DNA of 64,000 nt from Planctomycetaceae bacterium (GTDB lineage: Bacteria; Planctomycetota; Planctomycetia; Pirellulales; Pirellulaceae). This document shows, in pieces, positions 1-64,000 of this stretch. Where the stretch lies: the NCBI GenBank assembly GCA_027487485.1, contig JAIYDN010000108.1, positions 1-64,000 of the forward strand, given 5' to 3'. Below the pieces are notes generated by a model that saw nothing but the letters and a program-made list of their open reading frames with translations, did not search any database and was not told the DNA's origin. The position numbers and the translations under genes are program-made. The first letter of the stretch is position 1. Each line of letters starts with the position of its first letter.

Positions 1-149
1 AAGTGGTACCGAGAACGTTGATGCGAGTGTCAAAAGATAAGGACGGTGACGGAAGATTCGAGGAAGAATGGACGAATTCACCGAATATGAAGACCTTTGG
101 CGAAACAATCTCCATAGACGTACCAATTCCTTTGTCGACACCAAGGTAG
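1..149 (+). CDS. 3' end of a cassette gene (partial at window start)
   Basis: The third frame is open from base 3 to the TAG at 147-149 and encodes about 48 residues. It contains DKDGDGRFEEE, an acidic loop like an EF-hand or dockerin calcium loop, although the usual Glu at loop position 12 is displaced by one. The gene ends about 15 bases before an attC site, so it is the tail of an integron cassette whose start lies left of the window. The product is unknown. The calcium-binding reading is an inference from one short motif. Confidence 0.45.
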   Translation, partial: VVPRTLMRVSKDKDGDGRFEEEWTNSPNMKTFGETISIDVPIPLSTPR

Positions 150-161
150 ATTACATCGTTA

Positions 162-254
162 ACAGAACAATGGGATGGACACGAAGGGCTCGATCGACCG
201 TGTTTGACTTGCGTTGAGTCAACTCCTCGCCCTCGGTCATCCCCGGCGTTCGCG
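162..254 (+). repeat. attC recombination site 1
   Basis: The left arm ACGAAGGGCTCGATCG is partly complementary to the right arm CTCGCCCTCGGTCAT, and the site ends in GGCGTTCGC. It closes the partial gene at the window start. Confidence 0.7.
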
Positions 255-513
255 GGGTCGATCCGATCGGTTGCGATGGATAGCTTGCTGAAACTTCAGT
301 ACGCAGCGGGATGGTGCGAACAAAGTTCATTTTCCTGCCAACCATTTTTCTGCCCTTCTCGCGTGCATGTCGAGACGAACAATGTGGTTGTCTATGCGAT
401 TCGACAACGCCTTCGATTGTGCTTATTAGCCTCAATTGCGATTCAATCATGTTGCGGCTCAATGACTGCTGTCGTAGAATGAAGCCTCCAAGAAATCGTA
501 TTGCTGACAAATT
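255..513. other. Cassette stretch without a convincing gene
   Basis: Open frames exist on both strands here (for example 276-482 on + and a longer one on -), but none has a good ribosome binding site, recognisable protein features or an end placed just before an attC. I see no supportable gene. It may be the remains of a cassette whose attC is the degenerate copy at 514-590. Confidence 0.4.
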
Positions 514-590
514 GAACGGCCAATTCAGGTTTGCGGTGGAGCTAGATTCGAACCTCACTTTTGCGAACGTAGCGTTGCACCGGAGCCTGC
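514..590 (+). repeat. Degenerate attC with its upstream flank, copy 1 of a direct repeat
   Basis: This stretch is about 85% identical to 1371-1443. Both run from GAACGGCCAATTCAGG to GTTGCACCGGAG. The AAC(7 nt)TGCACCGGAG spacing matches the left half of other attC sites in the array, but no complementary right arm follows here, so the site looks truncated or decayed. The pair of repeats brackets the PEP-CTERM gene. Confidence 0.55.
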
Positions 591-664
591 CTAAGGCTCT
601 TTCACAACTCACCTTTCCCCACGCATTTTGCGTCATCATCCGCTATAAAGAGGTTTTCATTACG

Positions 665-1396
665 GTGCCACGAGTCCTTCATTGTTTTTTGTGTTTGTTC
701 TTCTTCACCATTAATTCAGCTTGCCCAAATTTGATTGCCGGCATTGTGATTACGGTACCTGACGGACTAAAGCCCGGCGACTCGTATCGACTCGCGTTTG
801 TCACTTCCGGGAAGCGGAACTCTCTTTCGCTTTCAATAGATGATTATAATTTGTTTGTGACCACACAAGCAAACCAAAACCATCAGCTGCTCACCCTAAA
901 CACCACTTGGACAGTTTTGGGTTCAACACCGAGTGTATCTGCCCGACAGAATACGATTACGGATCCAGCAAATGGTGCATTGCCAATTTACGCCTTGGAC
1001 GGTAGTCTGGTTGCCCAAAACTACAATGAATTGTGGAGAGGAAGACTCCGTTCGGGAATCGTCTTTGACCAAAATGGTGACTTGAATAGAACTAGGGTAT
1101 CTACGGGGACTTCAGATTCTGGGTATCAGTGGTTTAATGGAGAACTTGGGCGTTCTTCTGTTTCTTTTGGAGATTCCGGCAACACAGGAAGCGCTTGGAT
1201 AAGGCGAGGCGATGGAACCGGTGCAGCCGAAGAGTCCTTTTACGCGGTCTCGGGCTACTTGACCGTGACTGCAGTCCCGGAACCTAATTCAATCATCTTA
1301 CTCGGCATTGCAACTTGCAATCAGTTTTTAAGGTTCGTTCTGCGACGAAACTCATTCATGCGATCTATTCGAACGGCCAATTCAGGTTTGAGATAG
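665..1396 (+). CDS. PEP-CTERM sorting-domain protein
   Basis: The product is an exported protein of about 243 residues. It has an N-terminal hydrophobic segment (LHCFLCLFFFTINSACPN, which resembles a signal peptide ending near Ala) and a C-terminal VPEP motif followed by a hydrophobic stretch and Arg residues. This is the tripartite PEP-CTERM signal recognised by an exosortase in family members. The body is unrecognised. The start is uncertain: I use GTG at 665, but an AAAGAGG box sits 6 bases before an in-frame ATT at 659, so ATT may be the true start or a mutated ATG. The stop lies inside the second copy of the flanking direct repeat, so the last 15 or so residues are repeat-encoded. Confidence 0.6.
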   Translation: MPRVLHCFLCLFFFTINSACPNLIAGIVITVPDGLKPGDSYRLAFVTSGKRNSLSLSIDDYNLFVTTQANQNHQLLTLNTTWTVLGSTPSVSARQNTITDPANGALPIYALDGSLVAQNYNELWRGRLRSGIVFDQNGDLNRTRVSTGTSDSGYQWFNGELGRSSVSFGDSGNTGSAWIRRGDGTGAAEESFYAVSGYLTVTAVPEPNSIILLGIATCNQFLRFVLRRNSFMRSIRTANSGLR

Positions 1397-1418
1397 AGCT
1401 AGATTCGAGCCTCAAATT

Positions 1419-1513
1419 TGCGAACGTGGCGTTGCACCGGAGACCGCGTCAGGCCGTTTTTTCGATTCAAATCATTTTCCCTCTCGCGGTCCCGGTGAGC
1501 GCTGGGGTTCTGT
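1419..1513 (+). repeat. attC recombination site (after the PEP-CTERM gene)
   Basis: The arms CCGGAGACCGCG and CGCGGTCCCGG are complementary and surround an AT-rich loop. The site ends at GGGGTTCTG. Its left part belongs to the direct repeat shared with 514-590. Confidence 0.65.
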
Positions 1514-1529
1514 CTTCAAAGCAAGAGCC

Positions 1530-2288
1530 GTGTTGAGAGCATTACTTCTACACCTGACACTTATGCTATTGATGGGATGCACTGCCTGGCCACCGGAAAA
1601 AATGTCTGCCCCGGTCAAAGTCCCTTCGAACATAGACGACGTTGACCCTTGGATCGCTAAGTTGCTTAAGAGCGACGTTGCAACGGCTAAAGCAATACTG
1701 ACCAAAAGGCTGGAAACCGATGATGCGTCAATTGAACCACTCGTTGGGCAAATGTCGGAATACGTTCCATGCCAAGTATCCTTTTCGTCGGGCATTGGCT
1801 ACTTGCGATGTTTACGACGATACTGGGACACGGACTCGGGGCAATACTTGTATGATAGGATTTACATTGCCCAACCATTGTCAGAAGAGCTTCTACAGTC
1901 ACGCTTAGATTATTTCGACCCATCCGTTCGTCCTCTGGCAAAGACGTTTATGCAGCGATTCGCAGGATCAGGAGAAGAAATGGAAGGAATAGCAGGCCAA
2001 TTTACTTACTTCAGCTGGCCATCTGCTTCAGACTTTGGTTCGCGGAAAGACAATTCTTTCGGTGACTGGCGAGACGCCAAACTGTTCTATGCGGGGATGA
2101 ACGGCGATTCCGTCTTTATAAAGCCAGACGGTTCTACAGCGTGGCATGTCATGGAGACCGATGATATGATTCCAATAGCCGCGACACTGGAACAGTTCAT
2201 CGCGATCTACTCAGACTTCCGAAAAACCCACGATGTATTCGACTCTTGGGCGTACCGAAACTTCAAAAACCAAGACAGAACAAAATGA
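1530..2288 (+). CDS. Hypothetical lipoprotein
   Basis: The product has 252 residues. It begins with a short hydrophobic signal and the lipobox LLMGC, so Cys at about residue 17 should be lipidated and the protein anchored to a membrane facing away from the cytosol. The rest is soluble and rich in aromatic residues, with no family I recognise. TTG at 1530 is the start giving a complete lipoprotein signal. The gene runs up to and slightly into the following attC, which is typical of integron cassettes. Function unknown. Confidence 0.7.
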   Translation: MLRALLLHLTLMLLMGCTAWPPEKMSAPVKVPSNIDDVDPWIAKLLKSDVATAKAILTKRLETDDASIEPLVGQMSEYVPCQVSFSSGIGYLRCLRRYWDTDSGQYLYDRIYIAQPLSEELLQSRLDYFDPSVRPLAKTFMQRFAGSGEEMEGIAGQFTYFSWPSASDFGSRKDNSFGDWRDAKLFYAGMNGDSVFIKPDGSTAWHVMETDDMIPIAATLEQFIAIYSDFRKTHDVFDSWAYRNFKNQDRTK

Positions 2289-2366
2289 TGGACCGAAGTG
2301 CTCGATCCTTGCGCGTTGGCGTCGCAACGCTAACTCCTCGCACTCGGTCATCATAGCCGTTCGTCG
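2275..2366 (+). repeat. attC recombination site
   Basis: The arms GGACCGAAGTGCTCGATC and GCACTCGGTCATCAT are complementary apart from bulges, and the site ends in AGCCGTTCGTC. It overlaps the last codons of the lipoprotein gene. Confidence 0.75.
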
Positions 2367-2379
2367 GAAGATGCCAAAA

Positions 2380-2838
2380 ATGAAAGCAAAGAGAATCATC
2401 CAATGCGTCGCTGTCGTAATTCTCGCCTCTGTGGGTTACTATGGTTGGCTGATATTTGACATGTGGCGTCACATCCCAGAAGCATATGTGGCGTGGGATG
2501 CTGGAACACTCTGCGTTTGTTATTTAGACCGAAGCGATGGTAATTGGCCGAAGGACTGGGATGATCTTCAATCAATCATAGAGCCTGATGATGATTGCGT
2601 ATTCTGCCGTGGTGTTGTCGGTGATGGGAGTGATCGATCCAATCGATATGAGGAAACCATCAATCGCATGAAGACGATTGTTCGAATTGATTGGGACTAT
2701 GTTCCGAAACCAGGTGTTATGGGACACCCAGTGACAAAAATCGATGGCAGGCCGTTGTATTCGATGTGGGGCGATCCAAACTATATGATCTTTGACTTTG
2801 TGACCAACGGAAGAAAAGATGAGAGCCGTCCATTGTAA
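2380..2838 (+). CDS. Hypothetical membrane-anchored protein
   Basis: The product has about 152 residues. There is one N-terminal transmembrane segment (IIQCVAVVILASVGYYGWLIF) followed by an acidic soluble domain with four Cys residues, including CVC and CVFC, and a C-terminal stretch reading PLYSMWGDPNYMIFDFVTNG. That stretch resembles the end of pseudopilin-like or type II secretion GspG-type domains in Planctomycetes, but the match is too short to assign. ATG 2380 is chosen because GGAAG lies 9 bases upstream; ATG 2371 is an in-frame alternative. It is a single-gene cassette. Confidence 0.6.
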   Translation: MKAKRIIQCVAVVILASVGYYGWLIFDMWRHIPEAYVAWDAGTLCVCYLDRSDGNWPKDWDDLQSIIEPDDDCVFCRGVVGDGSDRSNRYEETINRMKTIVRIDWDYVPKPGVMGHPVTKIDGRPLYSMWGDPNYMIFDFVTNGRKDESRPL

Positions 2839-2850
2839 ATGGAAGTGGTA

Positions 2851-2944
2851 GCGCTGAACCAAAAAATGCACCCGAGTTGCCGATCGGGCGTTTCCTGAAG
2901 TCAAAGTCACTTGGCGGCAACCGGGTGATTTTGGTCGTTATTGT
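2851..2944 (+). repeat. attC recombination site
   Basis: The arms CACCCGAGTTGCCG and CGGCAACCGGGTG pair strongly, and the site ends in GGTCGTTATTG. It is nearly identical to the attC at 6891-6981, suggesting the two cassettes share a recent origin. Confidence 0.85.
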
Positions 2945-2974
2945 GCTCACAACGTTCTTGGGTCGTGGTATGCA

Positions 2975-3601
2975 ATGAACAAATTTGGCTTCCCCAGAGA
3001 CAAGCGATTTCGCTACCGCATTGATAATCGATGGTATCGCATCAATTCGGATGGTGCAGAAGTGCTCACGCTTCTACAAGAAATCTACGATGCTGGTGTT
3101 TTGCCCCGTGATAATTACTGGGCTCTGCGCATGCGTCCGCAAATCCGCCGAATCGAATGCCTGAATGTACGATCTGTACTTGTACTTGTAATCGAAAAAA
3201 CTTCCGATGCACGGATGCGGCTACTGGCAATATGGCTTCGCGGGCGTTGCGGCGGATATCTGGGCACATCAACTATCGCCTCGTTAGCCCATTCAACGGG
3301 ATTCGAAACACAGAAGGAATGCGTTCGCGCCCTCCAAAGATTGAGTGGCTGGGGGGACCTCCGTGAGATTGCCTGCAATGCAAAACATCCACGCATCCGC
3401 AATCTTGCGACTCAACGCGCCGTTAAGCCACTAGGAGAACGGCTTTCATGCATGCTGGCAAATGTCCAACCCATTCCAATACCCAAAACGAAGTTGCGAC
3501 TCTGGCTTCTCACAGGACTGGTCCTTGAGTATACTGCTCCAAAATCGATTGACACTATTAGACATGCCCTCACGCGAATTAAACGGCTTGTTTCCCGTTA
3601 A
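2975..3601 (+). CDS. Hypothetical protein with HEAT-like helices
   Basis: The product is a basic, helix-rich protein of 208 residues with no signal peptide. The region around residues 75-150 (ARMRLLAIWLRGRCGGYLG, then ECVRALQRLSGWGDLREIA) has the look of HEAT-like helical repeats, which usually bind proteins or nucleic acid. That is a pattern impression only. It starts at the first ATG after the preceding attC and ends about 30 bases before the next. No partner gene is linked to it. Confidence 0.55.
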   Translation: MNKFGFPRDKRFRYRIDNRWYRINSDGAEVLTLLQEIYDAGVLPRDNYWALRMRPQIRRIECLNVRSVLVLVIEKTSDARMRLLAIWLRGRCGGYLGTSTIASLAHSTGFETQKECVRALQRLSGWGDLREIACNAKHPRIRNLATQRAVKPLGERLSCMLANVQPIPIPKTKLRLWLLTGLVLEYTAPKSIDTIRHALTRIKRLVSR

Positions 3602-3628
3602 GACGGTTACCCGAGATGTCGAATTGCA

Positions 3629-3720
3629 CAGTAACAATCGCATGCACCGGAGTCGCGGGTAGACAGTTTTTTGCAATCAAGCATCACTCGCCACGACCGC
3701 AGTGATGGGTGCCGTTATTT
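3629..3720 (+). repeat. attC recombination site
   Basis: The left arm ATGCACCGGAGTCGCGGG and right arm CCACGACCGCAGTGATGGGTG are imperfectly complementary. The site ends in GCCGTTATTTG. Confidence 0.7.
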
Positions 3721-3741
3721 GCTCAAAGAAAGGACTCTCAG

Positions 3742-4317
3742 GTGGCGTTTCCCGCAAATCAACTACGGCCATTTGGCGGGGAGATTTACTGCCACATTTT
3801 TGAGAATCAACTTACCGGCGTAGCTCGCGACGCGTATTGGTCAGTCACGATTGATTTCGCGCCGCTCGTCTTCGGCAAGGATACATTCCGCTGCAATGCA
3901 ACGGTCGAATGGTTGCAACTTGGAAAAGGCGACTTCAGGAACATCACACAACACAGGATCAATTTGCCCGATGCATCTCATGCGGAAGCCTCGTTTTACA
4001 TGACAGAGCATGACAATGCATCATCGACATCAATGTTGCTGAGCTACATTGACAATGATCGATTCCGCGTTGAACTTGAAATGATTGTGGACTTTCACGG
4101 ATACGTTGGCAGCGATGCTAATCCCGCGATGCGTGTGGCAGCATCGACGGAAATACAGTTTACTGGATTAATCGTGGTGCCAGGAAACCTAGATCCTAAA
4201 CCTACGAACGAAGCTGCTGTAATCAGCACTGCGTCGCAGTTCCTTGACCTATCTGGCTACGCCCCACCGTTAAATCAGGGGTTTCGCTACCTTTTCCGTC
4301 CCAAGAACCGCAAATAA
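3742..4317 (+). CDS. Hypothetical cassette protein
   Basis: The product has about 191 residues, is beta-rich and has no signal peptide or membrane segment. The sequence alternates polar and hydrophobic residues (WSVTIDFAPLVFG, MLLSYIDNDRFRVELEMIV), suggesting a beta-sandwich. GTG 3742 is preferred because AAGGAC lies 9 bases upstream; an earlier GTG at 3709 lies within the attC 3' end. I recognise no family. The last codon abuts the next attC. Confidence 0.55.
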   Translation: MAFPANQLRPFGGEIYCHIFENQLTGVARDAYWSVTIDFAPLVFGKDTFRCNATVEWLQLGKGDFRNITQHRINLPDASHAEASFYMTEHDNASSTSMLLSYIDNDRFRVELEMIVDFHGYVGSDANPAMRVAASTEIQFTGLIVVPGNLDPKPTNEAAVISTASQFLDLSGYAPPLNQGFRYLFRPKNRK

Positions 4318-4403
4318 CAATCCATTGCAGCTTAGTGGCGGATCGGCCGCCTTGACTTTTAGAAACTTTACTTGCCGCCACTAGCTGAATGGCGGCGTTA
4401 CGC
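4312..4403 (+). repeat. attC recombination site
   Basis: The arms GCAGCTTAGTGGCGG and CCGCCACTAGCTGAATGG are almost fully complementary. The site ends in CGGCGTTACGCC. Confidence 0.85.
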
Positions 4404-4422
4404 CAAGAGCAAAGCAACCGCC

Positions 4423-5049
4423 ATGAACCGAGTACTCCAATTTTTGATGATGGTTACTGCGTTCGCTGGCTGCGACAAAAGTTACAACTTACCGGAAAAG
4501 CAGAGTGCAGACGCGTCAGCAAATTCGCCGGTTGATCATACAAAAGACCCCGTTGCCGAAGTTGTTCAACTAAAGGTCGGAGATCGGTTTCCATCTATCA
4601 AGTCAATCTCTCTAGATGGCGATCAAATTACGGTGGGGCCTGAACTATACGGCACGAAAGCTACACTTGTGGTTTTTTGGTCGACTTGGTGTGGATTCTG
4701 TATGACCGACTTGCCGCACGAAGTCGAATTGGCAAACCGTTACGAGAGTGCCGGGCTGCGGGTCATAGGCGTAAACGCGGACGAAGATCTAGAGACAGCG
4801 AAACGCGCAGTAGTCGACAAATCAATTCCCTGGCTCAACCTGTACGAAGGAAAAGAACAATCGATTTCGAACCAACTCGGGATTACATCATGGCCTGTAC
4901 TTTTTTTGTTGGATAGCAACGGAACAGTCGTTGCGACCACTGACATGCTTAGACGGACAAGTTTTGTGACGATGCCAGATGGCGCGGTGCAAAGTGTTTA
5001 CAGGCTTGACACCTTCATCGCAAAATTGCTTGAGCCAAGCGACAAATAG
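4423..5049 (+). CDS. TlpA-like thioredoxin-fold lipoprotein
   Basis: The product has 208 residues. It opens with a lipoprotein signal (FLMMVTAFAGC), a low-complexity linker, and then a thioredoxin-like domain of the TlpA/ResA group. The redox motif WCGFC is near residue 87, after LVVFWSTWC, and the cis-Pro appears in SWPVLFLLDSNG near residue 160. Members of this group reduce or isomerise disulfides outside the cytosol. Membrane anchoring through the lipidated Cys fits that role. Both active-site Cys residues are present, so it should be active. ATG 4423 follows the attC end directly. A redox lipoprotein is unusual integron cargo. Confidence 0.8.
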   Translation: MNRVLQFLMMVTAFAGCDKSYNLPEKQSADASANSPVDHTKDPVAEVVQLKVGDRFPSIKSISLDGDQITVGPELYGTKATLVVFWSTWCGFCMTDLPHEVELANRYESAGLRVIGVNADEDLETAKRAVVDKSIPWLNLYEGKEQSISNQLGITSWPVLFLLDSNGTVVATTDMLRRTSFVTMPDGAVQSVYRLDTFIAKLLEPSDK

Positions 5050-5138
5050 GCGTAACCAACGATTGCACCCAAGCGGCGATCAGGTGCAATGACAAATCAA
5101 TGATTCCTCCCGCCGCTGGGTGAATCGAAACGTTCTGC
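5050..5138 (+). repeat. attC recombination site
   Basis: The arms CACCCAAGCGGCGATC and CCGCCGCTGGGTGAATCG are complementary, and the site ends in AAACGTTCTGC. It resembles the sites at 12434 and 11544. Confidence 0.85.
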
Positions 5139-5158
5139 AACAAATCTAACAACCATTA

Positions 5159-5758
5159 ATGATGTTTTACCAGTACTCACTTCGAATGTTAATCTTGGCA
5201 ATCACAATTGTTGCTGCGTACTTTCCCCTTGCGCGAATCTATCATTCTTGGTTTACGAAAACGTATGGTCCATACTACGTGGCTTCAGTCTTAGGTTCCA
5301 AGATTCACGATGGCGATTCCGTCGCTGATGTTGCTAGGCACTTTGATTCTCATCGTTTGCTAAACAATAACGACTCGCGCCAAATGAAGAACGTTACGGA
5401 ATTTTGCAGTCGCAACAACCTGCGGATCGAGGAACACGACGTGTTCTACACGTTTTCGATAGTCGGAGGCGGTGTGGATCTTATGTTTCGCGACGGCAAA
5501 CTCGTTAACCTGCAAAACAACTTATACAGCGACGCACTCAAACTCTCGCAAATGGGCAACTACCCTTTACCAAATCCAATGCTATCGTTTGGGTTTTTGC
5601 CGCTCTATCTGATTGTTGCAGTGTGCATTGTTGTCCTGTACTCATGGCTCTACCGCCAGGATCAATCGGACAGACGTCGTCCTGTTGCAGACGAGACTAC
5701 ATTCATACAGTTGCAGAACAATCCGATGGACCGAAGCGGTGGATCGGCCGCTTCCTGA
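5159..5758 (+). CDS. Hypothetical inner-membrane protein with two transmembrane segments
   Basis: The product has 199 residues. There is a transmembrane helix near residues 7-27 (LRMLILAITIVAAYFPLARI), an exported or cytosolic middle domain of about 115 residues, and a second helix near residues 145-165 (LPLYLIVAVCIVVLYSWLY). The final 20 or so residues (NNPMDRSGGSAAS) are encoded by the left arm of the following attC, a common outcome when a cassette gene loses its original stop. No family recognised. Confidence 0.6.
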   Translation: MMFYQYSLRMLILAITIVAAYFPLARIYHSWFTKTYGPYYVASVLGSKIHDGDSVADVARHFDSHRLLNNNDSRQMKNVTEFCSRNNLRIEEHDVFYTFSIVGGGVDLMFRDGKLVNLQNNLYSDALKLSQMGNYPLPNPMLSFGFLPLYLIVAVCIVVLYSWLYRQDQSDRRRPVADETTFIQLQNNPMDRSGGSAAS

Positions 5759-5797
5759 TGGGAAATATACTTGCCACCGCTCTCGGTGTCGTTCTGA
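5713..5797 (+). repeat. attC recombination site
   Basis: The arms GACCGAAGCGGTGGATCGG and CCACCGCTCTCGGTGTCG pair. The site ends in GTCGTTCTGATTG, and the preceding gene is translated through its left arm. Confidence 0.8.
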
Positions 5798-6050
5798 TTG
5801 TCAGTACTCGATGACATCGCGGACAACCGGAATCGGTGGTTTCTCTTCCACCGACGGGAACGAGGTGTCCGCTGGTGTCGCGATCTCAGCGTGACAAACC
5901 GAAAACAACAATCCCCAACCGCATCGATTTCGACAGATCCCCAGACTCTGATTGCAGAGCGACATCAGAACTCCTACAATTCTGTCATGTGGATGCTCGT
6001 AGCACACCAACAACCTGATTCGCCAATCGGGTTTGATCCTGGATCAGAGC
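5798..6050. other. Short cassette without a clear gene
   Basis: Between two attC sites lies a 250-base insert. The best candidate is a minus-strand frame (5801-6013, about 70 residues, ending SVEEKPPIPVVRDVIEY), whose tail looks protein-like. It has no good start or ribosome binding site. If real it would be a cassette gene in reverse orientation; otherwise this is a non-coding cassette. Confidence 0.3.
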
Positions 6051-6142
6051 TCAGAACAATGGCATGCACACGAGTGCTCGGTCGTCCGATTTTGGTCGTT
6101 GTCCTTGTTTTTACTCGCCCCGGGTGATGCCGGGCGTTCGTC
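6051..6142 (+). repeat. attC recombination site
   Basis: The arms GCACACGAGTGCTCGGTC and CTCGCCCCGGGTGATGC are partly complementary, and the site ends in CGGGCGTTCGTC. The central part closely matches the site at 12064-12156. Confidence 0.75.
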
Positions 6143-6164
6143 GCACAAGGAAAGACCCTGCAAG

Positions 6165-6830
6165 ATGGCTGAAGCTACCGTCCGCGAATGGCTTGACCTT
6201 TGGCACGGCCTATTGGGCGACCCTTCTATTCCGCAATTCAACAAACCGGACGAAATGGCCGGGGTGCTTGCTGATCTTCGACGTTATCCCGATCGCCTAG
6301 CTAATGCATTTGCGCCGCTACCCTGCGGAGATGAGCTACTTTCCCGTGTCAAACTTTGCATCGATGCTGAAATGCATCACGATGGAATCTATCTTGTCCC
6401 CGATGCCTTGGACACAACTGACGACGAACTACGGGCGTTGGTGGCTGACTCCATCCTGCGCGGTAGCCAGAGCTGTAGGATTGATCCGCCCAACTATCCG
6501 ATCAATATAATAAGGCGAGCCATGACGCCTTCCGAATCTCGGAGGGCGGCTCCAATCGTTGCAGAATTGGGCGACTTGTTTATTGGATTTTCCTACGACT
6601 CTCGTGGCGTTGAAAACGACGCTATGCAATTTCTTCGCGAAACCCTGTACACCCTCGCAGCGAGCTTTGAAGTCCAAGGATATTGCCTCACTCCACTTTG
6701 CCCAGACCGCATTCGACGCATTGACCCTTATAAACCACAGATTGACCTGTGGCTTCGCGGCGCTCATGCTGTTGTAAGATGGGAAGTCGGTTCCGATGAT
6801 CTCTGGGTAGATGTCTTTGTAGATTCCTAA
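6165..6830 (+). CDS. Hypothetical cytosolic protein
   Basis: The product has 221 residues, is acidic and has no signal peptide. It starts at ATG 6165, with AAGGAAAG 14 bases before it. The C-terminal third (PQIDLWLRGAHAVVRWEVGSDDLWVD) suggests a small alpha/beta domain. I recognise no family, and its only context is that of a lone cassette gene. Confidence 0.55.
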   Translation: MAEATVREWLDLWHGLLGDPSIPQFNKPDEMAGVLADLRRYPDRLANAFAPLPCGDELLSRVKLCIDAEMHHDGIYLVPDALDTTDDELRALVADSILRGSQSCRIDPPNYPINIIRRAMTPSESRRAAPIVAELGDLFIGFSYDSRGVENDAMQFLRETLYTLAASFEVQGYCLTPLCPDRIRRIDPYKPQIDLWLRGAHAVVRWEVGSDDLWVDVFVDS

Positions 6831-6890
6831 ATGGCTTTCTTCCGAGTTCTTCGGCAAGATTTTCCTCTTACGCCGTGATGAGAGAAGACC

Positions 6891-6981
6891 GACGAACCAA
6901 AAAATGCACCCGAGTTGCCGATCGGGCGTTCTCTGAAGTCAAAGTCACTTGGCGGCAACCTGGTGATTTTAGGCGTTATCG
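6891..6981 (+). repeat. attC recombination site
   Basis: The arms CACCCGAGTTGCCG and CGGCAACCTGGTG pair. The site ends in AGGCGTTATCG and is over 90% identical to the attC at 2851-2944. Confidence 0.85.
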
Positions 6982-6996
6982 CATGAAGGCACGCTC

Positions 6997-7515
6997 GTGA
7001 GCAGCTTGATTGTCAATCTGATAAATGAACTCCACGTTGCGATGACACGTGATGACCAACGGGACATCTGGACGAATCCTGGTACTCGTGAACTGGATGC
7101 CGCGATCGAGGTCGTTGCTGACTGTTACATTGATTTTCCTTCGGAACGGGACAGTATCCGCAGCGAACTCAGTGAAACCGGCGCGTTGTGGAGCCTTGTG
7201 CTTTTCGTGAGACGCGTTGGGCTGCTGTTGAAGACGGCTGAGGGTGAGCAATGGCTTAATCGTGGTCTTGCCGTAGCTTCAATGATTGATGCGAATTGCG
7301 ACTATCGCGATTTAATCGTTTCGCTCGTGATATTGCGTTCGCTTGCGATGGATGCTGGAATGAATACCGATGTGGCTTTCGACGCTGCGATCGGATGGTC
7401 GACAGATCGAATGCACGGTATACTCATGAACGCCCGTAATCACGCCGAGTCAGACATTCGTATCACCCTTGCGTCGTTCGGGCCATCCCTTGAATTCCGA
7501 AAAGAAAAGCGATAA
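6997..7515 (+). CDS. Hypothetical helical protein
   Basis: The product has 172 residues, is all-helical in appearance and is acidic, with no signal or membrane segment. GTG 6997 is used because the nearby ATG at 6983 reads into a stop after five codons. The central segment (ALWSLVLFVRRVGLLLKTAEGEQWLNRGLAVASMID) is amphipathic. No family recognised. The stop codon touches the following attC. Confidence 0.5.
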   Translation: MSSLIVNLINELHVAMTRDDQRDIWTNPGTRELDAAIEVVADCYIDFPSERDSIRSELSETGALWSLVLFVRRVGLLLKTAEGEQWLNRGLAVASMIDANCDYRDLIVSLVILRSLAMDAGMNTDVAFDAAIGWSTDRMHGILMNARNHAESDIRITLASFGPSLEFRKEKR

Positions 7516-7605
7516 CCAAGCGATACACGCCAAGCCCTCGATCGGCCCTTTTGACTTGCGTTGAGTCAACTGCTCGGGCTGGGTGAACGCAGGCGCTCGG
7601 CGGAA
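7510..7605 (+). repeat. attC recombination site
   Basis: The arms CGCCAAGCCCTCGATCGG and TCGGGCTGGGTGAACGC are complementary. The 3' core reads GCGCTCGGC rather than GTTRRRY, a degenerate crossover end. The inner ACTTGCGTTGAGTCAACT spacer is also found in attC site 1. Confidence 0.7.
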
Positions 7606-7628
7606 GAAAACAAAGGTTAAGTAGGCTC

Positions 7629-7973
7629 ATGCGAAAAGCGACGGTTACCATTGGATTGTTGACTGTAGCAATCTTGCTCGTTTCGCTTGGATGGTATGCG
7701 AGGGGACTCAACGACACTCCATATTTGTTTTTCGTGATCGATCTGTACAACGCAACCGAGTCGGCCGTTGCCGTTGAGACGGAGCTTGAGAACTTCACGC
7801 TCGATCCAGGACAATCACGTAGATTCCGGTTCCGGCCGGGTAAGCCATACGTGACCCGGACGATCGTGAACGGCAGAACCCTTGTTGATACCTTTTTAAC
7901 GCCCGACTTACCACTTTGGGGAAACACGCTCCGCGTAGGCGACCAGGGAAATGAATTGCGAGTAGAGAATTGA
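7629..7973 (+). CDS. Hypothetical membrane-anchored protein
   Basis: The product has 114 residues, with an N-terminal transmembrane anchor (TVTIGLLTVAILLVSLGWY) followed by a small all-beta extracytoplasmic domain. AAAGG upstream at about 7614 supports ATG 7629. No family recognised. Confidence 0.6.
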   Translation: MRKATVTIGLLTVAILLVSLGWYARGLNDTPYLFFVIDLYNATESAVAVETELENFTLDPGQSRRFRFRPGKPYVTRTIVNGRTLVDTFLTPDLPLWGNTLRVGDQGNELRVEN

Positions 7974-7991
7974 CAAGCATCCACTATCGAC

Positions 7992-8080
7992 GCCGAACCA
8001 AGCGATGGACCTAAGTAGTGGGTCGGCCGTTAATTGATGGAGACCTTTCGTCCGCGACTAGGTCATCGCGGGCGTTATCT
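7992..8080 (+). repeat. attC recombination site
   Basis: The left arm GATGGACCTAAGTAGTGGG and right arm GCGACTAGGTCATCG are imperfectly complementary. The site ends in GGGCGTTATCTG. Confidence 0.7.
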
Positions 8081-8109
8081 GACCGGACGTGGATTTTCCT
8101 CATTGAACT

Positions 8110-9327
8110 ATGAACAACACGAAATCCCCTACGCAATGCACCAGATGCAAGCGAGAAATAACCGCGCGGACGGCAGCAAGATTTAATGGTAAGTGCAGCA
8201 TCTGCTTCCACGAAGCCAAAAATATCCTTAAATCCATCGATCGACAGCAGAGCGAACCGATGGACGTGCATGCAGCTAGTTCGTCGAACGATTTGTATTT
8301 CCTTCGAAACGTTGTTCGCAACTTGCCGGCGTCTGAGCCGAAGCTGGAATATGCTAATTGGCTAGCTTCGAATGGAGAACTCGACAAATCCATATTCCTT
8401 CATCGATTCGTTAATGCGTTTGAAAGCCTGATTGAGAGCGATTTGCCAAATTTCGATTCTGTTGACCGTTGCTGGTCACGAATGGTTGGCGCGGACTCTT
8501 TGAGAATGCTTATTGATAACTCTTATGACCTTAATCACGCTCAGCGCACACAATTAAGGGATGTAATCTTCAGATTTTTAGAGCCGTCAATTGTGGTTCG
8601 TTATCCATCAGGAGAGGGTGCTTTTTCCGATTTCGTGCCTAATCTTGGGCGTTCTCACTACTTCGGTGAACCGGAACTAGGCGACGGCGTAGATTGGCCC
8701 ACATATGCTGATTGCCTCCACGACTTCGACGATAGTGATAATCTGATACCGCTTGACTCGCCTTGTCTTTTTGCTTGTCAGATTTTTTGCAAAGACCTTG
8801 GATTATTTGTCGCCGGAGATTTGCTCAACAGCGACGAGATGCTCAGCTTCTTTACCTACCTCGAAGTTGATTCTCTCGGAAGTCAATCGGTCTGTGTTAT
8901 CACACAGACCGAGCTGGAGGACCTGCAAATACGAGAACAGCCACAGAACGCAACGGAAGTAAACTTAAGAATCCCTCCTCGACCAATCTTTTTCCTCGAA
9001 GAGCTCTCATTGCCACAGAGCTTCTACTCTAAGTTTGAAGAGATTGTGTCTCTTGAGGGCTTCGGTTGTGACGGCTTCCGCCTTTACGATATAATTGCGA
9101 GTGCTGGCTTCATTGATTCACATCGTGAGTGTACTGACCTTCCGATGTTTGGCTATCTTCATGCCTCCAGCGGTGCCGACCCATCTGAAACAAAATCCCA
9201 TCGATTACTCGCATCGATACGATGCTCGCTGGATGCAGGCATCATAACTCTAGGCATTGACGGCGACTCCCTTTCGAGACGAGATTGGAAGAAATCGAGA
9301 ATCGCATGGGTCGACTGGGACGGATGA
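8110..9327 (+). CDS. Zinc-ribbon / TIGR02996-like / DUF1963-like protein
   Basis: At 405 residues this is the longest cassette gene. Residues 10-32 hold a four-Cys ribbon (CTRC and CSIC). Around residues 70-95, PKLEYANWLASNGELDKSIF resembles the TIGR02996 repeat-companion domain common in Planctomycetes. Residues 180-405 (YFGEPELGDGVDWPTYADC, FACQIFC) resemble the DUF1963/YwqG family, whose function is poorly known and which often occurs with immunity or toxin loci. Domain calls are by eye. No signal peptide is present, so it is probably cytosolic. Confidence 0.6.
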   Translation: MNNTKSPTQCTRCKREITARTAARFNGKCSICFHEAKNILKSIDRQQSEPMDVHAASSSNDLYFLRNVVRNLPASEPKLEYANWLASNGELDKSIFLHRFVNAFESLIESDLPNFDSVDRCWSRMVGADSLRMLIDNSYDLNHAQRTQLRDVIFRFLEPSIVVRYPSGEGAFSDFVPNLGRSHYFGEPELGDGVDWPTYADCLHDFDDSDNLIPLDSPCLFACQIFCKDLGLFVAGDLLNSDEMLSFFTYLEVDSLGSQSVCVITQTELEDLQIREQPQNATEVNLRIPPRPIFFLEELSLPQSFYSKFEEIVSLEGFGCDGFRLYDIIASAGFIDSHRECTDLPMFGYLHASSGADPSETKSHRLLASIRCSLDAGIITLGIDGDSLSRRDWKKSRIAWVDWDG

Positions 9328-9372
9328 GGTTGACAACAGGGCGACTTTACTGTCACGATCATTAAAATGAAT

Positions 9373-9463
9373 CGGATACAAAGCGGTCCACCAAAGCACC
9401 CGATGTTGGTTTCTCGAAATATACGGTCACTTGGCGGGTGCTCGGTGACCTTTGTCGTTATTT
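9373..9463 (+). repeat. attC recombination site
   Basis: The arms ACCAAAGCACCCGATGTTGG and GGCGGGTGCTCGGTGACC pair. The site ends in TGTCGTTATTTG. Confidence 0.7.
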
Positions 9464-9473
9464 GGTAGAAGAC

Positions 9474-10067
9474 ATGTATGATGCGATCACAGAACCGCTG
9501 CTCAACGGGAAAGCGACTCGGTACAAAGTGCTTTCTAATAGGCGTCCAATACCATACGTCGACGCTCTCGAGTTGCTTCGGACCGACTCTGACTTTCGCA
9601 CGTTCATGACTGGCCAATTGAAGCAATCGGTTTACTCTGCGTTTCGATGGGAAACACCGCATTTTCAAACGGCTACCAGTTCTCGCGACTTCGAATTCGT
9701 CTTGCTTGACAATCCCTCATTCACAAAACGAAGAACGGATGCGGAAACATATAAATCGTATTTTGCGGGCGCGAATGATGAAAATGGAATCGTGTCGTTT
9801 ACCAACCTCAGTGGCGACGCAACCTTGATCGTGCCATCACCGCGAACAAACAAGGATGCCTACGGACATTTTGCCTCCTTTTTGCGAATGGCTCCTGTAT
9901 TGCAAGTTGATGCTTTGTGGCAGAAAATCGCCGGTAAGGTTCTTGGAATGGTTTCTGATCGCCCAATCTGGCTGAGCACCGCTGGCGGAGGCGTGGCTTG
10001 GTTACATGTCCGAATCGACTCAACCCCAAAGTATTACGGCTACGCGCCATACCGAAGTACCAAATAG
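9474..10067 (+). CDS. DUF6940 family protein
   Basis: The product has 197 residues and matches the DUF6940 pattern over most of its length. It shows FRWETPHFQ near residue 60, VSFTNLSGDATLIVPSPR near 110, FASFLRMAPVLQVDALW near 135, and WLSTAGGGVAWLHVRIDSTPKYYGY at the end. This family of unknown function is scattered across bacteria, including symbionts and aquatic species. The gene starts 10 bases after the attC end and lies alone in its cassette. Conserved His and Arg in WLHVRIDSTPKYY could be functional. Confidence 0.8.
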   Translation: MYDAITEPLLNGKATRYKVLSNRRPIPYVDALELLRTDSDFRTFMTGQLKQSVYSAFRWETPHFQTATSSRDFEFVLLDNPSFTKRRTDAETYKSYFAGANDENGIVSFTNLSGDATLIVPSPRTNKDAYGHFASFLRMAPVLQVDALWQKIAGKVLGMVSDRPIWLSTAGGGVAWLHVRIDSTPKYYGYAPYRSTK

Positions 10068-10152
10068 CCAACCGTTGCACCCAAGCCCGCGATCGGGTGC
10101 TTTTGAAATGGAGACCTTCATCTCGCGGGCTAGGTGAACGGCGTCGTTACAA
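10066..10152 (+). repeat. attC recombination site
   Basis: The arms CACCCAAGCCCGCGATCGG and CTCGCGGGCTAGGTGAACG pair almost perfectly. The site ends in CGTCGTTACAAG. Confidence 0.85.
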
Positions 10153-10171
10153 GGCCTGAGCGACAATACGA

Positions 10172-10798
10172 ATGGACAATCTCAAACGCCGCAGCATGAT
10201 CGAATCTAGCTTGTCCGACGCGGTGTCTTCCTTCGCCTTTCACCATCACCACGACTCCTACTTTTCGCGTGTGCGGGGACCACTACTCGACGTCTTTTTC
10301 TTTCAGTTCACCCGAAGTAACGGACAGTTCACAATCAGGTACGGAATAGACGCACCTGGCTTACTTGGCTCACTTCGAGGAAATAAAATTCTTGGATTCG
10401 ATTCACAAACTCCTTGTCTATGGGTTTCACGAAACAATGACCAACTTGGTCCATATGGCTGTAAGCACGAGGACCATATCGCCAACTGCGGATCGAAGGT
10501 CAAGGCGGATCTTGAATCCTGTGCGTTCCCATGGTTTGATACCGTTGTGACGATTTCGGACTTCGTTGGAATTTATCGTCAATCTGAAGTTCGCCTTGAT
10601 TCTCCAATAACACCACTGCCCCCTGGCGCCGAACTCAAATGTGGCATATATGGTATGATGCTGGCGGAGTTGCATGATAAACAATCTGCACAACCTTGGT
10701 TTGATGCTGCACTCGAAGGATGGAGGACAACATCTCCGCCGACGGACGCTCAGGCTGATTGGGTTCGCCTCATCACCTCAGCAATAAACGCCTTGTAA
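10172..10798 (+). CDS. Hypothetical cassette protein, possibly DUF4304-like
   Basis: The product has 208 residues. The N-terminal half (DVFFFQFTRSNGQFTIRYGID) resembles DUF4304-type proteins, in which a short helical start is followed by a mixed alpha/beta domain. The match is weak. The C-terminus (AQPWFDAALEGWRTTSPPTDA) looks like a single helical repeat. No signal peptide is present. The stop codon reads straight into the attC. Confidence 0.5.
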   Translation: MDNLKRRSMIESSLSDAVSSFAFHHHHDSYFSRVRGPLLDVFFFQFTRSNGQFTIRYGIDAPGLLGSLRGNKILGFDSQTPCLWVSRNNDQLGPYGCKHEDHIANCGSKVKADLESCAFPWFDTVVTISDFVGIYRQSEVRLDSPITPLPPGAELKCGIYGMMLAELHDKQSAQPWFDAALEGWRTTSPPTDAQADWVRLITSAINAL

Positions 10799-10882
10799 CA
10801 AAATGTTGGACCGAAGCCCACGACGGTCCGTTTCGAAATAGAAGCCTTGTTGGCGGGGGCTCGGTCAACATTGCCGTTACGG
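10793..10882 (+). repeat. attC recombination site
   Basis: The arms GGACCGAAGCCCACG and GGCGGGGGCTCGGTCAAC pair. The site ends in TGCCGTTACGGC. Confidence 0.8.
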
Positions 10883-10901
10883 CAGAAAGTAAGACAACCG
10901 A

Positions 10902-11384
10902 ATGAAACGATCCGTCTATCTTGAAACGACGATTGTTGGCTACCTAGCTATGAGAGATAGCAGAGACATTCGCGTTGCAGCCAATCAACTAATCACTCGG
11001 GAGTGGTGGACAAGTTTTAGACATGAGTTTGACATTTTCGTATCTCAGTTTGTGATTGACGAATGCAATGACGGTGATCCGAATGCGGCAGTGGAACGGA
11101 GGGTATTCCTGAATGGAATTTCCATACTCGACATGAACGAACAAGTGGAGCTTCTAGCTGACAAGATTGCCAAAAGCCTGCAAATACCAGCGAAGGCAAG
11201 AATCGACGCATTCCACATTTCCATTGCTGCTGTCCATGGGTTAGAATTGTTGCTGACGTGGAATTGCAGGCACATTGCGAATCCAGAGAATCGTCCCAAG
11301 ATAGAACAGATTTGTCGTGCGACAGGTTGTGAACCGCCTGTCATTTGTACCCCGTATGAATTACTGGAGGCTTATGATGATTGA
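10902..11384 (+). CDS. PIN-domain toxin (VapC-like RNase)
   Basis: The product has 160 residues and a single PIN domain. Features are YLETTIVGYLA at the start (acidic residue near position 8), DECNDGD near 50, IDAFHISIAAVHG near 103, LLTWNCRHIANP near 118, and a conserved tail ICTPYELLEAYDD. PIN proteins of this group are metal-dependent RNases that act as toxins of type II toxin-antitoxin systems. Its stop overlaps the start of the next gene by several bases, giving a toxin-first operon. A second, damaged copy lies at 12539-13021. Such pairs are typical stabilisers of integron arrays. Confidence 0.8.
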   Translation: MKRSVYLETTIVGYLAMRDSRDIRVAANQLITREWWTSFRHEFDIFVSQFVIDECNDGDPNAAVERRVFLNGISILDMNEQVELLADKIAKSLQIPAKARIDAFHISIAAVHGLELLLTWNCRHIANPENRPKIEQICRATGCEPPVICTPYELLEAYDD

Positions 11385-11619
11385 CCCCGTCGTGGAGGAG
11401 GTTCGGGCGGCCCGAGAGCGAATTGCTGATGCGTCGGGTGGAGACATGCATGCTATAGCGACAGCGGCTCGACAGCGTCAAATTGCGTCGGGTGTAACTA
11501 CTGTCACAAGGCCTTCACGTCCACCCAACTTCGCGACGGGAAGCCGTAACAATTCGACGCACCCAAGCGGCGAATCGACCGTTTCTGGGATGGACAGCGT
11601 TACTCCCGCCGCTGGGTGA
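11374..11619 (+). CDS. Antitoxin partner of the PIN toxin
   Basis: The product has about 81 residues. It starts at ATG 11374 (or 11377), overlapping the toxin's last codons in another frame. The opening MIDPVVEEVRAARERIADA is the N-terminal pattern of small antitoxins encoded downstream of this PIN subgroup, followed by a helical part with AARQRQIASG. Residues after about 50 come from the attC arm and are probably not functional. The assignment rests on position and on similarity to the second copy at 13008-13235. Confidence 0.65.
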   Translation: MMIDPVVEEVRAARERIADASGGDMHAIATAARQRQIASGVTTVTRPSRPPNFATGSRNNSTHPSGESTVSGMDSVTPAAG

Positions 11620-11634
11620 TCGTCAGCGTTATCC
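11544..11634 (+). repeat. attC recombination site
   Basis: The arms CACCCAAGCGGCGAATCG and CCGCCGCTGGGTGATCG pair nearly perfectly. The site ends in CAGCGTTATCC, and the antitoxin frame reads through most of it. Confidence 0.85.
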
Positions 11635-11669
11635 AATAGAAACCATTTACTTTGAAACGGATCGACACA

Positions 11670-12062
11670 ATGAAGACGAGAAATCGGCGCATGCTCATCC
11701 TCTCGGTCATGACAGTAGTCTCGGTACTAACTGTCTTCGCTGGGTTGTATATGCGAATCGAACGACCAAAGCAGATTACACAACTAGAAGTTACGGTTGC
11801 AAGCCTGCCTCTCGGTATGTCACAGGACGATGCAGACAATCACATGGGATCGAGACCTGACCATGTGGTCGAAACTTCTGGTGTCCTAATGTCGTCCGTC
11901 ACAATGCTCGCACCAGAGAACGCACTTGCGGACAAATATGGGCCGCCGCAAGATTTTACATTGCGTCAATGGGACCGCGATGGCGTATCTGCTGTCGTTG
12001 CCATCGATACTACTGGCAAGGTGGCAGGACGCTGGTCGTGGCGTCCCCAGGAAGCAAAATAG
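11670..12062 (+). CDS. Hypothetical membrane-anchored protein
   Basis: The product has 130 residues. One N-terminal transmembrane helix (MLILSVMTVVSVLTVFAGLYM) precedes an extracytoplasmic domain whose VASLPLGMSQDDADNHMG resembles the first motif of SmpA/BamE-like or BLIP-like folds (a G-x-S-x-x-x-V helix start). That is tentative. An in-frame TTG at 11652 is an alternative start. It is a lone cassette gene. Confidence 0.55.
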   Translation: MKTRNRRMLILSVMTVVSVLTVFAGLYMRIERPKQITQLEVTVASLPLGMSQDDADNHMGSRPDHVVETSGVLMSSVTMLAPENALADKYGPPQDFTLRQWDRDGVSAVVAIDTTGKVAGRWSWRPQEAK

Positions 12063-12063
12063 C

Positions 12064-12156
12064 CGAAAACAATGGCATGCCCCCGAGGGCTCGATCGTCC
12101 GATTTTGGTTGTTGCTTATGTTTTTTACTCGTTCCGGGTGATGCCGGGCGTTAGGC
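12064..12156 (+). repeat. attC recombination site
   Basis: The arms CCCCGAGGGCTCGATC and CTCGTTCCGGGTGATGC are partly complementary. The site ends in GGGCGTTAGGC, and the centre matches the site at 6051-6142. Confidence 0.75.
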
Positions 12157-12172
12157 AGAATCCTTTACATCA

Positions 12173-12439
12173 ATGAAAATCCAAAACACCAAAGAGACCT
12201 TGCAAGCTACTAACGCCAATCTCTCGCGATCTGAGTTTGATGACGTGAATCTCGAAGGAGCGTCTTTTACAAACGTGAATTTGTCGATGGCGACATTCGT
12301 TGACATCAATTTTAACGGCGCAAAGTTCAGCAATCTAAACCTGACAAATGTCGAGATCGAAGCGTGCGAGACGACTGGAATGAAATTTCGCGGCGTGCTG
12401 GTTTCAGAGCTTTTCGATGCCTACAATCGCAAAGCCTGA
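12173..12439 (+). CDS. Pentapeptide-repeat protein
   Basis: The product has 88 residues and is built almost entirely of A(D/N)LxX-type pentapeptides (NANLSRSEFDDVNLEGASF, then TNVNLSMATF and GAKFSNLNL). These form a right-handed quadrilateral beta-helix of about three coils. Small proteins of this class can mimic DNA or act as binding scaffolds, but nothing here points to a target. It is cytosolic, with no signal peptide. Confidence 0.8.
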   Translation: MKIQNTKETLQATNANLSRSEFDDVNLEGASFTNVNLSMATFVDINFNGAKFSNLNLTNVEIEACETTGMKFRGVLVSELFDAYNRKA

Positions 12440-12522
12440 CCAACGCTTGCACCCAAGCGGCGATCATGTGCACTGACAAAAAATTGATTCATCCCGCCGC
12501 TGGGTGAATCGAGACGTTATTT
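12434..12522 (+). repeat. attC recombination site
   Basis: The arms CACCCAAGCGGCGATC and CCGCCGCTGGGTGAATCG pair. The site ends in GACGTTATTTG and is close to the site at 5050-5138. Confidence 0.85.
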
Positions 12523-12538
12523 GCTGTAGAATGTCTCT

Positions 12539-13021
12539 GTGAAAAGCATCTATATTGAGACGACAGTGGTGGGGCATATTGTCGGAAGACTTCATCCTGA
12601 CACGGTGATACTTGGGCGACAGATGGTTACCCGACATTGGTGGGACACCGCAAATAGACGATACAAGCTTTATGCGTCCAATCTGGTAATTGCTGAATGC
12701 GCTGCTGGTGACACTGAAGCAGGGCGCGAACGATTGGTACTTCTTGCCGAGATCGATTTGCTTGATATTGACGAAGAAACTGAGAAAATTGCGAGTACGT
12801 TGCTTGAAAATCATGGAGTTCCGAAAACTGAACCCCGGGACGCAACACACATCGCAGTGGCTGCTGTAAACGGCATTGACTATTTGGCAACCTGGAATTT
12901 CAGGCATATAACGAATCCGGCAACTCAGCACTTGATTGAAGCAATTTGACGAGATTTGGGTTATGAGCCCCCTACAATCTGTACCCCCGAGCAACTTTTA
13001 GAGGCATATGATGATTCCTGA
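12539..13021 (+). pseudogene. PIN-domain toxin with an in-frame stop
   Basis: GTG 12539 opens a PIN protein related to the one at 10902 (YIETTVVGHI, DATHIAVAAVNGIDYLATWNFRHITNP). Reading stops at TGA 12947-12949, exactly where the intact copy has the Cys of IC(R). The same frame then continues through the conserved tail EPPTICTPEQLLEAYDDS to TGA 13019-13021. A single C/T-to-A change in a Cys codon explains this. The truncated 136-residue form keeps all PIN acidic residues, so residual activity is possible. Confidence 0.75.
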
Positions 13022-13235
13022 TCCAACCGAAGAAATCAAGTCTACACGCCATAGACACGGTGCGGAATAAGGGTTTGACTTGCACAAGATCATTGAGGAC
13101 ACGCGTAAACGGCAAAGCGATTCGGGGCGTGAATATGTTCGCTTGCCTAGTCGAAAGCCGAAAATAACAAAGCATTGCATCGAAGTTGCCGGTCAGCCGC
13201 TTCCAGATGGAGGCTCTACCTCGGCGACTCGATGA
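13008..13235 (+). pseudogene. Antitoxin of the second PIN pair, with an in-frame stop
   Basis: ATG 13008 or 13011 overlaps the end of the toxin frame. It encodes MIPDPTEEIKSTRHRHGAE, then TAA at 13068-13070, then continues in frame as GFDLHKIIEDTRKRQSDSGR before running into an attC. The joined sequence has the layout of the antitoxin at 11374. One substitution creates the stop. With the toxin also interrupted, the pair appears inactivated. Confidence 0.7.
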
Positions 13236-13250
13236 ATGCAGGAATTCTGA
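13162..13250 (+). repeat. attC recombination site, degenerate 3' end
   Basis: The arms CATCGAAGTTGCCGGTCAG and TCGGCGACTCGATGAATG pair, but the expected GTT core reads GAATTCTG. A hairpin-rich repeat begins at this point. Confidence 0.7.
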
Positions 13251-13668
13251 TCTTACCCGTGTCAGAAGGCCCGGCGGGTCGATACAACCTCTGCCGGCGG
13301 TTCGCGACCGCCGGTTCGCGACCGCAACTCAATTTCTCAAGGCCTGACGGGCCGACACAACGCGATGATGTCGGCGAGACGGCGCGATCTGTGTCACCCT
13401 ATCCGGGGCTTTCGCGGAACAAGGGGGGGCGGGACCGGTGGCCGCAGGCCACCGGAAAAGGTTGTATCGGCCCATTCGGGCCTGGAACACGAACCGATTG
13501 CTGCGACCATGTCTTGTCCGTCGTACTGGAAGTGGTTTGAGCACAAGTGGGTGCGACTCCCACCTGAGTAGCTCATCGCCAGAGGCCCGTTCGCGTTACA
13601 CACTTTGTTTTCAAGGCAACCAATAAAATCTCATCGTTCTTTAGCCTTGAGTTGTTGAAGCTCAATCG
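13245..13668. repeat. Hairpin-rich repeat element, copy 1
   Basis: About 420 bases closely match 14623-15034, and part matches 15884-16125. The element is a chain of short palindromes: GGCGGTTCGCGACCGCC, GGCCTGACGGGCC, CCGGTGGCCGCAGGCCACCGG (13435-13455) and GGCCCATTCGGGCC. Several are followed by GACACAAC or similar. Frames open on both strands but are biased by the repeats; I call no protein. It begins at the 3' end of an attC. Confidence 0.75.
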
Positions 13669-14053
13669 ACTAAGCCCAAGCTTTACGCTAAGTTTGGAAG
13701 AAAGAGCACGTGCCGCATACGACGTAGCTTCAAAGACGAAGGTTAACGATACACCAAAAGACCGCTAACGACATGCTGTAACGGATTTGATGCAGGCATT
13801 GCGATAGACTAGATTGGCGTTATGTGTTGAGAACGATCGCCATGATTGCCGCGTGACATCAAAACCAGTAGAATGTCCTCCAGAATCAAACCATGGATCG
13901 AGCGGCGATCCTTGGAAAACTGAAGCAATTTGAGAACCAAGCATTGGGCGGAAGTGCTCCTCTGGGCGCCCTGACTTGCAGCGAGATTTCTCCTCGCTCT
14001 CGATGAATTTGTTCGTTCATTCAATCGACTCGCGGATGATGGAGACCTAATTT
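13669..14053. other. Decayed cassette remnant
   Basis: No intact gene is seen. Two short coding-like pieces on the + strand, MDRAAILGKLKQFENQALG (from about 13892) and LALDEFVRSFNRLADDGDL (about 13995-14050), are in different frames, suggesting a broken gene. A possible degenerate attC lies at about 13752-13835, ending in GGCGTTATGTG. Confidence 0.35.
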
Positions 14054-14548
14054 TTGGCAGTCCGCGTAACCCGATTCGTGCTTCTACTTGCTGTGTCATG
14101 GGTCGCAATGACGTTCACTCATGAGATGGGACACATTATCGGTGGAACGTGCTGCGGTGGGTCATTGAAATCGGCGGACTTGCTTCCATGGCACCTTCCC
14201 TACAGCATCTTTGAACCAGATCCATTTCCATTGATAACGTTATGGGCTGGTCTGATTCTTGGCGTGTTGGCGCCTGTGGCCATCGCAATGATTCTTCAAC
14301 GCGAGTGGATGTGGTTCATTGCTAATTTTTGTGTACTTGCTAATGGCGCATACATTGCAACTGCTTGGTTCTCTGGTGACCGCTACCTCGATACTCCAAA
14401 ATTGCTCGAACATGGTGCGAGTCCCATCGCGATTGCGATATACTGTCTAACGACCATAGGATTTGGCTACGTTGGTTTTCGTGGGTCATGTGTTTCTGCG
14501 CTGACCGCACCAACGGACACCGCTAAGTCGCAAACCGTGGATGAATAA
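14054..14548 (+). CDS. Membrane HExxH metalloprotease-like protein
   Basis: The product has 164 residues with about four transmembrane segments. The first contains FTHEMGHIIGG, an HExxH zinc motif embedded in a membrane helix, as in M50 site-2 proteases and related small membrane proteases. It lacks a clear second metal-ligand motif (no NPDG), so it could be a short M50-like protease or an inactive relative. TTG 14054, 9 bases after GGAG, is the best start. The tail ends at the attC. Confidence 0.55.
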   Translation: MAVRVTRFVLLLAVSWVAMTFTHEMGHIIGGTCCGGSLKSADLLPWHLPYSIFEPDPFPLITLWAGLILGVLAPVAIAMILQREWMWFIANFCVLANGAYIATAWFSGDRYLDTPKLLEHGASPIAIAIYCLTTIGFGYVGFRGSCVSALTAPTDTAKSQTVDE

Positions 14549-14628
14549 AGCGATGCACGCAAGTCGCGGGTCGGCCGCGAATTTGAAGCATAGTTTTTTC
14601 CGCGACGGGGTGATGCCGGGCGTTCTGA
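14543..14628 (+). repeat. attC recombination site
   Basis: The arms CACGCAAGTCGCGGGTCGG and CCGCGACGGGGTGATGC pair. The site ends in GGGCGTTCTGATC, where repeat copy 2 starts. Confidence 0.75.
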
Positions 14629-15034
14629 TCTCCCCCTGAGTCTGAAGGCCCGGCGGGTCGATACAACCTTTGCTGACGGTCCGCGACCGCCGGTTCGCGA
14701 CCGCAACTCAATTTCTCAAGGCCTGACTGGCCGACACAACGCGATGATATCGGCGAGACGGCGCGATCGGTGTCGCCCCATCCGGGGCTTTCGCGGAACA
14801 AGGGGGGGCGGGACCGGTGGCCGCGGGCCACCGGCAAAGGATGTATCGGCCCATTCGGGCCTGGAGCACGAACAGATTTCTGCGATGTGCGTACTGGAAA
14901 GGGTACGAAAACAAATGGGTACGACTCCCAGCTGAGTAGTCCTTAGCCAGAGGCCGATTCGTGTTATACACTATGTTTTCAAGGCAACCGTTGAGATCTT
15001 GTCTTTCTTTAGCTTTGAGTTTTCGAGGCTAAAG
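14623..15034. repeat. Hairpin-rich repeat element, copy 2
   Basis: This is about 90% identical to copy 1 over its whole length, including the shared tail from GTGTTATACACTATGTTTTC to the GAG box just before the next gene. That tail could supply the ribosome binding site for the gene at 15036. Confidence 0.75.
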
Positions 15035-15035
15035 C

Positions 15036-15632
15036 ATGAGAAACCAATCGCGAAACGAAACCATCATTCCAATGCACGAGATGATCGCTCAACCCATTAG
15101 GCCATGGACGCACGTGATGGTTGTCAAGAACTGCGACGTTAGCGGATCTACTATCGGATACCACGGTACAGTCATCCGCATAATCGACAGCAGCGTTTTG
15201 GAGAATCCGGACACTCCTGATTGTTGGAGCTATCGCGTTTACATTCCCGCCATCGAGGCCGAGTTCGCTATAGAGGGCAAGAAAATCATCCCAACGGCCG
15301 AATTGGACGATATTGCAACATTAGGGCGTACATTCAAAAATCTTCAATTCGATTTTTCGTCAGGCGAAGAGTCTCACGGAGCTTTCCGACTCAACGATGA
15401 TGAATGGCTTCATTTTCACTTCAAGAAGCATGATGCGAATTATGATGAGCATACAATAAGTATGGCGATGAACGCGGAGCATCCGGTGACGCGTCGGCTT
15501 AACTATCGCGTGCGGCGGGAGTCAATCCTGGACAGGGAGTACGTTTTGAACGCAATCAAGAACATCATCGCCTCCGATCAAAGACAGTTAAACAAACCGA
15601 TGGACCGAAGCAGTCGATCGGACGCTTCCTGA
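15036..15632 (+). CDS. Hypothetical cassette protein
   Basis: The product has 198 residues and no signal peptide. The first half contains a beta-rich stretch (HVMVVKNCDVSGSTIGYHGTVIRIIDSS and YRVYIPAIEAEFAIEGKKIIP) reminiscent of an SH3-like barrel. The second half is mixed. GAGG lies 7 bases before ATG 15036, inside the end of repeat copy 2. The last 15 residues are read from the attC arm. Function unknown. Confidence 0.55.
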   Translation: MRNQSRNETIIPMHEMIAQPIRPWTHVMVVKNCDVSGSTIGYHGTVIRIIDSSVLENPDTPDCWSYRVYIPAIEAEFAIEGKKIIPTAELDDIATLGRTFKNLQFDFSSGEESHGAFRLNDDEWLHFHFKKHDANYDEHTISMAMNAEHPVTRRLNYRVRRESILDREYVLNAIKNIIASDQRQLNKPMDRSSRSDAS

Positions 15633-15676
15633 TGGATCGTTTACTTGAGCGTGCTCGAATATCGGGCGCGTTCTCA
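15587..15676 (+). repeat. attC recombination site
   Basis: The left arm GACCGAAGCAGTCGATCGG resembles that of 5713-5797; the right arm GAGCGTGCTCGAATATC pairs poorly. The site ends in GCGCGTTCTCAG. Confidence 0.6.
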
Positions 15677-15697
15677 GATACCTACTGATTTATTCTC

Positions 15698-15880
15698 TTG
15701 ACATACTTCCATATCCGTTCGGCCTTGCATGATGCTCGCTATCGCGAGGACGAGCGTCGCGAGAAGCGGCGAAAGTTTCAGCCCATGTCGGACGAGCAGA
15801 AGGCAAACTTGATCCGCCGAGTTCGCAAAAGGTTACTCGCCGAAAGCCGCGGCCAAAAAGGTCCACGCAAGAAAGGCTAG
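15698..15880 (+). CDS. Small highly charged protein
   Basis: The product has 60 residues and is strongly basic (REDERREKRRKFQPMSDEQK, ending QKGPRKKG). TTG 15698 or ATG 15783 could start it. The charge pattern suggests a nucleic-acid-binding peptide. It lies between an attC and repeat copy 3. It could be spurious, but the residue mix is protein-like. Confidence 0.4.
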   Translation: MTYFHIRSALHDARYREDERREKRRKFQPMSDEQKANLIRRVRKRLLAESRGQKGPRKKG

Positions 15881-15883
15881 CCA

Positions 15884-16125
15884 GAGACCCTGCGGGTCGA
15901 CACAACCTCTGCCGGCGGTCAGCGACCGCAACTCAATTTCTCAAGGCCTGACGGGCCGACACAACGCGATGATGTCGGCAAGACGGCGCGATCTGTGTCG
16001 CCCCATCCGGGGCTTTTGCGGATCCATGGGGACGAGACCGGTGGCCGCAGGCCACCGGCAAAGGATGTATCGGCCCATTCGGGCCTGGAACACGAACCGA
16101 TTGCTGCGACGTACGTACTGGAAAC
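15884..16125. repeat. Hairpin-rich repeat element, copy 3 (short)
   Basis: It matches the first 270 or so bases of copy 1, starting with the palindrome GACCCTGCGGGTC and including CCGGTGGCCGCAGGCCACCGG. The tail shared by copies 1 and 2 is missing. It is directly followed by the zinc-ribbon gene. Confidence 0.7.
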
Positions 16126-16162
16126 GGATCGTTGGCAATCTTACTTGGAAGAACTTGTAACC

Positions 16163-16501
16163 ATGACGCGGCAACATAATAAGAAGAAGAATCCATTGCC
16201 CAAAGGCATGCCAGAAGGGGCGATTGTTGCCGATCCCTCCAAGCAGGTCCCTAACGGTTCGTATGATCCGCCTCCACTTTGGTATATTGACAAAGACTTT
16301 GTTTGCGTGAATTGTGGGACGGAAGAAACTTGGACGGCTGCGCAACAGAAATGGTACTATGAAGAGGCGCATGGAACGCTCTACTCTAGAGCGAAGCGAT
16401 GTTATGACTGCCGAAAGAAGATAAGGGATGCAAAGGCGCTCCAACGCGAACAGATGGCAGCGTCGAAAAAGGCTGGTGACAGTTCGACCAAGCCTACCTA
16501 A
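16163..16501 (+). CDS. Zinc-ribbon protein (zf-trcl-like)
   Basis: The product has 112 residues. The core YIDKDFVCVNCGTEETWTA, QQKWYYEEAHG and RCYDCRKK matches the probable zinc-binding domain PF13451 (zf-trcl): two CxxC pairs and a conserved WTxxQQKWYYE motif. Such proteins are widespread in aquatic bacteria and their role is unclear. ATG 16163 is used; the frame is open upstream through repeat copy 3, but that part is repeat-derived. Lys-rich ends suggest nucleic-acid contact. Confidence 0.75.
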   Translation: MTRQHNKKKNPLPKGMPEGAIVADPSKQVPNGSYDPPPLWYIDKDFVCVNCGTEETWTAAQQKWYYEEAHGTLYSRAKRCYDCRKKIRDAKALQREQMAASKKAGDSSTKPT

Positions 16502-16533
16502 ACGAATTGACTCTGTCCAAACCAAAGAATAAA

Positions 16534-16627
16534 GCCAGACCAAGCGAAGCGCACCAAGCCCTTGGTCGACAGGAAATTTTTGTGTCATCGTTACTTGCTC
16601 GTGCTGGCTGATGCCGGGCGCTAAGCC
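16534..16627 (+). repeat. attC recombination site (last recognisable)
   Basis: The arms GCACCAAGCCCTTGGTC and CTCGTGCTGGCTGATGC are partly complementary. The 3' core is GGGCGCTAAGC, with GCT in place of GTT. Confidence 0.65.
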
Positions 16628-16642
16628 ATTTGGAATCTTAAA

Positions 16643-17275
16643 ATGTCCCGAAGCATACTGGAGAGAATTTCTGATGGGGAAACGGACTTGGTGTTTGAGT
16701 TTATCGATACAGGAAACGCGGCAACATCCGAAGATGAAGGAGGTGTTTCGCTCATCAAGTGGTGTGCTTACCATGGTGATGTCAGCGCAATCAAATTCTT
16801 GCTTCGGAATGGAGAGTCCCTTCCATCACTCGGTGACAATTTTGACCTGAACGGGGCAGTCTTTCACGGATATCCTCGTTTGTGCCAGTTCTTAATTGAG
16901 CAAGGCGCGGATGTGAACATGCCGTTAGCGGTAACAGGAGAAACGCCGCTACACTCGGCTCTATGCAGTGCAGATCGGCGAACCCGAGATCATGTACTCA
17001 AGATTCTTCTCGCCAATGGAGCGAATCCAAACTGCGTAACGAATCCATCTGTCGAAACGGAAGCATTCATGCGCGACATTAGAACTCGAGCGGAAACCCC
17101 GCTTCATCGCGCAGCCGCGTTCGGGACCGAGGAGACAATTCAAATGCTACTGGACGCGGGTGCTTGCGTCGACGTGAAAGACATGAATGGAGATTCGCCA
17201 CTCACATGGGCCAGCTGGCATCTACGCCCCCGGGCAATACTGCGCATGCTCTGCTATGGGCAGTTTCGAGCGTGA
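16643..17275 (+). CDS. Ankyrin-repeat protein
   Basis: The product has 210 residues with about four ankyrin repeats. Examples are SLIKWCAYHGDVSAIKFLLRNG, FLIEQGADVN, ETPLHSAL, KILLANGANPN, and TPLHRAAAFGTEETIQMLLDAGACVD. Ankyrin repeats bind other proteins; the partner is unknown. No signal peptide is present. The end (ASWHLRPRAILRMLCYGQFRA) stops within a repeat, and no attC follows, so the 3' part may have been lost at the array boundary. Confidence 0.8.
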   Translation: MSRSILERISDGETDLVFEFIDTGNAATSEDEGGVSLIKWCAYHGDVSAIKFLLRNGESLPSLGDNFDLNGAVFHGYPRLCQFLIEQGADVNMPLAVTGETPLHSALCSADRRTRDHVLKILLANGANPNCVTNPSVETEAFMRDIRTRAETPLHRAAAFGTEETIQMLLDAGACVDVKDMNGDSPLTWASWHLRPRAILRMLCYGQFRA

Positions 17276-17539
17276 TCCAAACTCGCAAGGCAGAATCTAT
17301 GCTTGTGTTCGAAAGGTAGGACGAGTCTCCAGGCTCGTCGCGCATGAATGGGGCAGTTCGAGGCTTGTTGGGTTGTAACGGGCCTGGATGCATGCTGTTG
17401 TTGGGGGAACGGGCCTGGAGACCCGTTCTACGGGATTGCCTTGTCCGTTCTGGTTTTTCGTGATCGATCGAGCAAGAGTACCGCGATGCATGGGACTCTG
17501 TTTATTTGAGGTTCGATCGTCTATTCAAGCTTGAATCGT
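17276..17539. repeat. Spacer with short palindromic repeats
   Basis: It holds related palindromes: GACGAGTCTCCAGGCTCGTC (17319-17338), then ACGGGCCTGGATGC and ACGGGCCTGGAGACCCGT (about 17410-17427). The direct repeat GATCGTCTATTCAAGC / GAATCGTCTATTTGAG follows. No gene is seen. It marks the right end of the cassette array. Confidence 0.55.
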
Positions 17540-18445
17540 CTATTTGAGATTGGACCGCGATTGGCCGGAGAGGACGATGTTGGCTTGCGACCATTGCTTA
17601 CTATCTTTTGCGGCCGCAAGAAGCTGGTTCAGTTTTGCTTCCGCAGTCGGTTCTTCTAAGCCTTCCATGCCGGGCGCTGATCCCCACTCGAAACGTGGTC
17701 CGGAGGAAGTTTCGATTTCGAGCCACCATCGTGATTTGCCAACTCGCGGTGCTTTGTAAACGTAGATCCCAGTGATTTTGACCGCCTCGCGGAAACGCTG
17801 AAGCAACCAGCATAGTTTCACGGCCTCTTCGATTCGAGAATCACCGAAAGGTTTCCCTTCCACGAGCTTCCCTGCCAAGGTCTGGTTGTCCGTGTGGATA
17901 GCGATGTATTGAGGGACATCGGCACTGGTGAAGTTTTTGGTGTTCAGCAAAACAGATTCGACGTCGACCGGTAAAAACTGGGCGTCCTCTTGGCCGGTTG
18001 CTTCGTTTTTTACCATGCAGCAAACCATCGCCACGGGCTCGCGATACTCTAGATTGATCATGATCTGCCCGGCCAGACGCTCGACCCGCAGTGTTCTTCG
18101 AACGCAAGGATGGGCATTGAACAATCTTGCCAAGACAACAGGCGTCTGACTATCGAGCAACGACATGTTCGAAAGATTGCTCTGGTCGAACACTTCGTCG
18201 AGCACGTTGGTTTCCCGCATCCATTTCAGCTGAGCGGGAACGTGGATGTTTTCTTTTTTGAGCCCGTAATACGCCATGTCCAATCTTGGGGCGCCGTAGA
18301 AACGCCAGCCGACGTATCCAAATACGCAAAGCAGCAACGGCCCAACCATGCTCAACAATGCGGATCTTGGAATGGAGCTTAGCCAAAGTGCAACATGTCT
18401 CCAGAACAAGGGTTGCGGTCGCGAATTCACTTCCGCTGAAGCCAT
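17540..18445 (-). CDS. FtsQ-like POTRA-domain membrane protein
   Basis: The product has 301 residues: a cytosolic N-terminus, one transmembrane helix near residues 30-50 (SMVGPLLLCVFGYVGWRFYG), then a periplasmic region. Residues 100-150 (LARLFNAHPCVRRTLRVERL, INLEYREPVAMVCC) have the form of a POTRA domain with the IxxxYREPVA strand seen in FtsQ/DivIB. The gene follows murB by 85 bases, the order found in dcw clusters. Planctomycetes lack FtsZ, so its role in division or wall synthesis is inferred. Confidence 0.65.
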   Translation of the reverse strand: MASAEVNSRPQPLFWRHVALWLSSIPRSALLSMVGPLLLCVFGYVGWRFYGAPRLDMAYYGLKKENIHVPAQLKWMRETNVLDEVFDQSNLSNMSLLDSQTPVVLARLFNAHPCVRRTLRVERLAGQIMINLEYREPVAMVCCMVKNEATGQEDAQFLPVDVESVLLNTKNFTSADVPQYIAIHTDNQTLAGKLVEGKPFGDSRIEEAVKLCWLLQRFREAVKITGIYVYKAPRVGKSRWWLEIETSSGPRFEWGSAPGMEGLEEPTAEAKLNQLLAAAKDSKQWSQANIVLSGQSRSNLK

Positions 18446-18530
18446 TATTTTGCCTTTCGCCTGGGCGAGGGAGAAGTGTGCTTAAAAACGGGTCCGTCCA
18501 TTCGGATACCCCAGGTGATTCTGGTGGAAT

Positions 18531-19427
18531 CTACCAGATCTGCAAATGCAATTGCAACTGCACTCCTGTGCGGTCCTTGACCCCTTCTCGAACGCGTTCC
18601 AGCAACGTCAAGGCTTGTGCGCTGGTTGCACCTGCCGCTGCGATCAGGTAGTTCGGGTGAGTTGAGCTCAGGCGAACCGCCCCTTCGGATGCTCCGTTAA
18701 AGCCAGATTGCTGCAATAGATCGGCAGCTTTGTTTCCGTCTGGGTCGACGAATGCCACAACGGCTCGTTCTGGAAAGCTGGGCTGTTTGCTCCGTTTCAA
18801 AATCCAGAACGTTTGTTCTCGTTTGGTAATATGGCGAATGTCACCTGGTTCCAGTCGGAACGTGACTTCGAGGATCGCAAGCTCATCGAGGCTGCTAACT
18901 CGGTGGGAGAAAGCTAGCTTTTTGCCGGTTGCTTCTACTCGTTCTCCTTCTTTGGTTAGTAGCGCCACGGAGTCCACCACTTGGCCGATATCCCCTTCAT
19001 CGGTTCCTGAATTTCCGCGAAGTGCGCCGCCAACCGTCCCAGGGATACCGACAAGATGTTCCAAGCCAGTCAGACCGTTTCCAACGGCGTAGGCGATCAA
19101 ATGGGACAGTTTCGCACCGCCACCACAGATAACGCGATCCCCAAGAAAGCTCATTCGAGCGAAGGCAGGGGAAGTCAAAAGAAAAGTAGCACCGTCAAAA
19201 CCGCTTTCGCGGATCAACAAGTTGGAGCCTCCCCCCAACAAGCGAACGGGAATGCCGGCAGCATGGCAAGCCTTGACCACGTCTGCAAGTTGCTGCTGGT
19301 CGTTGGGCTCGACTAAATAGCGAGTCGGCCCGCCGATCTGAAGCCATGTAAACGATGCGAGAGGCTGATTCTCTCGCACAATTGTACCAAACGAAGCCAA
19401 CGCGTTGGAATTGCTAGCAGCCATCAA
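18531..19427 (-). CDS. murB: UDP-N-acetylmuramate dehydrogenase (MurB), divergent active site
   Basis: The product has 298 residues. It has the FAD-binding fold of MurB: IGGPTRYLVEP near residue 31, RLLGGGSNLLI near 65, and GIPGTVGGALRGNSGT near 127. MurB reduces UDP-GlcNAc-enolpyruvate to UDP-MurNAc for peptidoglycan. Two usual catalytic positions look changed. The GS(V/F)FKNP serine motif reads VVAFVDPDGNKAADLL, and the C-terminal LExEV glutamate reads VQLQLHLQIW. These may be lineage variants or signal altered activity. A second start three bases downstream is possible. Confidence 0.8.
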   Translation of the reverse strand: MMAASNSNALASFGTIVRENQPLASFTWLQIGGPTRYLVEPNDQQQLADVVKACHAAGIPVRLLGGGSNLLIRESGFDGATFLLTSPAFARMSFLGDRVICGGGAKLSHLIAYAVGNGLTGLEHLVGIPGTVGGALRGNSGTDEGDIGQVVDSVALLTKEGERVEATGKKLAFSHRVSSLDELAILEVTFRLEPGDIRHITKREQTFWILKRSKQPSFPERAVVAFVDPDGNKAADLLQQSGFNGASEGAVRLSSTHPNYLIAAAGATSAQALTLLERVREGVKDRTGVQLQLHLQIW

Positions 19428-19523
19428 CAGTCCTACCTAAAGAAAGAGCATCTGAGACACGATGGATATGGTACTCAGATGCTGCTATTTGTCGTCCCCC
19501 GATTTGCAAAGCCGGGGAGGAGT

Positions 19524-19934
19524 TTACCGGCGTTTGGGAAGCACTTCAGCCGCTTTGCGAAGCAGCTCCTTCACTCGCCGCTCGCTTTGCATGCCTGTCA
19601 GCGAAAACCGCTTCCAGCCCTGCTCGCTCTCGCAAAAGACAACAATCTGCGGAAGCGTGTTACCCTGCATCACCTGTTGAGCGATTTCGGGCTGCGCGTC
19701 CTTGTCGACTTGCGTGAAAACAACTTCCTTGAACGCACCTTCGTTCTTCATAGAATGAATCGTGTCGGCTTTCATGGATTTGCAAGCCGCACACCAATCT
19801 GCTCCGACCAGAACCACCAAAGGTTTTTTCTGCTCCTGAGCCTGAACATATGCCGCATCGTAAGGGATTGGTTCCTCGGAACCTGGAGGAGTAGAAACGA
19901 CGGCGACAAGCATCAACGCTGCTATGTGCAACAT
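19524..19934 (-). CDS. Exported thioredoxin-like protein
   Basis: The product has 136 residues. There is a short N-terminal hydrophobic signal (LHIAALMLVAVVSTPPG), then a thioredoxin fold with ADWCAACKSMKAD (active CxxC near residue 42) and cis-Pro in NTLPQIVVF. Both Cys residues are present, so it should act as a disulfide reductant or a DsbD-gamma-like domain outside the cytosol. AGGAAAGG 7 bases upstream fixes the start at 19934; a longer frame exists but lacks this box. Confidence 0.75.
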   Translation of the reverse strand: MLHIAALMLVAVVSTPPGSEEPIPYDAAYVQAQEQKKPLVVLVGADWCAACKSMKADTIHSMKNEGAFKEVVFTQVDKDAQPEIAQQVMQGNTLPQIVVFCESEQGWKRFSLTGMQSERRVKELLRKAAEVLPKRR

Positions 19935-20441
19935 TGTGGACCTTTCCTTGTTAGTCAACTCAAAACCATCACTTGAAGCTGCGAGGTCCATCTCGCCATT
20001 CGTGGTATTCCGTTCACGAACGTGCAGGCAAGTGCGTTATCGCCGGCCGATCTCGAAGTTGCAAAAGTCGAGGAGAGGAGTTCAGTGACCAAGGCTGCAA
20101 AATGTTAAACTTTGCGGCCTAGGCAAGATCGACAGGCGCCCGATAAGTTCGCAGAGTATAGGCGTCCAAACCTCCTCCGCAACCGCTTGGCCTGATGGCT
20201 GCTGCAACTTATCGCCCTCGCGACTGGCACATCTTGTGACATATCGTCGCATACTGGCACATGAAGATGTCAACAGCCCGCTTTGCTAGCACACTCGCTA
20301 AATCTTTGCAGACGCTTGACTTAGTCCCGAGTTGCAACGTACTTCTTTTGGCTGTATCTATCACCCCCAAAAGAACTGGTTTCCGAGAGGCTCTCGGTCG
20401 CCAGATTTCTTGCTTTTTTTCTTTTTGGGGCAGCGAAAAAA
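19935..20441. other. Spacer, no gene recognised
   Basis: About 500 bases with only short overlapping frames on both strands, none with a ribosome binding site or protein-like sequence. It lies between two minus-strand genes. I see no repeat family member in it. Confidence 0.4.
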
Positions 20442-21557
20442 CTACTTCGAGCCCTTCCGCGGGAAGAATCCGAGCGAGAAACAGATCATCATCAAGATCC
20501 AAAAACCGGAACATTCCGGCCTTCGGAAGTCGTGAAAATCAAGGAGATGTGGAGTCCGGACTAAGCCGTCGGCGGCTTCAGCGTGCTCGGCCATCCCGAG
20601 CGGCCAGCTTGTCGTCAGCCAGGTTTCATATCCATGAACCCATGCGAGACGAGTGTTTTCGATGGACTGAAACCAAGGTTGCCAGGTGCCGAGCCATTCG
20701 TTGCCTGCGAAGCTCCAATCGCTGTTGAAGGCCCAGTCTGCGAGCAACTTCAGTCCGATTACGATCACGAGAAGGTAGGCGGAAAGTTCAAATCGCGGGA
20801 ATCGTTCTAGAAGTCGCACAAAATAGGAGGCTGCGAATCGCATCAGGATAACCCCGAGAATTCCTCCGGTCACAACGACCCAAAGCTTGGATTGCTTCGA
20901 GCCCGCCAAAGCCATCGCTGCTAAAATCGAATCCACAGCAAAGGCGATATCCGTGAGTTCGATCACAAGAACCGTTTTCCAGAAGAAAACCATGTTGTGC
21001 TGCTGGACGTTGCACGCTTCGCCGACTTGGTACTCTCTTTCAGGTCCGGTTTCGATTCCGTCTTGGGTTACCAGGGTTGCTGCGATTGGAACTCGTTGCT
21101 CAATCTCTAGATTTTCGCGTTCAATATCTAAGCTTTTTCCGGTTTCGGCATCCACCAGCTGGGGATTCCCTGCTTCGTCCAAAACGATCTTTTCTTCCCC
21201 TTCTTCGGACTGCTCCCAAAAAAGGTGTTTGACGGCGATGAAAACCAGATACCCGCCGCCGAGGAGTTTGACGAAGGTCCACTTCAGCAAGAAGCCCGCA
21301 GTCAAAATCGCGATGACGCGAAATACGAAGGCTCCAATCAAACCGTAGGAGAGCGCTTTTGCACGTTGTTCTTTCGGCAAACGCTTTACCAGCATGCCTA
21401 AAACCAAGGCGTTGTCGATGGAAAGCAGGCCTTCCAAAACGACCAGAAGTCCGACGATGGCGAGATCCGCAGGTACGACGTCTTGGCCCAAAATGTTTAC
21501 GGCAAAAAGTGGGAGCAATGCGTCAAGCATCCAAGTCTTCGTTTCGTTTGGAGTCAT
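20442..21557 (-). CDS. TerC family membrane protein
   Basis: The product has 371 residues and about eight transmembrane helices. The TerC signature SIDNALVLGMLVKRLP is near residue 47, with the paired acidic motif ELTDIAFAVDSILA near 200. A hydrophilic insert of about 60 residues (EEGEEKIVLDEAGNPQLVDA) separates the two halves. TerC proteins are linked to metal-ion (tellurite, manganese) handling at the membrane. The C-terminal stretch after residue 290 is longer than in typical homologues. An internal ATG at codon 10 is an alternative start. Confidence 0.85.
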   Translation of the reverse strand: MTPNETKTWMLDALLPLFAVNILGQDVVPADLAIVGLLVVLEGLLSIDNALVLGMLVKRLPKEQRAKALSYGLIGAFVFRVIAILTAGFLLKWTFVKLLGGGYLVFIAVKHLFWEQSEEGEEKIVLDEAGNPQLVDAETGKSLDIERENLEIEQRVPIAATLVTQDGIETGPEREYQVGEACNVQQHNMVFFWKTVLVIELTDIAFAVDSILAAMALAGSKQSKLWVVVTGGILGVILMRFAASYFVRLLERFPRFELSAYLLVIVIGLKLLADWAFNSDWSFAGNEWLGTWQPWFQSIENTRLAWVHGYETWLTTSWPLGMAEHAEAADGLVRTPHLLDFHDFRRPECSGFWILMMICFSLGFFPRKGSK

Positions 21558-21791
21558 TCCCGTTAGTAGATAAACGCGATACCAAAGAATATCGCTCCCG
21601 GACCGTCCGGAAAGGCGTCAGTCGTGCATAACCGGAAAAAAGGTGCATTCGGCTAGCTTAATAGTGACGATACCCCTGAAAAGCCTAGAATGTTCATGTT
21701 CCATTGCTACACTAAGCCGCAGCAGCGCTGGATGTCAGCCTGTGCATTACTTGAACTCCAAACCTTCTCCATCCCAACTTCCAACTGTTTC

Positions 21792-23402
21792 ATGAGCGAT
21801 TTGCCAAACCAACCTGAAACCGAAATGGCGTCCAACGTGGTCGCGCCTGCTACTGTCGCATCGGAACCATCGACAAGCGGCCCTATCAACTTGGATCAAA
21901 TCCGAAAGATGCGGGAAGCTCAGCAAGCTCGGATGGAACAAGACAAAAACCGTCAAAATAGAGAGCGACAAGGGGCCAGAGGCAATCAACCCAAGCCGAA
22001 ACCCAAAACGGCATCCGCACCCGAAGACAGCGCGCTGGGCAGCACGGCCAATCCAGCTGAATCTCAGGATGGTCCGGCGCCAGAAAAGATCGATGCCGAA
22101 GCTTTGGGGCCTCGCTATCGCTCCAATAAAGATTCTTCCCCGGTAGCCGCAAAAGTGCCGGTGCCCAACGTTCGTAGCTCGGCATCCGAAGAAGAATTGA
22201 AAGCCCTGGAAGCCGAGTTCTCAGGGGCCGATTTGGACGGCATGATGATCGGGGACCGCTCGCTTCGCGTGGGCCGTGATCTTGAAGATGGTTCGCGTCA
22301 TCAAGGCAAGGTGATCAAGGTTCACAATGCGAATGTGTTTATCAGCCTAGGTGGCCCGGACGAAGGGGTCGTGCCTATTCTTCAATTCGATTCGCCTCCC
22401 GTGGAAGGACAGGTCATCGATTTCTTGATCCGATCTTTCAATCGTGAGGAAGGGCTTTACGAACTCGCTATTCCAGGCGAAACCATTGCTGTCAACGACT
22501 GGGATGATCTGCAAGAAGGCGCCGCGGTTGAAGCCAAGATTGAAAGCGCCAACACAGGCGGGGTGGAATGCAAGGTCGGAAACGTTCGCGGCTTTATCCC
22601 AATGAGCCAACTGTCCGAGTTTCGAATTGAATCTGCGGCCGACTACATCGGCCAAAAACTGGTCTGTATTATTACGGAAGCCAACCCGCGTCGTGGGAAC
22701 CTAGTGCTGAGTCACCGCGCTGTCTTGGAACGAGACAAAGCCGCCAAACGCAAAGAACGGCTCGCAAGTTTGGAAGTAGGGCAAGCTTGTGAAGGAACGG
22801 TCCGAAAGGTCATGGACTTCGGAGCATTCGTTGACATCGGCGGGCTGGATGGAATGATCCACATCAGCCAACTCTCATGGGACAAGATCAAACACCCCAG
22901 CGAAGTGGTCAAAGAAGGGGACAAGATCCAAGTTCGCGTTGAGAAGATCGATCCAGAAACGGGCAAAATCGGTCTTTCCTACCGCTCGCTCCAAGACAAC
23001 CCGTGGTCCGACGTGGATGCAAGATTCCCAATCGGAACCGTCGTGAAGGGCACCGTTTCGCGTCTCGCTAACTTCGGCGCGTTCGTCAAGATTGGAACGG
23101 GTATCGAAGGCCTCATCCATATTTCAGAACTCGCCCACAATCGAGTTGCCAGCGTGGCGAATGTCCTGAAGGAAGGACAAGACGTCGAAGTGAAGATCCT
23201 GACGGTCGATCGAGACGGTCAGCGAATCGGCCTGTCTCTTCGAGCGACCCAAGCCAAGCCCGAAGGATCCAAACCCGACAAGCCAGAGCAAGAACAAGTT
23301 GATGAACCGAAGCGGCAACCGGCTGTTCCCAAATTCCAAGGGACTCTCAAAGGGGGAACCGGTGCGAATAATGGTGGTGAATTGTTCGGCCTGAAGTTCT
23401 AA
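21792..23402 (+). CDS. S1 RNA-binding domain protein (ribosomal protein S1-like)
   Basis: The product has 536 residues. A disordered, charged N-terminus of about 150 residues is followed by four S1 domains. The third (GTVRKVMDFGAFVDIGGLDG, then MIHISQLSW) and fourth (GTVSRLANFGAFVKIGTGIEG) are canonical OB-fold RNA-binding S1 domains; the first two are weaker. The C-terminus is Lys/Pro/Gln-rich. Ribosomal S1 usually has five or six domains, so this may be the S1 equivalent or a separate translation or decay factor. ATG 21792 gives a clean start; the frame is open for 34 codons upstream. Confidence 0.8.
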   Translation: MSDLPNQPETEMASNVVAPATVASEPSTSGPINLDQIRKMREAQQARMEQDKNRQNRERQGARGNQPKPKPKTASAPEDSALGSTANPAESQDGPAPEKIDAEALGPRYRSNKDSSPVAAKVPVPNVRSSASEEELKALEAEFSGADLDGMMIGDRSLRVGRDLEDGSRHQGKVIKVHNANVFISLGGPDEGVVPILQFDSPPVEGQVIDFLIRSFNREEGLYELAIPGETIAVNDWDDLQEGAAVEAKIESANTGGVECKVGNVRGFIPMSQLSEFRIESAADYIGQKLVCIITEANPRRGNLVLSHRAVLERDKAAKRKERLASLEVGQACEGTVRKVMDFGAFVDIGGLDGMIHISQLSWDKIKHPSEVVKEGDKIQVRVEKIDPETGKIGLSYRSLQDNPWSDVDARFPIGTVVKGTVSRLANFGAFVKIGTGIEGLIHISELAHNRVASVANVLKEGQDVEVKILTVDRDGQRIGLSLRATQAKPEGSKPDKPEQEQVDEPKRQPAVPKFQGTLKGGTGANNGGELFGLKF

Positions 23403-23406
23403 GAAA

Positions 23407-24585
23407 TTGATCTACCTCGACAACAACGCGTCCACCAAAATCAGCTCCAAGGTCATCGCAAGAATGCATGACCTGATGCAAATGCGCCTTGCGAACCCAA
23501 GCAGCCAACACGCTGACGGTCGCAAGGCTCGACTAATCGTGGAGCAAGCTCGAGATACTATTCTCAGACTTTGTGGCGCGAGAACGGTTGGCATGGAGAG
23601 CGATCAGCTTCTCTTTACCAGCGGTGGAACGGAAGCCAACAACCTTGCGATTTTTGGCCTGACGCAACTTCAACCTGGTGCGATTGTAGTTTCGGCAATC
23701 GAACACCCCAGTGTCTTGGAATCGGTGACTCATGCAGCATCGCAAGGACGGCCCGTTCACTTCCTGCCGGTCAATCAAAACGGTGTAACCTGCCTCGAGT
23801 CACTGGAAAGCTTAGTCGGCCAACATCATCACGGGGCGCCTATTGCCTTGGTCTCGATCATGCTCGCCAACAACGAGACGGGGGTTCTTCAGCCCGTCCA
23901 GGAAGCCGCTCAGATGTGCCGTCGATCCGGCGTGCTGATTCACACCGATGCAGTACAGGTACTCGGTAAAGTCAAACTCGATTTTGCGTCGCTGGACGTG
24001 GATGCCATGACGGTAACAGCCCACAAAATTCATGGGCCCGTTGGGATCGGAGGATTGATCCTTCGGCATGGAATCCAAGTGGCACCTCGTTCCTTTGGCG
24101 GATTTCAGCAGCTTGGTTTGCGGCCAGGAACTGAGATGCCAGTCTTAGCTGGAGGTTTTGAAGAAGCCGTCCTTTCGGCCACAACGGATTTGGAGTCCCG
24201 GACGAAGGCAATGCAAGGGATGCGCGATATGTTACAAAACGAAATCCAACGTTTAGTTGACGGTTGTTTTGTGGCGGGCGAGCTCAGCCCGCGATTGCCT
24301 CACACCCTAAGCATTTCCTTCCCAGGAGTAGAACGTCAAGCGTTGCAACTGGCTCTGGATATGGCCGGTATTGCATGCAGTACGGGGTCGGCATGCGCTA
24401 GCGGATCCAGCCAAAGTTCGCACGTTCTGGAAGCCATGCATTTACCCCAGGAAGTCATCAAAGGGGGAATTCGTTTCGGCGTATCCATCGAAACCACTGA
24501 AGCAGACGTTGCTGCTGCGGCGGAACAATTGTCCCTTTTGGTCCCTAAACTTCGTCAAGGCCGTCCCTCAAGAACGGCCAAGTAA
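23407..24585 (+). CDS. Cysteine desulfurase (NifS/IscS family)
   Basis: The product has 392 residues and is a PLP-dependent enzyme removing sulfur from cysteine for Fe-S clusters or tRNA thiolation. Visible are YLDNNAST at the start, SGGTEANN near 75, AIEHPSV near 98, ANNETG near 156, the PLP lysine in TAHKIHGP near 206, and the catalytic loop Cys in CSTGSACASGSSQSS near 325. It begins with TTG only 4 bases after the S1 gene's stop, so the two are probably co-translated. Confidence 0.9.
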   Translation: MIYLDNNASTKISSKVIARMHDLMQMRLANPSSQHADGRKARLIVEQARDTILRLCGARTVGMESDQLLFTSGGTEANNLAIFGLTQLQPGAIVVSAIEHPSVLESVTHAASQGRPVHFLPVNQNGVTCLESLESLVGQHHHGAPIALVSIMLANNETGVLQPVQEAAQMCRRSGVLIHTDAVQVLGKVKLDFASLDVDAMTVTAHKIHGPVGIGGLILRHGIQVAPRSFGGFQQLGLRPGTEMPVLAGGFEEAVLSATTDLESRTKAMQGMRDMLQNEIQRLVDGCFVAGELSPRLPHTLSISFPGVERQALQLALDMAGIACSTGSACASGSSQSSHVLEAMHLPQEVIKGGIRFGVSIETTEADVAAAAEQLSLLVPKLRQGRPSRTAK

Positions 24586-24647
24586 GTTAACAAATTGCCT
24601 TCTGCTCGCTTTTTAACCGAACGCACACCCTGCTAAGCAGATTTACC

Positions 24648-24695
24648 TAGCGAAGCGTTTCCGGGCCGCGCCTAGCGAAGCGTTTCTGGGCCGCG
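24648..24695. repeat. 24-base tandem duplication
   Basis: CTAGCGAAGCGTTTCYGGGCCGCG occurs twice in a row with one difference. The second copy contains the stop and last codons (GPETLR) of the minus-strand Cys-rich gene. Confidence 0.8.
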
Positions 24696-25391
24696 ATGGT
24701 ACGGTGCATTCGCACGGAGATTATCAACGGAAGGTTCAGCAAGTCGATTTCTGGGTGGCGTTGCTAGGCGCGTTGGCATCGGGGCTCTAGCTGCAGCCGC
24801 TGGATGTGGAGACCACTGAGTTGCTTGGCCTTGGCAGCTATCGCAGGTGTTGCAAGATGGTTCTGTACATGTCGGACCATGATTGCATGAATGCCTAGAT
24901 AGGCAACTGCTACCGCAATTCGTCGACGGTGCATCATACAAAGAGGAAAACGGTTCGCGATACCGATTTCTTGGACCGACAACTCCACAGCTGCTTTCGC
25001 ATGGGCCGCAAGCTTGGTTGTGTAGGCATTGCCGTCCCGAAAAACAACGGCACTGTCCATTGATATGTTCGCAAACCTTCGCTGCAAGGGCAGCCCTTTC
25101 GGATGCGTAGTTTTCCCATATGTTGGGGCAACAATCGTTGCAATTCATGGCTACTGCGAGCGGTGAATAGGGCCGATTGCAACCAGCTTGCATATATGTC
25201 GGAGGGATTATTTGTGGTTGAATCTGCAGGGAAGGTGCTTCCTGCATTGGCACTGGTTGAGGAGTTCCAGCCTCATCTGATTGGATCAGAAGGGACTGTT
25301 CGCCCACGTTGTAGGGGGATGGATTGTTTTGGGCGTGAACCAAGGAGGAAAATGCCAAAAAAACAACGGCTGCGTGCATCATGCGTCGCAT
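24672..25391 (-). CDS. Secreted cysteine-rich protein
   Basis: The product has 239 residues with a signal peptide (MHAAVVFLAFSSLVHA, cleavage before QNNPSP). The mature part has more than 20 Cys residues in clusters such as NCNDCCP, CRCFSGRQCLHNQACGPCESSC and SCNTCDSCQG, suggesting many disulfides or metal binding. Similar Cys-rich secreted proteins occur in planctomycete cell walls, which are rich in disulfide-linked protein; a structural wall role is an inference. The last codons are duplicated in the tandem repeat just beyond the stop. Confidence 0.7.
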   Translation of the reverse strand: MRRMMHAAVVFLAFSSLVHAQNNPSPYNVGEQSLLIQSDEAGTPQPVPMQEAPSLQIQPQIIPPTYMQAGCNRPYSPLAVAMNCNDCCPNIWENYASERAALAAKVCEHINGQCRCFSGRQCLHNQACGPCESSCGVVGPRNRYREPFSSLYDAPSTNCGSSCLSRHSCNHGPTCTEPSCNTCDSCQGQATQWSPHPAAAARAPMPTRLATPPRNRLAEPSVDNLRANAPYHRGPETLR

Positions 25392-25760
25392 GGTAAATAC
25401 CTTTTGAAGAGTCGTCCGTGATTGATATAAAGCTTGAATCTATCTCGATGGGATAGACTCCTGATTTTCAAAGGGGGGAAGAAAAGCGAACGCGAATAGC
25501 CCTTATGCCGCAGCAACATAAAGCTGCTTTCACCGCGAGACCTTTGTCGCGGCGGGATTCGCTAGGATCGCTCTTCTCCCTCGAAAAACTCTTGCACCTT
25601 CCAAGCCAAGTTGCAAATGAACGGGGCAAAAATCTTGTGGTTGGCAGCAGCCGGCAATAGGAATGAAGGGGTTTGGTAGACTTTTCCGGTACTAGGTCCA
25701 AGAAAGCGAGGAACCGACCTTGCGAGAAAGCTCGCTTTCGGGAAAAATACGCATCCGATT
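25392..25760. other. Spacer before tRNA-Ser, no gene recognised
   Basis: Short minus-strand frames are present but have no ribosome binding site or recognisable sequence. The region should hold the promoters of the Cys-rich gene and of the tRNA; I cannot place boxes with confidence. Confidence 0.35.
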
Positions 25761-25849
25761 GGAGAGGTGGCTGAGTGGTCGAAAGCACCGGATTGCTAAT
25801 TCGGCGTAGGGTTCATTTCCTACCGCAGGTTCGAATCCTGTCCTCTCCG
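25761..25849 (+). tRNA. tRNA-Ser (anticodon GCT)
   Basis: 89 bases fold as a class II tRNA. The acceptor arms are GGAGAGG and CCTCTCC, the anticodon loop contains GATTGCTAATT with GCT, the extra arm is long (GTAGGGTTCATTTCCTAC), and the T arm is GCAGGTTCGAATCCTGT. No CCA is encoded. Confidence 0.95.
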
Positions 25850-25860
25850 TTTTCTTAATT

Positions 25861-25904
25861 GCCCGCGTGTCACATATCGTTGCCACGCGGGCTTTTGCGT
25901 TTTT
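25861..25904 (+). terminator. Rho-independent terminator of tRNA-Ser
   Basis: A 9-bp perfect stem, GCCCGCGTG / CACGCGGGC (25861-25869 with 25884-25892), is followed by TTTTGCGTTTTT. Confidence 0.8.
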
Positions 25905-26403
25905 GGGGGCCCTCCCAAAAGCGCTGTTTGCCCCTAGCAACCATCTGCCGGTATCGAACAGCTTCGAGGCACTTGCTGAAATTCATCAAAGTTTCGAAAC
26001 CCATTCAACGAGTCTCGGACTTTCGGTCTCCACATGCGACCGAAGTCGTAAGGCACCTTGGATTCAAGAAAGTTGCTCTTGAGACCACCGAATACTTTGA
26101 ACACACGGAATTGAAGACAAAAGAAGCTAGGCTCCTTTTCCGTGTATTCAGTGTGTTCAGCGGTTGTCACCAACTAATCCTAAAGCTTGCAACCGTCCTC
26201 CATCTTGGGTTCACGCATGGGTGCTATAGATGCTAGATAGAAGATCCGAAAACACGATGGAAGCGCTGCTTTCTAAGGAGCATTTTCGGGCTGGGAACTT
26301 GATTGGCAGTTCCAAGCAGTTGAGGACAACTGCTCTACATTGTTTTTCTCCAATACCCTAAGCCACTGTGGGCCACACTCCAGCACCTTTAAGGTAAGTT
26401 CGC
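25905..26403. other. Spacer, no gene recognised
   Basis: About 500 bases between tRNA-Ser and the cyanophycinase gene. The stretch near 26090-26160 reads like the dispersed 'TGAACACACGGAATTGAAGAC ... GTGTATTCAGTGTGTTCAG' type sequence seen in many bacterial spacers, with TGAACACA and TGTGTTCA forming an inverted pair. No coding sequence is supported. Confidence 0.35.
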
Positions 26404-27996
26404 TTACTTGATGCGGGCTTCAACCCTGACGCGACGTTCGAGGTCGTAAACTTGGCCTGCCACAACACTCGTATGCTCCTGAATGGAACCGGATCCTTCA
26501 GGACGATCGAAGAACGCAACTTGGCCAGGGCCAATCACCTCAGCTTGGCCTTTCTTGACAATCATACAAGTCCCCTCGTCGATCCCGATACCTAGCAGCT
26601 GCGGGAACGTCCTCTTGAGCAATTGCATGTCTGGGAACCGATTCCTTTGCGTAAAGTGTTGATCAATGGCAACACCGGTCAAGAAACCCATTCCTCGTTC
26701 GTAGCCTTCTGCCATCATTTCAGTGTTTCCCATGGGGTCACCGCGAGGCATATAGTCACCCTGTATGGATGCTCCGGCTGACGAGCCACCAATGACTCCG
26801 CCTCGTTCAAGGACTAAATGCATCAGTCGATGAGTCTCCGTGTTCAAATAAGAGTCCACGAAGTTCCACTGACGTCCCCCACCAAACCAAATGCCTGTTG
26901 CATCGATCAATTTGGAAGTAAACACGGGGTCATTTGCCAAGCTTCGATCTTTGGTATGGATCCAATCCACTTTTCCAGCCCCCGCATTCCGCAATACGCG
27001 AACCATCCCAGGCTCCGATTCGATTGTTTTCGCTTCCTCGCAGGGAACATACACAATGCGTGCATCTTTCCCCCCGGCTAATTCAACGAATTGCCGAAGG
27101 GCTTCGTCGGGTAAAGGACCACCACCTGCAATGAGCAAGCTACCGTTTGGTACAGTCGGCACGAGCACTTGCTTTGCTGGAAATGGAGCCGATTGTCGCG
27201 ATTGAGCTGCTCGGCGTAACGCGATCAAGTCAGCTCGCATTCCTGGCTTTAAAATGTCGGTTCTTTCGGGCCGCTGGCTGGATGCTGCCAACATCACCAC
27301 AACGTCGGATTCACCGACCACATCCAAGTGTCGCCCTCGTACGATCAACGCTGTTCTCTCATCGATTCCGAAGCCAACCAAGTCTGGATGTGCGGCGACG
27401 GCACGACGCAATCGGTCGGAGCGATTTCGAACCAAAAAATGCTGATCTACAAGACACCCCGGCAAAAAATCGAAGCCTGTTTGAAAGTCGTTATTGACCA
27501 ACATCACCTTGGAGGCGATCGCCGTCCCTGCCGATGTGCCGCCGACAATTCCACCCCTTTCAAGTACCCGAAGGATTCCCTCCTCAACCTTGGTGTTGGC
27601 ATACACCTTCACTAGGGTGGATTGCTTCCCACCACTGAACCATACGCCCGTTGCATTGGCCAGCAGTTCGTCCAAATTGGAACGCTCAACTTCGTCACGT
27701 GATTCAGCATGCAGAAACTCGACAGTCTTTGGCTCGGCTTGTAGCCAAACGTCGATCTTCTTTTGGTCCAACGGGTCGCTCGCATCAGCGGTTGGAATAA
27801 CAACAATGCGAGCCTCCTTGCCTCCTGCCAATTGAGTAAAGATACTGCGCATTTCGGGTGATACTGCCCCCCCACCGTGCAGGAAAAGTGTTCCCCGAAT
27901 AGCGGGCAAGGGTTCTGGCCCCTTCGGATCAAACTGAGCCCATGCAGTGATCGTCATTGAAAGCAAGATTGCCGTGAAGGGAATTTCTAGTCGCAT
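26404..27996 (-). CDS. Exported tandem cyanophycinase-like peptidase (S51 family)
   Basis: The product has 530 residues, with signal peptide MRLEIPFTAILLSMTITAWAQ. Two S51 domains lie in tandem. The first (about residues 45-270) carries GVWFSGGKQ and the nucleophile loop GGTSAGTA. The second (about 295-515) carries GIWFGGGRQ and GGSSAGAS. Both serines and the VDQHF / IDQHFTQRNR histidine motifs are present, so both may be active. S51 enzymes such as cyanophycinase and peptidase E cut aspartyl or isoaspartyl bonds. Export suggests digestion of extracellular or periplasmic substrate. The frame is open for 72 codons upstream, but ATG 27996 gives the signal peptide. Confidence 0.85.
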   Translation of the reverse strand: MRLEIPFTAILLSMTITAWAQFDPKGPEPLPAIRGTLFLHGGGAVSPEMRSIFTQLAGGKEARIVVIPTADASDPLDQKKIDVWLQAEPKTVEFLHAESRDEVERSNLDELLANATGVWFSGGKQSTLVKVYANTKVEEGILRVLERGGIVGGTSAGTAIASKVMLVNNDFQTGFDFLPGCLVDQHFLVRNRSDRLRRAVAAHPDLVGFGIDERTALIVRGRHLDVVGESDVVVMLAASSQRPERTDILKPGMRADLIALRRAAQSRQSAPFPAKQVLVPTVPNGSLLIAGGGPLPDEALRQFVELAGGKDARIVYVPCEEAKTIESEPGMVRVLRNAGAGKVDWIHTKDRSLANDPVFTSKLIDATGIWFGGGRQWNFVDSYLNTETHRLMHLVLERGGVIGGSSAGASIQGDYMPRGDPMGNTEMMAEGYERGMGFLTGVAIDQHFTQRNRFPDMQLLKRTFPQLLGIGIDEGTCMIVKKGQAEVIGPGQVAFFDRPEGSGSIQEHTSVVAGQVYDLERRVRVEARIK

Positions 27997-28400
27997 CAAT
28001 TTCTGGTTGTCCTGATTCAGGTGATCTAGCTGGTCGAGCCCCCAAAAGCCTGTCCCAACATCTGGCTCGCCCTTTTGTCCACTTACTACTTGCAAGTGAA
28101 GAACCGTTCTACAAATACCGTTTTTTCCAAAATCTTGCGTGGTAGCGTCCCCGCGCAACTTCTCGCAGCAGTCCTTTTCCGGAACCAATTGTACTAGTTT
28201 TCTTGACTTCATTTAGTCAGTACGGCTGACTCTTGAACGACTAAATCAATAAGCCGTAGAGCCAAGGGGTGCTTCACCCTTTCCCGAAAAATTCAGCTAT
28301 ACTATGGGCTGTTCGCGGGTAAACCGAAGTTCAGCCGTGGACAAACCGTGGGTCATTAAAACCGTTCAGCCTCACTTGCCAATGGAACCGTTGTCATCCA

Positions 28401-29393
28401 ATGAACCTAACTTTCGCACAAATTCGACCCGAAGATATCGATTTCAGCTACCTCTTGATGGGCGGATTGCTAGTCGCAGCCCTGATCGGTGGCCTCGTTT
28501 GCACCGTCGTGTTTTGGAACTTCGGTAGCTTGTGGCTTCAGGCCAAGACAAGCGGCGCGGACGTGTCGATGGCCAGCTTGATCGGAATGTACTTCCGCCA
28601 GGTCCGATCCCAAGTGATCGTGAACGCAAAGATTATGGCCGCCCAAGCTGGACTTGATATCGATCGTAAGAATGGTATCAGCACTCAACATTTGGAAGCC
28701 CACTACCTGGCCGAAGGGAACGTGATGAACGTGATCAATGCGATCATCGCTGCTCAACGGGCCGGAATCGATCTCGATTTCGATCGTGCTGCTGCAATCG
28801 ATCTGGCAGGGCGCGATGTTTTGGATGCGGTTCGAACATCGGTGCATCCACGTGTTATTGACTGCCCCGACCCAAAGCATAGTGGCAACGGATTTCTTTC
28901 TGCGATCGCCAAGAACGGAATCGAACTTCGCGTGAAAGCTCGTGTTACCGTTCGGACCAACCTGGAGCAGCTTATCGGTGGCGCGACGGAAGAAACAGTG
29001 ATCGCTCGTGTTGGCGAAAGCATTATCAGCTCCATCGGTTCGTCGGACACTCACTTGGTGGTGCTCGAAAATCCAAACCTTATCTCGCGAACCGTGCTCA
29101 AGCGAGGCTTAGACAACCAAACGGCCTTCACCATCGTGTCAATCGATATCGCTCATATCGAAGTTGGACAAAACATCGGTGCTCGGTTGCGGGCTGACCA
29201 AGCCGAAGCAGACGTTCGAATGGCTCGCGCTCAAGCAGAACAAAGACGATCGGAAGCGATTGCATCGGAGCAAGTGATGAAAGCACGCGTCGCTGAAAAT
29301 CGCGCTAACTTGGTGCTCGCTGAAGCCGAAGTTCCGAAGGCGATGGCAAAGGCATTCAAGTCCGGGCATTTCCAAACGCCTGTTCCAAACTAA
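28401..29393 (+). CDS. floA: Flotillin-like protein FloA
   Basis: The product has 330 residues. There is one N-terminal membrane segment ([23 protein letters not shown]), then a PHB-like domain ([26 protein letters not shown], then [32 protein letters not shown]) and a C-terminal Ala/Glu coiled coil ([19 protein letters not shown]). This is the FloA/YqfA family, which organises membrane microdomains. The usual nfeD partner is not adjacent. Confidence 0.95.
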
Positions 29394-29456
29394 GCACGCC
29401 GCCACAATCAAACCGTACCAATCAGTTGATTGGTGCAAGTCGATAAGCAATGATTT

Positions 29457-29638
29457 CGTCCTAACTTGAACCGCAGGCGCTAGCCGCGACCACGTTTCTA
29501 ATGCAATAAAACTCAACGCGGCTAGCGCCCGCAGCTCAATAAAGAGTCGTCCTAACTTGAACCGCAGGCGTTAGCCGCGACCACGTATCCAATGCAATAA
29601 AACTCAACGCGGCTAGCGCCCGCGGCTCAATGAAGATA
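29457..29638. repeat. Two tandem 91-base repeats with internal palindrome
   Basis: Units 29457-29547 and 29548-29638 are about 93% identical. Each holds GCAGGCGYTAGCCGCG and CGCGGCTAGCGCCCGC, complementary arms that would form a long hairpin. The arm core resembles that of the interspersed repeats at 46-56 kb. Confidence 0.85.
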
Positions 29639-29716
29639 AGTCTAGTTGCCGATTAACACAATGAACCTTGCGTACGTGCTTAGCACTTCGAGAGGCCACA
29701 GCCCAAACTAGCCCTA

Positions 29717-31393
29717 ATGCGACTTGTTGATTGCATCGCCCGTCTTAATTCAAAACAAGAAGACCAGACGGCTTGGATCGAGCGTACCAGTGTCGCATCG
29801 GCAGAGCCTGCTCTTGTGTCTTTGTCAGGCGAGACTTCGAAAGGCTTGATTTCAGCGAGTACGACAAGTTCGCTGAGGAAGTGGACTTGGGGCGAAATTC
29901 GCGAACGAACGGCCTCAGCGGCTATTCATCTTTTGGATTTGGGGGTCCAACCTCAGGATCGAATCTGTAACCTGGGCCGGAATTCTCTCGACTGGGCCAT
30001 TTTAGATTTGGCATGTTCGGCAATCAACGCAATCCACGTCCCCATCGATGCTCGTCTTGGCCATGCTTCCTGCCAAGCGTGCATCGATCACGTAGAACCC
30101 AAGCTCTTATTTGTCGACGAAGAATCGAACCTCACGGCATATTCTTGCCAACAAGTATTGGCCTTGCAAAGCCTGAACAACATCTCAAAAGGGGTTAGTC
30201 TCGATCGATACTGCGTTCCTTACCATGAAGAAGATGTTGCCAATATCCTCTTCACCTCGGGAACAACCAGCGCTCACAAAGGTGTCATGTTGACTCATCG
30301 CAATCTTGTGAGCAACGCGATGGCGAAGCTCGATGCAATGCCTCAAGTCGCTGACGATCACCGCTTGAACTTTCTACCTTTTTCGCACGCTTATGCTCGA
30401 ACCTGCGAACTATCGACTTGGCTTCTTAGTCATTCGAGCATGGAAATAGTCCATGGTATCGATTCCGTCCTCGCTCAAGCGAACACAGCGCAACCGACTC
30501 TGATCAATGGTGTTCCTTTGTTTTTCGAACGACTTCATAGCCTTTGGGAAGATCCATCGAATGGGTGCGATCATTCGGCTGCCGTTCGTTCGCTTGGTAA
30601 CATCCTCGGTCCAAAGATCCGCCGTTTGGCTAGCGGTGGAGCACCTATTCGAGACGTCCTGCGAGCTCGATTCGAAAGCGCCGGTCTACCGGTCTTTCAA
30701 GGGTATGGTCTCACCGAAGCATCACCCGTCGTGTGTTCCAATCGAAATGCAAGATCCATAGACGCAATCCAATGCAGTTCGGAAATCTTGACAGAGGTCG
30801 GCCCGGTTGTTCAGGGCGTCCAGATTAAAATCGACACCGATACCAAACTATGGGTCAAGGGCGACGGTGTCATGAAGGGCTATTGGAATGACCCGTCGGA
30901 AACGCAAAGACGCATCGTTGATGGCTGGCTGGATACAGGGGATCTTGCAGAGTATGTTCCAAGTGAAGACAAAACGGAATCAGCCTCGATCCGGATCCTG
31001 GGCCGAGCGGATGATACAATTGTCTTAAGCACCGGTTACAAGATATTCCCATTGGCAATCGAACAATTGCTCAGAAGTCAAGCGTGGGTCAGCGAATGCA
31101 TGATCGTCGGGCATGATCGCCCCTATTCGATCCTGCTGCTGAAACCTAATGTGGATAACTTATTAGACGCAACGAAAGAACGTTTGGAATCCATGCTGCT
31201 GGAATGGCTGTGGACCATTCTCAAAAGCTATCCTTCCTATGCGATACCCAAAGCTGTTCTGGTTTGCCAAGAGAATTGGACACCGCAATCAGGGCTGACT
31301 AACTTCAAGGGTGGATTGCGACGAAGAAAAATTGAAGCTTTTTACTCAACAGCCATCGACAAAAAGTACCAAGAATCCAAGAGCATTTCATGA
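29717..31393 (+). CDS. AMP-dependent acyl-CoA synthetase/ligase
   Basis: The product has 558 residues. ANL-superfamily motifs are in order: ILFTSGTTSAHKGVMLTHRN near 178 (P-loop), GYGLTEASPVVCS near 335 (A5), WLDTGDLAEY near 400 (A7), GRADDTIVLSTGYKIFP near 437 (A8), and a C-terminal FKGGLRRRK carrying a candidate catalytic Lys. It activates a carboxylic acid, probably a fatty acid, with ATP and CoA. Its stop overlaps the next gene's ATG by four bases, so it heads a three-gene operon. Confidence 0.85.
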   Translation: MRLVDCIARLNSKQEDQTAWIERTSVASAEPALVSLSGETSKGLISASTTSSLRKWTWGEIRERTASAAIHLLDLGVQPQDRICNLGRNSLDWAILDLACSAINAIHVPIDARLGHASCQACIDHVEPKLLFVDEESNLTAYSCQQVLALQSLNNISKGVSLDRYCVPYHEEDVANILFTSGTTSAHKGVMLTHRNLVSNAMAKLDAMPQVADDHRLNFLPFSHAYARTCELSTWLLSHSSMEIVHGIDSVLAQANTAQPTLINGVPLFFERLHSLWEDPSNGCDHSAAVRSLGNILGPKIRRLASGGAPIRDVLRARFESAGLPVFQGYGLTEASPVVCSNRNARSIDAIQCSSEILTEVGPVVQGVQIKIDTDTKLWVKGDGVMKGYWNDPSETQRRIVDGWLDTGDLAEYVPSEDKTESASIRILGRADDTIVLSTGYKIFPLAIEQLLRSQAWVSECMIVGHDRPYSILLLKPNVDNLLDATKERLESMLLEWLWTILKSYPSYAIPKAVLVCQENWTPQSGLTNFKGGLRRRKIEAFYSTAIDKKYQESKSIS

Positions 31394-31800
31394 GCGAATT
31401 AACTTACGCGTTAGAGCCCGACCTGACCCATACGGAGTTCATCGATCTGTTGGTCCGCTCCACATTGGCGGAACGGCGACCAGTTGATCGATTGGATATC
31501 ATCGAAGGGATGCTCAGAAACGCCGATTTGATCGTGACTTGTCGTGACGCAAGTGGACTGCTGGTAGGAGTGTCCCGCGCTATCACCGACTTTCACTATT
31601 GCACATATTTGTCGGATCTCGCGGTGGACCAGGATTATCAAAGGCAAGGCATCGGCAAAGAGCTGATCGAGCAGACGCATTTGAAGGCAGGCCACCATAC
31701 TCTTCTGATACTTCTTTCTGCACCTGCGGCAACGACCTATTATCCCCGCATTGGGATGCAACAACATCCAAGCGCATGGATACAACGTCGCTCCTCGTAG
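31390..31800 (+). CDS. GNAT family N-acetyltransferase
   Basis: The product has 136 residues. The acetyl-CoA binding motif A reads LAVDQDYQRQGIGKELIEQ near residue 80, preceded by strand LLVGVSRAITDF. The substrate is unknown. It overlaps the upstream ligase gene (ATGA) and is 9 bases from the downstream membrane-protein gene, suggesting modification of the same lipid or glycan product. Confidence 0.85.
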   Translation: MSELTYALEPDLTHTEFIDLLVRSTLAERRPVDRLDIIEGMLRNADLIVTCRDASGLLVGVSRAITDFHYCTYLSDLAVDQDYQRQGIGKELIEQTHLKAGHHTLLILLSAPAATTYYPRIGMQQHPSAWIQRRSS

Positions 31801-31809
31801 AAAGGCTCA

Positions 31810-34335
31810 GTGCAAATCACCTTGAGCTTTCAAGAAAAATCGCGAACAGCCTTCAACAATCCATCCAAGCCAATAGGTAGGTGGATTTTGACTGTGGTAT
31901 CCTGCGTCATGATCGTGCTCTACATGGCTTGGATGCTGTGCGTCCCAGCGTTACCCGTTACGGATGCTTCGGAGCAATTGGTTGCAGTCCCACGATGGGA
32001 ATATTGGTTGCTTCAGGCTTCCGCCCCATCCAGCTTGGCATGGCATTGGACCGGAGGGTTCAACCCTGTCATGATAAATGACCGAGCTCCTGTCGTTTTA
32101 CTTACCCTTCTTTGGTTCGCGATGGCCAGCCTCACGGGCGGAGCGATCTTGCGATTCGACACGCTGACACAGAGTCTTTCCAAATGGCAAAGACGATGCT
32201 TGGCCATCATTGTTGGGCACGATTTATTGGCTGGCCTATTCTTGATTCTCGGGACATGCCTTGGGACACGGTCTCCATTGGCCTTTCTAATGGGTGTGGC
32301 CGGATTCAATCTGCTGCTCCGAGGACTTGCACACATGTCCAAACGCAGCCATTTCCAGAGTCATATTCATGCGTCCGACACGATGTCAAAAGTTCCATTG
32401 GATTCCCACACGCTCGACGCTTCGAACGAAAAACTTGCAGATCATTCGCTCTCGCATTCGGTGTTTCGTCGACTGATCGGTCTCTTAATACTTGGTTCCT
32501 TATGGCTGGCTTTGATCCAAACCTATGGTTCGACTATTCCGACCGTGGATGAGGAAGTGAGGACGTCGGACTGGTGGTTGGTGCAGCATTCTGTCCAAGA
32601 AGGCCGAATTCGCTTTTATCCCGAAAACATGGACGCCAATGCTCCCTGTGGTACAAGTATGCCAAGCTTTTTCGGCGCAAGCGTTTGCCTTGCAATTTTG
32701 CCCTTAGAAAACGAGGGTCAATCGCCAGAACTAGCCTCACGAAAGCACATGCACCAATGCCTTCTGAACGGTGTTCTCGCAGGAAAGTTGGTCGACTCTT
32801 TGCTTTGCCTTGCGAGCTTGGCATTTCTTGGACTTTACGTGTACCGACAGCATGGGCTGTTGCCTGCTTGCGCGATCGTGTTTCTGTCGCTCGCGACTCC
32901 AGGTATTGCCGAACTGATTCGGTTCGGGCGGCCCGAAGCCTTGTTAGGCGCCTACAGCATCGTACTTGTTATCCTCTGGGCGTACACTCGTTCTTCCAAC
33001 CAAGTTGCGCCTGCAGGATCTTGCCGGATCGCAACCAGTCCCGCATGGTGGTTCGTTGTTGCGGGAACGTTGCTGCTTGGTTACGGAAGTGCAGTCTTGA
33101 TTGGCATCCCTGGTTTATTGCTTGTCCTTTACGAACAGCTTCAAAAACGAAGGATTCAAGCACCACCTAGCAATCCAAGCCTGCATCGTAACGGGCACGG
33201 AAATGCTGCCACTGCAGCGCTGCTTGTTGGTGCCTTGACGGTCGGATTATTTCCATACGCAAGAAACTTGGTTGCATGGGGAGATCCCGTCGCTCCTTGG
33301 TCAGGGGTAGCCATGCATGCCTTGGGACTGGCCCCTGAGGATCAAGAGGCTGCGCATTGGTCGAAGCGATTTGCAGTGCCGAGCGAAACAGTAAGGGAAC
33401 AGGTCTCGAAAGCCGAAGGTTCCCAATTCGATGCCCGCAAGCCGGAGAGTGATGCACCAAGATCCGCTTTTCGACTGGCCAACGGCATCGATGGATGGAA
33501 TCGATTGATTTGGGACTCGAACGTTCATGGCTTGTTGTTGATTCCGTTCGCCATCCTTGGATTGGTTGTCAGCCGATTCGGGCTTGCAGCGCGAAGCACG
33601 GAGGAGACGTCGAAATGGGGCATTGTGCTTGCTGTGGTCTGGTCGGGAGCTTGGATTTCCTTGTGGTGGCTTCTGTCACGACGACTGGATCGCGATTGGG
33701 TTGGCGTACTCTTTTTGTTTTCCTTCCCGGCAGCATTGGGGATTCGTTGGATGATGGACCGCGCATGGCCCTATTGCTTGGGCGGAATGCTTACAACTGC
33801 AATTGTTTGGTCGGTTTTGGTTATTCCAACTTGGCCAACCAGCGATAACCGAATCCTGATGAGTATTCAGTCGCTCGATTCCACTTTGGCACACGCACCA
33901 CCTGCCAGCAGAAGCCCCGCGGAAGCTCCAAAGCCTGAAGACGTTGACTCCAAGAGCGTCATTGGGACCTTGAACGCTTTGATCGAGCAAGAGCTCCAAA
34001 TGGATAGCAATTCGAAACTGCTGCTGGTGGGAAGCAACGACGATTTTGGCCTTTTGTGCGATAGTGCACCGTTTTCCCCGGTGTTTGGACTGCCGGGAAC
34101 GGATCCAAGGCAGCGATCTCAGCCCCAGTGGCTGGATTCCCTTCGATCGAAGAAAGTGACCCATATCGCCTTGCTTTGGCCAGAGATAATCGAATGGGAC
34201 CAGAAATATGGGCTGAAAACCGAGTCTTCCTATCGTGAGTTCCTTGCAGAAGGCATGTCCCTGGGGTGGCTCGACCCAATTGTGCTGGAATTGAATTCAT
34301 CTCGGGTTCAGCTGTTTCGTGTCAATCAGGAATGA
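31810..34335 (+). CDS. Large multi-pass membrane protein, glycosyltransferase-like
   Basis: The product has 841 residues and about ten to twelve transmembrane helices, with a hydrophilic loop near residues 190-270. A motif after the fifth or sixth helix (TIPTVDEEVRTSDWWLVQHSV) puts an acidic pair early in an external loop, as in GT-C (PMT/ArnT-type) glycosyltransferases. The C-terminal 170 residues are soluble. The glycosyltransferase reading is tentative. GTG 31810 follows the acetyltransferase closely. Confidence 0.6.
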   Translation: MQITLSFQEKSRTAFNNPSKPIGRWILTVVSCVMIVLYMAWMLCVPALPVTDASEQLVAVPRWEYWLLQASAPSSLAWHWTGGFNPVMINDRAPVVLLTLLWFAMASLTGGAILRFDTLTQSLSKWQRRCLAIIVGHDLLAGLFLILGTCLGTRSPLAFLMGVAGFNLLLRGLAHMSKRSHFQSHIHASDTMSKVPLDSHTLDASNEKLADHSLSHSVFRRLIGLLILGSLWLALIQTYGSTIPTVDEEVRTSDWWLVQHSVQEGRIRFYPENMDANAPCGTSMPSFFGASVCLAILPLENEGQSPELASRKHMHQCLLNGVLAGKLVDSLLCLASLAFLGLYVYRQHGLLPACAIVFLSLATPGIAELIRFGRPEALLGAYSIVLVILWAYTRSSNQVAPAGSCRIATSPAWWFVVAGTLLLGYGSAVLIGIPGLLLVLYEQLQKRRIQAPPSNPSLHRNGHGNAATAALLVGALTVGLFPYARNLVAWGDPVAPWSGVAMHALGLAPEDQEAAHWSKRFAVPSETVREQVSKAEGSQFDARKPESDAPRSAFRLANGIDGWNRLIWDSNVHGLLLIPFAILGLVVSRFGLAARSTEETSKWGIVLAVVWSGAWISLWWLLSRRLDRDWVGVLFLFSFPAALGIRWMMDRAWPYCLGGMLTTAIVWSVLVIPTWPTSDNRILMSIQSLDSTLAHAPPASRSPAEAPKPEDVDSKSVIGTLNALIEQELQMDSNSKLLLVGSNDDFGLLCDSAPFSPVFGLPGTDPRQRSQPQWLDSLRSKKVTHIALLWPEIIEWDQKYGLKTESSYREFLAEGMSLGWLDPIVLELNSSRVQLFRVNQE

Positions 34336-34534
34336 CGACTTCGAACAAATAGAATTTCAGGTACAATCCCCGAACCCGAAACTGGGGAAACATGTTTATG
34401 CATGCACACTGAATCCCGACTGTATTTTATTGCAAATCCCAGCGGATTGGTTGGTAATGTCATGATCACAATCCTGCGATCATGTCGTTTGCATTCCTGT
34501 CCCGCCGCAGCGAGCCACCCTTGCCAATATCCAT

Positions 34535-36598
34535 ATGAACGACCGTAAACTTCTCGTTACCGCAGCCTTGCCCTATGCCAACGGGCACATCCATATCGGA
34601 CATTTGGTCGAGTACATTCAAACCGACATTTGGGTCCGATTCCAGAAGCTTCGTGGCAAAAAGTGTGTGTTTGTATGTGCAGACGATACTCACGGTACCG
34701 CGATCATGATTCGAGCGCGCCAGGAAGGTCGGCCAGAAACAGAACTGATTGCCGACATGCAAGCGGCACATGAACGAGATTTTAAGGGTTTTGACGTCTC
34801 ATTCGATCATTATGGGTCCACCAATTCTTCGGAGAACCGCGAGCTTTGCAACGGCATCTGGGCAGAATTGCGCACCGCTGGCCTCATCGCCGAGCGAGAT
34901 GTCGAGCAGTTGTTCGACCCAGTGGCGGGAACGTTTCTGGCCGATCGTTTTGTGAAAGGGACATGCCCAAATTGCAAGTCGCCAGATCAGTACGGTGATA
35001 ACTGCAGCAAGTGCGGAGCCACCTATTCACCCTCGGAACTGATCGATCCCGTTAGCACCCTTAGCGGCGCCAAGCCTGTTACGAAATCGGCAAGCCACTT
35101 GTTCGTGGAACTGGAGCAGCTTCATGAGTTTCTTGACACTTGGACTCAATCTGGCAAGCATTTGCAACCCGAAGTAGCGAACTACCTGAAGGGGCATTTT
35201 TTATGTGATCCACTTCGTGACTGGGATGTTTCCAGACCAAGCCCTTACTTTGGTTTCGAGATTCCGGACTCTGTTGGCAATTTCTGGTACGTATGGTTCG
35301 ATGCTCCGATTGGTTACATCGCATCGACTTGGCAGTGGTGCAAAGCCAACGGCGAAAAGCTAGAGGATTGGTGGAAGAGCAGTTCTACGGAGATACATCA
35401 CTTCATCGGCAAGGACATCGCTTACTTTCATACGTTGTTTTGGCCTGGGGTTTTGAAGACGGCGGGATATTCGTTGCCAGAGTTTGTACACATCCACGGG
35501 TTCTTGACCGTGGAAGGTGAGAAGATGTCCAAGAGCACTGGGACTCAGGTACAAGCCCATACGTATCTGAAGCACTTGGATCCATCCTTTTTGCGATATT
35601 TTTACGCTTCCAAGCTGGGAGCAAAGCTGGACGATATCGACTTGAATTTCACGGAGTTTGTGAACAAGGTCAACTCGGATCTGGTAGGCAAGGTTGCGAA
35701 TCTTGCCAGCCGGACAGCACGCTTCATCGAGGCAACCGGGTTGTCGGTAGAGTACCCGCATGATGGTGGATTGTTCGCCGCCGGCGCTGCCGCGGGGGAG
35801 CGTATCGCTCAAGCGTATGACCAGTTGGATTATTCACGAGCGACCCGGCTGATCATGGAGCTAGCAGATCAAGCAAATGCATACGTGGAGAATTCAGCTC
35901 CATGGGCACTCAAGAAGGATCCGACGCAGCAAGTTCGTTTGCAAGAAGTATGCACGATCGTGCTCAACTTGTTCCGTCAGATTTGTGTTTACTTGACGCC
36001 GGTGCTGCCAAAGCTTTCGGTTCAATGCGGTCAGCTTTTGCAAGCTCCGATAACACACTGGGACGACAGTCAAACACCGGTTGTTAACCAAGCCATTTCC
36101 AAGTTCGAACATCTTTTACAACGTATTGCACCGGAGAAGATTCAGGCCATGATCGAAGAAAGCAAAGAAGTAGTTCCAAGTCCAGCCGCAGAAGTTCCGT
36201 CGGCAGCAGCACCGACATCTGAATTGCCGATCGACAGCGGCGACGCATTGATTCAGGAGCCGATGGCACCAACCTGTACGATTGACGATTTTACGAAAGT
36301 TGATTTACGAGTGGCACGGATCATCAAGGCGGAAGAGGTTCCAGAGGCAAAGAAGTTAGTCAAGTTGACGGTCAGTTTGGGTGGCGATAACACACGAACC
36401 GTGTTTGCAGGGATCAAAGCAGCGTACACACTCGAGCAGCTTCAAGGGCGGTTGGTAGTAATCGTAGCCAACTTGCAACCGAGGCAGATGAAGTTTGGAT
36501 TGAGCGAGGGCATGGTCACCGCGGCAGGCCCAGGCGGAACGGAAGTGTTTCTGCTGGGAGTTGATTCCGGTGCCGTCCCCGGCCAACGAGTACACTAA
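34535..36598 (+). CDS. metG: Methionine-tRNA ligase
   Basis: The product has 687 residues. HIGH motif [13 protein letters not shown] is near residue 15, the zinc knuckle [17 protein letters not shown] near 145, and KMSKSTG near 330. A C-terminal tRNA-binding (Arc1p/EMAP-like) domain is attached ([20 protein letters not shown] to the end), joined by an Ala/Pro/Glu-rich linker. This is the full-length MetG2-type architecture that charges initiator and elongator tRNA-Met. Confidence 0.97.
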
Positions 36599-37072
36599 GC
36601 CTAAGCCGCAGGCTTACCCCTGAGCCGCAGGTTTGTGCAACATGAGCCGCAGGCGCTAGCCGCGTTAAGACCTGACTGATCAAAAATCGCTAGCTTTGTT
36701 ATTGCAGCCCCTGGCTTTCAGTCGTACTCGTACTCGAAACACGCTAGTCGAGGTCGAATACGAGTACCGCAGGTGCTGAGTACGAGTACGAAAAGGCACG
36801 TTTCCTAAGGGTTCGGTGGCTGGAATTCCTATTTTGCGCAACATCAAAAGGTGCAACCTGATGGCGATTTAGCCTCCGGTACGACACTGCATCCCACGAT
36901 ATTGGCCAGCAGATTTGTTGGCCGCCATTGGGGGGATTTCGCAATGTTGGGAAAGACCCGTTGAAAGATTAGGCATGGGGAGGCTCAATTGAGTGGAAAA
37001 TCCTTTCTGGAGCGGGGAAGGAGCTGAAGAGGACTTGTCCAGGAGCGTCGAAAACCGTAAAACATCGTCCAC
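36599..37072. repeat. Spacer with short GCCGCAGG and TACGAGTAC repeats
   Basis: GAGCCGCAGGCTT, GAGCCGCAGGTTT and GAGCCGCAGGCGCTAGCCGCG occur in a row (36603-36662). Then GTACTCGTACTCG and GAGTACGAGTACG form inverted pairs (36724-36792). No gene is seen. Confidence 0.5.
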
Positions 37073-38400
<1,328 letters not shown>

Positions 38401-38512
38401 GTTGAAGGACCCATTTTGAGGGGATGTTACGGGCGAACTTTGCAAAGGACCAAGTTGAGCAGTCAACATGGTCCAAGGTTGGTGTGAATCCATGGTCGAA
38501 ACTATTGAAGCA

Positions 38513-38890
38513 CTAAAGACGTAGGTTTGAATCAAAACTCGCAAAAAGGTCGCGACGAAGAATGCGTCTGTTCCGCCCAAGTTTAAAACTGGGGATTTCT
38601 TGATTACGAATCCTACGTTCGATCGAGGACTTGCTGACACGCAAAAGGTCAGCGGCCTCCTGAACGGTCAAAACCTCGGTCCGCGAATGCGATGATTCTT
38701 GTCGTGCGTCGATGATTGCATCTCGCAACAACCGCACAACATCTGGCGGAATTGAGTGCGGAATAGTAGTGCTGTCGAGGTGCTCAACGCTTTGGCTGCC
38801 CCGGACTAATTGTTTCGTCGTTCCTTTAGAACTATCGCCTAAACTCTTCCTATACATATTAGATTCCATCCCGAGAGAAACATCATTCAA
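38513..38890 (-). CDS. Excisionase-like helix-turn-helix protein
   Basis: The product has 125 residues. Residues 70-120 (LTVQEAADLLRVSKSSIERR, then EIPSFKLGRNRRILRRDLFA) form a MerR-like HTH_17 domain typical of excisionases. It lies directly upstream of the recombinase gene on the same strand, so it probably directs excision or regulates integration. The N-terminal 65 residues are unstructured, and Met 8 or Met 12 may be the true start. Confidence 0.75.
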   Translation of the reverse strand: MNDVSLGMESNMYRKSLGDSSKGTTKQLVRGSQSVEHLDSTTIPHSIPPDVVRLLRDAIIDARQESSHSRTEVLTVQEAADLLRVSKSSIERRIRNQEIPSFKLGRNRRILRRDLFASFDSNLRL

Positions 38891-39285
38891 AACCCCTCTT
38901 TGGCAGCTCGCGGTTAGATGAAACAGAACTACTTGCTGTCTAATAATATTGTGACGAGTTCACTCGACTGTGGCGCAGATCGACAATACATCAAGATCAG
39001 ACCGCAAGTCCTGTCCCATGAAAAAAAAGCCCGCCTGTCGGGGATGCGACCAACGATTTTGCTGGAAAATCCTTGATCTACGCATTCTCACACTCAATGT
39101 TATTGATTGCGTTTGATCGTAAAAAATATGAGAAAAAATCTTAGCGAGCCGGCTTTATCTGGCAAACCACCGATCCTAAATTGACTTTTAACTGCAGAAG
39201 CCTGGGGTGGTCGAGCAAAAACAAGCATTCACTTTGCCGATTGGTTTGCCGCCCTGTTTGCTCGCGGATGCGTGCTGCTGGCAGC
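38891..39285. other. AT-rich spacer between xis-like and radC-like genes
   Basis: No gene is supported. It is more AT-rich than the surroundings, with A/T runs such as GTAAAAAATATGAGAAAAAATC near 39119. It should hold the promoter for the excisionase/recombinase pair and the 3' end region of the radC-like gene. Confidence 0.35.
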
Positions 39286-39717
39286 CTACGAAGCCAGGAG
39301 ATCTTCCGGTAGGGTCTCAGCGAAGCTGAAACGCTGGCCGCTTAATCCGATGATCAGGTGGTCGTGAAGGGGAATACCCAAGACCTTACCTGCGTTGGCA
39401 AGCGATCGAGTTACCGCCCGGTCTTGAATACTTGGCTGAATGCTGCCCGACGGGTGGTTATGGCCAATGATCAGCGACGAAACTCCTTGCATAATGGCAA
39501 AGCGAAAGACTTCGCGAGGATGAACGAGGCTCGCATCCAGCGTTCCGATCGTTACAACCTCGACGTACTTGACGACCATTTTGGTATCTAACCCAATGGA
39601 CCAGAAGTGCTCCTTGTCTCGGTCTGTCTTACATCGCTTTTGGAGCCACGATTGCAACGCACAGGCAACCTTTTCGACACCGTCTAAGGGGCCCTCTATC
39701 TTGGATCGGACAAGCAT
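39286..39717 (-). CDS. RadC/JAB-domain protein
   Basis: The product has 143 residues. It has a JAB1/MPN-like metalloprotein core: FWSIGLDTKMVVKYVEV near residue 37, HPREVFRFAIMQGVSSLIIGHNHPSGS near 67-92 with the HxHPSG zinc motif, and DHLIIG near 120. The N-terminal HhH part of full-length RadC is absent, as in many mobile-element and anti-restriction-locus homologues. Role unknown. Confidence 0.85.
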   Translation of the reverse strand: MLVRSKIEGPLDGVEKVACALQSWLQKRCKTDRDKEHFWSIGLDTKMVVKYVEVVTIGTLDASLVHPREVFRFAIMQGVSSLIIGHNHPSGSIQPSIQDRAVTRSLANAGKVLGIPLHDHLIIGLSGQRFSFAETLPEDLLAS

Positions 39718-39769
39718 TTTGTGTATTCACCTAAGTTAAGTCTGCGGAAGTTGGAAGTGGCCGAAACGA

Positions 39770-39817
39770 AAAAACTCGTGGGTGGCGACTTGCGTCAACC
39801 TACGGCCACGAGTTTTT
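39770..39817. terminator. Inverted repeat, probable terminator
   Basis: AAAAACTCGTG (39770-39780) pairs perfectly with CACGAGTTTTT (39807-39817). The A and T runs at both edges suit termination in either direction between two minus-strand genes. Confidence 0.7.
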
Positions 39818-39962
39818 GAACATGTCGGATTTGGCTCTAGCGATTTGTCCCGATTGAAAATTGGGATTGGAAATGGTAGCCAGACTCGCCAAAGTTCGGT
39901 TTTCTTCGACGCACTGAAGTCTGGCGACTCCAGCTACCTCGAAATCTAATCTGGACAGTCCC

Positions 39963-40163
39963 CTAGTCGATCAGATCATCGATAAAGCGGGCAAATTGAT
40001 TGGCGTCTGCACAGTCCCAGTCAATGATCTGGGGTGGACGCAAATCATCAGGCTCTAACTCGACGGGACCTCGAGTTAAAATCGAAAAGCCTCGACGTCG
40101 GATTGTGGCGACCGAGTCACCCGTTGCAGCTGCAACCGCGGCGTCAAATTCGGAATTGGACAT
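39963..40163 (-). CDS. Small conserved-looking element protein
   Basis: The product has 66 residues, is acidic and ends DANQFARFIDDLID. AAGAGGTAATTCC before ATG 40163 gives a strong ribosome binding site and decides this start over a longer frame. The central AVAAATGDSVATIRRRGFSIL looks like a short helix-turn-helix. No family recognised. It is encoded downstream of the 89-residue gene, beyond a terminator. Confidence 0.6.
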   Translation of the reverse strand: MSNSEFDAAVAAATGDSVATIRRRGFSILTRGPVELEPDDLRPPQIIDWDCADANQFARFIDDLID

Positions 40164-40239
40164 GGAATTACCTCTTACTGGGATTGGGAATAAAGAACCT
40201 GTTTGATTTGTCTTCACTCAGCAGTACGCTGGACGAAAA

Positions 40240-40270
40240 CGAAAAATGCCCAGGCTTTAGACCTGGGCAT
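40240..40270 (-). terminator. Rho-independent terminator
   Basis: On the minus strand ATGCCCAGG-TCTAAAG-CCTGGGCAT is followed by TTTTCGTTTTCG. It ends the block of genes whose last member is at 40304. Confidence 0.8.
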
Positions 40271-40303
40271 AGTTGTCGTGAAGTGAATTCGGAACCGACT
40301 TTT

Positions 40304-40573
40304 TCAGGATGGAGCTGGCACAAGCCAAAACTCCTTTAGCCATGCAATCTCGGCCTCAATGCCCCTCGAACGAACGGTGTACGGGCCGAGTCTCGGACCA
40401 TTGCAGGGTGACAAGTCAGCCCACCACAGTCCGTTTTGGTCTGGCTCAATACAAGAACCACGCTGGATCGTTGGAAGGCCAAGAGCATGTGGTTCAATAA
40501 GCTCTGAATAGATCATGCGTATATTTCCACCTAGCTCTATGATGAGGTCGGCTGTTTCATTTGCCACGGTCAC
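40304..40573 (-). CDS. Small element protein
   Basis: The product has 89 residues. A segment reads GLPTIQRGSCIEPDQNGLWWADLSPCNGPRLGPYTVRSRGIEAEI; the EPD...G.WWADLSP.GP.LGP pattern recurs, to my recollection, in small planctomycete mobile-element proteins. It overlaps the upstream gene by four bases (ATGA), so it belongs to the same operon. Function unknown. Confidence 0.65.
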   Translation of the reverse strand: MTVANETADLIIELGGNIRMIYSELIEPHALGLPTIQRGSCIEPDQNGLWWADLSPCNGPRLGPYTVRSRGIEAEIAWLKEFWLVPAPS

Positions 40574-41535
40574 GATGCGTTCCTCCGAAGGATGTTCCGA
40601 CGCGGGCGGTTGGACAAATACCCATCAAGCGATGACTCGATCCTCGCCAGTCCGCTCGCAAGCTCCTCACGCAAAGTTTCGCGTTGCCGAAGCTGCTCTG
40701 GTACAACACCACTCACCAAACTGCGAGCGTCGCTAACCAGTTGGTTGAGCTGCTCGTCCGAGTTCAGATTGAGTCGCTGGAAGCGGTCAAAGAACTCCAG
40801 CAGATTGGTTACTGCCGTATCGCGAAAGACTTTTGGCTTACCATCAGCCTGACCGCTCAGACGTTCAGCCAAATGCGACACCATTCCGCTCAGTTCCTCA
40901 GCGAAGGCCGACTCTGCGATCTGGACAGCCTCATTGAACCTTTCCCGAACCCGTTGGCATTCGGAATGGTAGATTTCCGGCGAAACACTCTGTAAATAGT
41001 CGGGCGGAGTCGTGGATGGGTAGTCCCATCCAATTTCGAACATGTCCGAAATACTCGCTGGATAGTCACCAGAGTCAAACAGCTCGCCCAACCTAAGACG
41101 GGCTTGATCGACCAAGTCTTCGTAACATCGGTCAAGTTCACCTACAGCCGTCACCAGCTCGGCCTGAGCTGCTCGAAGTTTGACTTCGAGCTTTTCAAGG
41201 TCCGAACGCCGAACTAAACGAATGCCTGGTTCAACGTACGGAAGTGTCGCTTCTCGCCAGGAAGCGACCGCTTGAGACTTGATTGCAGAGCAGGCTCTGA
41301 ACGCAGGATGCGAAGTGTCGAGCAACTTCTTGGCTGCGGACAAGACTTCGATGTCGGCGTTGAATGCGTTCGCGGCAAGCCGCTTTTGGGTCAAGCTGAG
41401 TGATTTCCTGACCCCAGGCCAACGAATGTGAAGCCGAATAGCGGTGGTTACCGATTGCAGTCGGTTCCCAACGTCAATTCGACGGTTCGTTGCAGGCATA
41501 GTCTGGTTGGTTGGCGGATCTAAGACGGTGGACAT
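40570..41535 (-). CDS. Long helical element protein (DUF3150-like)
   Basis: The product has 321 residues, almost entirely helical, with heptad-like stretches (LEKLEVKLRAAQAELVTAVGELDRCYEDLVDQA). The layout, with ALxWPGVRKSLSL near residue 40 and a region on a cleavable-looking core followed by DMFEIGWDYPSTTP near 180, resembles DUF3150-type proteins found beside AAA ATPases in phages and mobile elements. ATG 41535 follows GAGAATG. Probable partner of the AAA ATPase, by context only. Confidence 0.6.
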   Translation of the reverse strand: MSTVLDPPTNQTMPATNRRIDVGNRLQSVTTAIRLHIRWPGVRKSLSLTQKRLAANAFNADIEVLSAAKKLLDTSHPAFRACSAIKSQAVASWREATLPYVEPGIRLVRRSDLEKLEVKLRAAQAELVTAVGELDRCYEDLVDQARLRLGELFDSGDYPASISDMFEIGWDYPSTTPPDYLQSVSPEIYHSECQRVRERFNEAVQIAESAFAEELSGMVSHLAERLSGQADGKPKVFRDTAVTNLLEFFDRFQRLNLNSDEQLNQLVSDARSLVSGVVPEQLRQRETLREELASGLARIESSLDGYLSNRPRRNILRRNAS

Positions 41536-41601
41536 AGGACATTCTCTTTCATAAAAGTAACGGTCGGAACTGAAGTTGAAATCGCACCAACAACCCAAGA
41601 A

Positions 41602-42153
41602 CTAGTCTTGGTCGTCTCGTGCATATCCCAAACGAGGTCTTGGCCTTGGGAGAGCGACGAGCTCTTCCTCAGCAGATAAAGAGGGCGGTGATTGGCTGTA
41701 CTCCACTTCCGTCGAATAAGAAGCGATTTCCGAATCGGATCGTTGGATATCGCGAAAGAGCCACGCGAGCAGGCCCAAGGGAACAAGTGCTGCCAACAAG
41801 CTTCCTAAGACGGAAAGTGTTTGTGAAGTCAGCAAGTCCGTTAGCCGAAAACTAGCGATGTCTTTGCGTTCCTTCTCAAGTTGATCAAGCCCTTGCTGGA
41901 TTTCCGATTGTTGATTCGTGATCGCACGTTGCATTTCGGATTGATGTTGTCTCGACTTGGCTTCGTTGGATACAAGGTCGCGTGATGCGGTGGAGACGTC
42001 GCGTTGCATTTCTTGCAACCGAACTCTTTCGCTTCTTAGTCCGTCGTCGCAACCGCCGAGAACGACCATTGAGACCAGAACGAGTACGCGAAAGAAACGC
42101 AACGCGTTCCGTAACCATTGGAAAATCCGAACGAGCTTGGCGATGGGGTACAC
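41602..42153 (-). CDS. Lipoprotein with coiled coil and transmembrane segment
   Basis: The product has 183 residues. The signal with lipobox VVLGGC sits near residue 36, followed by a coiled coil (ERVRLQEMQRDVSTASRDLV, onward) and a transmembrane helix near 120-140 (LSVLGSLLAALVPLGLLAWLF). GTG 42153, preceded by AAAGGA 6 bases upstream, is the best start. It may tether the element's complex to the membrane. A second start region with a strong ribosome binding site lies just upstream in another frame (see 42277). Confidence 0.65.
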   Translation of the reverse strand: MYPIAKLVRIFQWLRNALRFFRVLVLVSMVVLGGCDDGLRSERVRLQEMQRDVSTASRDLVSNEAKSRQHQSEMQRAITNQQSEIQQGLDQLEKERKDIASFRLTDLLTSQTLSVLGSLLAALVPLGLLAWLFRDIQRSDSEIASYSTEVEYSQSPPSLSAEEELVALPRPRPRLGYARDDQD

Positions 42154-42277
42154 TGCATGTCCTTTCAAGTTTGCGTAACACTTTGAGAGTTTGTTCGAGT
42201 CGTAACTGGCGTGTTCGGGCCAGCCACAACGAAGCAGTCGCAACGAGCGAGCTGCACAAAAGAAAAATGCGTTCCAT
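42154..42277 (-). CDS. Short upstream reading frame with strong ribosome binding site
   Basis: ATG 42277 has GGAGGT 5 bases upstream and opens MERIFLLCSSLVATASLWLARTRQLRLEQ, a signal-anchor-like peptide. The frame continues into the lipoprotein gene in a different frame, to 41885. Either a small membrane peptide is made with translational coupling to the lipoprotein, or a frameshift has split one gene. The boundary given is where the lipoprotein gene starts. Confidence 0.35.
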
Positions 42278-42341
42278 AGGGAACCTCCGAATAGAGAAAG
42301 GGGAGGTATCTGCCGCGTCGAAAAGGTACGTTTCGATACGC

Positions 42342-43853
42342 TTAGTTGTTAGCTGAACCGCCGCGTGAAACGCGGCGTCTCGGAGGTGAACTCTTGGTAT
42401 GGGCAGAAGGAAGACTTGGGTCGACGTAGATGCCGCCCGCTCCAGCATCCAAACATCGACCGCTGGCCCACTGTTTCAAACGCTGAACCGATTCTGCCGA
42501 AGTAAAAGCCACCGGTACTACGTTTTGCGATGCTTGACTCAACGGCACATCCAACAATGCAGCCAATCGACAACAGGATTTGATCTCCGCGCCAGTCCAC
42601 TGTTCATCCGATGGTCTTGGCTCCTCCGTCGCGATGTTGAACATGTCGCGATAGATCTGCCAAATTGCATCTTTCTGTTCTCGGCTGGGCAGATCAACGA
42701 AGAAGACCCCGTCAAATCGCTCCGCACGCGAAAACTCGGGCGGCAACCTTGCGACATCATTGGCTGTACAGACAACAAAGGCATCGGAAGTATGGTCATT
42801 CAGCCACGTGAGCAAAGTCCCAAACATTCGCGATGACACGCCACCATCGCCACTTCCGTTGGCTCCTGAAAATGCTTTCTCGATCTCATCGATCATGACA
42901 ATGCAGGGTGCCATCGCATCGATGATCCGTAGAGCTTCACGCGTGCGCTCCTCGCTTTGTCCGACCAAGGAACCCATCAAGGCCCCAACGTCTAGCATCA
43001 AAACCGGGCGTCCAACCTCGCTGCCGAGTGCTTTGCAGAATTCGGACTTGCCACACCCCGGAGGACTCAGCAGCAGCACACCACGAGGCCTTGCGTGGAC
43101 AGTCGTTCGACCCGATCGCAAAAGTGCTCGCTTGGTAAAGGCCTTGATCGCAGCCAGCCCGCCCAGGCTTGAGAAGTCCGCTTTAGAACGACAGAGCGAT
43201 AGCAAGCCTGATTTCTTAAGAGCCTGTGTCTTCAACTCCCAGATGGTTTCGGACCGCACTTGGCGATGCTTTACCAGTGACAGGGAGTATGCGTTTTCAG
43301 CTTCGTACCGAGTTAGCCCAACCGAAGCATCCAGCACCAACTCGAGTTCCGAATCACCTGGTAGATCCCCCACCTCGGTCGCTATAGACCGGAGCAGTGA
43401 ATCCAGCTCGTTGCGAGTGGGAAGCTCGTGATCGACGACAACAAACAATCGTTCCAGCTCGGGCGGAAGTTGCACGCTAGGAGCCAACACGATCAAAAAA
43501 GTCCGAGACGACTTCCCTTCTTGAATAACCCTATTGGTAGCCTGGATCACTTCGGGTGAACCGAGAAACCGATGAAAGTTCTTGAGGACGAGAATGTTGG
43601 TTTGGTCCGGTTCGGCGATGGAGCCGATCGACCTGACGGCTGCAATCGGATCAGGAGCTTCAATTGCAGGGTTGGTACCTGCAGCCGCAAGCCCTTGTTC
43701 AATGTCCCAAGTTGCGAAACGCCAGTTCTCGGAACGGCACATCGTCGCTAGCTCGGAGATCGCTTCATCTGGCTCGAAGCTCTTAATCCAGATGCCAGTG
43801 AAACAGGCCCGGATCAAATCGTTGACATGAAGCGAAAGTGAATGTGATTGCAT
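42342..43853 (-). CDS. AAA ATPase, Ycf46-like
   Basis: The product has 503 residues. The N-terminal 230 residues form the Ycf46-type domain (TGIWIKSFEPDEAISELA, NILVLKNFHRFL, ELERLFVVVDHELP). The AAA module then shows Walker A SPPGCGKSEFCKAL near 262, Walker B CIVMIDEIEKAF near 318, sensor FVVCTANDV near 360 and Arg finger region FSRAERFDG. It should be an ATP-driven remodeller. It lies downstream of DUF1257 and DUF2997 genes, the same set as Ycf35/Ycf46 of cyanobacteria. The C-terminal 50 residues are basic and disordered. Confidence 0.85.
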   Translation of the reverse strand: MQSHSLSLHVNDLIRACFTGIWIKSFEPDEAISELATMCRSENWRFATWDIEQGLAAAGTNPAIEAPDPIAAVRSIGSIAEPDQTNILVLKNFHRFLGSPEVIQATNRVIQEGKSSRTFLIVLAPSVQLPPELERLFVVVDHELPTRNELDSLLRSIATEVGDLPGDSELELVLDASVGLTRYEAENAYSLSLVKHRQVRSETIWELKTQALKKSGLLSLCRSKADFSSLGGLAAIKAFTKRALLRSGRTTVHARPRGVLLLSPPGCGKSEFCKALGSEVGRPVLMLDVGALMGSLVGQSEERTREALRIIDAMAPCIVMIDEIEKAFSGANGSGDGGVSSRMFGTLLTWLNDHTSDAFVVCTANDVARLPPEFSRAERFDGVFFVDLPSREQKDAIWQIYRDMFNIATEEPRPSDEQWTGAEIKSCCRLAALLDVPLSQASQNVVPVAFTSAESVQRLKQWASGRCLDAGAGGIYVDPSLPSAHTKSSPPRRRVSRGGSANN

Positions 43854-43879
43854 TCCATATTTTCCTTGTTGTAATGGGT

Positions 43880-43914
43880 GTAAAAACGCATCCCAAGAGA
43901 ACGGACGGGATGCG
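43880..43914 (-). terminator. Terminator or attenuator before the AAA ATPase gene
   Basis: On the minus strand CGCATCCC and GGGATGCG flank an 12-base loop and are followed by TTTTTACACC. Lying between the DUF2997 gene and the ATPase start, it could limit read-through and set the ratio of the two products. Confidence 0.65.
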
Positions 43915-44106
43915 CGAAAGCAGAAGCCAAATTCAACGCCAAGTTGAGTTTGGCTTTTATTGGTTCCCAGGATCCCTGGTTCCCAAGTTCTGCGGCTCCG
44001 CCAAGAAACCCGCTGATGGGCTTGTGAACTAAGGAGGCGGGAGCGTTCCCTTCATTGCGTCCCCGGGCAGAGCCAAGGACGAGATTGAAGTGCGACCGGG
44101 AGAATG

Positions 44107-44322
44107 CTATTCAGCGCCAGAAGAATGGTTGTCGGCTTGAGAACGAATGTGACTGGAGTGATCCGTACTTTGAAAATACTCAGCAGTCCGTTGCTCATGA
44201 GTCTTGATCCCAAGAGCTTGTTCCAATGCCAAGCTTGCTGACTGGCAGTCTGCGCCGGAATACCCTTTGGTCTGAATCGAGGTCGTCCCGTTGGGAGCAA
44301 CGGTGATTTCGATAATCTTCAT
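44107..44322 (-). CDS. DUF2997 family protein
   Basis: The product has 71 residues. It begins MKIIEITVAPNGTTSIQTKGYSGADCQSAS, the DUF2997 pattern (short beta hairpin, then G(Y/F)xGxxCxxAxxxLE helix). Family members pair with DUF1257 proteins. Here it starts 9 bases after the DUF1257 gene. Role unknown. The last 25 residues are variable. Confidence 0.85.
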   Translation of the reverse strand: MKIIEITVAPNGTTSIQTKGYSGADCQSASLALEQALGIKTHEQRTAEYFQSTDHSSHIRSQADNHSSGAE

Positions 44323-44331
44323 GATTGGATA

Positions 44332-44697
44332 CTACCCTCCCAGTACTTGAACAGTGAGTCGAACGCTACCATCTTCCAGAGTCTGTTCTCGAACAGAGTG
44401 ACCCGCTTTGCGAGCTTCGAGTTTCGCTTTCTCAATGGCATAGCTTTGCAGGAAGCGATCGAGCTCAATCTGCTTCCCCCAGCGTTCTTGGTAGTTATCG
44501 AACTCGACGGTTCCACTTTCAACGTTGCAAACGACTGGGTAGGTCCAATTGGGGAGTACAACCGCCCAACCCGTTTTGATGTTGGTGAATAACTTAGTGG
44601 GGCCGTACACCGGTTCCGGCAGATGCAATCGGCTACAAGCCGAGCGAATCGCAATGGGATCGCGCACTTGAGTGCGGATCGAAACAACATGGGACAT
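44332..44697 (-). CDS. DUF1257 (Ycf35-like) protein
   Basis: The product has 121 residues. It starts MSHVVSIRTQVRDPIAIRSACSRL, the DUF1257 signature (MSHfv.I.TqirD...L..A...L). It continues with WTYPVVCNVESGTVEFDNYQERWGKQIELDRFLQSYA, the conserved GxxxYDNYxGxWG-type motif, and ends in a beta strand. Ycf35 of plastids and cyanobacteria has unknown function. It is the first gene of the block with DUF2997 and the AAA ATPase, so the three probably work together. Confidence 0.85.
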   Translation of the reverse strand: MSHVVSIRTQVRDPIAIRSACSRLHLPEPVYGPTKLFTNIKTGWAVVLPNWTYPVVCNVESGTVEFDNYQERWGKQIELDRFLQSYAIEKAKLEARKAGHSVREQTLEDGSVRLTVQVLGG

Positions 44698-44802
44698 GAC
44701 AATCCTCCGTCACGAAAAGAGAAAACAAAGATGCAACGAACCGTTTTCGTTGCAAAGCAGAATTGAGCAAGTTGGACTGCAGGCTTGACAGCTATGCATT
44801 CC

Positions 44803-44971
44803 TCTCACTCTATATGACGCGTTTTGGCCCTGGATTTAGATGCCTGGACAAGGCGAAACACTTTGTATTGATAGGCCTGAAAGCCCTCCACACTATATGA
44901 CGCAAAAGGGACTTGAATTTAGATGCCATGACAAGCGAAACGCATTTCGCTGATAGCTCCGCCAGGCTTCC
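44803..44971. repeat. Two 83-base direct repeats upstream of the DUF1257 gene
   Basis: CTMTATATGACGC, then GATTTAGATGCC, GACAAG, CGAAAC and TGATAG occur in the same order at 44808 and 44891, about 65-70% identical overall. They sit 110-270 bases upstream of the minus-strand block, so they may be operators, replication iterons or a decayed att-like repeat. Confidence 0.65.
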
Positions 44972-45319
44972 AACACCAGAAGACGGAAAAAGAGAATTGG
45001 ATTATGCAGCTAGGGGATTGAATACCTGCGAGTTTTCCGCCCTCATATTGCATCGTCGCTAGTGCGCATTTCAAAATGCCCTCCGAGCACTTACAGTCAA
45101 GTACATGAAGCAGGTCGCATTTGCGATTACAACTATTCCAATCGCAGCAGATACCATAGCGACTGCACCCCACATTCATGAAAAAGAGTTTGGAATACAA
45201 GACTCGAAAGCCATCAAGAAATGAAGGAGTAAAACTCAAGTTGCTTTAAAGCTGGCCAACAAAGAGTTTTCTGGAAAGTGCGGAATATTTCATTTCGACC
45301 GACGTTCTACCTAGTGTAA
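44972..45319. other. Spacer at the presumed right edge of the element
   Basis: A minus-strand frame of about 106 residues (44919-45239) is Cys-rich but has no ribosome binding site. I found no copy of the tRNA-Arg 3' end, so the element's boundary is not located. Confidence 0.35.
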
Positions 45320-45336
45320 CCAACGAAAAACGTTGG
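45320..45336. promoter_or_regulatory. Conserved palindrome upstream of coiled-coil gene A
   Basis: CCAACG-AAAAA-CGTTGG, 36 bases before the start codon, followed by GCAATCGAATC. The same palindrome (CCGACG...CGTTGG) and flank occur at 55587-55603 before the paralogue, in spacers otherwise different. A shared regulator site or 5' leader hairpin is inferred. Confidence 0.55.
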
Positions 45337-45372
45337 CAATCGAATCTCGTTTTACCTATTTTGGAGTTTGTG

Positions 45373-46161
45373 ATGAAGAAGGTTTTCTTTACCGCTGGTG
45401 CGTTCCTCTTGTCGGCAGCCGGTCAGTTTGCATTTGCTTACGATAATCCTGTTGTGATTACAACGGTTTCGCGACCTGTTGTTCAAACGGTTCAATCCGT
45501 CGTCTATGTGACCGAGACCGTTACCGTTCAGCCGAGCTTGACCCGCCTGGATAGTTTGCAAGTCCCGGTCCGACTTTACGTTGAACACTGCCGAACCGAC
45601 TTGGCGAACGCAAATAGTCGCGTTGCCAAAGTCGAAAAGGCTGTTTCGGAAATTGAAAAGGAGCTGGGCGATTCGTTAACAAAAATGACCTTTTTACAAG
45701 AGCTGATCGAAAAGGGAAGCTGCTCGTACTGCGTCAACGGAAAGCTGTACAGCAAGGACGAAATCGCGAAAGTTCTAACGCTAAAGATCAATAATCATGA
45801 ATCGCGAGACGCTCTGCGAGTACTCCTCAGCGTTGAGCTTGCCGAAGCCAAACAGCAGCAAAAGCTGGTGGCGGAACGTGTTCAGAAGTGGGAAGCCAAG
45901 CAGAAGGATTTGGTCGGTCGGGTCAATGCCATTCGCGAGCAAACCAAAGCTCGTGAAAAGGTGACTTTGGATGCCAAGCAAGCCGCCTCCGCCAAGGCCG
46001 CAATCGACGAAGCAACTAAGCTCGCCGAGAGCTTGGAAGCTCAAATGAAGAGCACGCCGGAAACACTTCCTGCACCATCAGTGCCAAGCGAGCGTGTTTC
46101 ACAAGCAGCAGCGGATTTCGACCGCTTGTTTACTTCACAAGAAGTGGCTACAAGTCGATAG
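45373..46161 (+). CDS. Secreted coiled-coil protein, paralogue A
   Basis: The product has 262 residues, with signal peptide MKKVFFTAGAFLLSAAGQFAFA. A short beta-rich repeat follows (VVITTVSRPVVQTVQSVVYV), then a long helical coiled coil broken by a CSYCVNGKLYSKDEIAK motif near residue 118 with two Cys residues. Its paralogue at 55642 is about 60% identical, including that motif. GGAG lies 8 bases before ATG 45373. Function unknown; it may be an envelope or stalk component linked to the protease cluster. Confidence 0.7.
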   Translation: MKKVFFTAGAFLLSAAGQFAFAYDNPVVITTVSRPVVQTVQSVVYVTETVTVQPSLTRLDSLQVPVRLYVEHCRTDLANANSRVAKVEKAVSEIEKELGDSLTKMTFLQELIEKGSCSYCVNGKLYSKDEIAKVLTLKINNHESRDALRVLLSVELAEAKQQQKLVAERVQKWEAKQKDLVGRVNAIREQTKAREKVTLDAKQAASAKAAIDEATKLAESLEAQMKSTPETLPAPSVPSERVSQAAADFDRLFTSQEVATSR

Positions 46162-46193
46162 TCAACGCGGCGTGCAACAGACCAGAAACCACC

Positions 46194-46237
46194 AACGGCC
46201 CGGCTCCACACAAGGCCCGGGCCGTTCAGTGTTTTTG
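46194..46237 (+). terminator. Rho-independent terminator
   Basis: AACGGCCCGG (46194-46203) pairs with CCGGGCCGTT (46217-46226), followed by CAGTGTTTTTG. It ends the coiled-coil gene A. Confidence 0.75.
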
Positions 46238-46265
46238 CGATCTTCTTCAGCCTGACACGATTTCT

Positions 46266-46319
46266 TGAGCCTGAGGCGCTAGCCGAGTTTGAAATTCGCT
46301 CGGCTAGCGCCTCAAGCTC
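46266..46319. repeat. Interspersed inverted repeat, copy 1
   Basis: GAGCCTGAGGCGCTAGCCGAG and CTCGGCTAGCGCCTCAAGCTC form a nearly perfect 21-bp stem. A half copy (ATCGGCTAGCGCCTCAGGCTC) follows at 46459-46480, just upstream of the first caspase gene. Confidence 0.85.
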
Positions 46320-46553
46320 TATAAACCCAATGATTTGTCCTCCCGCTTTCGAAGCAGAACCCGTCAAGAGTTTCGCAATGCGAATACCCGATCCTAGCCA
46401 ATCGAATTGCTTGAAGCCTCCCGCTGGCAACGAAAAGTTTGACCCAATAGTGGGGAAATCGGCTAGCGCCTCAGGCTCAAATTGATTCAAAACCTGCAAC
46501 TTATGCTAAACGCCTCTGTCAATGTACAATTGTTTCCTGACCCGAAATCACAC

Positions 46554-48494
46554 ATGCGACATCCAATCATTCCCATGAACTCAACATCGACATCTTTATT
46601 GCTCCTACTCTTGGTACTAGCAATGACGCATTCACCAGTGCTTGCCCAGGAACAGCCGGACAAATATGCGTTGCTGGTCGGAGTCAGGAATTATGAGAAA
46701 CCGGAACTGAATACCGGCTTGAAATATCCCGAAAAAGATGCCGAAGCATTGGCTACAATTTTGCACGCGGCAGGTTACGAGGTCGATTTGCTGCTTGGCA
46801 AGCAAGCAACTGCGAGGGCCATTCGGGCCAAACTGGAAGGGTTCAGCAATCACGGCGGCAACAAAGGCGTTGTGTTTGTGGCCCTGTGCGGTCATGGGAC
46901 GGAGTTTGCAGACACGAAGCGATCGTATTTTTGTCCGTACGATACGTCGATGAAAGCCCTTCGAGATAAGCAAGGTCAGGCCTTGTTCGACAACAAAGGC
47001 AACCCGATGCTGGGGCCGACTGCAGAATCGATGGTTGCGATCGATGACATTTTGCTTGCGTTTGGCGAATCCAAAGCAGCGCATCGGATTTTGGTTGCCG
47101 ACTGTTGTCGTGACGACGCGAATCGAGCTCGGGGCCGATCTTTCGGAACCAGCCTAACAACAGATCGGTTGCCGATCCAAACGTTGATGTTGCTAGGTTG
47201 TTCACCTCAGGAGCAATCGCTGGAGCATGACGCATGGAAGCACGGAGCGTTGACCAAGTGCCTATTGGATCAATTAGAAATAGTTGCGTCGACAGGCAAA
47301 GGGACGATGGGAGGCGTGGCGGAGGAGGTGTTGCCTGCAGTGGAGCTGCTAGTAAGCTCCCAGTCGAATAACACGGACAAGCAGACACCTCGAATTTTAA
47401 GCACGGGCCGAGTGGAATTGTTGTTCCAACGAAGCAAAGCGAATGAGAAAACAACACCTCCGCTGTTCAATTTTGCGGACGATGACAAGAGCAGCGTTCA
47501 AGCCCTTGCATCGCAACAGTCGTGGGCTGAGTTTCAGTCGTTGGAGGTTGACCGGTTGAATTCGGTTGGGATGCGCTTGCGATTGCTACCGCCTGGTGAG
47601 TTTCTGATGGGCAGTACGGAAACGAAAGCGGATTTGGAGTCCAAGGGGATATCAACCTACGAAGGGTTTAGCAACGACGATGAACGTCCGCAGCATCGCG
47701 TTCAGATCAGTAAGTCGTTCTATGTTGGTATTCATGAGGTTACTCTCAACCAGTTTCTGCAATACTACAACGCGGACAAGGTCAATCACAAGACGGATGC
47801 GGAAAAGGATGGGAAGGGGGGCTACGGCTATGACGGTACGAAATTTGAGCAGAATGCAAAGTTTGTCGCTTGGAACACGGGTTGGAACAATCCAGTGGAT
47901 CAATTCATGGATCATCCGGCGGTGAACGTGAGCTGGAACGATTCGGTGTCCTTTTGCGAGTGGCTGACGCAGAAAGAGCGTTCATCTGGCTTGATTCGCG
48001 CGGATCAGGAATATCGGTTGCTTGATGAAGCACAGTGGGAATACGCAGCCCGCTGTGGCAGTCGTAGCGAGTTTGGTTTTGGCAATAACCCCAATGAATT
48101 AACAAGTTTTGGCAACGTTAAGGATTCTACGTTTGTGGCACAGTTACCGAATATTGCAAGTCAATTTGAGCAATTTGGCAAGTCGTTAGTAAAGAGCGAT
48201 GGGCATGCTTTTACATCTCCGGTAGGAAAGTACAAACCGAATAGCTTTGGATTGTACGATATGCATGGTAATGTTTGGGAATGGTGCCAAGATGGCTACG
48301 ATGAAAATGCGTATTCAGCGCGGCGCAGCATCGTTAAGGACCCATTCGTAAAAGAGGGCTCGCTCCGCGTCCACCGTGGCGGCAGTTGGGAGCGCGCCGC
48401 TGTCAATTGCCGGTCGGCGGACCGGATCTGGAACTCGCCGGGCTACCGGGTTGTTAACTTGGGCTTTCGCGTCTCCCTCCAGTCAGTCCGCTGA
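46554..48494 (+). CDS. Exported caspase-like protease with FGE-sulfatase domain (C14 + SUMF1)
   Basis: The product has 646 residues with a signal peptide ending VLAQ. The caspase domain (about 25-270) has catalytic His in ALCGHGTEF near 113 and Cys in VADCCRDD near 183. A linker leads to a formylglycine-generating-enzyme-like domain (about 335-640) with GMRLRLLPPGEFLMGS, VNVSWNDSVSFCEWL, GLYDMHGNVWEWCQD and RGGSWERAAVNCRSA. Such domains often bind rather than oxidise. The caspase half is almost identical to that at 57551. ATG 46554 is chosen because MR(H/Y)PI is shared with that copy. Confidence 0.85.
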   Translation: MRHPIIPMNSTSTSLLLLLLVLAMTHSPVLAQEQPDKYALLVGVRNYEKPELNTGLKYPEKDAEALATILHAAGYEVDLLLGKQATARAIRAKLEGFSNHGGNKGVVFVALCGHGTEFADTKRSYFCPYDTSMKALRDKQGQALFDNKGNPMLGPTAESMVAIDDILLAFGESKAAHRILVADCCRDDANRARGRSFGTSLTTDRLPIQTLMLLGCSPQEQSLEHDAWKHGALTKCLLDQLEIVASTGKGTMGGVAEEVLPAVELLVSSQSNNTDKQTPRILSTGRVELLFQRSKANEKTTPPLFNFADDDKSSVQALASQQSWAEFQSLEVDRLNSVGMRLRLLPPGEFLMGSTETKADLESKGISTYEGFSNDDERPQHRVQISKSFYVGIHEVTLNQFLQYYNADKVNHKTDAEKDGKGGYGYDGTKFEQNAKFVAWNTGWNNPVDQFMDHPAVNVSWNDSVSFCEWLTQKERSSGLIRADQEYRLLDEAQWEYAARCGSRSEFGFGNNPNELTSFGNVKDSTFVAQLPNIASQFEQFGKSLVKSDGHAFTSPVGKYKPNSFGLYDMHGNVWEWCQDGYDENAYSARRSIVKDPFVKEGSLRVHRGGSWERAAVNCRSADRIWNSPGYRVVNLGFRVSLQSVR

Positions 48495-48507
48495 GCCGGG
48501 TTATCTT

Positions 48508-48563
48508 TGCGCCTGAGGCGCTAGCCGAGTTTTAGATTCGCTCGGCTAGCGCCTCAGGCTCAA
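48508..48563. repeat. Interspersed inverted repeat, copy 2
   Basis: GCCTGAGGCGCTAGCCGAG and CTCGGCTAGCGCCTCAGGC form a perfect stem just after the caspase-FGE gene. Half copies follow at about 48620-48643, 48667-48690 and 48820-48843. Confidence 0.85.
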
Positions 48564-48975
48564 GGAAGCTATTGATTTGTCGAATCCTAAAGTGGGAAGA
48601 ACGCCTAGCTCTTCCAGTAAACTCGGCTAGCGCCACAGGCTCAACAAAGCCAATGATTTAGATTCGACCGGCTAGCGTCTCAGGCTCAATGAAGCCAATG
48701 ATTAGTCTTATTCGAAAGTGGGAAGACCTCCTCGCAGTTGAATCTGAGGCCTCGGCATTTGGATCTTGCATTTTCCCAAACAGTAAATATTTGGATTTTC
48801 GATCTGGCTAGCGAATTCGAATCTCGGCTAGCGCCTCAGGCTCAAGTAAAAACGAGGATGCAAAGACTTGCGAGGAAATTTTCGAAAAACGCAGTTCGAT
48901 GGGAATAATTTCGTTTTCGCTGCGTTTACACTACGTACCATCCTAAATCGTCTCGCATTTCCGTTAGAGAGTCCC

Positions 48976-50808
48976 ATGAGTAATTCGCCCCTTCGCATTT
49001 TGAATAGTTTGTTGATGGCCATCGGTTTATTGGTGTCTTTCGAACCTAGCTCGGTCCTCGCTCAGGAGAGCGATACTGCCGCTCAAGCCGGACAGATTCT
49101 CAAACGTTATTGCTTCCGTTGCCACTCCGGCGATGGTGACGATTCTGGCTATGCCTTTGACGTTCGTCAGGTCGCAAGCCTTGCCGAACAAGACGTGATC
49201 AGACCTGGCGATGCGAAAGAGTCGACCCTTTATCGATTGCTTTCCAGCGGAAAGATGCCTCCACGCAACCAGCCGCAACTTCCGAAGCCATCCGCCGACG
49301 AAGCGGAAATCGTCCGGCAGTGGATTGACGCTGGTGCTCCGGAGATTCCTAAACCAAAACGCCGCGATTTCGTCGGTCTCCAAGAGACGCTTACGAGCAT
49401 TCAAAAGCATTTTTCGAGTCTCGCCCCCGAGGATCGAAGCAACGTTCGATACTTCACGCTGACCAATCTATGGAACGATTCGGAAATCGACGACGCTCAC
49501 TTGAGAAACACGAGAGCTGCTCTTTCAAAAGTTCTCAACAGCCTGTCGTGGTCTCCAGCGATCGTCTTGCCCCAAATCGTTGATAGCAAGGGAATCGTAC
49601 TTGCTATCGATATCAGCCGCCTTGGTTGGACTCAGGAACATTGGCAATCGCTGCTCGATGCATATCCCTACGGTTTGGATTATGGTTCGCACCCAAATAC
49701 AGAATTGAACCGTATCAATGGCGATATCAATAAATTGGACCGCAAAAACAAGCTACTCCATCTTCGTGCCGATTGGTTCATCAGCACGGCGGTCAAGCCT
49801 CTACTGTACCACAAGCTACTCTATGAGTTGGTTCTTCCCGATTTAATCAATAGACCTGTCGATCCAACGTCTCCTAGCAACCCGAAAAACATGACGGACC
49901 GCGACCTCGAAAAGTTCCTCAAGGTTAATGTCTCCGCAAATCAGTTTGCCGATCCTCCTCGTGTCCTGCGAGCAGGATTCGTAAAGAGCGGTATATCGGG
50001 ACAAAACAGAATGATCGAAATGCACCGATTGGGAAGCGGACGAATCTACTGGAAGAGTTACGATTTTCTTGCAAGTAACCGCGAAGCGATCCTTGCGGAA
50101 TTCCCTCTAGGTCCATCCAATCCAGCTAATGATTTTAACCAACTTGCCTTCAAGCATGATGGTGGAGAAATCATCTTCACTCTGCCGAACGGACTGCAAG
50201 GTTACTTGCTCGCGACCGGTGCGGGTGCGCGGTTGGATGCGGGCCCGATTGAAATTGTCGGCGACTCGCTCCGCACTTCTGGCAATCAAACGATTGTGAA
50301 TGGGCTTTCCTGTATCGCTTGTCATCGGACTGGCATGGTCGAGCCTCCACGGGACGAGATTCGCGAGTTTGCGTCGGTGTTCGGAGATGCGAAAAGACAA
50401 ATCGAAAAGCTGTATGCACCACACGACGTCATGCGAGATGAAATCGACAAGATTAATAAAGCGTTCACCCAAAAACTGGAGGAATCGATGGCTGAGTTCT
50501 TGCGTTATGATGGGGGACCCAAGCCAGACTTTGCCTACATGCCAGAACCCGTTGCCGAAGTCTCTCGACGTTTTTTGCTAGAGGACATGAACATCGAAAC
50601 GGTTGCTTGTGAATTGGATGAATCCAAGCCTGAAGATCTTTTGGTTTTATTGAAGCGAACGCAAGAGCTTCGAGGTTTAGGAATCAACGTTCTATCTCGT
50701 GAAAATGGCGCAATCAAACGCGATGCATGGGAGAGCAAGAGCGGCCCAACGCTTATGCAAGAGACTGCCAGGGTGCTGGGTTTTACCCCTGTTGTGAGTA
50801 GAAATTGA
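48976..50808 (+). CDS. Exported diheme cytochrome-like protein (PSCyt1 domain)
   Basis: The product has 610 residues with a signal peptide ending SVLAQ. A planctomycete cytochrome domain (PSCyt1) spans about residues 35-120: heme motif CFRCH near 46, then LYRLLSSGKMPPRNQP and EIVRQWIDAGAPE. A second heme motif CIACH is near 446 (NGLSCIACHRTGM). The segment between is unique. It is likely an electron-transfer or redox sensor protein of the periplasm. ATG 48976 gives the signal peptide. Confidence 0.8.
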   Translation: MSNSPLRILNSLLMAIGLLVSFEPSSVLAQESDTAAQAGQILKRYCFRCHSGDGDDSGYAFDVRQVASLAEQDVIRPGDAKESTLYRLLSSGKMPPRNQPQLPKPSADEAEIVRQWIDAGAPEIPKPKRRDFVGLQETLTSIQKHFSSLAPEDRSNVRYFTLTNLWNDSEIDDAHLRNTRAALSKVLNSLSWSPAIVLPQIVDSKGIVLAIDISRLGWTQEHWQSLLDAYPYGLDYGSHPNTELNRINGDINKLDRKNKLLHLRADWFISTAVKPLLYHKLLYELVLPDLINRPVDPTSPSNPKNMTDRDLEKFLKVNVSANQFADPPRVLRAGFVKSGISGQNRMIEMHRLGSGRIYWKSYDFLASNREAILAEFPLGPSNPANDFNQLAFKHDGGEIIFTLPNGLQGYLLATGAGARLDAGPIEIVGDSLRTSGNQTIVNGLSCIACHRTGMVEPPRDEIREFASVFGDAKRQIEKLYAPHDVMRDEIDKINKAFTQKLEESMAEFLRYDGGPKPDFAYMPEPVAEVSRRFLLEDMNIETVACELDESKPEDLLVLLKRTQELRGLGINVLSRENGAIKRDAWESKSGPTLMQETARVLGFTPVVSRN

Positions 50809-50821
50809 AGCATAAAGCTTT

Positions 50822-50903
50822 AGCCTAAGGCGCGAGCCGAGATTGGGTTGGCCTGAAACCTAGCAATCGCTGCAAGAAATCGGCTAGCGCCTCAGGCTCA
50901 AAT
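50822..50903. repeat. Interspersed inverted repeat, copy 3 (divergent)
   Basis: CCTAAGGCGCGAGCCGAG and ATCGGCTAGCGCCTCAGGCTC flank a longer loop. It lies between the cytochrome and the next secreted protein. Confidence 0.65.
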
Positions 50904-50969
50904 AAAATATTGAGATCGTTTCCGCATGGAAACACAAACAACCACATGCCCACTATGAAAGTAACTGAA

Positions 50970-52148
50970 ATGAAATGCTTAAAAGAGCTGACTTTGTTGT
51001 TCGCCGTTCTTCTACTGCTCTGCTTGGCTCGGCCAAACGGTGCTCAAGCCGATACCCCAAAATCGCCCCCAACCATGACATTTTCCGGCCAGATGACCGC
51101 ATTGAGTATGGAGCTGCTAGGTTTAGCTGAAAAGGATCCCGAACTCAAAGGCAAGAAACTAAAATTCATGAGCGTTGTCTCTGCAAACCTTACCGACAGC
51201 AATTTCAACCTCCGAGTGGAAGAAGAATTAAAGAGCAAACTGACATCGATCTTGGACGATAATTCCGAGCTCCTTTTGTCCGGAGAGCTCGATTACCTTG
51301 AGTCTACGACGCCGGATAACTGGGGATTTAGGGTCGTTCAAATTACGATGAAAGTGGTTAATGCCAAGCGAAGAGAGCTAGCCAAAATTTTCCGCGAGAT
51401 CAACGATTCGGGGGATATTGCTCGCATCATTCAGATGACTATTGCTCCACCGGATACAACCGACTTTGCAGAACGCAATAAGGAACTGGCCAAGGCGGAA
51501 AAAGCTCCTTCATTTGCGCTCGTATCTGATAACAAAAGCCAGGTCACAGCCATGAACTTCCCTCGTTACGCAATGGGATTGCGTCGGCGAGTGAATGGAC
51601 AGGGGGCCGCAATTCCGGTTCAGCCGACAGACGAGAAGGGTTATGCGTACGCCCCGATCGGAATCGGCGACACTTATGAAGTCGTACTGTACAACTACGA
51701 CGAGCAATCGGATGCAATTGCAAAAATAGAAATCGATGGGCTAGACGCAGCTAATACGTTTTGCACGGACATGACTCCTTTGGGCCAGAAGCAATCATAC
51801 ACTGGGTACTTCATCCCTCGAGCGGTTAACGGCAAGCCGGGCGAGCATGTCGTCTCGGGTTGGTTAAATACCGTCAAACCATTTCAAGAGAACGTATTCA
51901 AGTTTATCGTGAACAAGCTCGGCCAGGGGGCCGCGTCCAAGCTCAATGTTCGCACCAATAAAAGCGGCATAGTTACAGCAACGTTTTTTGATGCTTGCGA
52001 GCCCAATGGCAAGTTGCGTGCTCGGAATTTTGGCGAAACCGGCCAGGGGGAAGGCATGCGAGTTGACTACCAAGTGAAACCAGTCGAGGTCGCAAAAACG
52101 CCTATTTCGATTGTCTCGATCCGCTACAGCCGTTCGCCTGAAAACTGA
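50970..52148 (+). CDS. Hypothetical secreted protein
   Basis: The product has about 392 residues with a clear signal peptide (LTLLFAVLLLLCLARPNGAQA). The mature N-terminal half has helical stretches with a repeating ELKxKLTSILDD pattern; the C-terminal half is beta-rich (SFALVSDNKSQVTAMNFPRY, GIGDTYEVVLYNYDEQSD). I recognise no family. Earlier in-frame ATGs at 50946 and 50955 are possible. The context, between two caspase genes and a PSCyt1 gene, suggests a shared envelope role. Confidence 0.6.
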   Translation: MKCLKELTLLFAVLLLLCLARPNGAQADTPKSPPTMTFSGQMTALSMELLGLAEKDPELKGKKLKFMSVVSANLTDSNFNLRVEEELKSKLTSILDDNSELLLSGELDYLESTTPDNWGFRVVQITMKVVNAKRRELAKIFREINDSGDIARIIQMTIAPPDTTDFAERNKELAKAEKAPSFALVSDNKSQVTAMNFPRYAMGLRRRVNGQGAAIPVQPTDEKGYAYAPIGIGDTYEVVLYNYDEQSDAIAKIEIDGLDAANTFCTDMTPLGQKQSYTGYFIPRAVNGKPGEHVVSGWLNTVKPFQENVFKFIVNKLGQGAASKLNVRTNKSGIVTATFFDACEPNGKLRARNFGETGQGEGMRVDYQVKPVEVAKTPISIVSIRYSRSPEN

Positions 52149-52195
52149 TTTTGACCTACACAATTCAATTTGAATTTACCCATTCATTTCAATTA

Positions 52196-52251
52196 GCTTA
52201 AGGCGCAAACCGAGCCACACCACTGGAAATCGGCTAGCGCCTCAGGCTCAG
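52196..52251. repeat. Interspersed inverted repeat, copy 4 (divergent left arm)
   Basis: The right arm ATCGGCTAGCGCCTCAGGCTC is intact; the left arm CTTAAGGCGCAAACCGAG is degraded. It lies 70 bases before the next caspase gene. Confidence 0.65.
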
Positions 52252-52318
52252 TAAAATGCAAAGTTGATTGAACAATATAGATCGAACGATTTCGAGGCGA
52301 GCCGAAAGGGCAAAAGTA

Positions 52319-54031
52319 ATGACCTATAGATTGAAAAGTTTGGCCGCATCTTTTCGATGCGTAGGCTTATGCATGTTCATCGGCTTGATACTCACTTCAA
52401 TTGCACCTGCTTTCGCTCAAACAACCTCTTCACCCAAGCGCTATGCTCTGCTGGTCGCAGTCACGCGGTACGAAGACGACAAGCTCAATACGCCACCCTT
52501 GAAGTACCCCGAGGACGATGCAACAGAATTGGCTCTAAAGTTGAAAGAGGGAGGGTATGAGGTGGAGACGCTGCTTGGCGAACAAGCTACCCAAGAAGCG
52601 ATTCTCGCCAAACTTTCACAATTAGGTGACCGAGGTAATGCCGATGGGGCTGTTATTCTTGGTTTCTTCGGACACGGAGTCGAATTTGCTGGAACCGCGG
52701 AAGCCATGTTCTGTCCTTTCGGAACAACGATGCGCTATGCCAAAGACAAAGCAGGGAACCAGTTATTCGAAGAGAGAATTGATGGAAAACAAGTGGCCAA
52801 GTTAATGGAACCAGATCCGGAGTCGTTGGTCGGCATGAGTGAAATACTGGATGCGATGCGAATCTGCAAAGCGGGCAACAAATTACTATTGGCTGACTGT
52901 TGCCGCAAAAGTCCCAATGCGGCCCGTGGTAGAGCCTTTGGAACGGGTATTCAGCTATCGGACCTGCCGAGCAAGACGGCAGCCATCTTTGCATGTTCGG
53001 AGGGAGAGGAAGCCCAAGAAGATGACTCTTGGCGACACGGGGCAATGACGAAATGTTTCCTGGACCTGCTGCCGGAACTCACTGGCGATTCGAATGACAT
53101 CAACGCGATCACGGGTCGCCTTGCAAGAAACGTTTCGAATATCGTTCGTGTGGCAACTAATGGAGCCAAAAAACAAACGCTTCATCCCATTGTGAATGGT
53201 ATTGTTGAACTCAAATTATCGGAGTCATTAGGAGACTCTAAGCAATATCTGAGTGCCTCTACCGGAATGCATTTTGTCCTTATCCCCGCAGGGAAATTCA
53301 TGATGGGATCACCGGAAAGTGAACCGGGACACAATTTTACCGAACCCCAAAGGAGCGTCACAATCAGCCGCCCATTTTACCTTGCCAAGTATGAAGTCAC
53401 GCAGTCGGAGTTCTTATCAGTAATGGGTTTTAACCCAAGCCATTTCGACAAGTCAAAGTTTAGCAACGCAGATGGTTTGCCTGTGGAAAGTGTGTCGTGG
53501 TTTGATGCAGTGGTGTTCTGCAATAAACTGAGTCAGAAAGATGGCCGATCGGCTGCATACACGATTGCTGAAATAGCAATAGAAGAAGGCACACAGAGTA
53601 TCAAGTCTGCAACGGTCGAATTGGTACCCGGCGCCAACGGTTATCGTCTACCCAAAAGCGATGAATGGGAATATGCGTGTCGAGCGGGGACGACGACAGC
53701 GTTTAGTACGGGAGCAACACTAACAAAAGCTCAAGCCAATCTAAATGACAACTCGACGATGTTGTCCAAATCATTCCTGCCCAATGCTTTTGGTTTGCAC
53801 AACATGCACGGTAATGTTTATGAATGGTGCCAGGATTGGGAAGACTCTTATGTGAACGGCAAGTTAGTGGCACGGGATGATAACTTCAAGGAATTTTGGA
53901 GCCGAGTCACCCGTGGCGGTAGTTGGGGCATCGATGCTGCTTTTTGTCGGTCGGCGTACCATAGCGGAAGCTATCCACAAGACAGTCGTGATAACTTGGG
54001 CTTTCGCGTCGCTCTTCCATCTGCCCGCTGA
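52319..54031 (+). CDS. Exported caspase-like protease with FGE-sulfatase domain, second copy
   Basis: The product has 570 residues. Its signal peptide ends APAFAQ. The caspase domain has His in GFFGHGVEF near 119 and Cys in LADCCRKSPNAARG near 194, with the D-C-C arrangement. The FGE domain (about 315-565) shows MHFVLIPAGKFMMGS, VESVSWFDAVVFCNKL, RLPKSDEWEYACRAG and NVYEWCQDWED. It is only moderately similar to the 46554 protein, so an older duplicate. ATG 52319 is chosen over an upstream TTG. Confidence 0.85.
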   Translation: MTYRLKSLAASFRCVGLCMFIGLILTSIAPAFAQTTSSPKRYALLVAVTRYEDDKLNTPPLKYPEDDATELALKLKEGGYEVETLLGEQATQEAILAKLSQLGDRGNADGAVILGFFGHGVEFAGTAEAMFCPFGTTMRYAKDKAGNQLFEERIDGKQVAKLMEPDPESLVGMSEILDAMRICKAGNKLLLADCCRKSPNAARGRAFGTGIQLSDLPSKTAAIFACSEGEEAQEDDSWRHGAMTKCFLDLLPELTGDSNDINAITGRLARNVSNIVRVATNGAKKQTLHPIVNGIVELKLSESLGDSKQYLSASTGMHFVLIPAGKFMMGSPESEPGHNFTEPQRSVTISRPFYLAKYEVTQSEFLSVMGFNPSHFDKSKFSNADGLPVESVSWFDAVVFCNKLSQKDGRSAAYTIAEIAIEEGTQSIKSATVELVPGANGYRLPKSDEWEYACRAGTTTAFSTGATLTKAQANLNDNSTMLSKSFLPNAFGLHNMHGNVYEWCQDWEDSYVNGKLVARDDNFKEFWSRVTRGGSWGIDAAFCRSAYHSGSYPQDSRDNLGFRVALPSAR

Positions 54032-54089
54032 TTCCACCAGTTGCAGTGCACGGCCGCGACCACTCGAGATCAAGTACAATGACCCGGGA

Positions 54090-54200
54090 TGAGCCTGAAG
54101 CGCTAGCCGAGTTTTCGATTCGTTCTACTAGTGCATGGAGCAAAAAAAGCCGTTGATTCGTTATATTCGAAAGTGGGGAAATCGGCTAGCGCCTCAGGCT
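54090..54200. repeat. Interspersed inverted repeat, copy 5 (split)
   Basis: GAGCCTGAAGCGCTAGCCGAG (54089-54109) and ATCGGCTAGCGCCTCAGGC (54180-54198) are separated by 70 bases that include a degenerate middle arm. Confidence 0.6.
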
Positions 54201-54253
54201 TAATAAGTTGCAAACGTACCTATCAAAACAATCCAAAAGCAAAGTTGATCGCA

Positions 54254-55387
54254 ATGACACCACGTCGTAACTCCAGACTCCTACGCTTGTTTTTGTCGTC
54301 AACAGTATTCGTCTGTCTGCATCCAGTCAAAAGTCAGGCTCAAGCCACGCCTAGTGCAGCGACAAAGATCGCGGTCGCCCAGGACTCGTCATCCAGCAAC
54401 GCTATGAGCGTGTTGGCAATCGGTATCACCCAATACAAGAACGTGAGCAAATTGGAGTTCACTGCCAACGATGCACGGAGTGTAGCGAAAGCGTACCGAG
54501 AAGTCGGTGGATTGAATGAGAAAAACATCAAACTGCTCATCGACGACGAAGCCCAAAAGCCGGACGAAATCAACGTTCCAAAAATGGAAAGCGCAATCAC
54601 CGCATTTTTAAAAGCTCAAAAAAAGGAATCTACCGCCGTACTTTTTTTCGCTGGGCATGGCTTTCGCGTGAAAGGCGAATTTTATCTGGTAGGCAACGAA
54701 TTTTCTGCAGATTCACCGGAAACGACGGGGTTGCCTTTGGTCAAGTTGCGATCCATGTTGATGGATTGCCAAGCGAAAACCAAAGTTGTGATACTCGATT
54801 GCTGCCATAGCGGTTCTTTCGGATCGGCATCGACAGAACTCGCGACGACGCTTCGCTCCGTTCCGGGTTGCGTGGCCATCACAGCGAGTCGCCCTGAGCA
54901 AGAGAGCCTGGAAACTGCTGAGCTTCGTTCCGGGGTCTTCACGCATTGGCTCGTACGTGGAATGCGAGGCGACGCAAATACAAAAGTAGATGGTCGCATT
55001 GATGCGATGGAGCTATTCGATTACGTTTCGAACCGAGTCAGTAAAGGTACCGATGGAATGCAGGCGCCCGCTATTTCCTTGGATCAGTCATCCGAGATTC
55101 CGACGATTATCGAGTTGCGTCGTCCGGATCGCCCCAGCGACACGGTAGGGATCATTCCGTTTCCGCTACCGCCAACGGACGACACGATGCTGATCGTCTT
55201 GGACACTGTCGCACGGTTCCCAGATGCGAACCCACGACGTACGATTGGATTGTGCCACTGGGTACTCAAACACGCGACACCGCAGTCGGAATCGGCGAAG
55301 CAAGCCGGGGAACTCATCAAATCCATCGACGAGCGCATTTTGTCCGGGAAGATTAAGCTTGGCCCAAAGGAAGAGGGCGAACAGTAG
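54254..55387 (+). CDS. Exported caspase-like protease (single domain)
   Basis: The product has 377 residues with an N-terminal signal (LRLFLSSTVFVCLHPVKSQAQA). This is the most canonical caspase/metacaspase of the cluster: FFAGHGFR near 134 and VILDCCHSGSFG near 183, with ITASRPEQESLET near 208 and THWLVRGMRGDA near 232. Residues after about 295 are a Pro-rich linker and a helical tail. Caspase-fold peptidases of this group usually cut after Arg, Lys or Asp; the specificity here cannot be read. Confidence 0.85.
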   Translation: MTPRRNSRLLRLFLSSTVFVCLHPVKSQAQATPSAATKIAVAQDSSSSNAMSVLAIGITQYKNVSKLEFTANDARSVAKAYREVGGLNEKNIKLLIDDEAQKPDEINVPKMESAITAFLKAQKKESTAVLFFAGHGFRVKGEFYLVGNEFSADSPETTGLPLVKLRSMLMDCQAKTKVVILDCCHSGSFGSASTELATTLRSVPGCVAITASRPEQESLETAELRSGVFTHWLVRGMRGDANTKVDGRIDAMELFDYVSNRVSKGTDGMQAPAISLDQSSEIPTIIELRRPDRPSDTVGIIPFPLPPTDDTMLIVLDTVARFPDANPRRTIGLCHWVLKHATPQSESAKQAGELIKSIDERILSGKIKLGPKEEGEQ

Positions 55388-55586
55388 CTAGCAATGGAAA
55401 TGGAATCTGCCTGTGGCATAGGCTTCCAGCCTGTGGAAAAGCACCGATATGCAGACGAGAAGCCTATACCACTTTGGTAGTTTTCAGCCTGCGGTTCGCC
55501 TAAGTTTCCAACGTTTTCCAATTGTTCCGATTTTTTTCATCGATCAGCGGAATATTTTGCTAGGCCAGACGTTTCAAGTGGTGTAG

Positions 55587-55603
55587 CCGACGACAAACGT
55601 TGG
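55587..55603. promoter_or_regulatory. Conserved palindrome upstream of coiled-coil gene B
   Basis: CCGACG-ACAAA-CGTTGG, followed by the same GCAATCGAATC as at 45320. Preceding GTGTAGCC matches GTGTAACC there. Confidence 0.55.
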
Positions 55604-55641
55604 CAATCGAATCCTGTCCCCACTGTTTTCTGGAGTTTGAA

Positions 55642-56433
55642 ATGAAAAAGACTATTTTCACAGCCGTTGCAATGACCGTTTCCAGCTTGTCCCAATTCAC
55701 ATACGCATGCGACAAGCCGGTTATCACCGTGTCCGTAGGACGTCCAGTGGTTCAAAGCGTTCAAGCGGTTTTTGTTGTGACCGAGACGGTTTCTGTGCAA
55801 TCGAGTTTGTCTCGGCTGGACAACCTTCAAGCCCCCGTTAGCACTTACGTCGATCACTGCCGCAACGAACTAGCAGACGCCAACAATAAAGTTGCGGTTT
55901 CGGAAAAAGCCCTGGCCGAGTCCGAAAAAGCTATCGCCGAAGGAGTCGACAAGTTGATCGTGCTCCGCGATGTGTTCGATCTGCCAGGCTGCTCGGTTTG
56001 CATCGGCGGCAAGATTTTCTCGAAGGACGATCTAGCCAAGGTGCTCACTTTGAAGATCAGCGATCACGAATCGCGTGATGCGAAGCGAAACTTGCTCAGT
56101 GTCGAACTTGTAGAAGCACGTAAGCAACAGAAATTGGTGGCCGAACGGGTTGAAAAATGGGAAGCCAAGCAAAGGGACTTGGTCGGTCGAGTCAATACGA
56201 TTCGTGATCAGTTCAAAGTACGTGAGAAAGTGTCCTTGGATGCAAAGCAAGCAGTTGCAGCCAAAGCCGCAATCGAAGAGGCCAACAAGCTTGCTGAGAG
56301 TTTGGAGAGTCAAATGAAGACGGCGACGGAAGTAATACCAGCAACAGCAGCTTCGCCAAGCGACCGAGTTTCGGAAGCAGCCGCAGATTTCGATCGACTT
56401 TTCAGTGCGAAGGAAGTTTCTGCGAAACGATAG
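55642..56433 (+). CDS. Secreted coiled-coil protein, paralogue B
   Basis: The product has 263 residues. The signal peptide is MKKTIFTAVAMTVSSLSQFTYA. It follows paralogue A along its length: beta-rich SVGRPVVQSVQAVFVVTETV, then the Cys motif CSVCIGGKIFSKDDLAKVL near 117, the invariant LTLKI(N/S)(D/N)HESRDA stretch, and a C-terminal coiled coil ending AAADFDRLFSAKE. TGGAG precedes ATG 55642. Two copies at different places in the same cluster suggest a paired function. Confidence 0.7.
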   Translation: MKKTIFTAVAMTVSSLSQFTYACDKPVITVSVGRPVVQSVQAVFVVTETVSVQSSLSRLDNLQAPVSTYVDHCRNELADANNKVAVSEKALAESEKAIAEGVDKLIVLRDVFDLPGCSVCIGGKIFSKDDLAKVLTLKISDHESRDAKRNLLSVELVEARKQQKLVAERVEKWEAKQRDLVGRVNTIRDQFKVREKVSLDAKQAVAAKAAIEEANKLAESLESQMKTATEVIPATAASPSDRVSEAAADFDRLFSAKEVSAKR

Positions 56434-56468
56434 GGAACTGTACGCAGAGCAACCCTTTGTCCATCAAT

Positions 56469-56498
56469 GGCTCGGAGCTAAATAGGCCCGAGTCTTTT
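56469..56498 (+). terminator. Terminator-like hairpin after paralogue B
   Basis: GGCTCGG (56469-56475) pairs with CCGAGTC (56488-56494) with one G-T, followed by TTTT. Confidence 0.45.
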
Positions 56499-56529
56499 CC
56501 GTTGTTGTTCCAAGTTTTCTTGAACCATT

Positions 56530-56584
56530 TGAGCCTGAGGCGCTAGCCGATCGAATCTAAAACTCGGCTAGCGCCTCAGGCTCG
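56530..56584. repeat. Interspersed inverted repeat, copy 6
   Basis: GAGCCTGAGGCGCTAGCCGA and CTCGGCTAGCGCCTCAGGCTC form a near-perfect stem with a short loop, 55 bases before the next gene. Confidence 0.85.
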
Positions 56585-56638
56585 CGTCGAAAGCTGTAAA
56601 ATAGTTCTTTGACGTTTATATTCCCATCGAAACCTACC

Positions 56639-57493
56639 ATGCTAACACGAATACTTTTATTCATCGTTCTTTGGCACTGCCCCTTTACGCATTTGCACGC
56701 TCAGAAGCCGGAGAAATCAAGCAAGTACGCTCTGCTGATCGGTATTGATGCACCGCAATCGCTTCAAGTAATTCCGTCTAAGTACTCAGAAGCCAGCGTT
56801 GATCTGCTTTCGAAAGTACTATCGAATAGTGGCTATGAAGTTGAAACGTTGATTGGCAAACAAGCAACGTTTGCAGCGATGCGTGAGAAGCTTGATGGAG
56901 TAAGCAAGAAAGGTACCAGCAAAGGTGCTGTCGTGGTTGGGTATTTTGGATTTGGAATGGAACTAAAGGAAAAGGGTTACCTGCTATCGGTGGATACTCC
57001 TGCCGCTGTGCTCACCGATTCAGATGGTCGGAAAATCTACGGGGCAAAGGGACCCGAGTTGATTCCGAACATTGATCAAGCGATTTCAGTAGACTCGGTG
57101 CTCGCCACTCTTGCGATTTCCAAGGCCTCGAATCGAATCCTCATTTGCGATGCAGCTCTTGAGAAACCCAATCGAGCACGCGGCTATGATGGCCGCAGCG
57201 ATTTTTGCAATATACCGAATGGTACGGCTGTCTTGTTTGGCTGTTCAGCGGGAGAGCAAACGCTTGAAAGCGATGATTTGCATGACGGGATCTTTGCACA
57301 TATGCTGATCCGAGTCCTGCGTGAGCAAGCGGAGCTCGGAGAAACGACCATGGGCATCATTGGCGATCGCGTGTGCAAATTGGTCTCCGACTGGACGAAC
57401 AAGAACTCTCGGGGCTCTCAACACCCACGACTTGTGCTCAACGGCTTTGTCGATATACAATTGTCGGCTGCTGTAAAGCTGAATAAAAAATAG
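56639..57493 (+). CDS. Exported pseudo-caspase lacking both catalytic residues
   Basis: The product has 284 residues with a signal peptide ending HLHAQ. The fold follows the active caspases of the cluster (YALLIGIDAPQ, YEVETLIGKQATFAAMREKL, TAVLFGCSAGEQTLESDD). However, the His motif reads GYFGFGMEL, with Phe for His, and the Cys motif reads LICDAALEKPNRARGYD, with Ala for both Cys residues. All else is intact and without stops, which points to retention as a non-enzymatic regulator or binder rather than decay. Confidence 0.8.
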   Translation: MLTRILLFIVLWHCPFTHLHAQKPEKSSKYALLIGIDAPQSLQVIPSKYSEASVDLLSKVLSNSGYEVETLIGKQATFAAMREKLDGVSKKGTSKGAVVVGYFGFGMELKEKGYLLSVDTPAAVLTDSDGRKIYGAKGPELIPNIDQAISVDSVLATLAISKASNRILICDAALEKPNRARGYDGRSDFCNIPNGTAVLFGCSAGEQTLESDDLHDGIFAHMLIRVLREQAELGETTMGIIGDRVCKLVSDWTNKNSRGSQHPRLVLNGFVDIQLSAAVKLNKK

Positions 57494-57550
57494 GTGAATG
57501 ACAATGACTCGTTCGATCGTATTCACCGATGCACTGAATTAACTTTTCCT

Positions 57551-59272
57551 ATGCGATATCCTATCATGCTTATGAACTCGCCATCGGTATCCATTTTGTT
57601 CTTGTTTTCGATGCTCGCGTCAGTGCATACATCATTGCGCGCTCAGGATCAGCCAGAGAAATACGGATTGCTAGTGGGGGTGACGAATTACGAGAAACCG
57701 GAATTGAATACGGGATTGAAATACCCGGAGAAGGATGCCGAGGCATTAGCTGCGATTCTTCGAACGGCGGACTACAAGGTCGATCTATTGCTTGGTGAAG
57801 AAGCAACCGCAATTGCTATTCGTGCTAAGCTGGGCGATTTCAGTAAGCGGGGTGGCAACAAAGGCGTTGTGTTTGTAGCCCTTTGCGGTCACGGGACAGA
57901 GTTTGCGGACACCAAGCGATCGTATTTTTGTCCGTACGATACGTCGATGAAGGCCCTCCGAGATAAACAAGGTCAGGCCTTGTTCGATAAGAACGGTAAC
58001 CCGATGCTGGGGCCGACTGCGGAATCGATGGTAGCCATCGATGATATATTGCTGGCGTTTGGAGAATCTAAAGCAGCGCATCGGATCTTGGTGGCCGACT
58101 GTTGTCGTGACGACGCAAATCGAGCACGAGGCCGTTCGTTTGGAACCAGTCTAACAACAGATCGCTTGCCGATCCAAACGTTGATGTTGCTTGGTTGTTC
58201 ACCACAGGAGCAATCACTGGAACATGACGTTTGGCAACACGGTGCGTTGACCAAGTGTTTGTTGGATCAATTGGAATTGGTCGCGAAGACAGGCAAAGGG
58301 ACGATGGGTGGCGTGGCCGAGGAGGTATTGCCTGCGGTAGAGTTGCTCGTGCGTTCCCAGACCAAAAACTTTAGTAGGCAAACGCCGCGGATATTGAGCA
58401 CTGGCCGAGTGGAGTTGTTGTTTCCAAAGGCAAAACTCAAATTCCCCCCGCAAAAACCAACAAGACTACTCTCCACAGACCGGGTTAAAAATTGGTTAAA
58501 TCGTCGAGTGACTTGCCAGATAGAATCGATCATAGAGGGAAATCGGAGGTTTCGATGCGTCGATCTCTTTTTTGAAGAGTTTCAGAACGACGTTGCAAAG
58601 GGAACACTATTTCGCTTCGATCAGCCCGTTGGAAATGTAAGGATCGAGTATGCAAATGGTCGCTCAACCTTGATGATTTCCTACGGCAATTTCGGCTTCA
58701 ACTGCGATATCTCCGAAGAGGACTTATTAGCAAAGCCCGAGCGGGAGGATTATTCCTGGGGGCAATCGCTCCGTGGAGCATCCGTATTTAAAGTTAAGAA
58801 GGACAACTCCACGCTAATCTTGCTCGAAGTTCCGGAAAAGTCAGCAATGCTGCGAAGCATCATGGAGCCAAGTAAATACAATCGATGGGGTTTTAGTGTC
58901 GAGGCAAACGACGATGATCGGGACTATCCGATGATCGATTCGGCGAGGAAGCCAATAACACCCTTGCAAGTTGGAAACGGTGCTCAATTTTCAGTTGTGG
59001 ATCAATGTCTGGATGGACCTGCAGTCATTACCGGTCGTCTATGCAAAGAGGACCAAGGCCGCGCATCGTCGCTTATCGAAAAATACGAAATGACTGTCAT
59101 CGTTGACGGCAATGAGCAAAAGCCTTTTGATAAATTGGTTATTCCATCAGGTCAAGACAAGAACTTCGATATCAAAACCACGATTCCAAAGGGCTCTCGC
59201 ACGGTGGAGATACGATTGGCGGCGGTTCACGGATTCGTAAGCTATTGGTCCGGTATGCGCATCGATTGGTAG
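57551..59272 (+). CDS. Exported caspase-like protease with a different C-terminal region
   Basis: The product has 573 residues. The signal peptide and caspase half (His in ALCGHGTEF near 113, Cys in VADCCRDD near 183) are almost identical, also at DNA level, to the 46554 protein up to GRVELLF near residue 295. From there the FGE domain is replaced by an unrelated region with a beta-rich end (GAQFSVVDQCLDGPAVITGR, SRTVEIRLAAVHGFVSYW). It could be a carbohydrate- or protein-binding module, but I recognise no family. ATG 57551 matches MR(H/Y)PI of the partner. Confidence 0.8.
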   Translation: MRYPIMLMNSPSVSILFLFSMLASVHTSLRAQDQPEKYGLLVGVTNYEKPELNTGLKYPEKDAEALAAILRTADYKVDLLLGEEATAIAIRAKLGDFSKRGGNKGVVFVALCGHGTEFADTKRSYFCPYDTSMKALRDKQGQALFDKNGNPMLGPTAESMVAIDDILLAFGESKAAHRILVADCCRDDANRARGRSFGTSLTTDRLPIQTLMLLGCSPQEQSLEHDVWQHGALTKCLLDQLELVAKTGKGTMGGVAEEVLPAVELLVRSQTKNFSRQTPRILSTGRVELLFPKAKLKFPPQKPTRLLSTDRVKNWLNRRVTCQIESIIEGNRRFRCVDLFFEEFQNDVAKGTLFRFDQPVGNVRIEYANGRSTLMISYGNFGFNCDISEEDLLAKPEREDYSWGQSLRGASVFKVKKDNSTLILLEVPEKSAMLRSIMEPSKYNRWGFSVEANDDDRDYPMIDSARKPITPLQVGNGAQFSVVDQCLDGPAVITGRLCKEDQGRASSLIEKYEMTVIVDGNEQKPFDKLVIPSGQDKNFDIKTTIPKGSRTVEIRLAAVHGFVSYWSGMRIDW

Positions 59273-59314
59273 CTTCAAGAGATTGAGGCTTCACGGAAAG
59301 CCTGGAGCTAAACT

Positions 59315-59941
59315 ATGCCGTCCATGCGCTTGTTGCTTTTCATCTTTTGCCTAGCCAGTAATGCTATCACTTGGGTTTCGGCATTTGCTGAAGAGCCGAG
59401 TGCCAAGAATTATGGTTTGCTGATTGGAGTATCGCGATACGAACATGCTGAGATGATTCGCCCGCAACCGCCCGAGTTCCCGGAGGAGGATGAAAAAGCA
59501 CTAGCCGCATTACTGGCCGAATCGGGATGCTAAACGCTCGTTTTGGTAGGTAAAGATGCGACTCGGTCACGCATCGTTAAAGAGCTTACTCAACTAAAAC
59601 GCAAGGCGAATGACGCCGGTAACATCTTAGTGGGCTTATTTTGTCATGGGGTAGAATACCAAGGGAAGTTCAATGGTCAGGGGACAGCCGAATCCTACTT
59701 TTGCCCACACGATGTTGAACTTCGAGTTGCCAAGGATTCGCAGGGATACTGGAACGGAGGTACGCAGGGAGCCCAGCGGAGCGGCGAGTGGAATTACCAT
59801 AGTGGACGAATCTCATCCTGGGGGTGCAGACGCCGCGACCCGCCTAAAAAACTTTGGGCACCGAATATTTTCACTTTCTTGGGAGCTTTTCGGATCCAGC
59901 TCCGTTGTATCAGATGTAGTCACTCGTCAACGTTCATTTGA
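59315..59941 (+). pseudogene. Broken caspase-like gene
   Basis: ATG 59315 opens a signal peptide (LLFIFCLASNAITWVSAFA) and caspase start (NYGLLIGVSRYEHAEM). TAA at 59531-59533 interrupts it at the GYxVxxLxG position. The same frame then continues with TLVLVGKDATRSRIVKELTQ and the His motif LFCHGVEYQG and SYFCPHDV. Homology stops near 59760, before the Cys, and a shifted, unrelated frame runs on to about 59980. The catalytic Cys is missing, so no active enzyme is made. Confidence 0.75.
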
Positions 59942-59958
59942 AGGAGAGTATTTCCGTC

Positions 59959-62900
59959 ATGCAATTAGTCTGTCCAGTTAATGAAAATCGAACTGTTTGT
60001 GCCTCGTATCAAAACGCATTGCTGTATTGTTGTTTTGCTTTCTTCGCATTGACTTCATTGTCCGCATGCTTCGCTCAGGCAGAAAGAGACCAAGCGTTGG
60101 CTCAGTTTCACGAAGCAGGGAAACTCAAGGATGCGGGTGACTTTAAGGGTGCTCAGGTGAAATACGAGCAATTGCTCAAGATCCTTCCGGGGATCTACGG
60201 CGATGCAAGCGCACCCGTCGTATCAGCATCGAACGAATTGGCCACGCTTAATGTGAAGTTTGGAAAGTTTGCAGAAGCGGACGACTTATATCAACGAAGT
60301 TTGACGATCCAAACGGAAATCCTGGGCAATGAGCACCCGCAAGTCGCAAAAACACTTAATGCACTTGCGGACTCAAAGGTCCAGCAAGGAAAAAAACTCG
60401 ACGCAGAGAGGCTTTATCGAACGAGTGTTGCGATTTGCAGAAAGAATGCTGCCCCTGATGATCCCATATTTTCAGTAGCACTGAACGGTCTTGCTGGAGT
60501 CTGTGTTGACAATGGCAGCTACGCCGAAGCAGAAGATCTTTATATGCAGAGCTTGGATATTTGCATCAAGAAGTATGGGATCGAAAGCGTAGAAACAGCC
60601 ACTATAGCCTGCAACATTGGGCTAATGTTCTTTGGTGAAGGAAAGTACCTAGATTCCGAGACTTGGTATTCCAGGTCTCTCAACATTCGATTGAAACTGC
60701 TTGGAGAAAATCATCCAAGCGTATCAGAAACAGCCATGGGTATCGGAGCACTCTACTATCGACTAGGCCGTTACGACCGTGCTGAGTTTTATCTGATAAA
60801 GAGCTTGAAGATTCAAGAGTCTACATTTCCAATGGGCTCTTTGGGCACCATGAATGTGGTGAACCTTTTAGCGCAATTGCTCAGCTCGACCGATCGTGAG
60901 GAGGAAGCTCGGGCTTTGTACAAAAAAGCCTTGACCATAGGGGAATCGCTTGAATTGGGGGAGCATCCATTTATAGCAGCGACATTGACCAACGCAGCAT
61001 TGCAAAAAACCAAGCTAGGTCAGATTGGTGAAGCAGAGACCGACTTTTTGAGGGCTCATGAGATCTTCAAGAATATTGGAAACAGTCGAGAATCAGTTAC
61101 ACTGAGTCTGCACAACTTGGCAATGGCCTACCATCGAGCAAGCAAATTTGCAGAAGCCGAAATTGCACAACGCGAAAGCCTTGAGGCCTGGAGAGCAACC
61201 TTTGGGGATGTGCACCCTTATTGCATCGTTGGAGCAAGCAATTTGGGACGTATATACCAAAGCATGAAACGGTGGCCGGACGCTCTAAACGCATACGATC
61301 GGTCTCGACATGGCGCATACCGTCATATGATGGAAGTGGTGTCAGGTTTACCGGAACAAGATCAGCTCAATTTCCTCATGGTTCAAGATCGAGTTCATTT
61401 GCATCGCGCATTGAGCTTCGCCCTGACTCGTCCAGACGATGACGAATTTCATCGCAAGACCTCGGAATGGATTGTCAATTCAAAAGGGATGACCGAATGG
61501 AGCCGCGCCAAATCGATGGGAATGGCGAGAGAGAGTCAAGCACCGGAAACGGCGGAAGCGCTGGCGACCCTCAAGGACACGCAGCAGCAGATCGCTCGTC
61601 TCACTTTGCTCAACGCAGAGTCGAAGACAGGTAGTCCTGGCGCTCGTGAAATCGATTCGCAAATTGCCAACTTAAACAGCCGAAAGAACCAACTCGTTGT
61701 CGACTTGCAACAGCTTGGTTCAGCCGCGGTCGCACAGCGTCCGTGGATCGAACGGGAACAGATTCAAGCTGCTTTACCAATGGATTCGACGCTGGTCGAT
61801 TTTGTTCGCCTCGATTTCTATTCACCCGACAAGGAACCGATTCAGTCCGAGCGTTACGTCGCTTGGGTTACGTCGAAAGACAAAACACGTTTGGTCGATC
61901 TGGGAGAAGCGAAAGAAATCGATAGCTCGATCGCAACCCTTCGAAAATCCTTTGATCTAGCGGCCGAGGATATCGCAGAGTACGGAGAGAAAGCATCCGA
62001 GCAACGCATCCGCGGCGAACTGGAGCGTCTGTCACAAAAGCTGCTCGCTCCAATCCTAGCTGAATTTAAGAATTCGAAGCGTTTAGTTTTGTGCCCTGAC
62101 GGAGATCTTTGGCTTGTCCCTTGGAATGCATTGGTTCTTCCCGATCAGAAGTACTTGGTCGAGGAGCATGTACTGGAGTTTGTGGTCAACTCGGGAGAAT
62201 TACTCGAATCACAAGCGGATGCTAAAAGCGCAGCGAAGTCGACGGCCCCGGTTATCATTGCAGACCCCGACTTCAGCGGAGCCTTCAAATCCGACTCGGC
62301 ACCAGCCAGGGGACTTTCTGCCGATCTGAAACTTGGCAACATTAGTCAACTTCCCGGAACCGCAGCGGAAGCGTCCATCGTTAAATCGGCATTCAAAGGG
62401 CGCTACAAACAAGAACCGTCGACGTATCTGAGAGGGGAAGCGACCGCTACGAGGCTTCTTTCCGTGCAGCGTCCTCGAGCGTTGGCGATCGCTACGCATG
62501 GTTTTTTTCTTCCCCAACAATCGACAACGCCCCTTGCAAACACAGCAACCATAACGCAATCGCCAACAATGGCTTCCGTTGAGGATCCGCTTCTTCGATG
62601 CGGTCTCTTGTTCGCTGGCAGTAATCTTCCTGATCAAAAGGGTTTAGCTGGTGTCGTAACAGGACGAGACATATTGGGATTGGATTTGCGCGGTTGCGAA
62701 ATGGTGGTTCTTAGCGCGTGCGAGACAGGACTTGGGGACGTTAACAGCGGTAATGGCATCGCAGGATTACGCCAGGCCTTCCACCTAGCGGGCGCTCAAG
62801 CCGTCGTAGCCAGTCTATGGAACATTCCCGATGAAGAAACGACCGTGCAGATGAAAACGTTCATGAACTGTTTGTCCGCAGGTCAGGATCTCGCTTTGGC

Positions 62901-63000
62901 TTTAGCTGAATCGCAGCGAGAAATGCTCCGGACTCGAAGAGCCAAAACCAATGCAGCGCATCCCTACAATTGGGCAGCGTTCAATGTTACAACGAAATAA
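59959..63000 (+). CDS. Exported TPR-CHAT protease
   Basis: The product has 1013 residues with a signal peptide (LLYCCFAFFALTSLSACFAQ). About ten tetratricopeptide repeats of the TPR_12 kind (AEADDLYQRSLTIQTEILG, then AETWYSRSLNIRLKLLG-like units) span residues 40-470. A helical spacer follows. The C-terminal CHAT domain has WLVPWNALV near 715, His in IATHGFF near 845 and Cys in VVLSACETGLGD near 919, plus GLRQAFHLAGAQAVVASLWN. CHAT is a caspase-fold peptidase. GGAG 12 bases before ATG 59959 supports the start. Confidence 0.9.
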   Translation: MQLVCPVNENRTVCASYQNALLYCCFAFFALTSLSACFAQAERDQALAQFHEAGKLKDAGDFKGAQVKYEQLLKILPGIYGDASAPVVSASNELATLNVKFGKFAEADDLYQRSLTIQTEILGNEHPQVAKTLNALADSKVQQGKKLDAERLYRTSVAICRKNAAPDDPIFSVALNGLAGVCVDNGSYAEAEDLYMQSLDICIKKYGIESVETATIACNIGLMFFGEGKYLDSETWYSRSLNIRLKLLGENHPSVSETAMGIGALYYRLGRYDRAEFYLIKSLKIQESTFPMGSLGTMNVVNLLAQLLSSTDREEEARALYKKALTIGESLELGEHPFIAATLTNAALQKTKLGQIGEAETDFLRAHEIFKNIGNSRESVTLSLHNLAMAYHRASKFAEAEIAQRESLEAWRATFGDVHPYCIVGASNLGRIYQSMKRWPDALNAYDRSRHGAYRHMMEVVSGLPEQDQLNFLMVQDRVHLHRALSFALTRPDDDEFHRKTSEWIVNSKGMTEWSRAKSMGMARESQAPETAEALATLKDTQQQIARLTLLNAESKTGSPGAREIDSQIANLNSRKNQLVVDLQQLGSAAVAQRPWIEREQIQAALPMDSTLVDFVRLDFYSPDKEPIQSERYVAWVTSKDKTRLVDLGEAKEIDSSIATLRKSFDLAAEDIAEYGEKASEQRIRGELERLSQKLLAPILAEFKNSKRLVLCPDGDLWLVPWNALVLPDQKYLVEEHVLEFVVNSGELLESQADAKSAAKSTAPVIIADPDFSGAFKSDSAPARGLSADLKLGNISQLPGTAAEASIVKSAFKGRYKQEPSTYLRGEATATRLLSVQRPRALAIATHGFFLPQQSTTPLANTATITQSPTMASVEDPLLRCGLLFAGSNLPDQKGLAGVVTGRDILGLDLRGCEMVVLSACETGLGDVNSGNGIAGLRQAFHLAGAQAVVASLWNIPDEETTVQMKTFMNCLSAGQDLALALAESQREMLRTRRAKTNAAHPYNWAAFNVTTK

Positions 63001-63051
63001 CTTGAGCAGTGATCAACAACAAAATTCGCATTTGAAATCAAGGACACCATA

Positions 63052-64000
63052 GTGTTGAAAATCAACAGTGTTTGCAGAAGGTTGTTTTTGGCTGTCCTTT
63101 CGTTATCCGTTTTCATTTTTGGGCAGAGGTGTTTACTTGCTCAAGCAGAAATCTATCTTGAATTAAGCAACACCCGAAACATCACTTATGGAAGTTCCCG
63201 TTACGAGTTGCACCAGTTTCTTGAAGAAAAAAACGATTACATGCAGAAGACAAACTCTGTGAAAATCGAATACAGATTAGCGAACTCGGAACTCCACGAT
63301 TTCAATCCTTTTCCAGCCAATTTTCTGAAAAAGCTTTCTTCACTAGAGAAGTTGAGAAATCTTGCAATATCTCTTGATTCTCGCGACAAATTCACCTCGA
63401 AACTTCGTTTAAATGGCATCGAACAACTCTCACGGCTTGAGTCCCTATCGATAGCCAATTTCAAACAACTTCCTAAGGATTTCTTGCCCCTAGATTCCTT
63501 GCCTGACCTCACAGAAATCAAATTCCTCGGTTGTGGGTTTGAGGAGGGCTGCATTGACAGTGTCGTGAGCCGGTCCAAACTCGAATCCATCGAATTGGTG
63601 GAGTGCGACATCACAAGCCCATCCATTCGCAAGTTTGCGAATTGTCCGAAACTTACGACCTTCGTATTGGAAGCGATTCAAATCGACCCGTTGCTTGATA
63701 GTGTCAACGAAATCAAATCGATTCGTAATCTGGTACTGAAAAGCTTTAATCTGGACGACTCATCATTGCAGTCCATTTCGGGCCTAAGCAATCTTAGGAC
63801 GTTGAACATTTCCAAGAATTTTGGCATATCTGGAGTGGGCTTCAAGCATCTAGCGAAACTGGAAAATCTTCGAACTTTAAAAGTAGATGCATCGTTTCTA
63901 ACTGACGTAGGAATGGGAGAGCTCGTCCGTCTCGATAAGCTTGTTGAACTGGATCTGATTAGCGGAGAGTTACCCGATATTGAACAACAGGAGCTTTCCG
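63052..64000 (+). CDS. Exported leucine-rich repeat protein (runs off the window)
   Basis: GTG 63052, with AAGGA 8 bases upstream, opens a frame with no stop to the window end (316 codons). A signal peptide (RRLFLAVLSLSVFIFGQRCLLA) is followed by irregular leucine-rich repeats: LSSLEKLRNLAISLDS, GLSNLRTLNISKNFGISG and LAKLENLRTLKVDASFLTD. The repeats bind protein partners. It lies 51 bases after the CHAT gene and may be its partner by position, although this is an inference. Confidence 0.8.
   Translation, partial: MLKINSVCRRLFLAVLSLSVFIFGQRCLLAQAEIYLELSNTRNITYGSSRYELHQFLEEKNDYMQKTNSVKIEYRLANSELHDFNPFPANFLKKLSSLEKLRNLAISLDSRDKFTSKLRLNGIEQLSRLESLSIANFKQLPKDFLPLDSLPDLTEIKFLGCGFEEGCIDSVVSRSKLESIELVECDITSPSIRKFANCPKLTTFVLEAIQIDPLLDSVNEIKSIRNLVLKSFNLDDSSLQSISGLSNLRTLNISKNFGISGVGFKHLAKLENLRTLKVDASFLTDVGMGELVRLDKLVELDLISGELPDIEQQELS

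Follow-up and report, generated by a model that had tools for sequence, protein, structure and literature searches.

Most known bacterial caspase systems work in the cytosol under NTPase switches, a view supported in part by PMC7159879, in the portion of that paper considered here. The window (the whole 64,000-nt stretch of Planctomycetaceae DNA that we analysed, lying on contig C51) raises the question of whether the caspase-fold proteases crowding its last 18 kb form, as a preliminary description had proposed, one envelope-localised proteolytic system with decoy or regulatory members. The features considered are listed below by position, with the diheme protein called CYT and the protein encoded after it called D.

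37073-37146, + strand: tRNA-Arg
37105-38640, - strand: tyrosine-recombinase-like ORF (named by eye), overlapping the tRNA-Arg
45361..46161, + strand: probably exported coiled-coil-like protein of 266 aa, 61% paralogue of 55600, without a Pfam match above cut-off
46482..48494, + strand: caspase (GHG/DCC intact) with FGE-sulfatase-like domain and signal peptide; start probably at 46554
48868..50808, + strand: CYT, diheme, with N-terminal class I cytochrome c (PSCyt1, CFRCH) and conserved core with CIACH; start codon of this called ORF likely near 48964
50910..52148, + strand: D, probably exported, its N-domain LpoB-like and its C-domain weakly Ig-like
52268..54031, + strand: caspase (intact) with FGE-sulfatase-like domain, immediately 3′ of D
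54131..55387, + strand: stand-alone caspase, intact GHG/DCCHSG
55600..56433, + strand: second coiled-coil-like, probably exported protein
56609..57493, + strand: dead caspase, His to Phe and Cys to Ala (GFG, DAA)
57494..59272, + strand: intact caspase, its C-terminal half unrelated to that of 46482
~59315-59758, + strand: broken caspase remnant
59938..63000, + strand: TPR-CHAT protease with signal peptide
63052..64000, + strand: LRR-TPR-CHAT, start only within the window, continuing to C51:67131

Pfam gave Peptidase_C14 matches in 46482-48494, 52268-54031, 54131-55387, 56609-57493 and 57494-59272, with PF00656 scores of 46.6-71.1 bits against a curated cut-off of 21.4. Of the three to four intact caspases first reported, there are precisely four, with GHG and DCC in 46482, 52268, 54131 and 57494; the member said to have lost both catalytic residues is 56609, and the broken one is the remnant at ~59315-59758, which has an internal stop and ends ahead of the catalytic Cys. 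The remnant shows 78% identity to the N-terminal 144 aa of a caspase-FGE at C51:114038 and looks like a product of decay. CHAT (PF12770, cut-off 24) was found at 217 bits in 59938, together with TPR as described, and at 221 bits in 63052; the supposed LRR protein holds as regards its LRR part, but its full gene encodes an LRR-TPR-CHAT and runs past the end of the window. The diheme PSCyt1 protein was likewise recovered, with a PF07635 score of 28.7 bits (cut-off 22) and two CxxCH motifs. Swapping of domains is evident in 46482 and 57494, which are alike over 295 aa (84%) and then diverge, and in two further such pairs downstream. The aerobic formylglycine-generating enzyme (FGE; PF03781) has a Cys pair; the FGE domains of 46482 and 52268 have a single Cys in the corresponding region, by a pattern that missed the other copies.

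The cluster is the beginning of a longer array. A PF00656 search of the 7.49-Mb genome gave 10 matches, all but one at C51:46.6-131.4 kb, and hmmscan added two caspases missed by that search (56609 and 82011), so that 12 caspase genes were found, 11 on C51 and one, split by a stop, on C37. The array thus extends beyond the window to ~131 kb, holds 11 of these 12 genes and has a caspase density far above chance; FGE genes are amplified at 70-90 kb, downstream of the window. Among the genomes of the genus, 13 of 27 had a caspase match. The background caspase counts are underestimates, the search behind them giving 8 for our own genome, against 10 in the PF00656 search and 12 counted. The tRNA-Arg and the overlapping recombinase-like ORF may mark where an accessory island begins on the left, and a 27-base stretch from the 3′ half of the tRNA-Arg is repeated with one mismatch at C91:8648, a possible attachment site where no tRNA was called. 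Five relatives' stretches (3-20 kb) carry metG at 71-74% DNA identity and no called tRNA, and C91 matches none of them. A diversity-generating retroelement was considered and rejected: the genome's one RT match is at C51:178746, no template/variable pair was found on C51, and a comparison of 175-185 kb with the rest of C51 gave no adenine-biased repeat pair.

To see which neighbours are kept in relatives, we considered the best 80 of 500 CYT relatives (60 assemblies), chosen for closeness to the CYT of the window rather than drawn at random. D, which the preliminary description overlooked and which is part of the conserved core, lay directly 3′ of CYT in 54 of the 80 loci. A caspase was present within 10 kb in 42 of the 54 loci with D directly downstream and in 1 of the 21 without D. 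Five loci of the contig set have D elsewhere than directly downstream, and L096 (a partial CYT match with D and caspase fragments) was left out of both groups. Seven of the PSCyt1-only matches were taken as controls. Profiles for D, caspase and CHAT were refined by iteration on a family set (CYT matches with E below 1e-30, own genome excluded) plus our own array and then applied to the contig set, and the two sets share contigs (L104 = L024) and hence are not independent.

The CYT-D-caspase order is repeated across many genera, and cultured strains that have the module include Rhodopirellula rubra (L155), Lacipirellula limnantheis (L154) and Aquisphaera insulae (L147). Natural fusions include CYT with D, a caspase with a D-like C-terminal part, and CYT with a kinase bearing a probable membrane segment. 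Of the 37 caspases found 3′ of CYT, 15 have WD40 and 14 have FGE domains, and five fall below the PF00656 threshold (E 1e-4). Co-divergence among the module parts was seen, in a comparison uncorrected for species phylogeny. The association is not universal: neither caspase nor CHAT was found in seven CYT+D loci of the contig set with 5 kb or more of sequence to their right (L106, L116, L123, L128, L129, L136 and L167), nor in 11 of the 43 CYT+D loci of the family set, some of them on short contigs, and within one genus L104 is coil-CYT-caspase-coil without D and L105 is CYT-D-caspase/FGE. CYT without D is also fused to WD40, TPR, LRR or FGE in places where no neighbouring caspase was seen, and hence has further roles. 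Among 72,556 plasmid records, D was absent and CYT had a single distant match (32% identity). CYT, D and caspase are a well-supported conserved module: as for the single envelope system first proposed, the envelope location is supported, the proteolytic association is real, and a core of CYT, D and protease is kept across genera, but the whole 18-kb set is not a conserved unit.

For the two proteins that define the module, usable structure models now exist, although neither D nor the CYT core has its own family in the searched libraries beyond PSCyt1. The CYT core model is well folded (pLDDT 90), many polar residues in the core are invariant, and the N-domain is akin by sequence to FoxE (5e-13). 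D (pLDDT 82) had no match in Pfam, NCBIfam or PADLOC; in the predicted model its N-domain matches an LpoB-like fold, with no sequence match to the LpoB/PelC/TolB group. A PSCyt1-PSCyt2-PSD1 protein adjoins one CYT-D pair (L167).

All cluster members had been described as carrying signal peptides, and our heuristic (with its own threshold, not SignalP) agreed, being positive in 12/12 called genes from 45361 to 67141 against 4/19 called genes upstream in the window, where the gene caller omits some ORFs (Fisher p 1.6e-5). Past 67141 it was negative for 69198, 70416, 80125, 85611, 89084 and 127019, two of which (80125 and 127019) are caspases. In relatives it was positive for CYT in 73/80, D in 70/73 and caspase in 64/70, which is weak evidence of export because 103/196 other long ORFs were also positive. 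Motifs for c-type heme require extracytoplasmic maturation. We place the system in the envelope because of the signal peptides of our own cluster and the two such motifs of CYT, and export of the cluster proteins is supported but not proven. The claim that it sets them apart from known caspase-like proteins fares less well, as the 2012 survey (PMC3501461), in the part considered, already hints at exported forms, with N-terminal helices of prokaryotic caspase homologues that may be signal peptides.

The dead caspase 56609 has a 77% identical homologue in one other genome in which F and A likewise replace the catalytic residues, and hence is retained there. In the contig scan His was kept in 72/72 aligned caspase rows and Cys in 68/69 ungapped rows; among 48 family-set rows, own array included, Cys was missing in three: 56609, which lacks His as well, L081, which has Met, and L031, which has Ile. 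Since dyad loss is uncommon in relatives, dead members are no general component, and of the decoy or regulatory role suggested for them what survives is that, where present, they may modulate active caspases. The same survey reports only 64% of planctomycete dyads as intact, in the part considered.

We give an even chance to the reading that this is an envelope heme-sensing module with protease output, an accessory array built around CYT, D and a clan CD protease (the caspase, sometimes CHAT). CYT would be the input, a periplasmic diheme domain answering redox state, a small ligand or a substrate; D, through its LpoB-like and probable Ig-like domains, would join CYT to the protease; and the caspase would be the output, its WD40, FGE or other binding domains picking the target, so that once licensed it would cut envelope proteins, dead caspases perhaps modulating active members where they are found. 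What is observed is the association and order of the genes, their co-divergence, the fusions and the conserved dyads and heme motifs; sensing by CYT, coupling by D and proteolysis as output are inferred. The invariant polar residues of the CYT core would suit an enzyme as well. A periplasmic cytochrome-gated caspase pathway of planctomycetes, running from diheme cytochrome through LpoB-like adaptor to caspase, with dead caspases as local modulators and a WD40-caspase in one branch (Rhodopirellula, Lacipirellula), is a tentative and rather improbable proposal.

The CYT core could instead be a periplasmic oxidoreductase of surface or nutrient metabolism, with D as assembly partner and the caspase as maturation or quality-control protease, and no signalling or killing. 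The well-folded core with its invariant polar residues, the FoxE relation and the occurrence of PSCyt1 in planctomycete enzyme-like proteins, such as that at L167, all suit this account; the receptor-like kinase-CYT fusions and the WD40 domains on caspases do not, and no sulfatase or glycoside hydrolase was found in the 10 scanned window proteins or the next 17 downstream genes. We regard this account as possible though somewhat unlikely. An unlikely alternative is a conflict or regulated-death system in the envelope, directed against phage, predators or kin and akin to bacterial caspase conflict systems. Its patchy, accessory distribution (13/27 genus genomes), the integrase-like ORF at the tRNA-Arg on the left, the serine recombinase and phage-integrase genes at 153-157 kb, the repeat-rich partner domains and the domain-swapped paralogue pairs would fit, and the PADLOC caspase model weakly matches four of the five window caspases. 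However, PADLOC has no match for CYT or D, the module is probably exported, in contrast to known systems, and has no NTPase gene (an AAA ATPase, 42342-43853, scanned against NCBIfam and PADLOC only, lies nearby on the opposite strand), and the plasmid records hold no D and just the one distant CYT. It is very improbable that a mobile island has merely gathered unrelated exported genes in this cluster, their adjacency meaningless. Island markers, the remnant gene and the amplified FGE genes at 70-90 kb speak for this reading, but the order kept in many genera, the strong dependence on D and the natural fusions largely refute it for the core; it may hold for genes at the periphery, the coiled-coil and FGE copies among them.

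Among known systems, prokaryotic caspase homologues (metacaspases/orthocaspases, PF00656; PMC3501461) share the protease family and the FGE-sulfatase, WD40, TPR or Sel1 partners; the word 'cytochrome' is absent from the main text of that survey, and the part considered describes no CYT-D module. In the open-licence literature we found no PSCyt1 with caspase and no Rhodopirellula with caspase and cytochrome, and in a wider search of it the module was not the topic, by title or abstract start, among the matches listed. The LpoB/PelC/TolB envelope proteins resemble D in the N-domain, whereas D has an extra C-domain and other gene neighbours. The EACC1-caspase and MoxR-vWA systems (PMC7159879, in the part considered) have a constant core with caspase and variable domains, FGS (=FGE) domains and some inactive caspases, as here; they use membrane-spanning EACC1 or NTPase switches, whereas here there are a diheme protein and D, probably exported. 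With the EACC1-associated caspase model NF047832 (NCBIfam cut-off 140 bits), 54131 scored highest at 110.5 bits and the remaining four window caspases less, and MoxR/vWA domains were absent from the ten window proteins and the next 17 called genes to 98.8 kb; an AAA_5 and DUF2201 gene pair lies at 99-102 kb. If this set, conserved and probably exported, takes its input from a heme protein, as seems likely, it would control caspases by a new route. The animal apoptosome combines cytochrome c, the WD40 of APAF-1 and a caspase (PMC7159879, same part), and a class I cytochrome c, a WD40 propeller and a caspase also occur together in module sets; in the module, however, the WD40 is fused to the caspase, there is no STAND ATPase, the location is probably extracytoplasmic and the cytochrome is diheme. 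We offer this likeness as analogy only and claim no descent. If the cytochrome-gated reading is true, it would be an extracytoplasmic bacterial parallel to cytochrome c-WD40-caspase apoptosis made from different parts, and the module lets one ask, in strains that can be cultured, whether the coupling of cytochrome to caspase arose outside animals.

Association, order, fusions, co-divergence and conserved active sites are established for a group of CYT, D and caspase genes, CYT being a diheme protein with a PSCyt1 N-terminal domain and D a probably exported protein of no known family. In the window these genes belong to a run (45361-64000) in which every called gene is on the plus strand:

46482, plus strand, caspase
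48868-50808, plus strand, CYT
50910-52148, plus strand, D
52268, plus strand, caspase
54131, plus strand, caspase
56609-57493, plus strand, dead caspase, Phe and Ala replacing the catalytic dyad
57494, plus strand, caspase
59315-59758, remnant of a broken caspase, inside a 666-base gap
59938, plus strand, TPR-CHAT protein
63052, plus strand, LRR-TPR-CHAT protein, 1359 aa

The intact caspases (four with complete dyads), the dead one and the broken one were all found as the preliminary description had them; its LRR protein at 63052 does have the LRR part and is not a plain LRR protein. With mechanical ORF starts, intergenic gaps measured 1-213 bases between 48868 and 57494; between 59938 and 67141 they were 10-52 bases. 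Terminator-like sites were not enriched relative to shuffles (14 on both strands vs a shuffle mean of 23.2). The signal peptides claimed for the cluster were supported by our own heuristic, which gave a signal-peptide-like N-terminus in 12 of 12 genes called at 45361-67141 and in 4 of 19 called genes upstream of the cluster. CYT carries two CxxCH motifs, and covalent heme attachment to CxxCH proteins takes place outside the cytoplasm.

The array extends past the window on the same contig (C51, numbering shared), where caspases are encoded at 77167, 80125, 82011, 114038, 127019 and 129553; CYT recurs at 72495 and 143936, and D at 145841 and 147846. The product of 78618 (382 aa) had no BLAST similarity to D and matched the iterated D profile over its full length, having itself joined that profile during iteration. 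Genome-wide, 12 caspase genes were found, 11 in this array and the twelfth, split by a stop, on contig C37. Also on C51, outside the window, are amplified FGE-sulfatase-like genes (70416-90610, two with tandem FGE domains), an AAA_5 ATPase adjoining a DUF2201 metallopeptidase/VWA-like protein as a MoxR-vWA-like pair (99423-101809), and the sole reverse transcriptase matched in the genome (178311-179639), for which no template/variable repeats were seen on C51. Within the window lie an AAA ATPase (42342-43853, minus strand), whose weak PADLOC IetA matches cover the ATPase part only, and a tRNA-Arg overlapped by an integrase-like ORF (37073-38640); the 3′ half of this tRNA is repeated, with no tRNA called, at 8648-8674 of contig C91, a possible attachment site.

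To compare relatives, CYT was used as the anchor. It matched at E 1e-10 in 71 of 241 family genomes, PSCyt1-only matches included, and 80 regions were retrieved around the matches. The proposed single system was borne out in part, gene maps from many genera giving CYT, then D, then caspase, all in one orientation. Under uniform scoring, D lay within 10 kb of CYT in 43 of 72 strong-match loci (family set); of the 43, 32 had a caspase or CHAT (caspase 26, CHAT 7), compared with 4 of the 29 without D and 0 of 7 PSCyt1-only loci.

A second set (contig set) consisted of the 80 most similar of 500 CYT relatives from a GTDB contig scan, drawn from 60 assemblies, with taxa including Pirellulaceae, Gemmataceae, Isosphaeraceae and also Poribacteria. 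D directly followed CYT in 54 of these best 80 of 500 loci, with a caspase within 10 kb in 42 (right after D in 24); where D was missing altogether a caspase was found in 1 of 21 loci (L104), and the dependence was strong (Fisher p 4.7e-9). Of the 27 CYT-D loci whose right-hand side extended for 6 kb or more, 22 had a caspase. The background caspase rate of about 0.35% per 22-kb window is an underestimate, yet far below the rates at CYT-D loci. Co-divergence, uncorrected for the species tree, gave r 0.80-0.90 over 32 loci. D was absent from the five Poribacteria loci among the best 80 of 500; in this group the fusion partner of the CYT core is LRR-cohesin-dockerin at L177 and FGE at L179 and, by local profile, at L180 and L183. 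Outside planctomycetes, a distant CYT relative annotated as c-type cytochrome occurs in Neorhizobium petrolearium (NZ_CP123001.1:507576-508970; 32% identity over 73% of the query).

CYT and D are fused in one ORF at L063, and at L119 a caspase is fused to a D-type C-terminal domain. Examples of CYT without D that were scanned were fused to WD40, TPR, LRR-cohesin-dockerin or FGE. Of 37 caspases downstream of CYT, 32 matched PF00656 at E 1e-4, 15 carried WD40 and 14 FGE; Rhodopirellula rubra has the order CYT, D, WD40-caspase, and so does Lacipirellula limnantheis, whose caspase was called by a local profile match. Single ORFs at L147:8687-11701 (Aquisphaera insulae) and L164:2899-5622 link the CYT core to a protein kinase and a hydrophobic segment, and at L147 this fusion is followed by D and preceded by a caspase-FGE gene. 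This is a receptor layout with CYT outside, and it is mainly for this reason that we call CYT a sensor.

Active sites are conserved: among 72 aligned rows of contig-set caspases from relatives, all retained His and 68 retained Cys, the other four being three gaps and one Ile. Since Cys was missing in only 3 of 48 family-set rows, own array included (56609, L081 with Met, L031 with Ile), and replaced by the one Ile in the contig set, dyad loss is uncommon among these caspases, and not unique. At E 1e-20 the dead caspase had one homologue besides itself (77%), with both substitutions identical, which probably shares its contig with a gene for an 84% identical D, since the contigs of the two agree in length (70,790). 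Because two genomes retain the gene with its frame unbroken and both substitutions, the comparison suggests a retained pseudoprotease. The swapped members also held up, as three pairs with 76-84% identical caspase halves and differing C-terminal halves. Two of the pairs are adjacent genes outside the window (C51:80125-83699 and C51:127019-131508; protease halves 76-81% identical), and in one pair DNA similarity ends at the domain edge, a pattern compatible with domain shuffling or gene conversion.

As a mechanism, we propose that CYT, in the envelope, would receive a signal from redox state or a ligand, that D would couple it onward, and that the protease would cleave envelope targets to which its WD40, FGE or repeat domains direct it; stress response, turnover and death are candidate outcomes, not separable from sequence.

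Caspases with FGE, WD40, TPR and Sel1 partners are already known (PMC3501461), as are caspase systems with EACC1 or MoxR-vWA (PMC7159879). The window caspases fall below the EACC1-caspase cut-off, and a MoxR-vWA pair was not seen next to them among the ten window proteins scanned and the 17 called genes that follow, up to 98.8 kb. Neither CYT nor D is in PADLOC, and no paper containing both PSCyt1 and caspase was found in the open-licence library searched. We regard CYT-D-caspase as a new form of the bacterial caspase-centred systems in which two core components are unnamed; should the chain of sensor, adaptor and protease be confirmed, it would merit a separate class.
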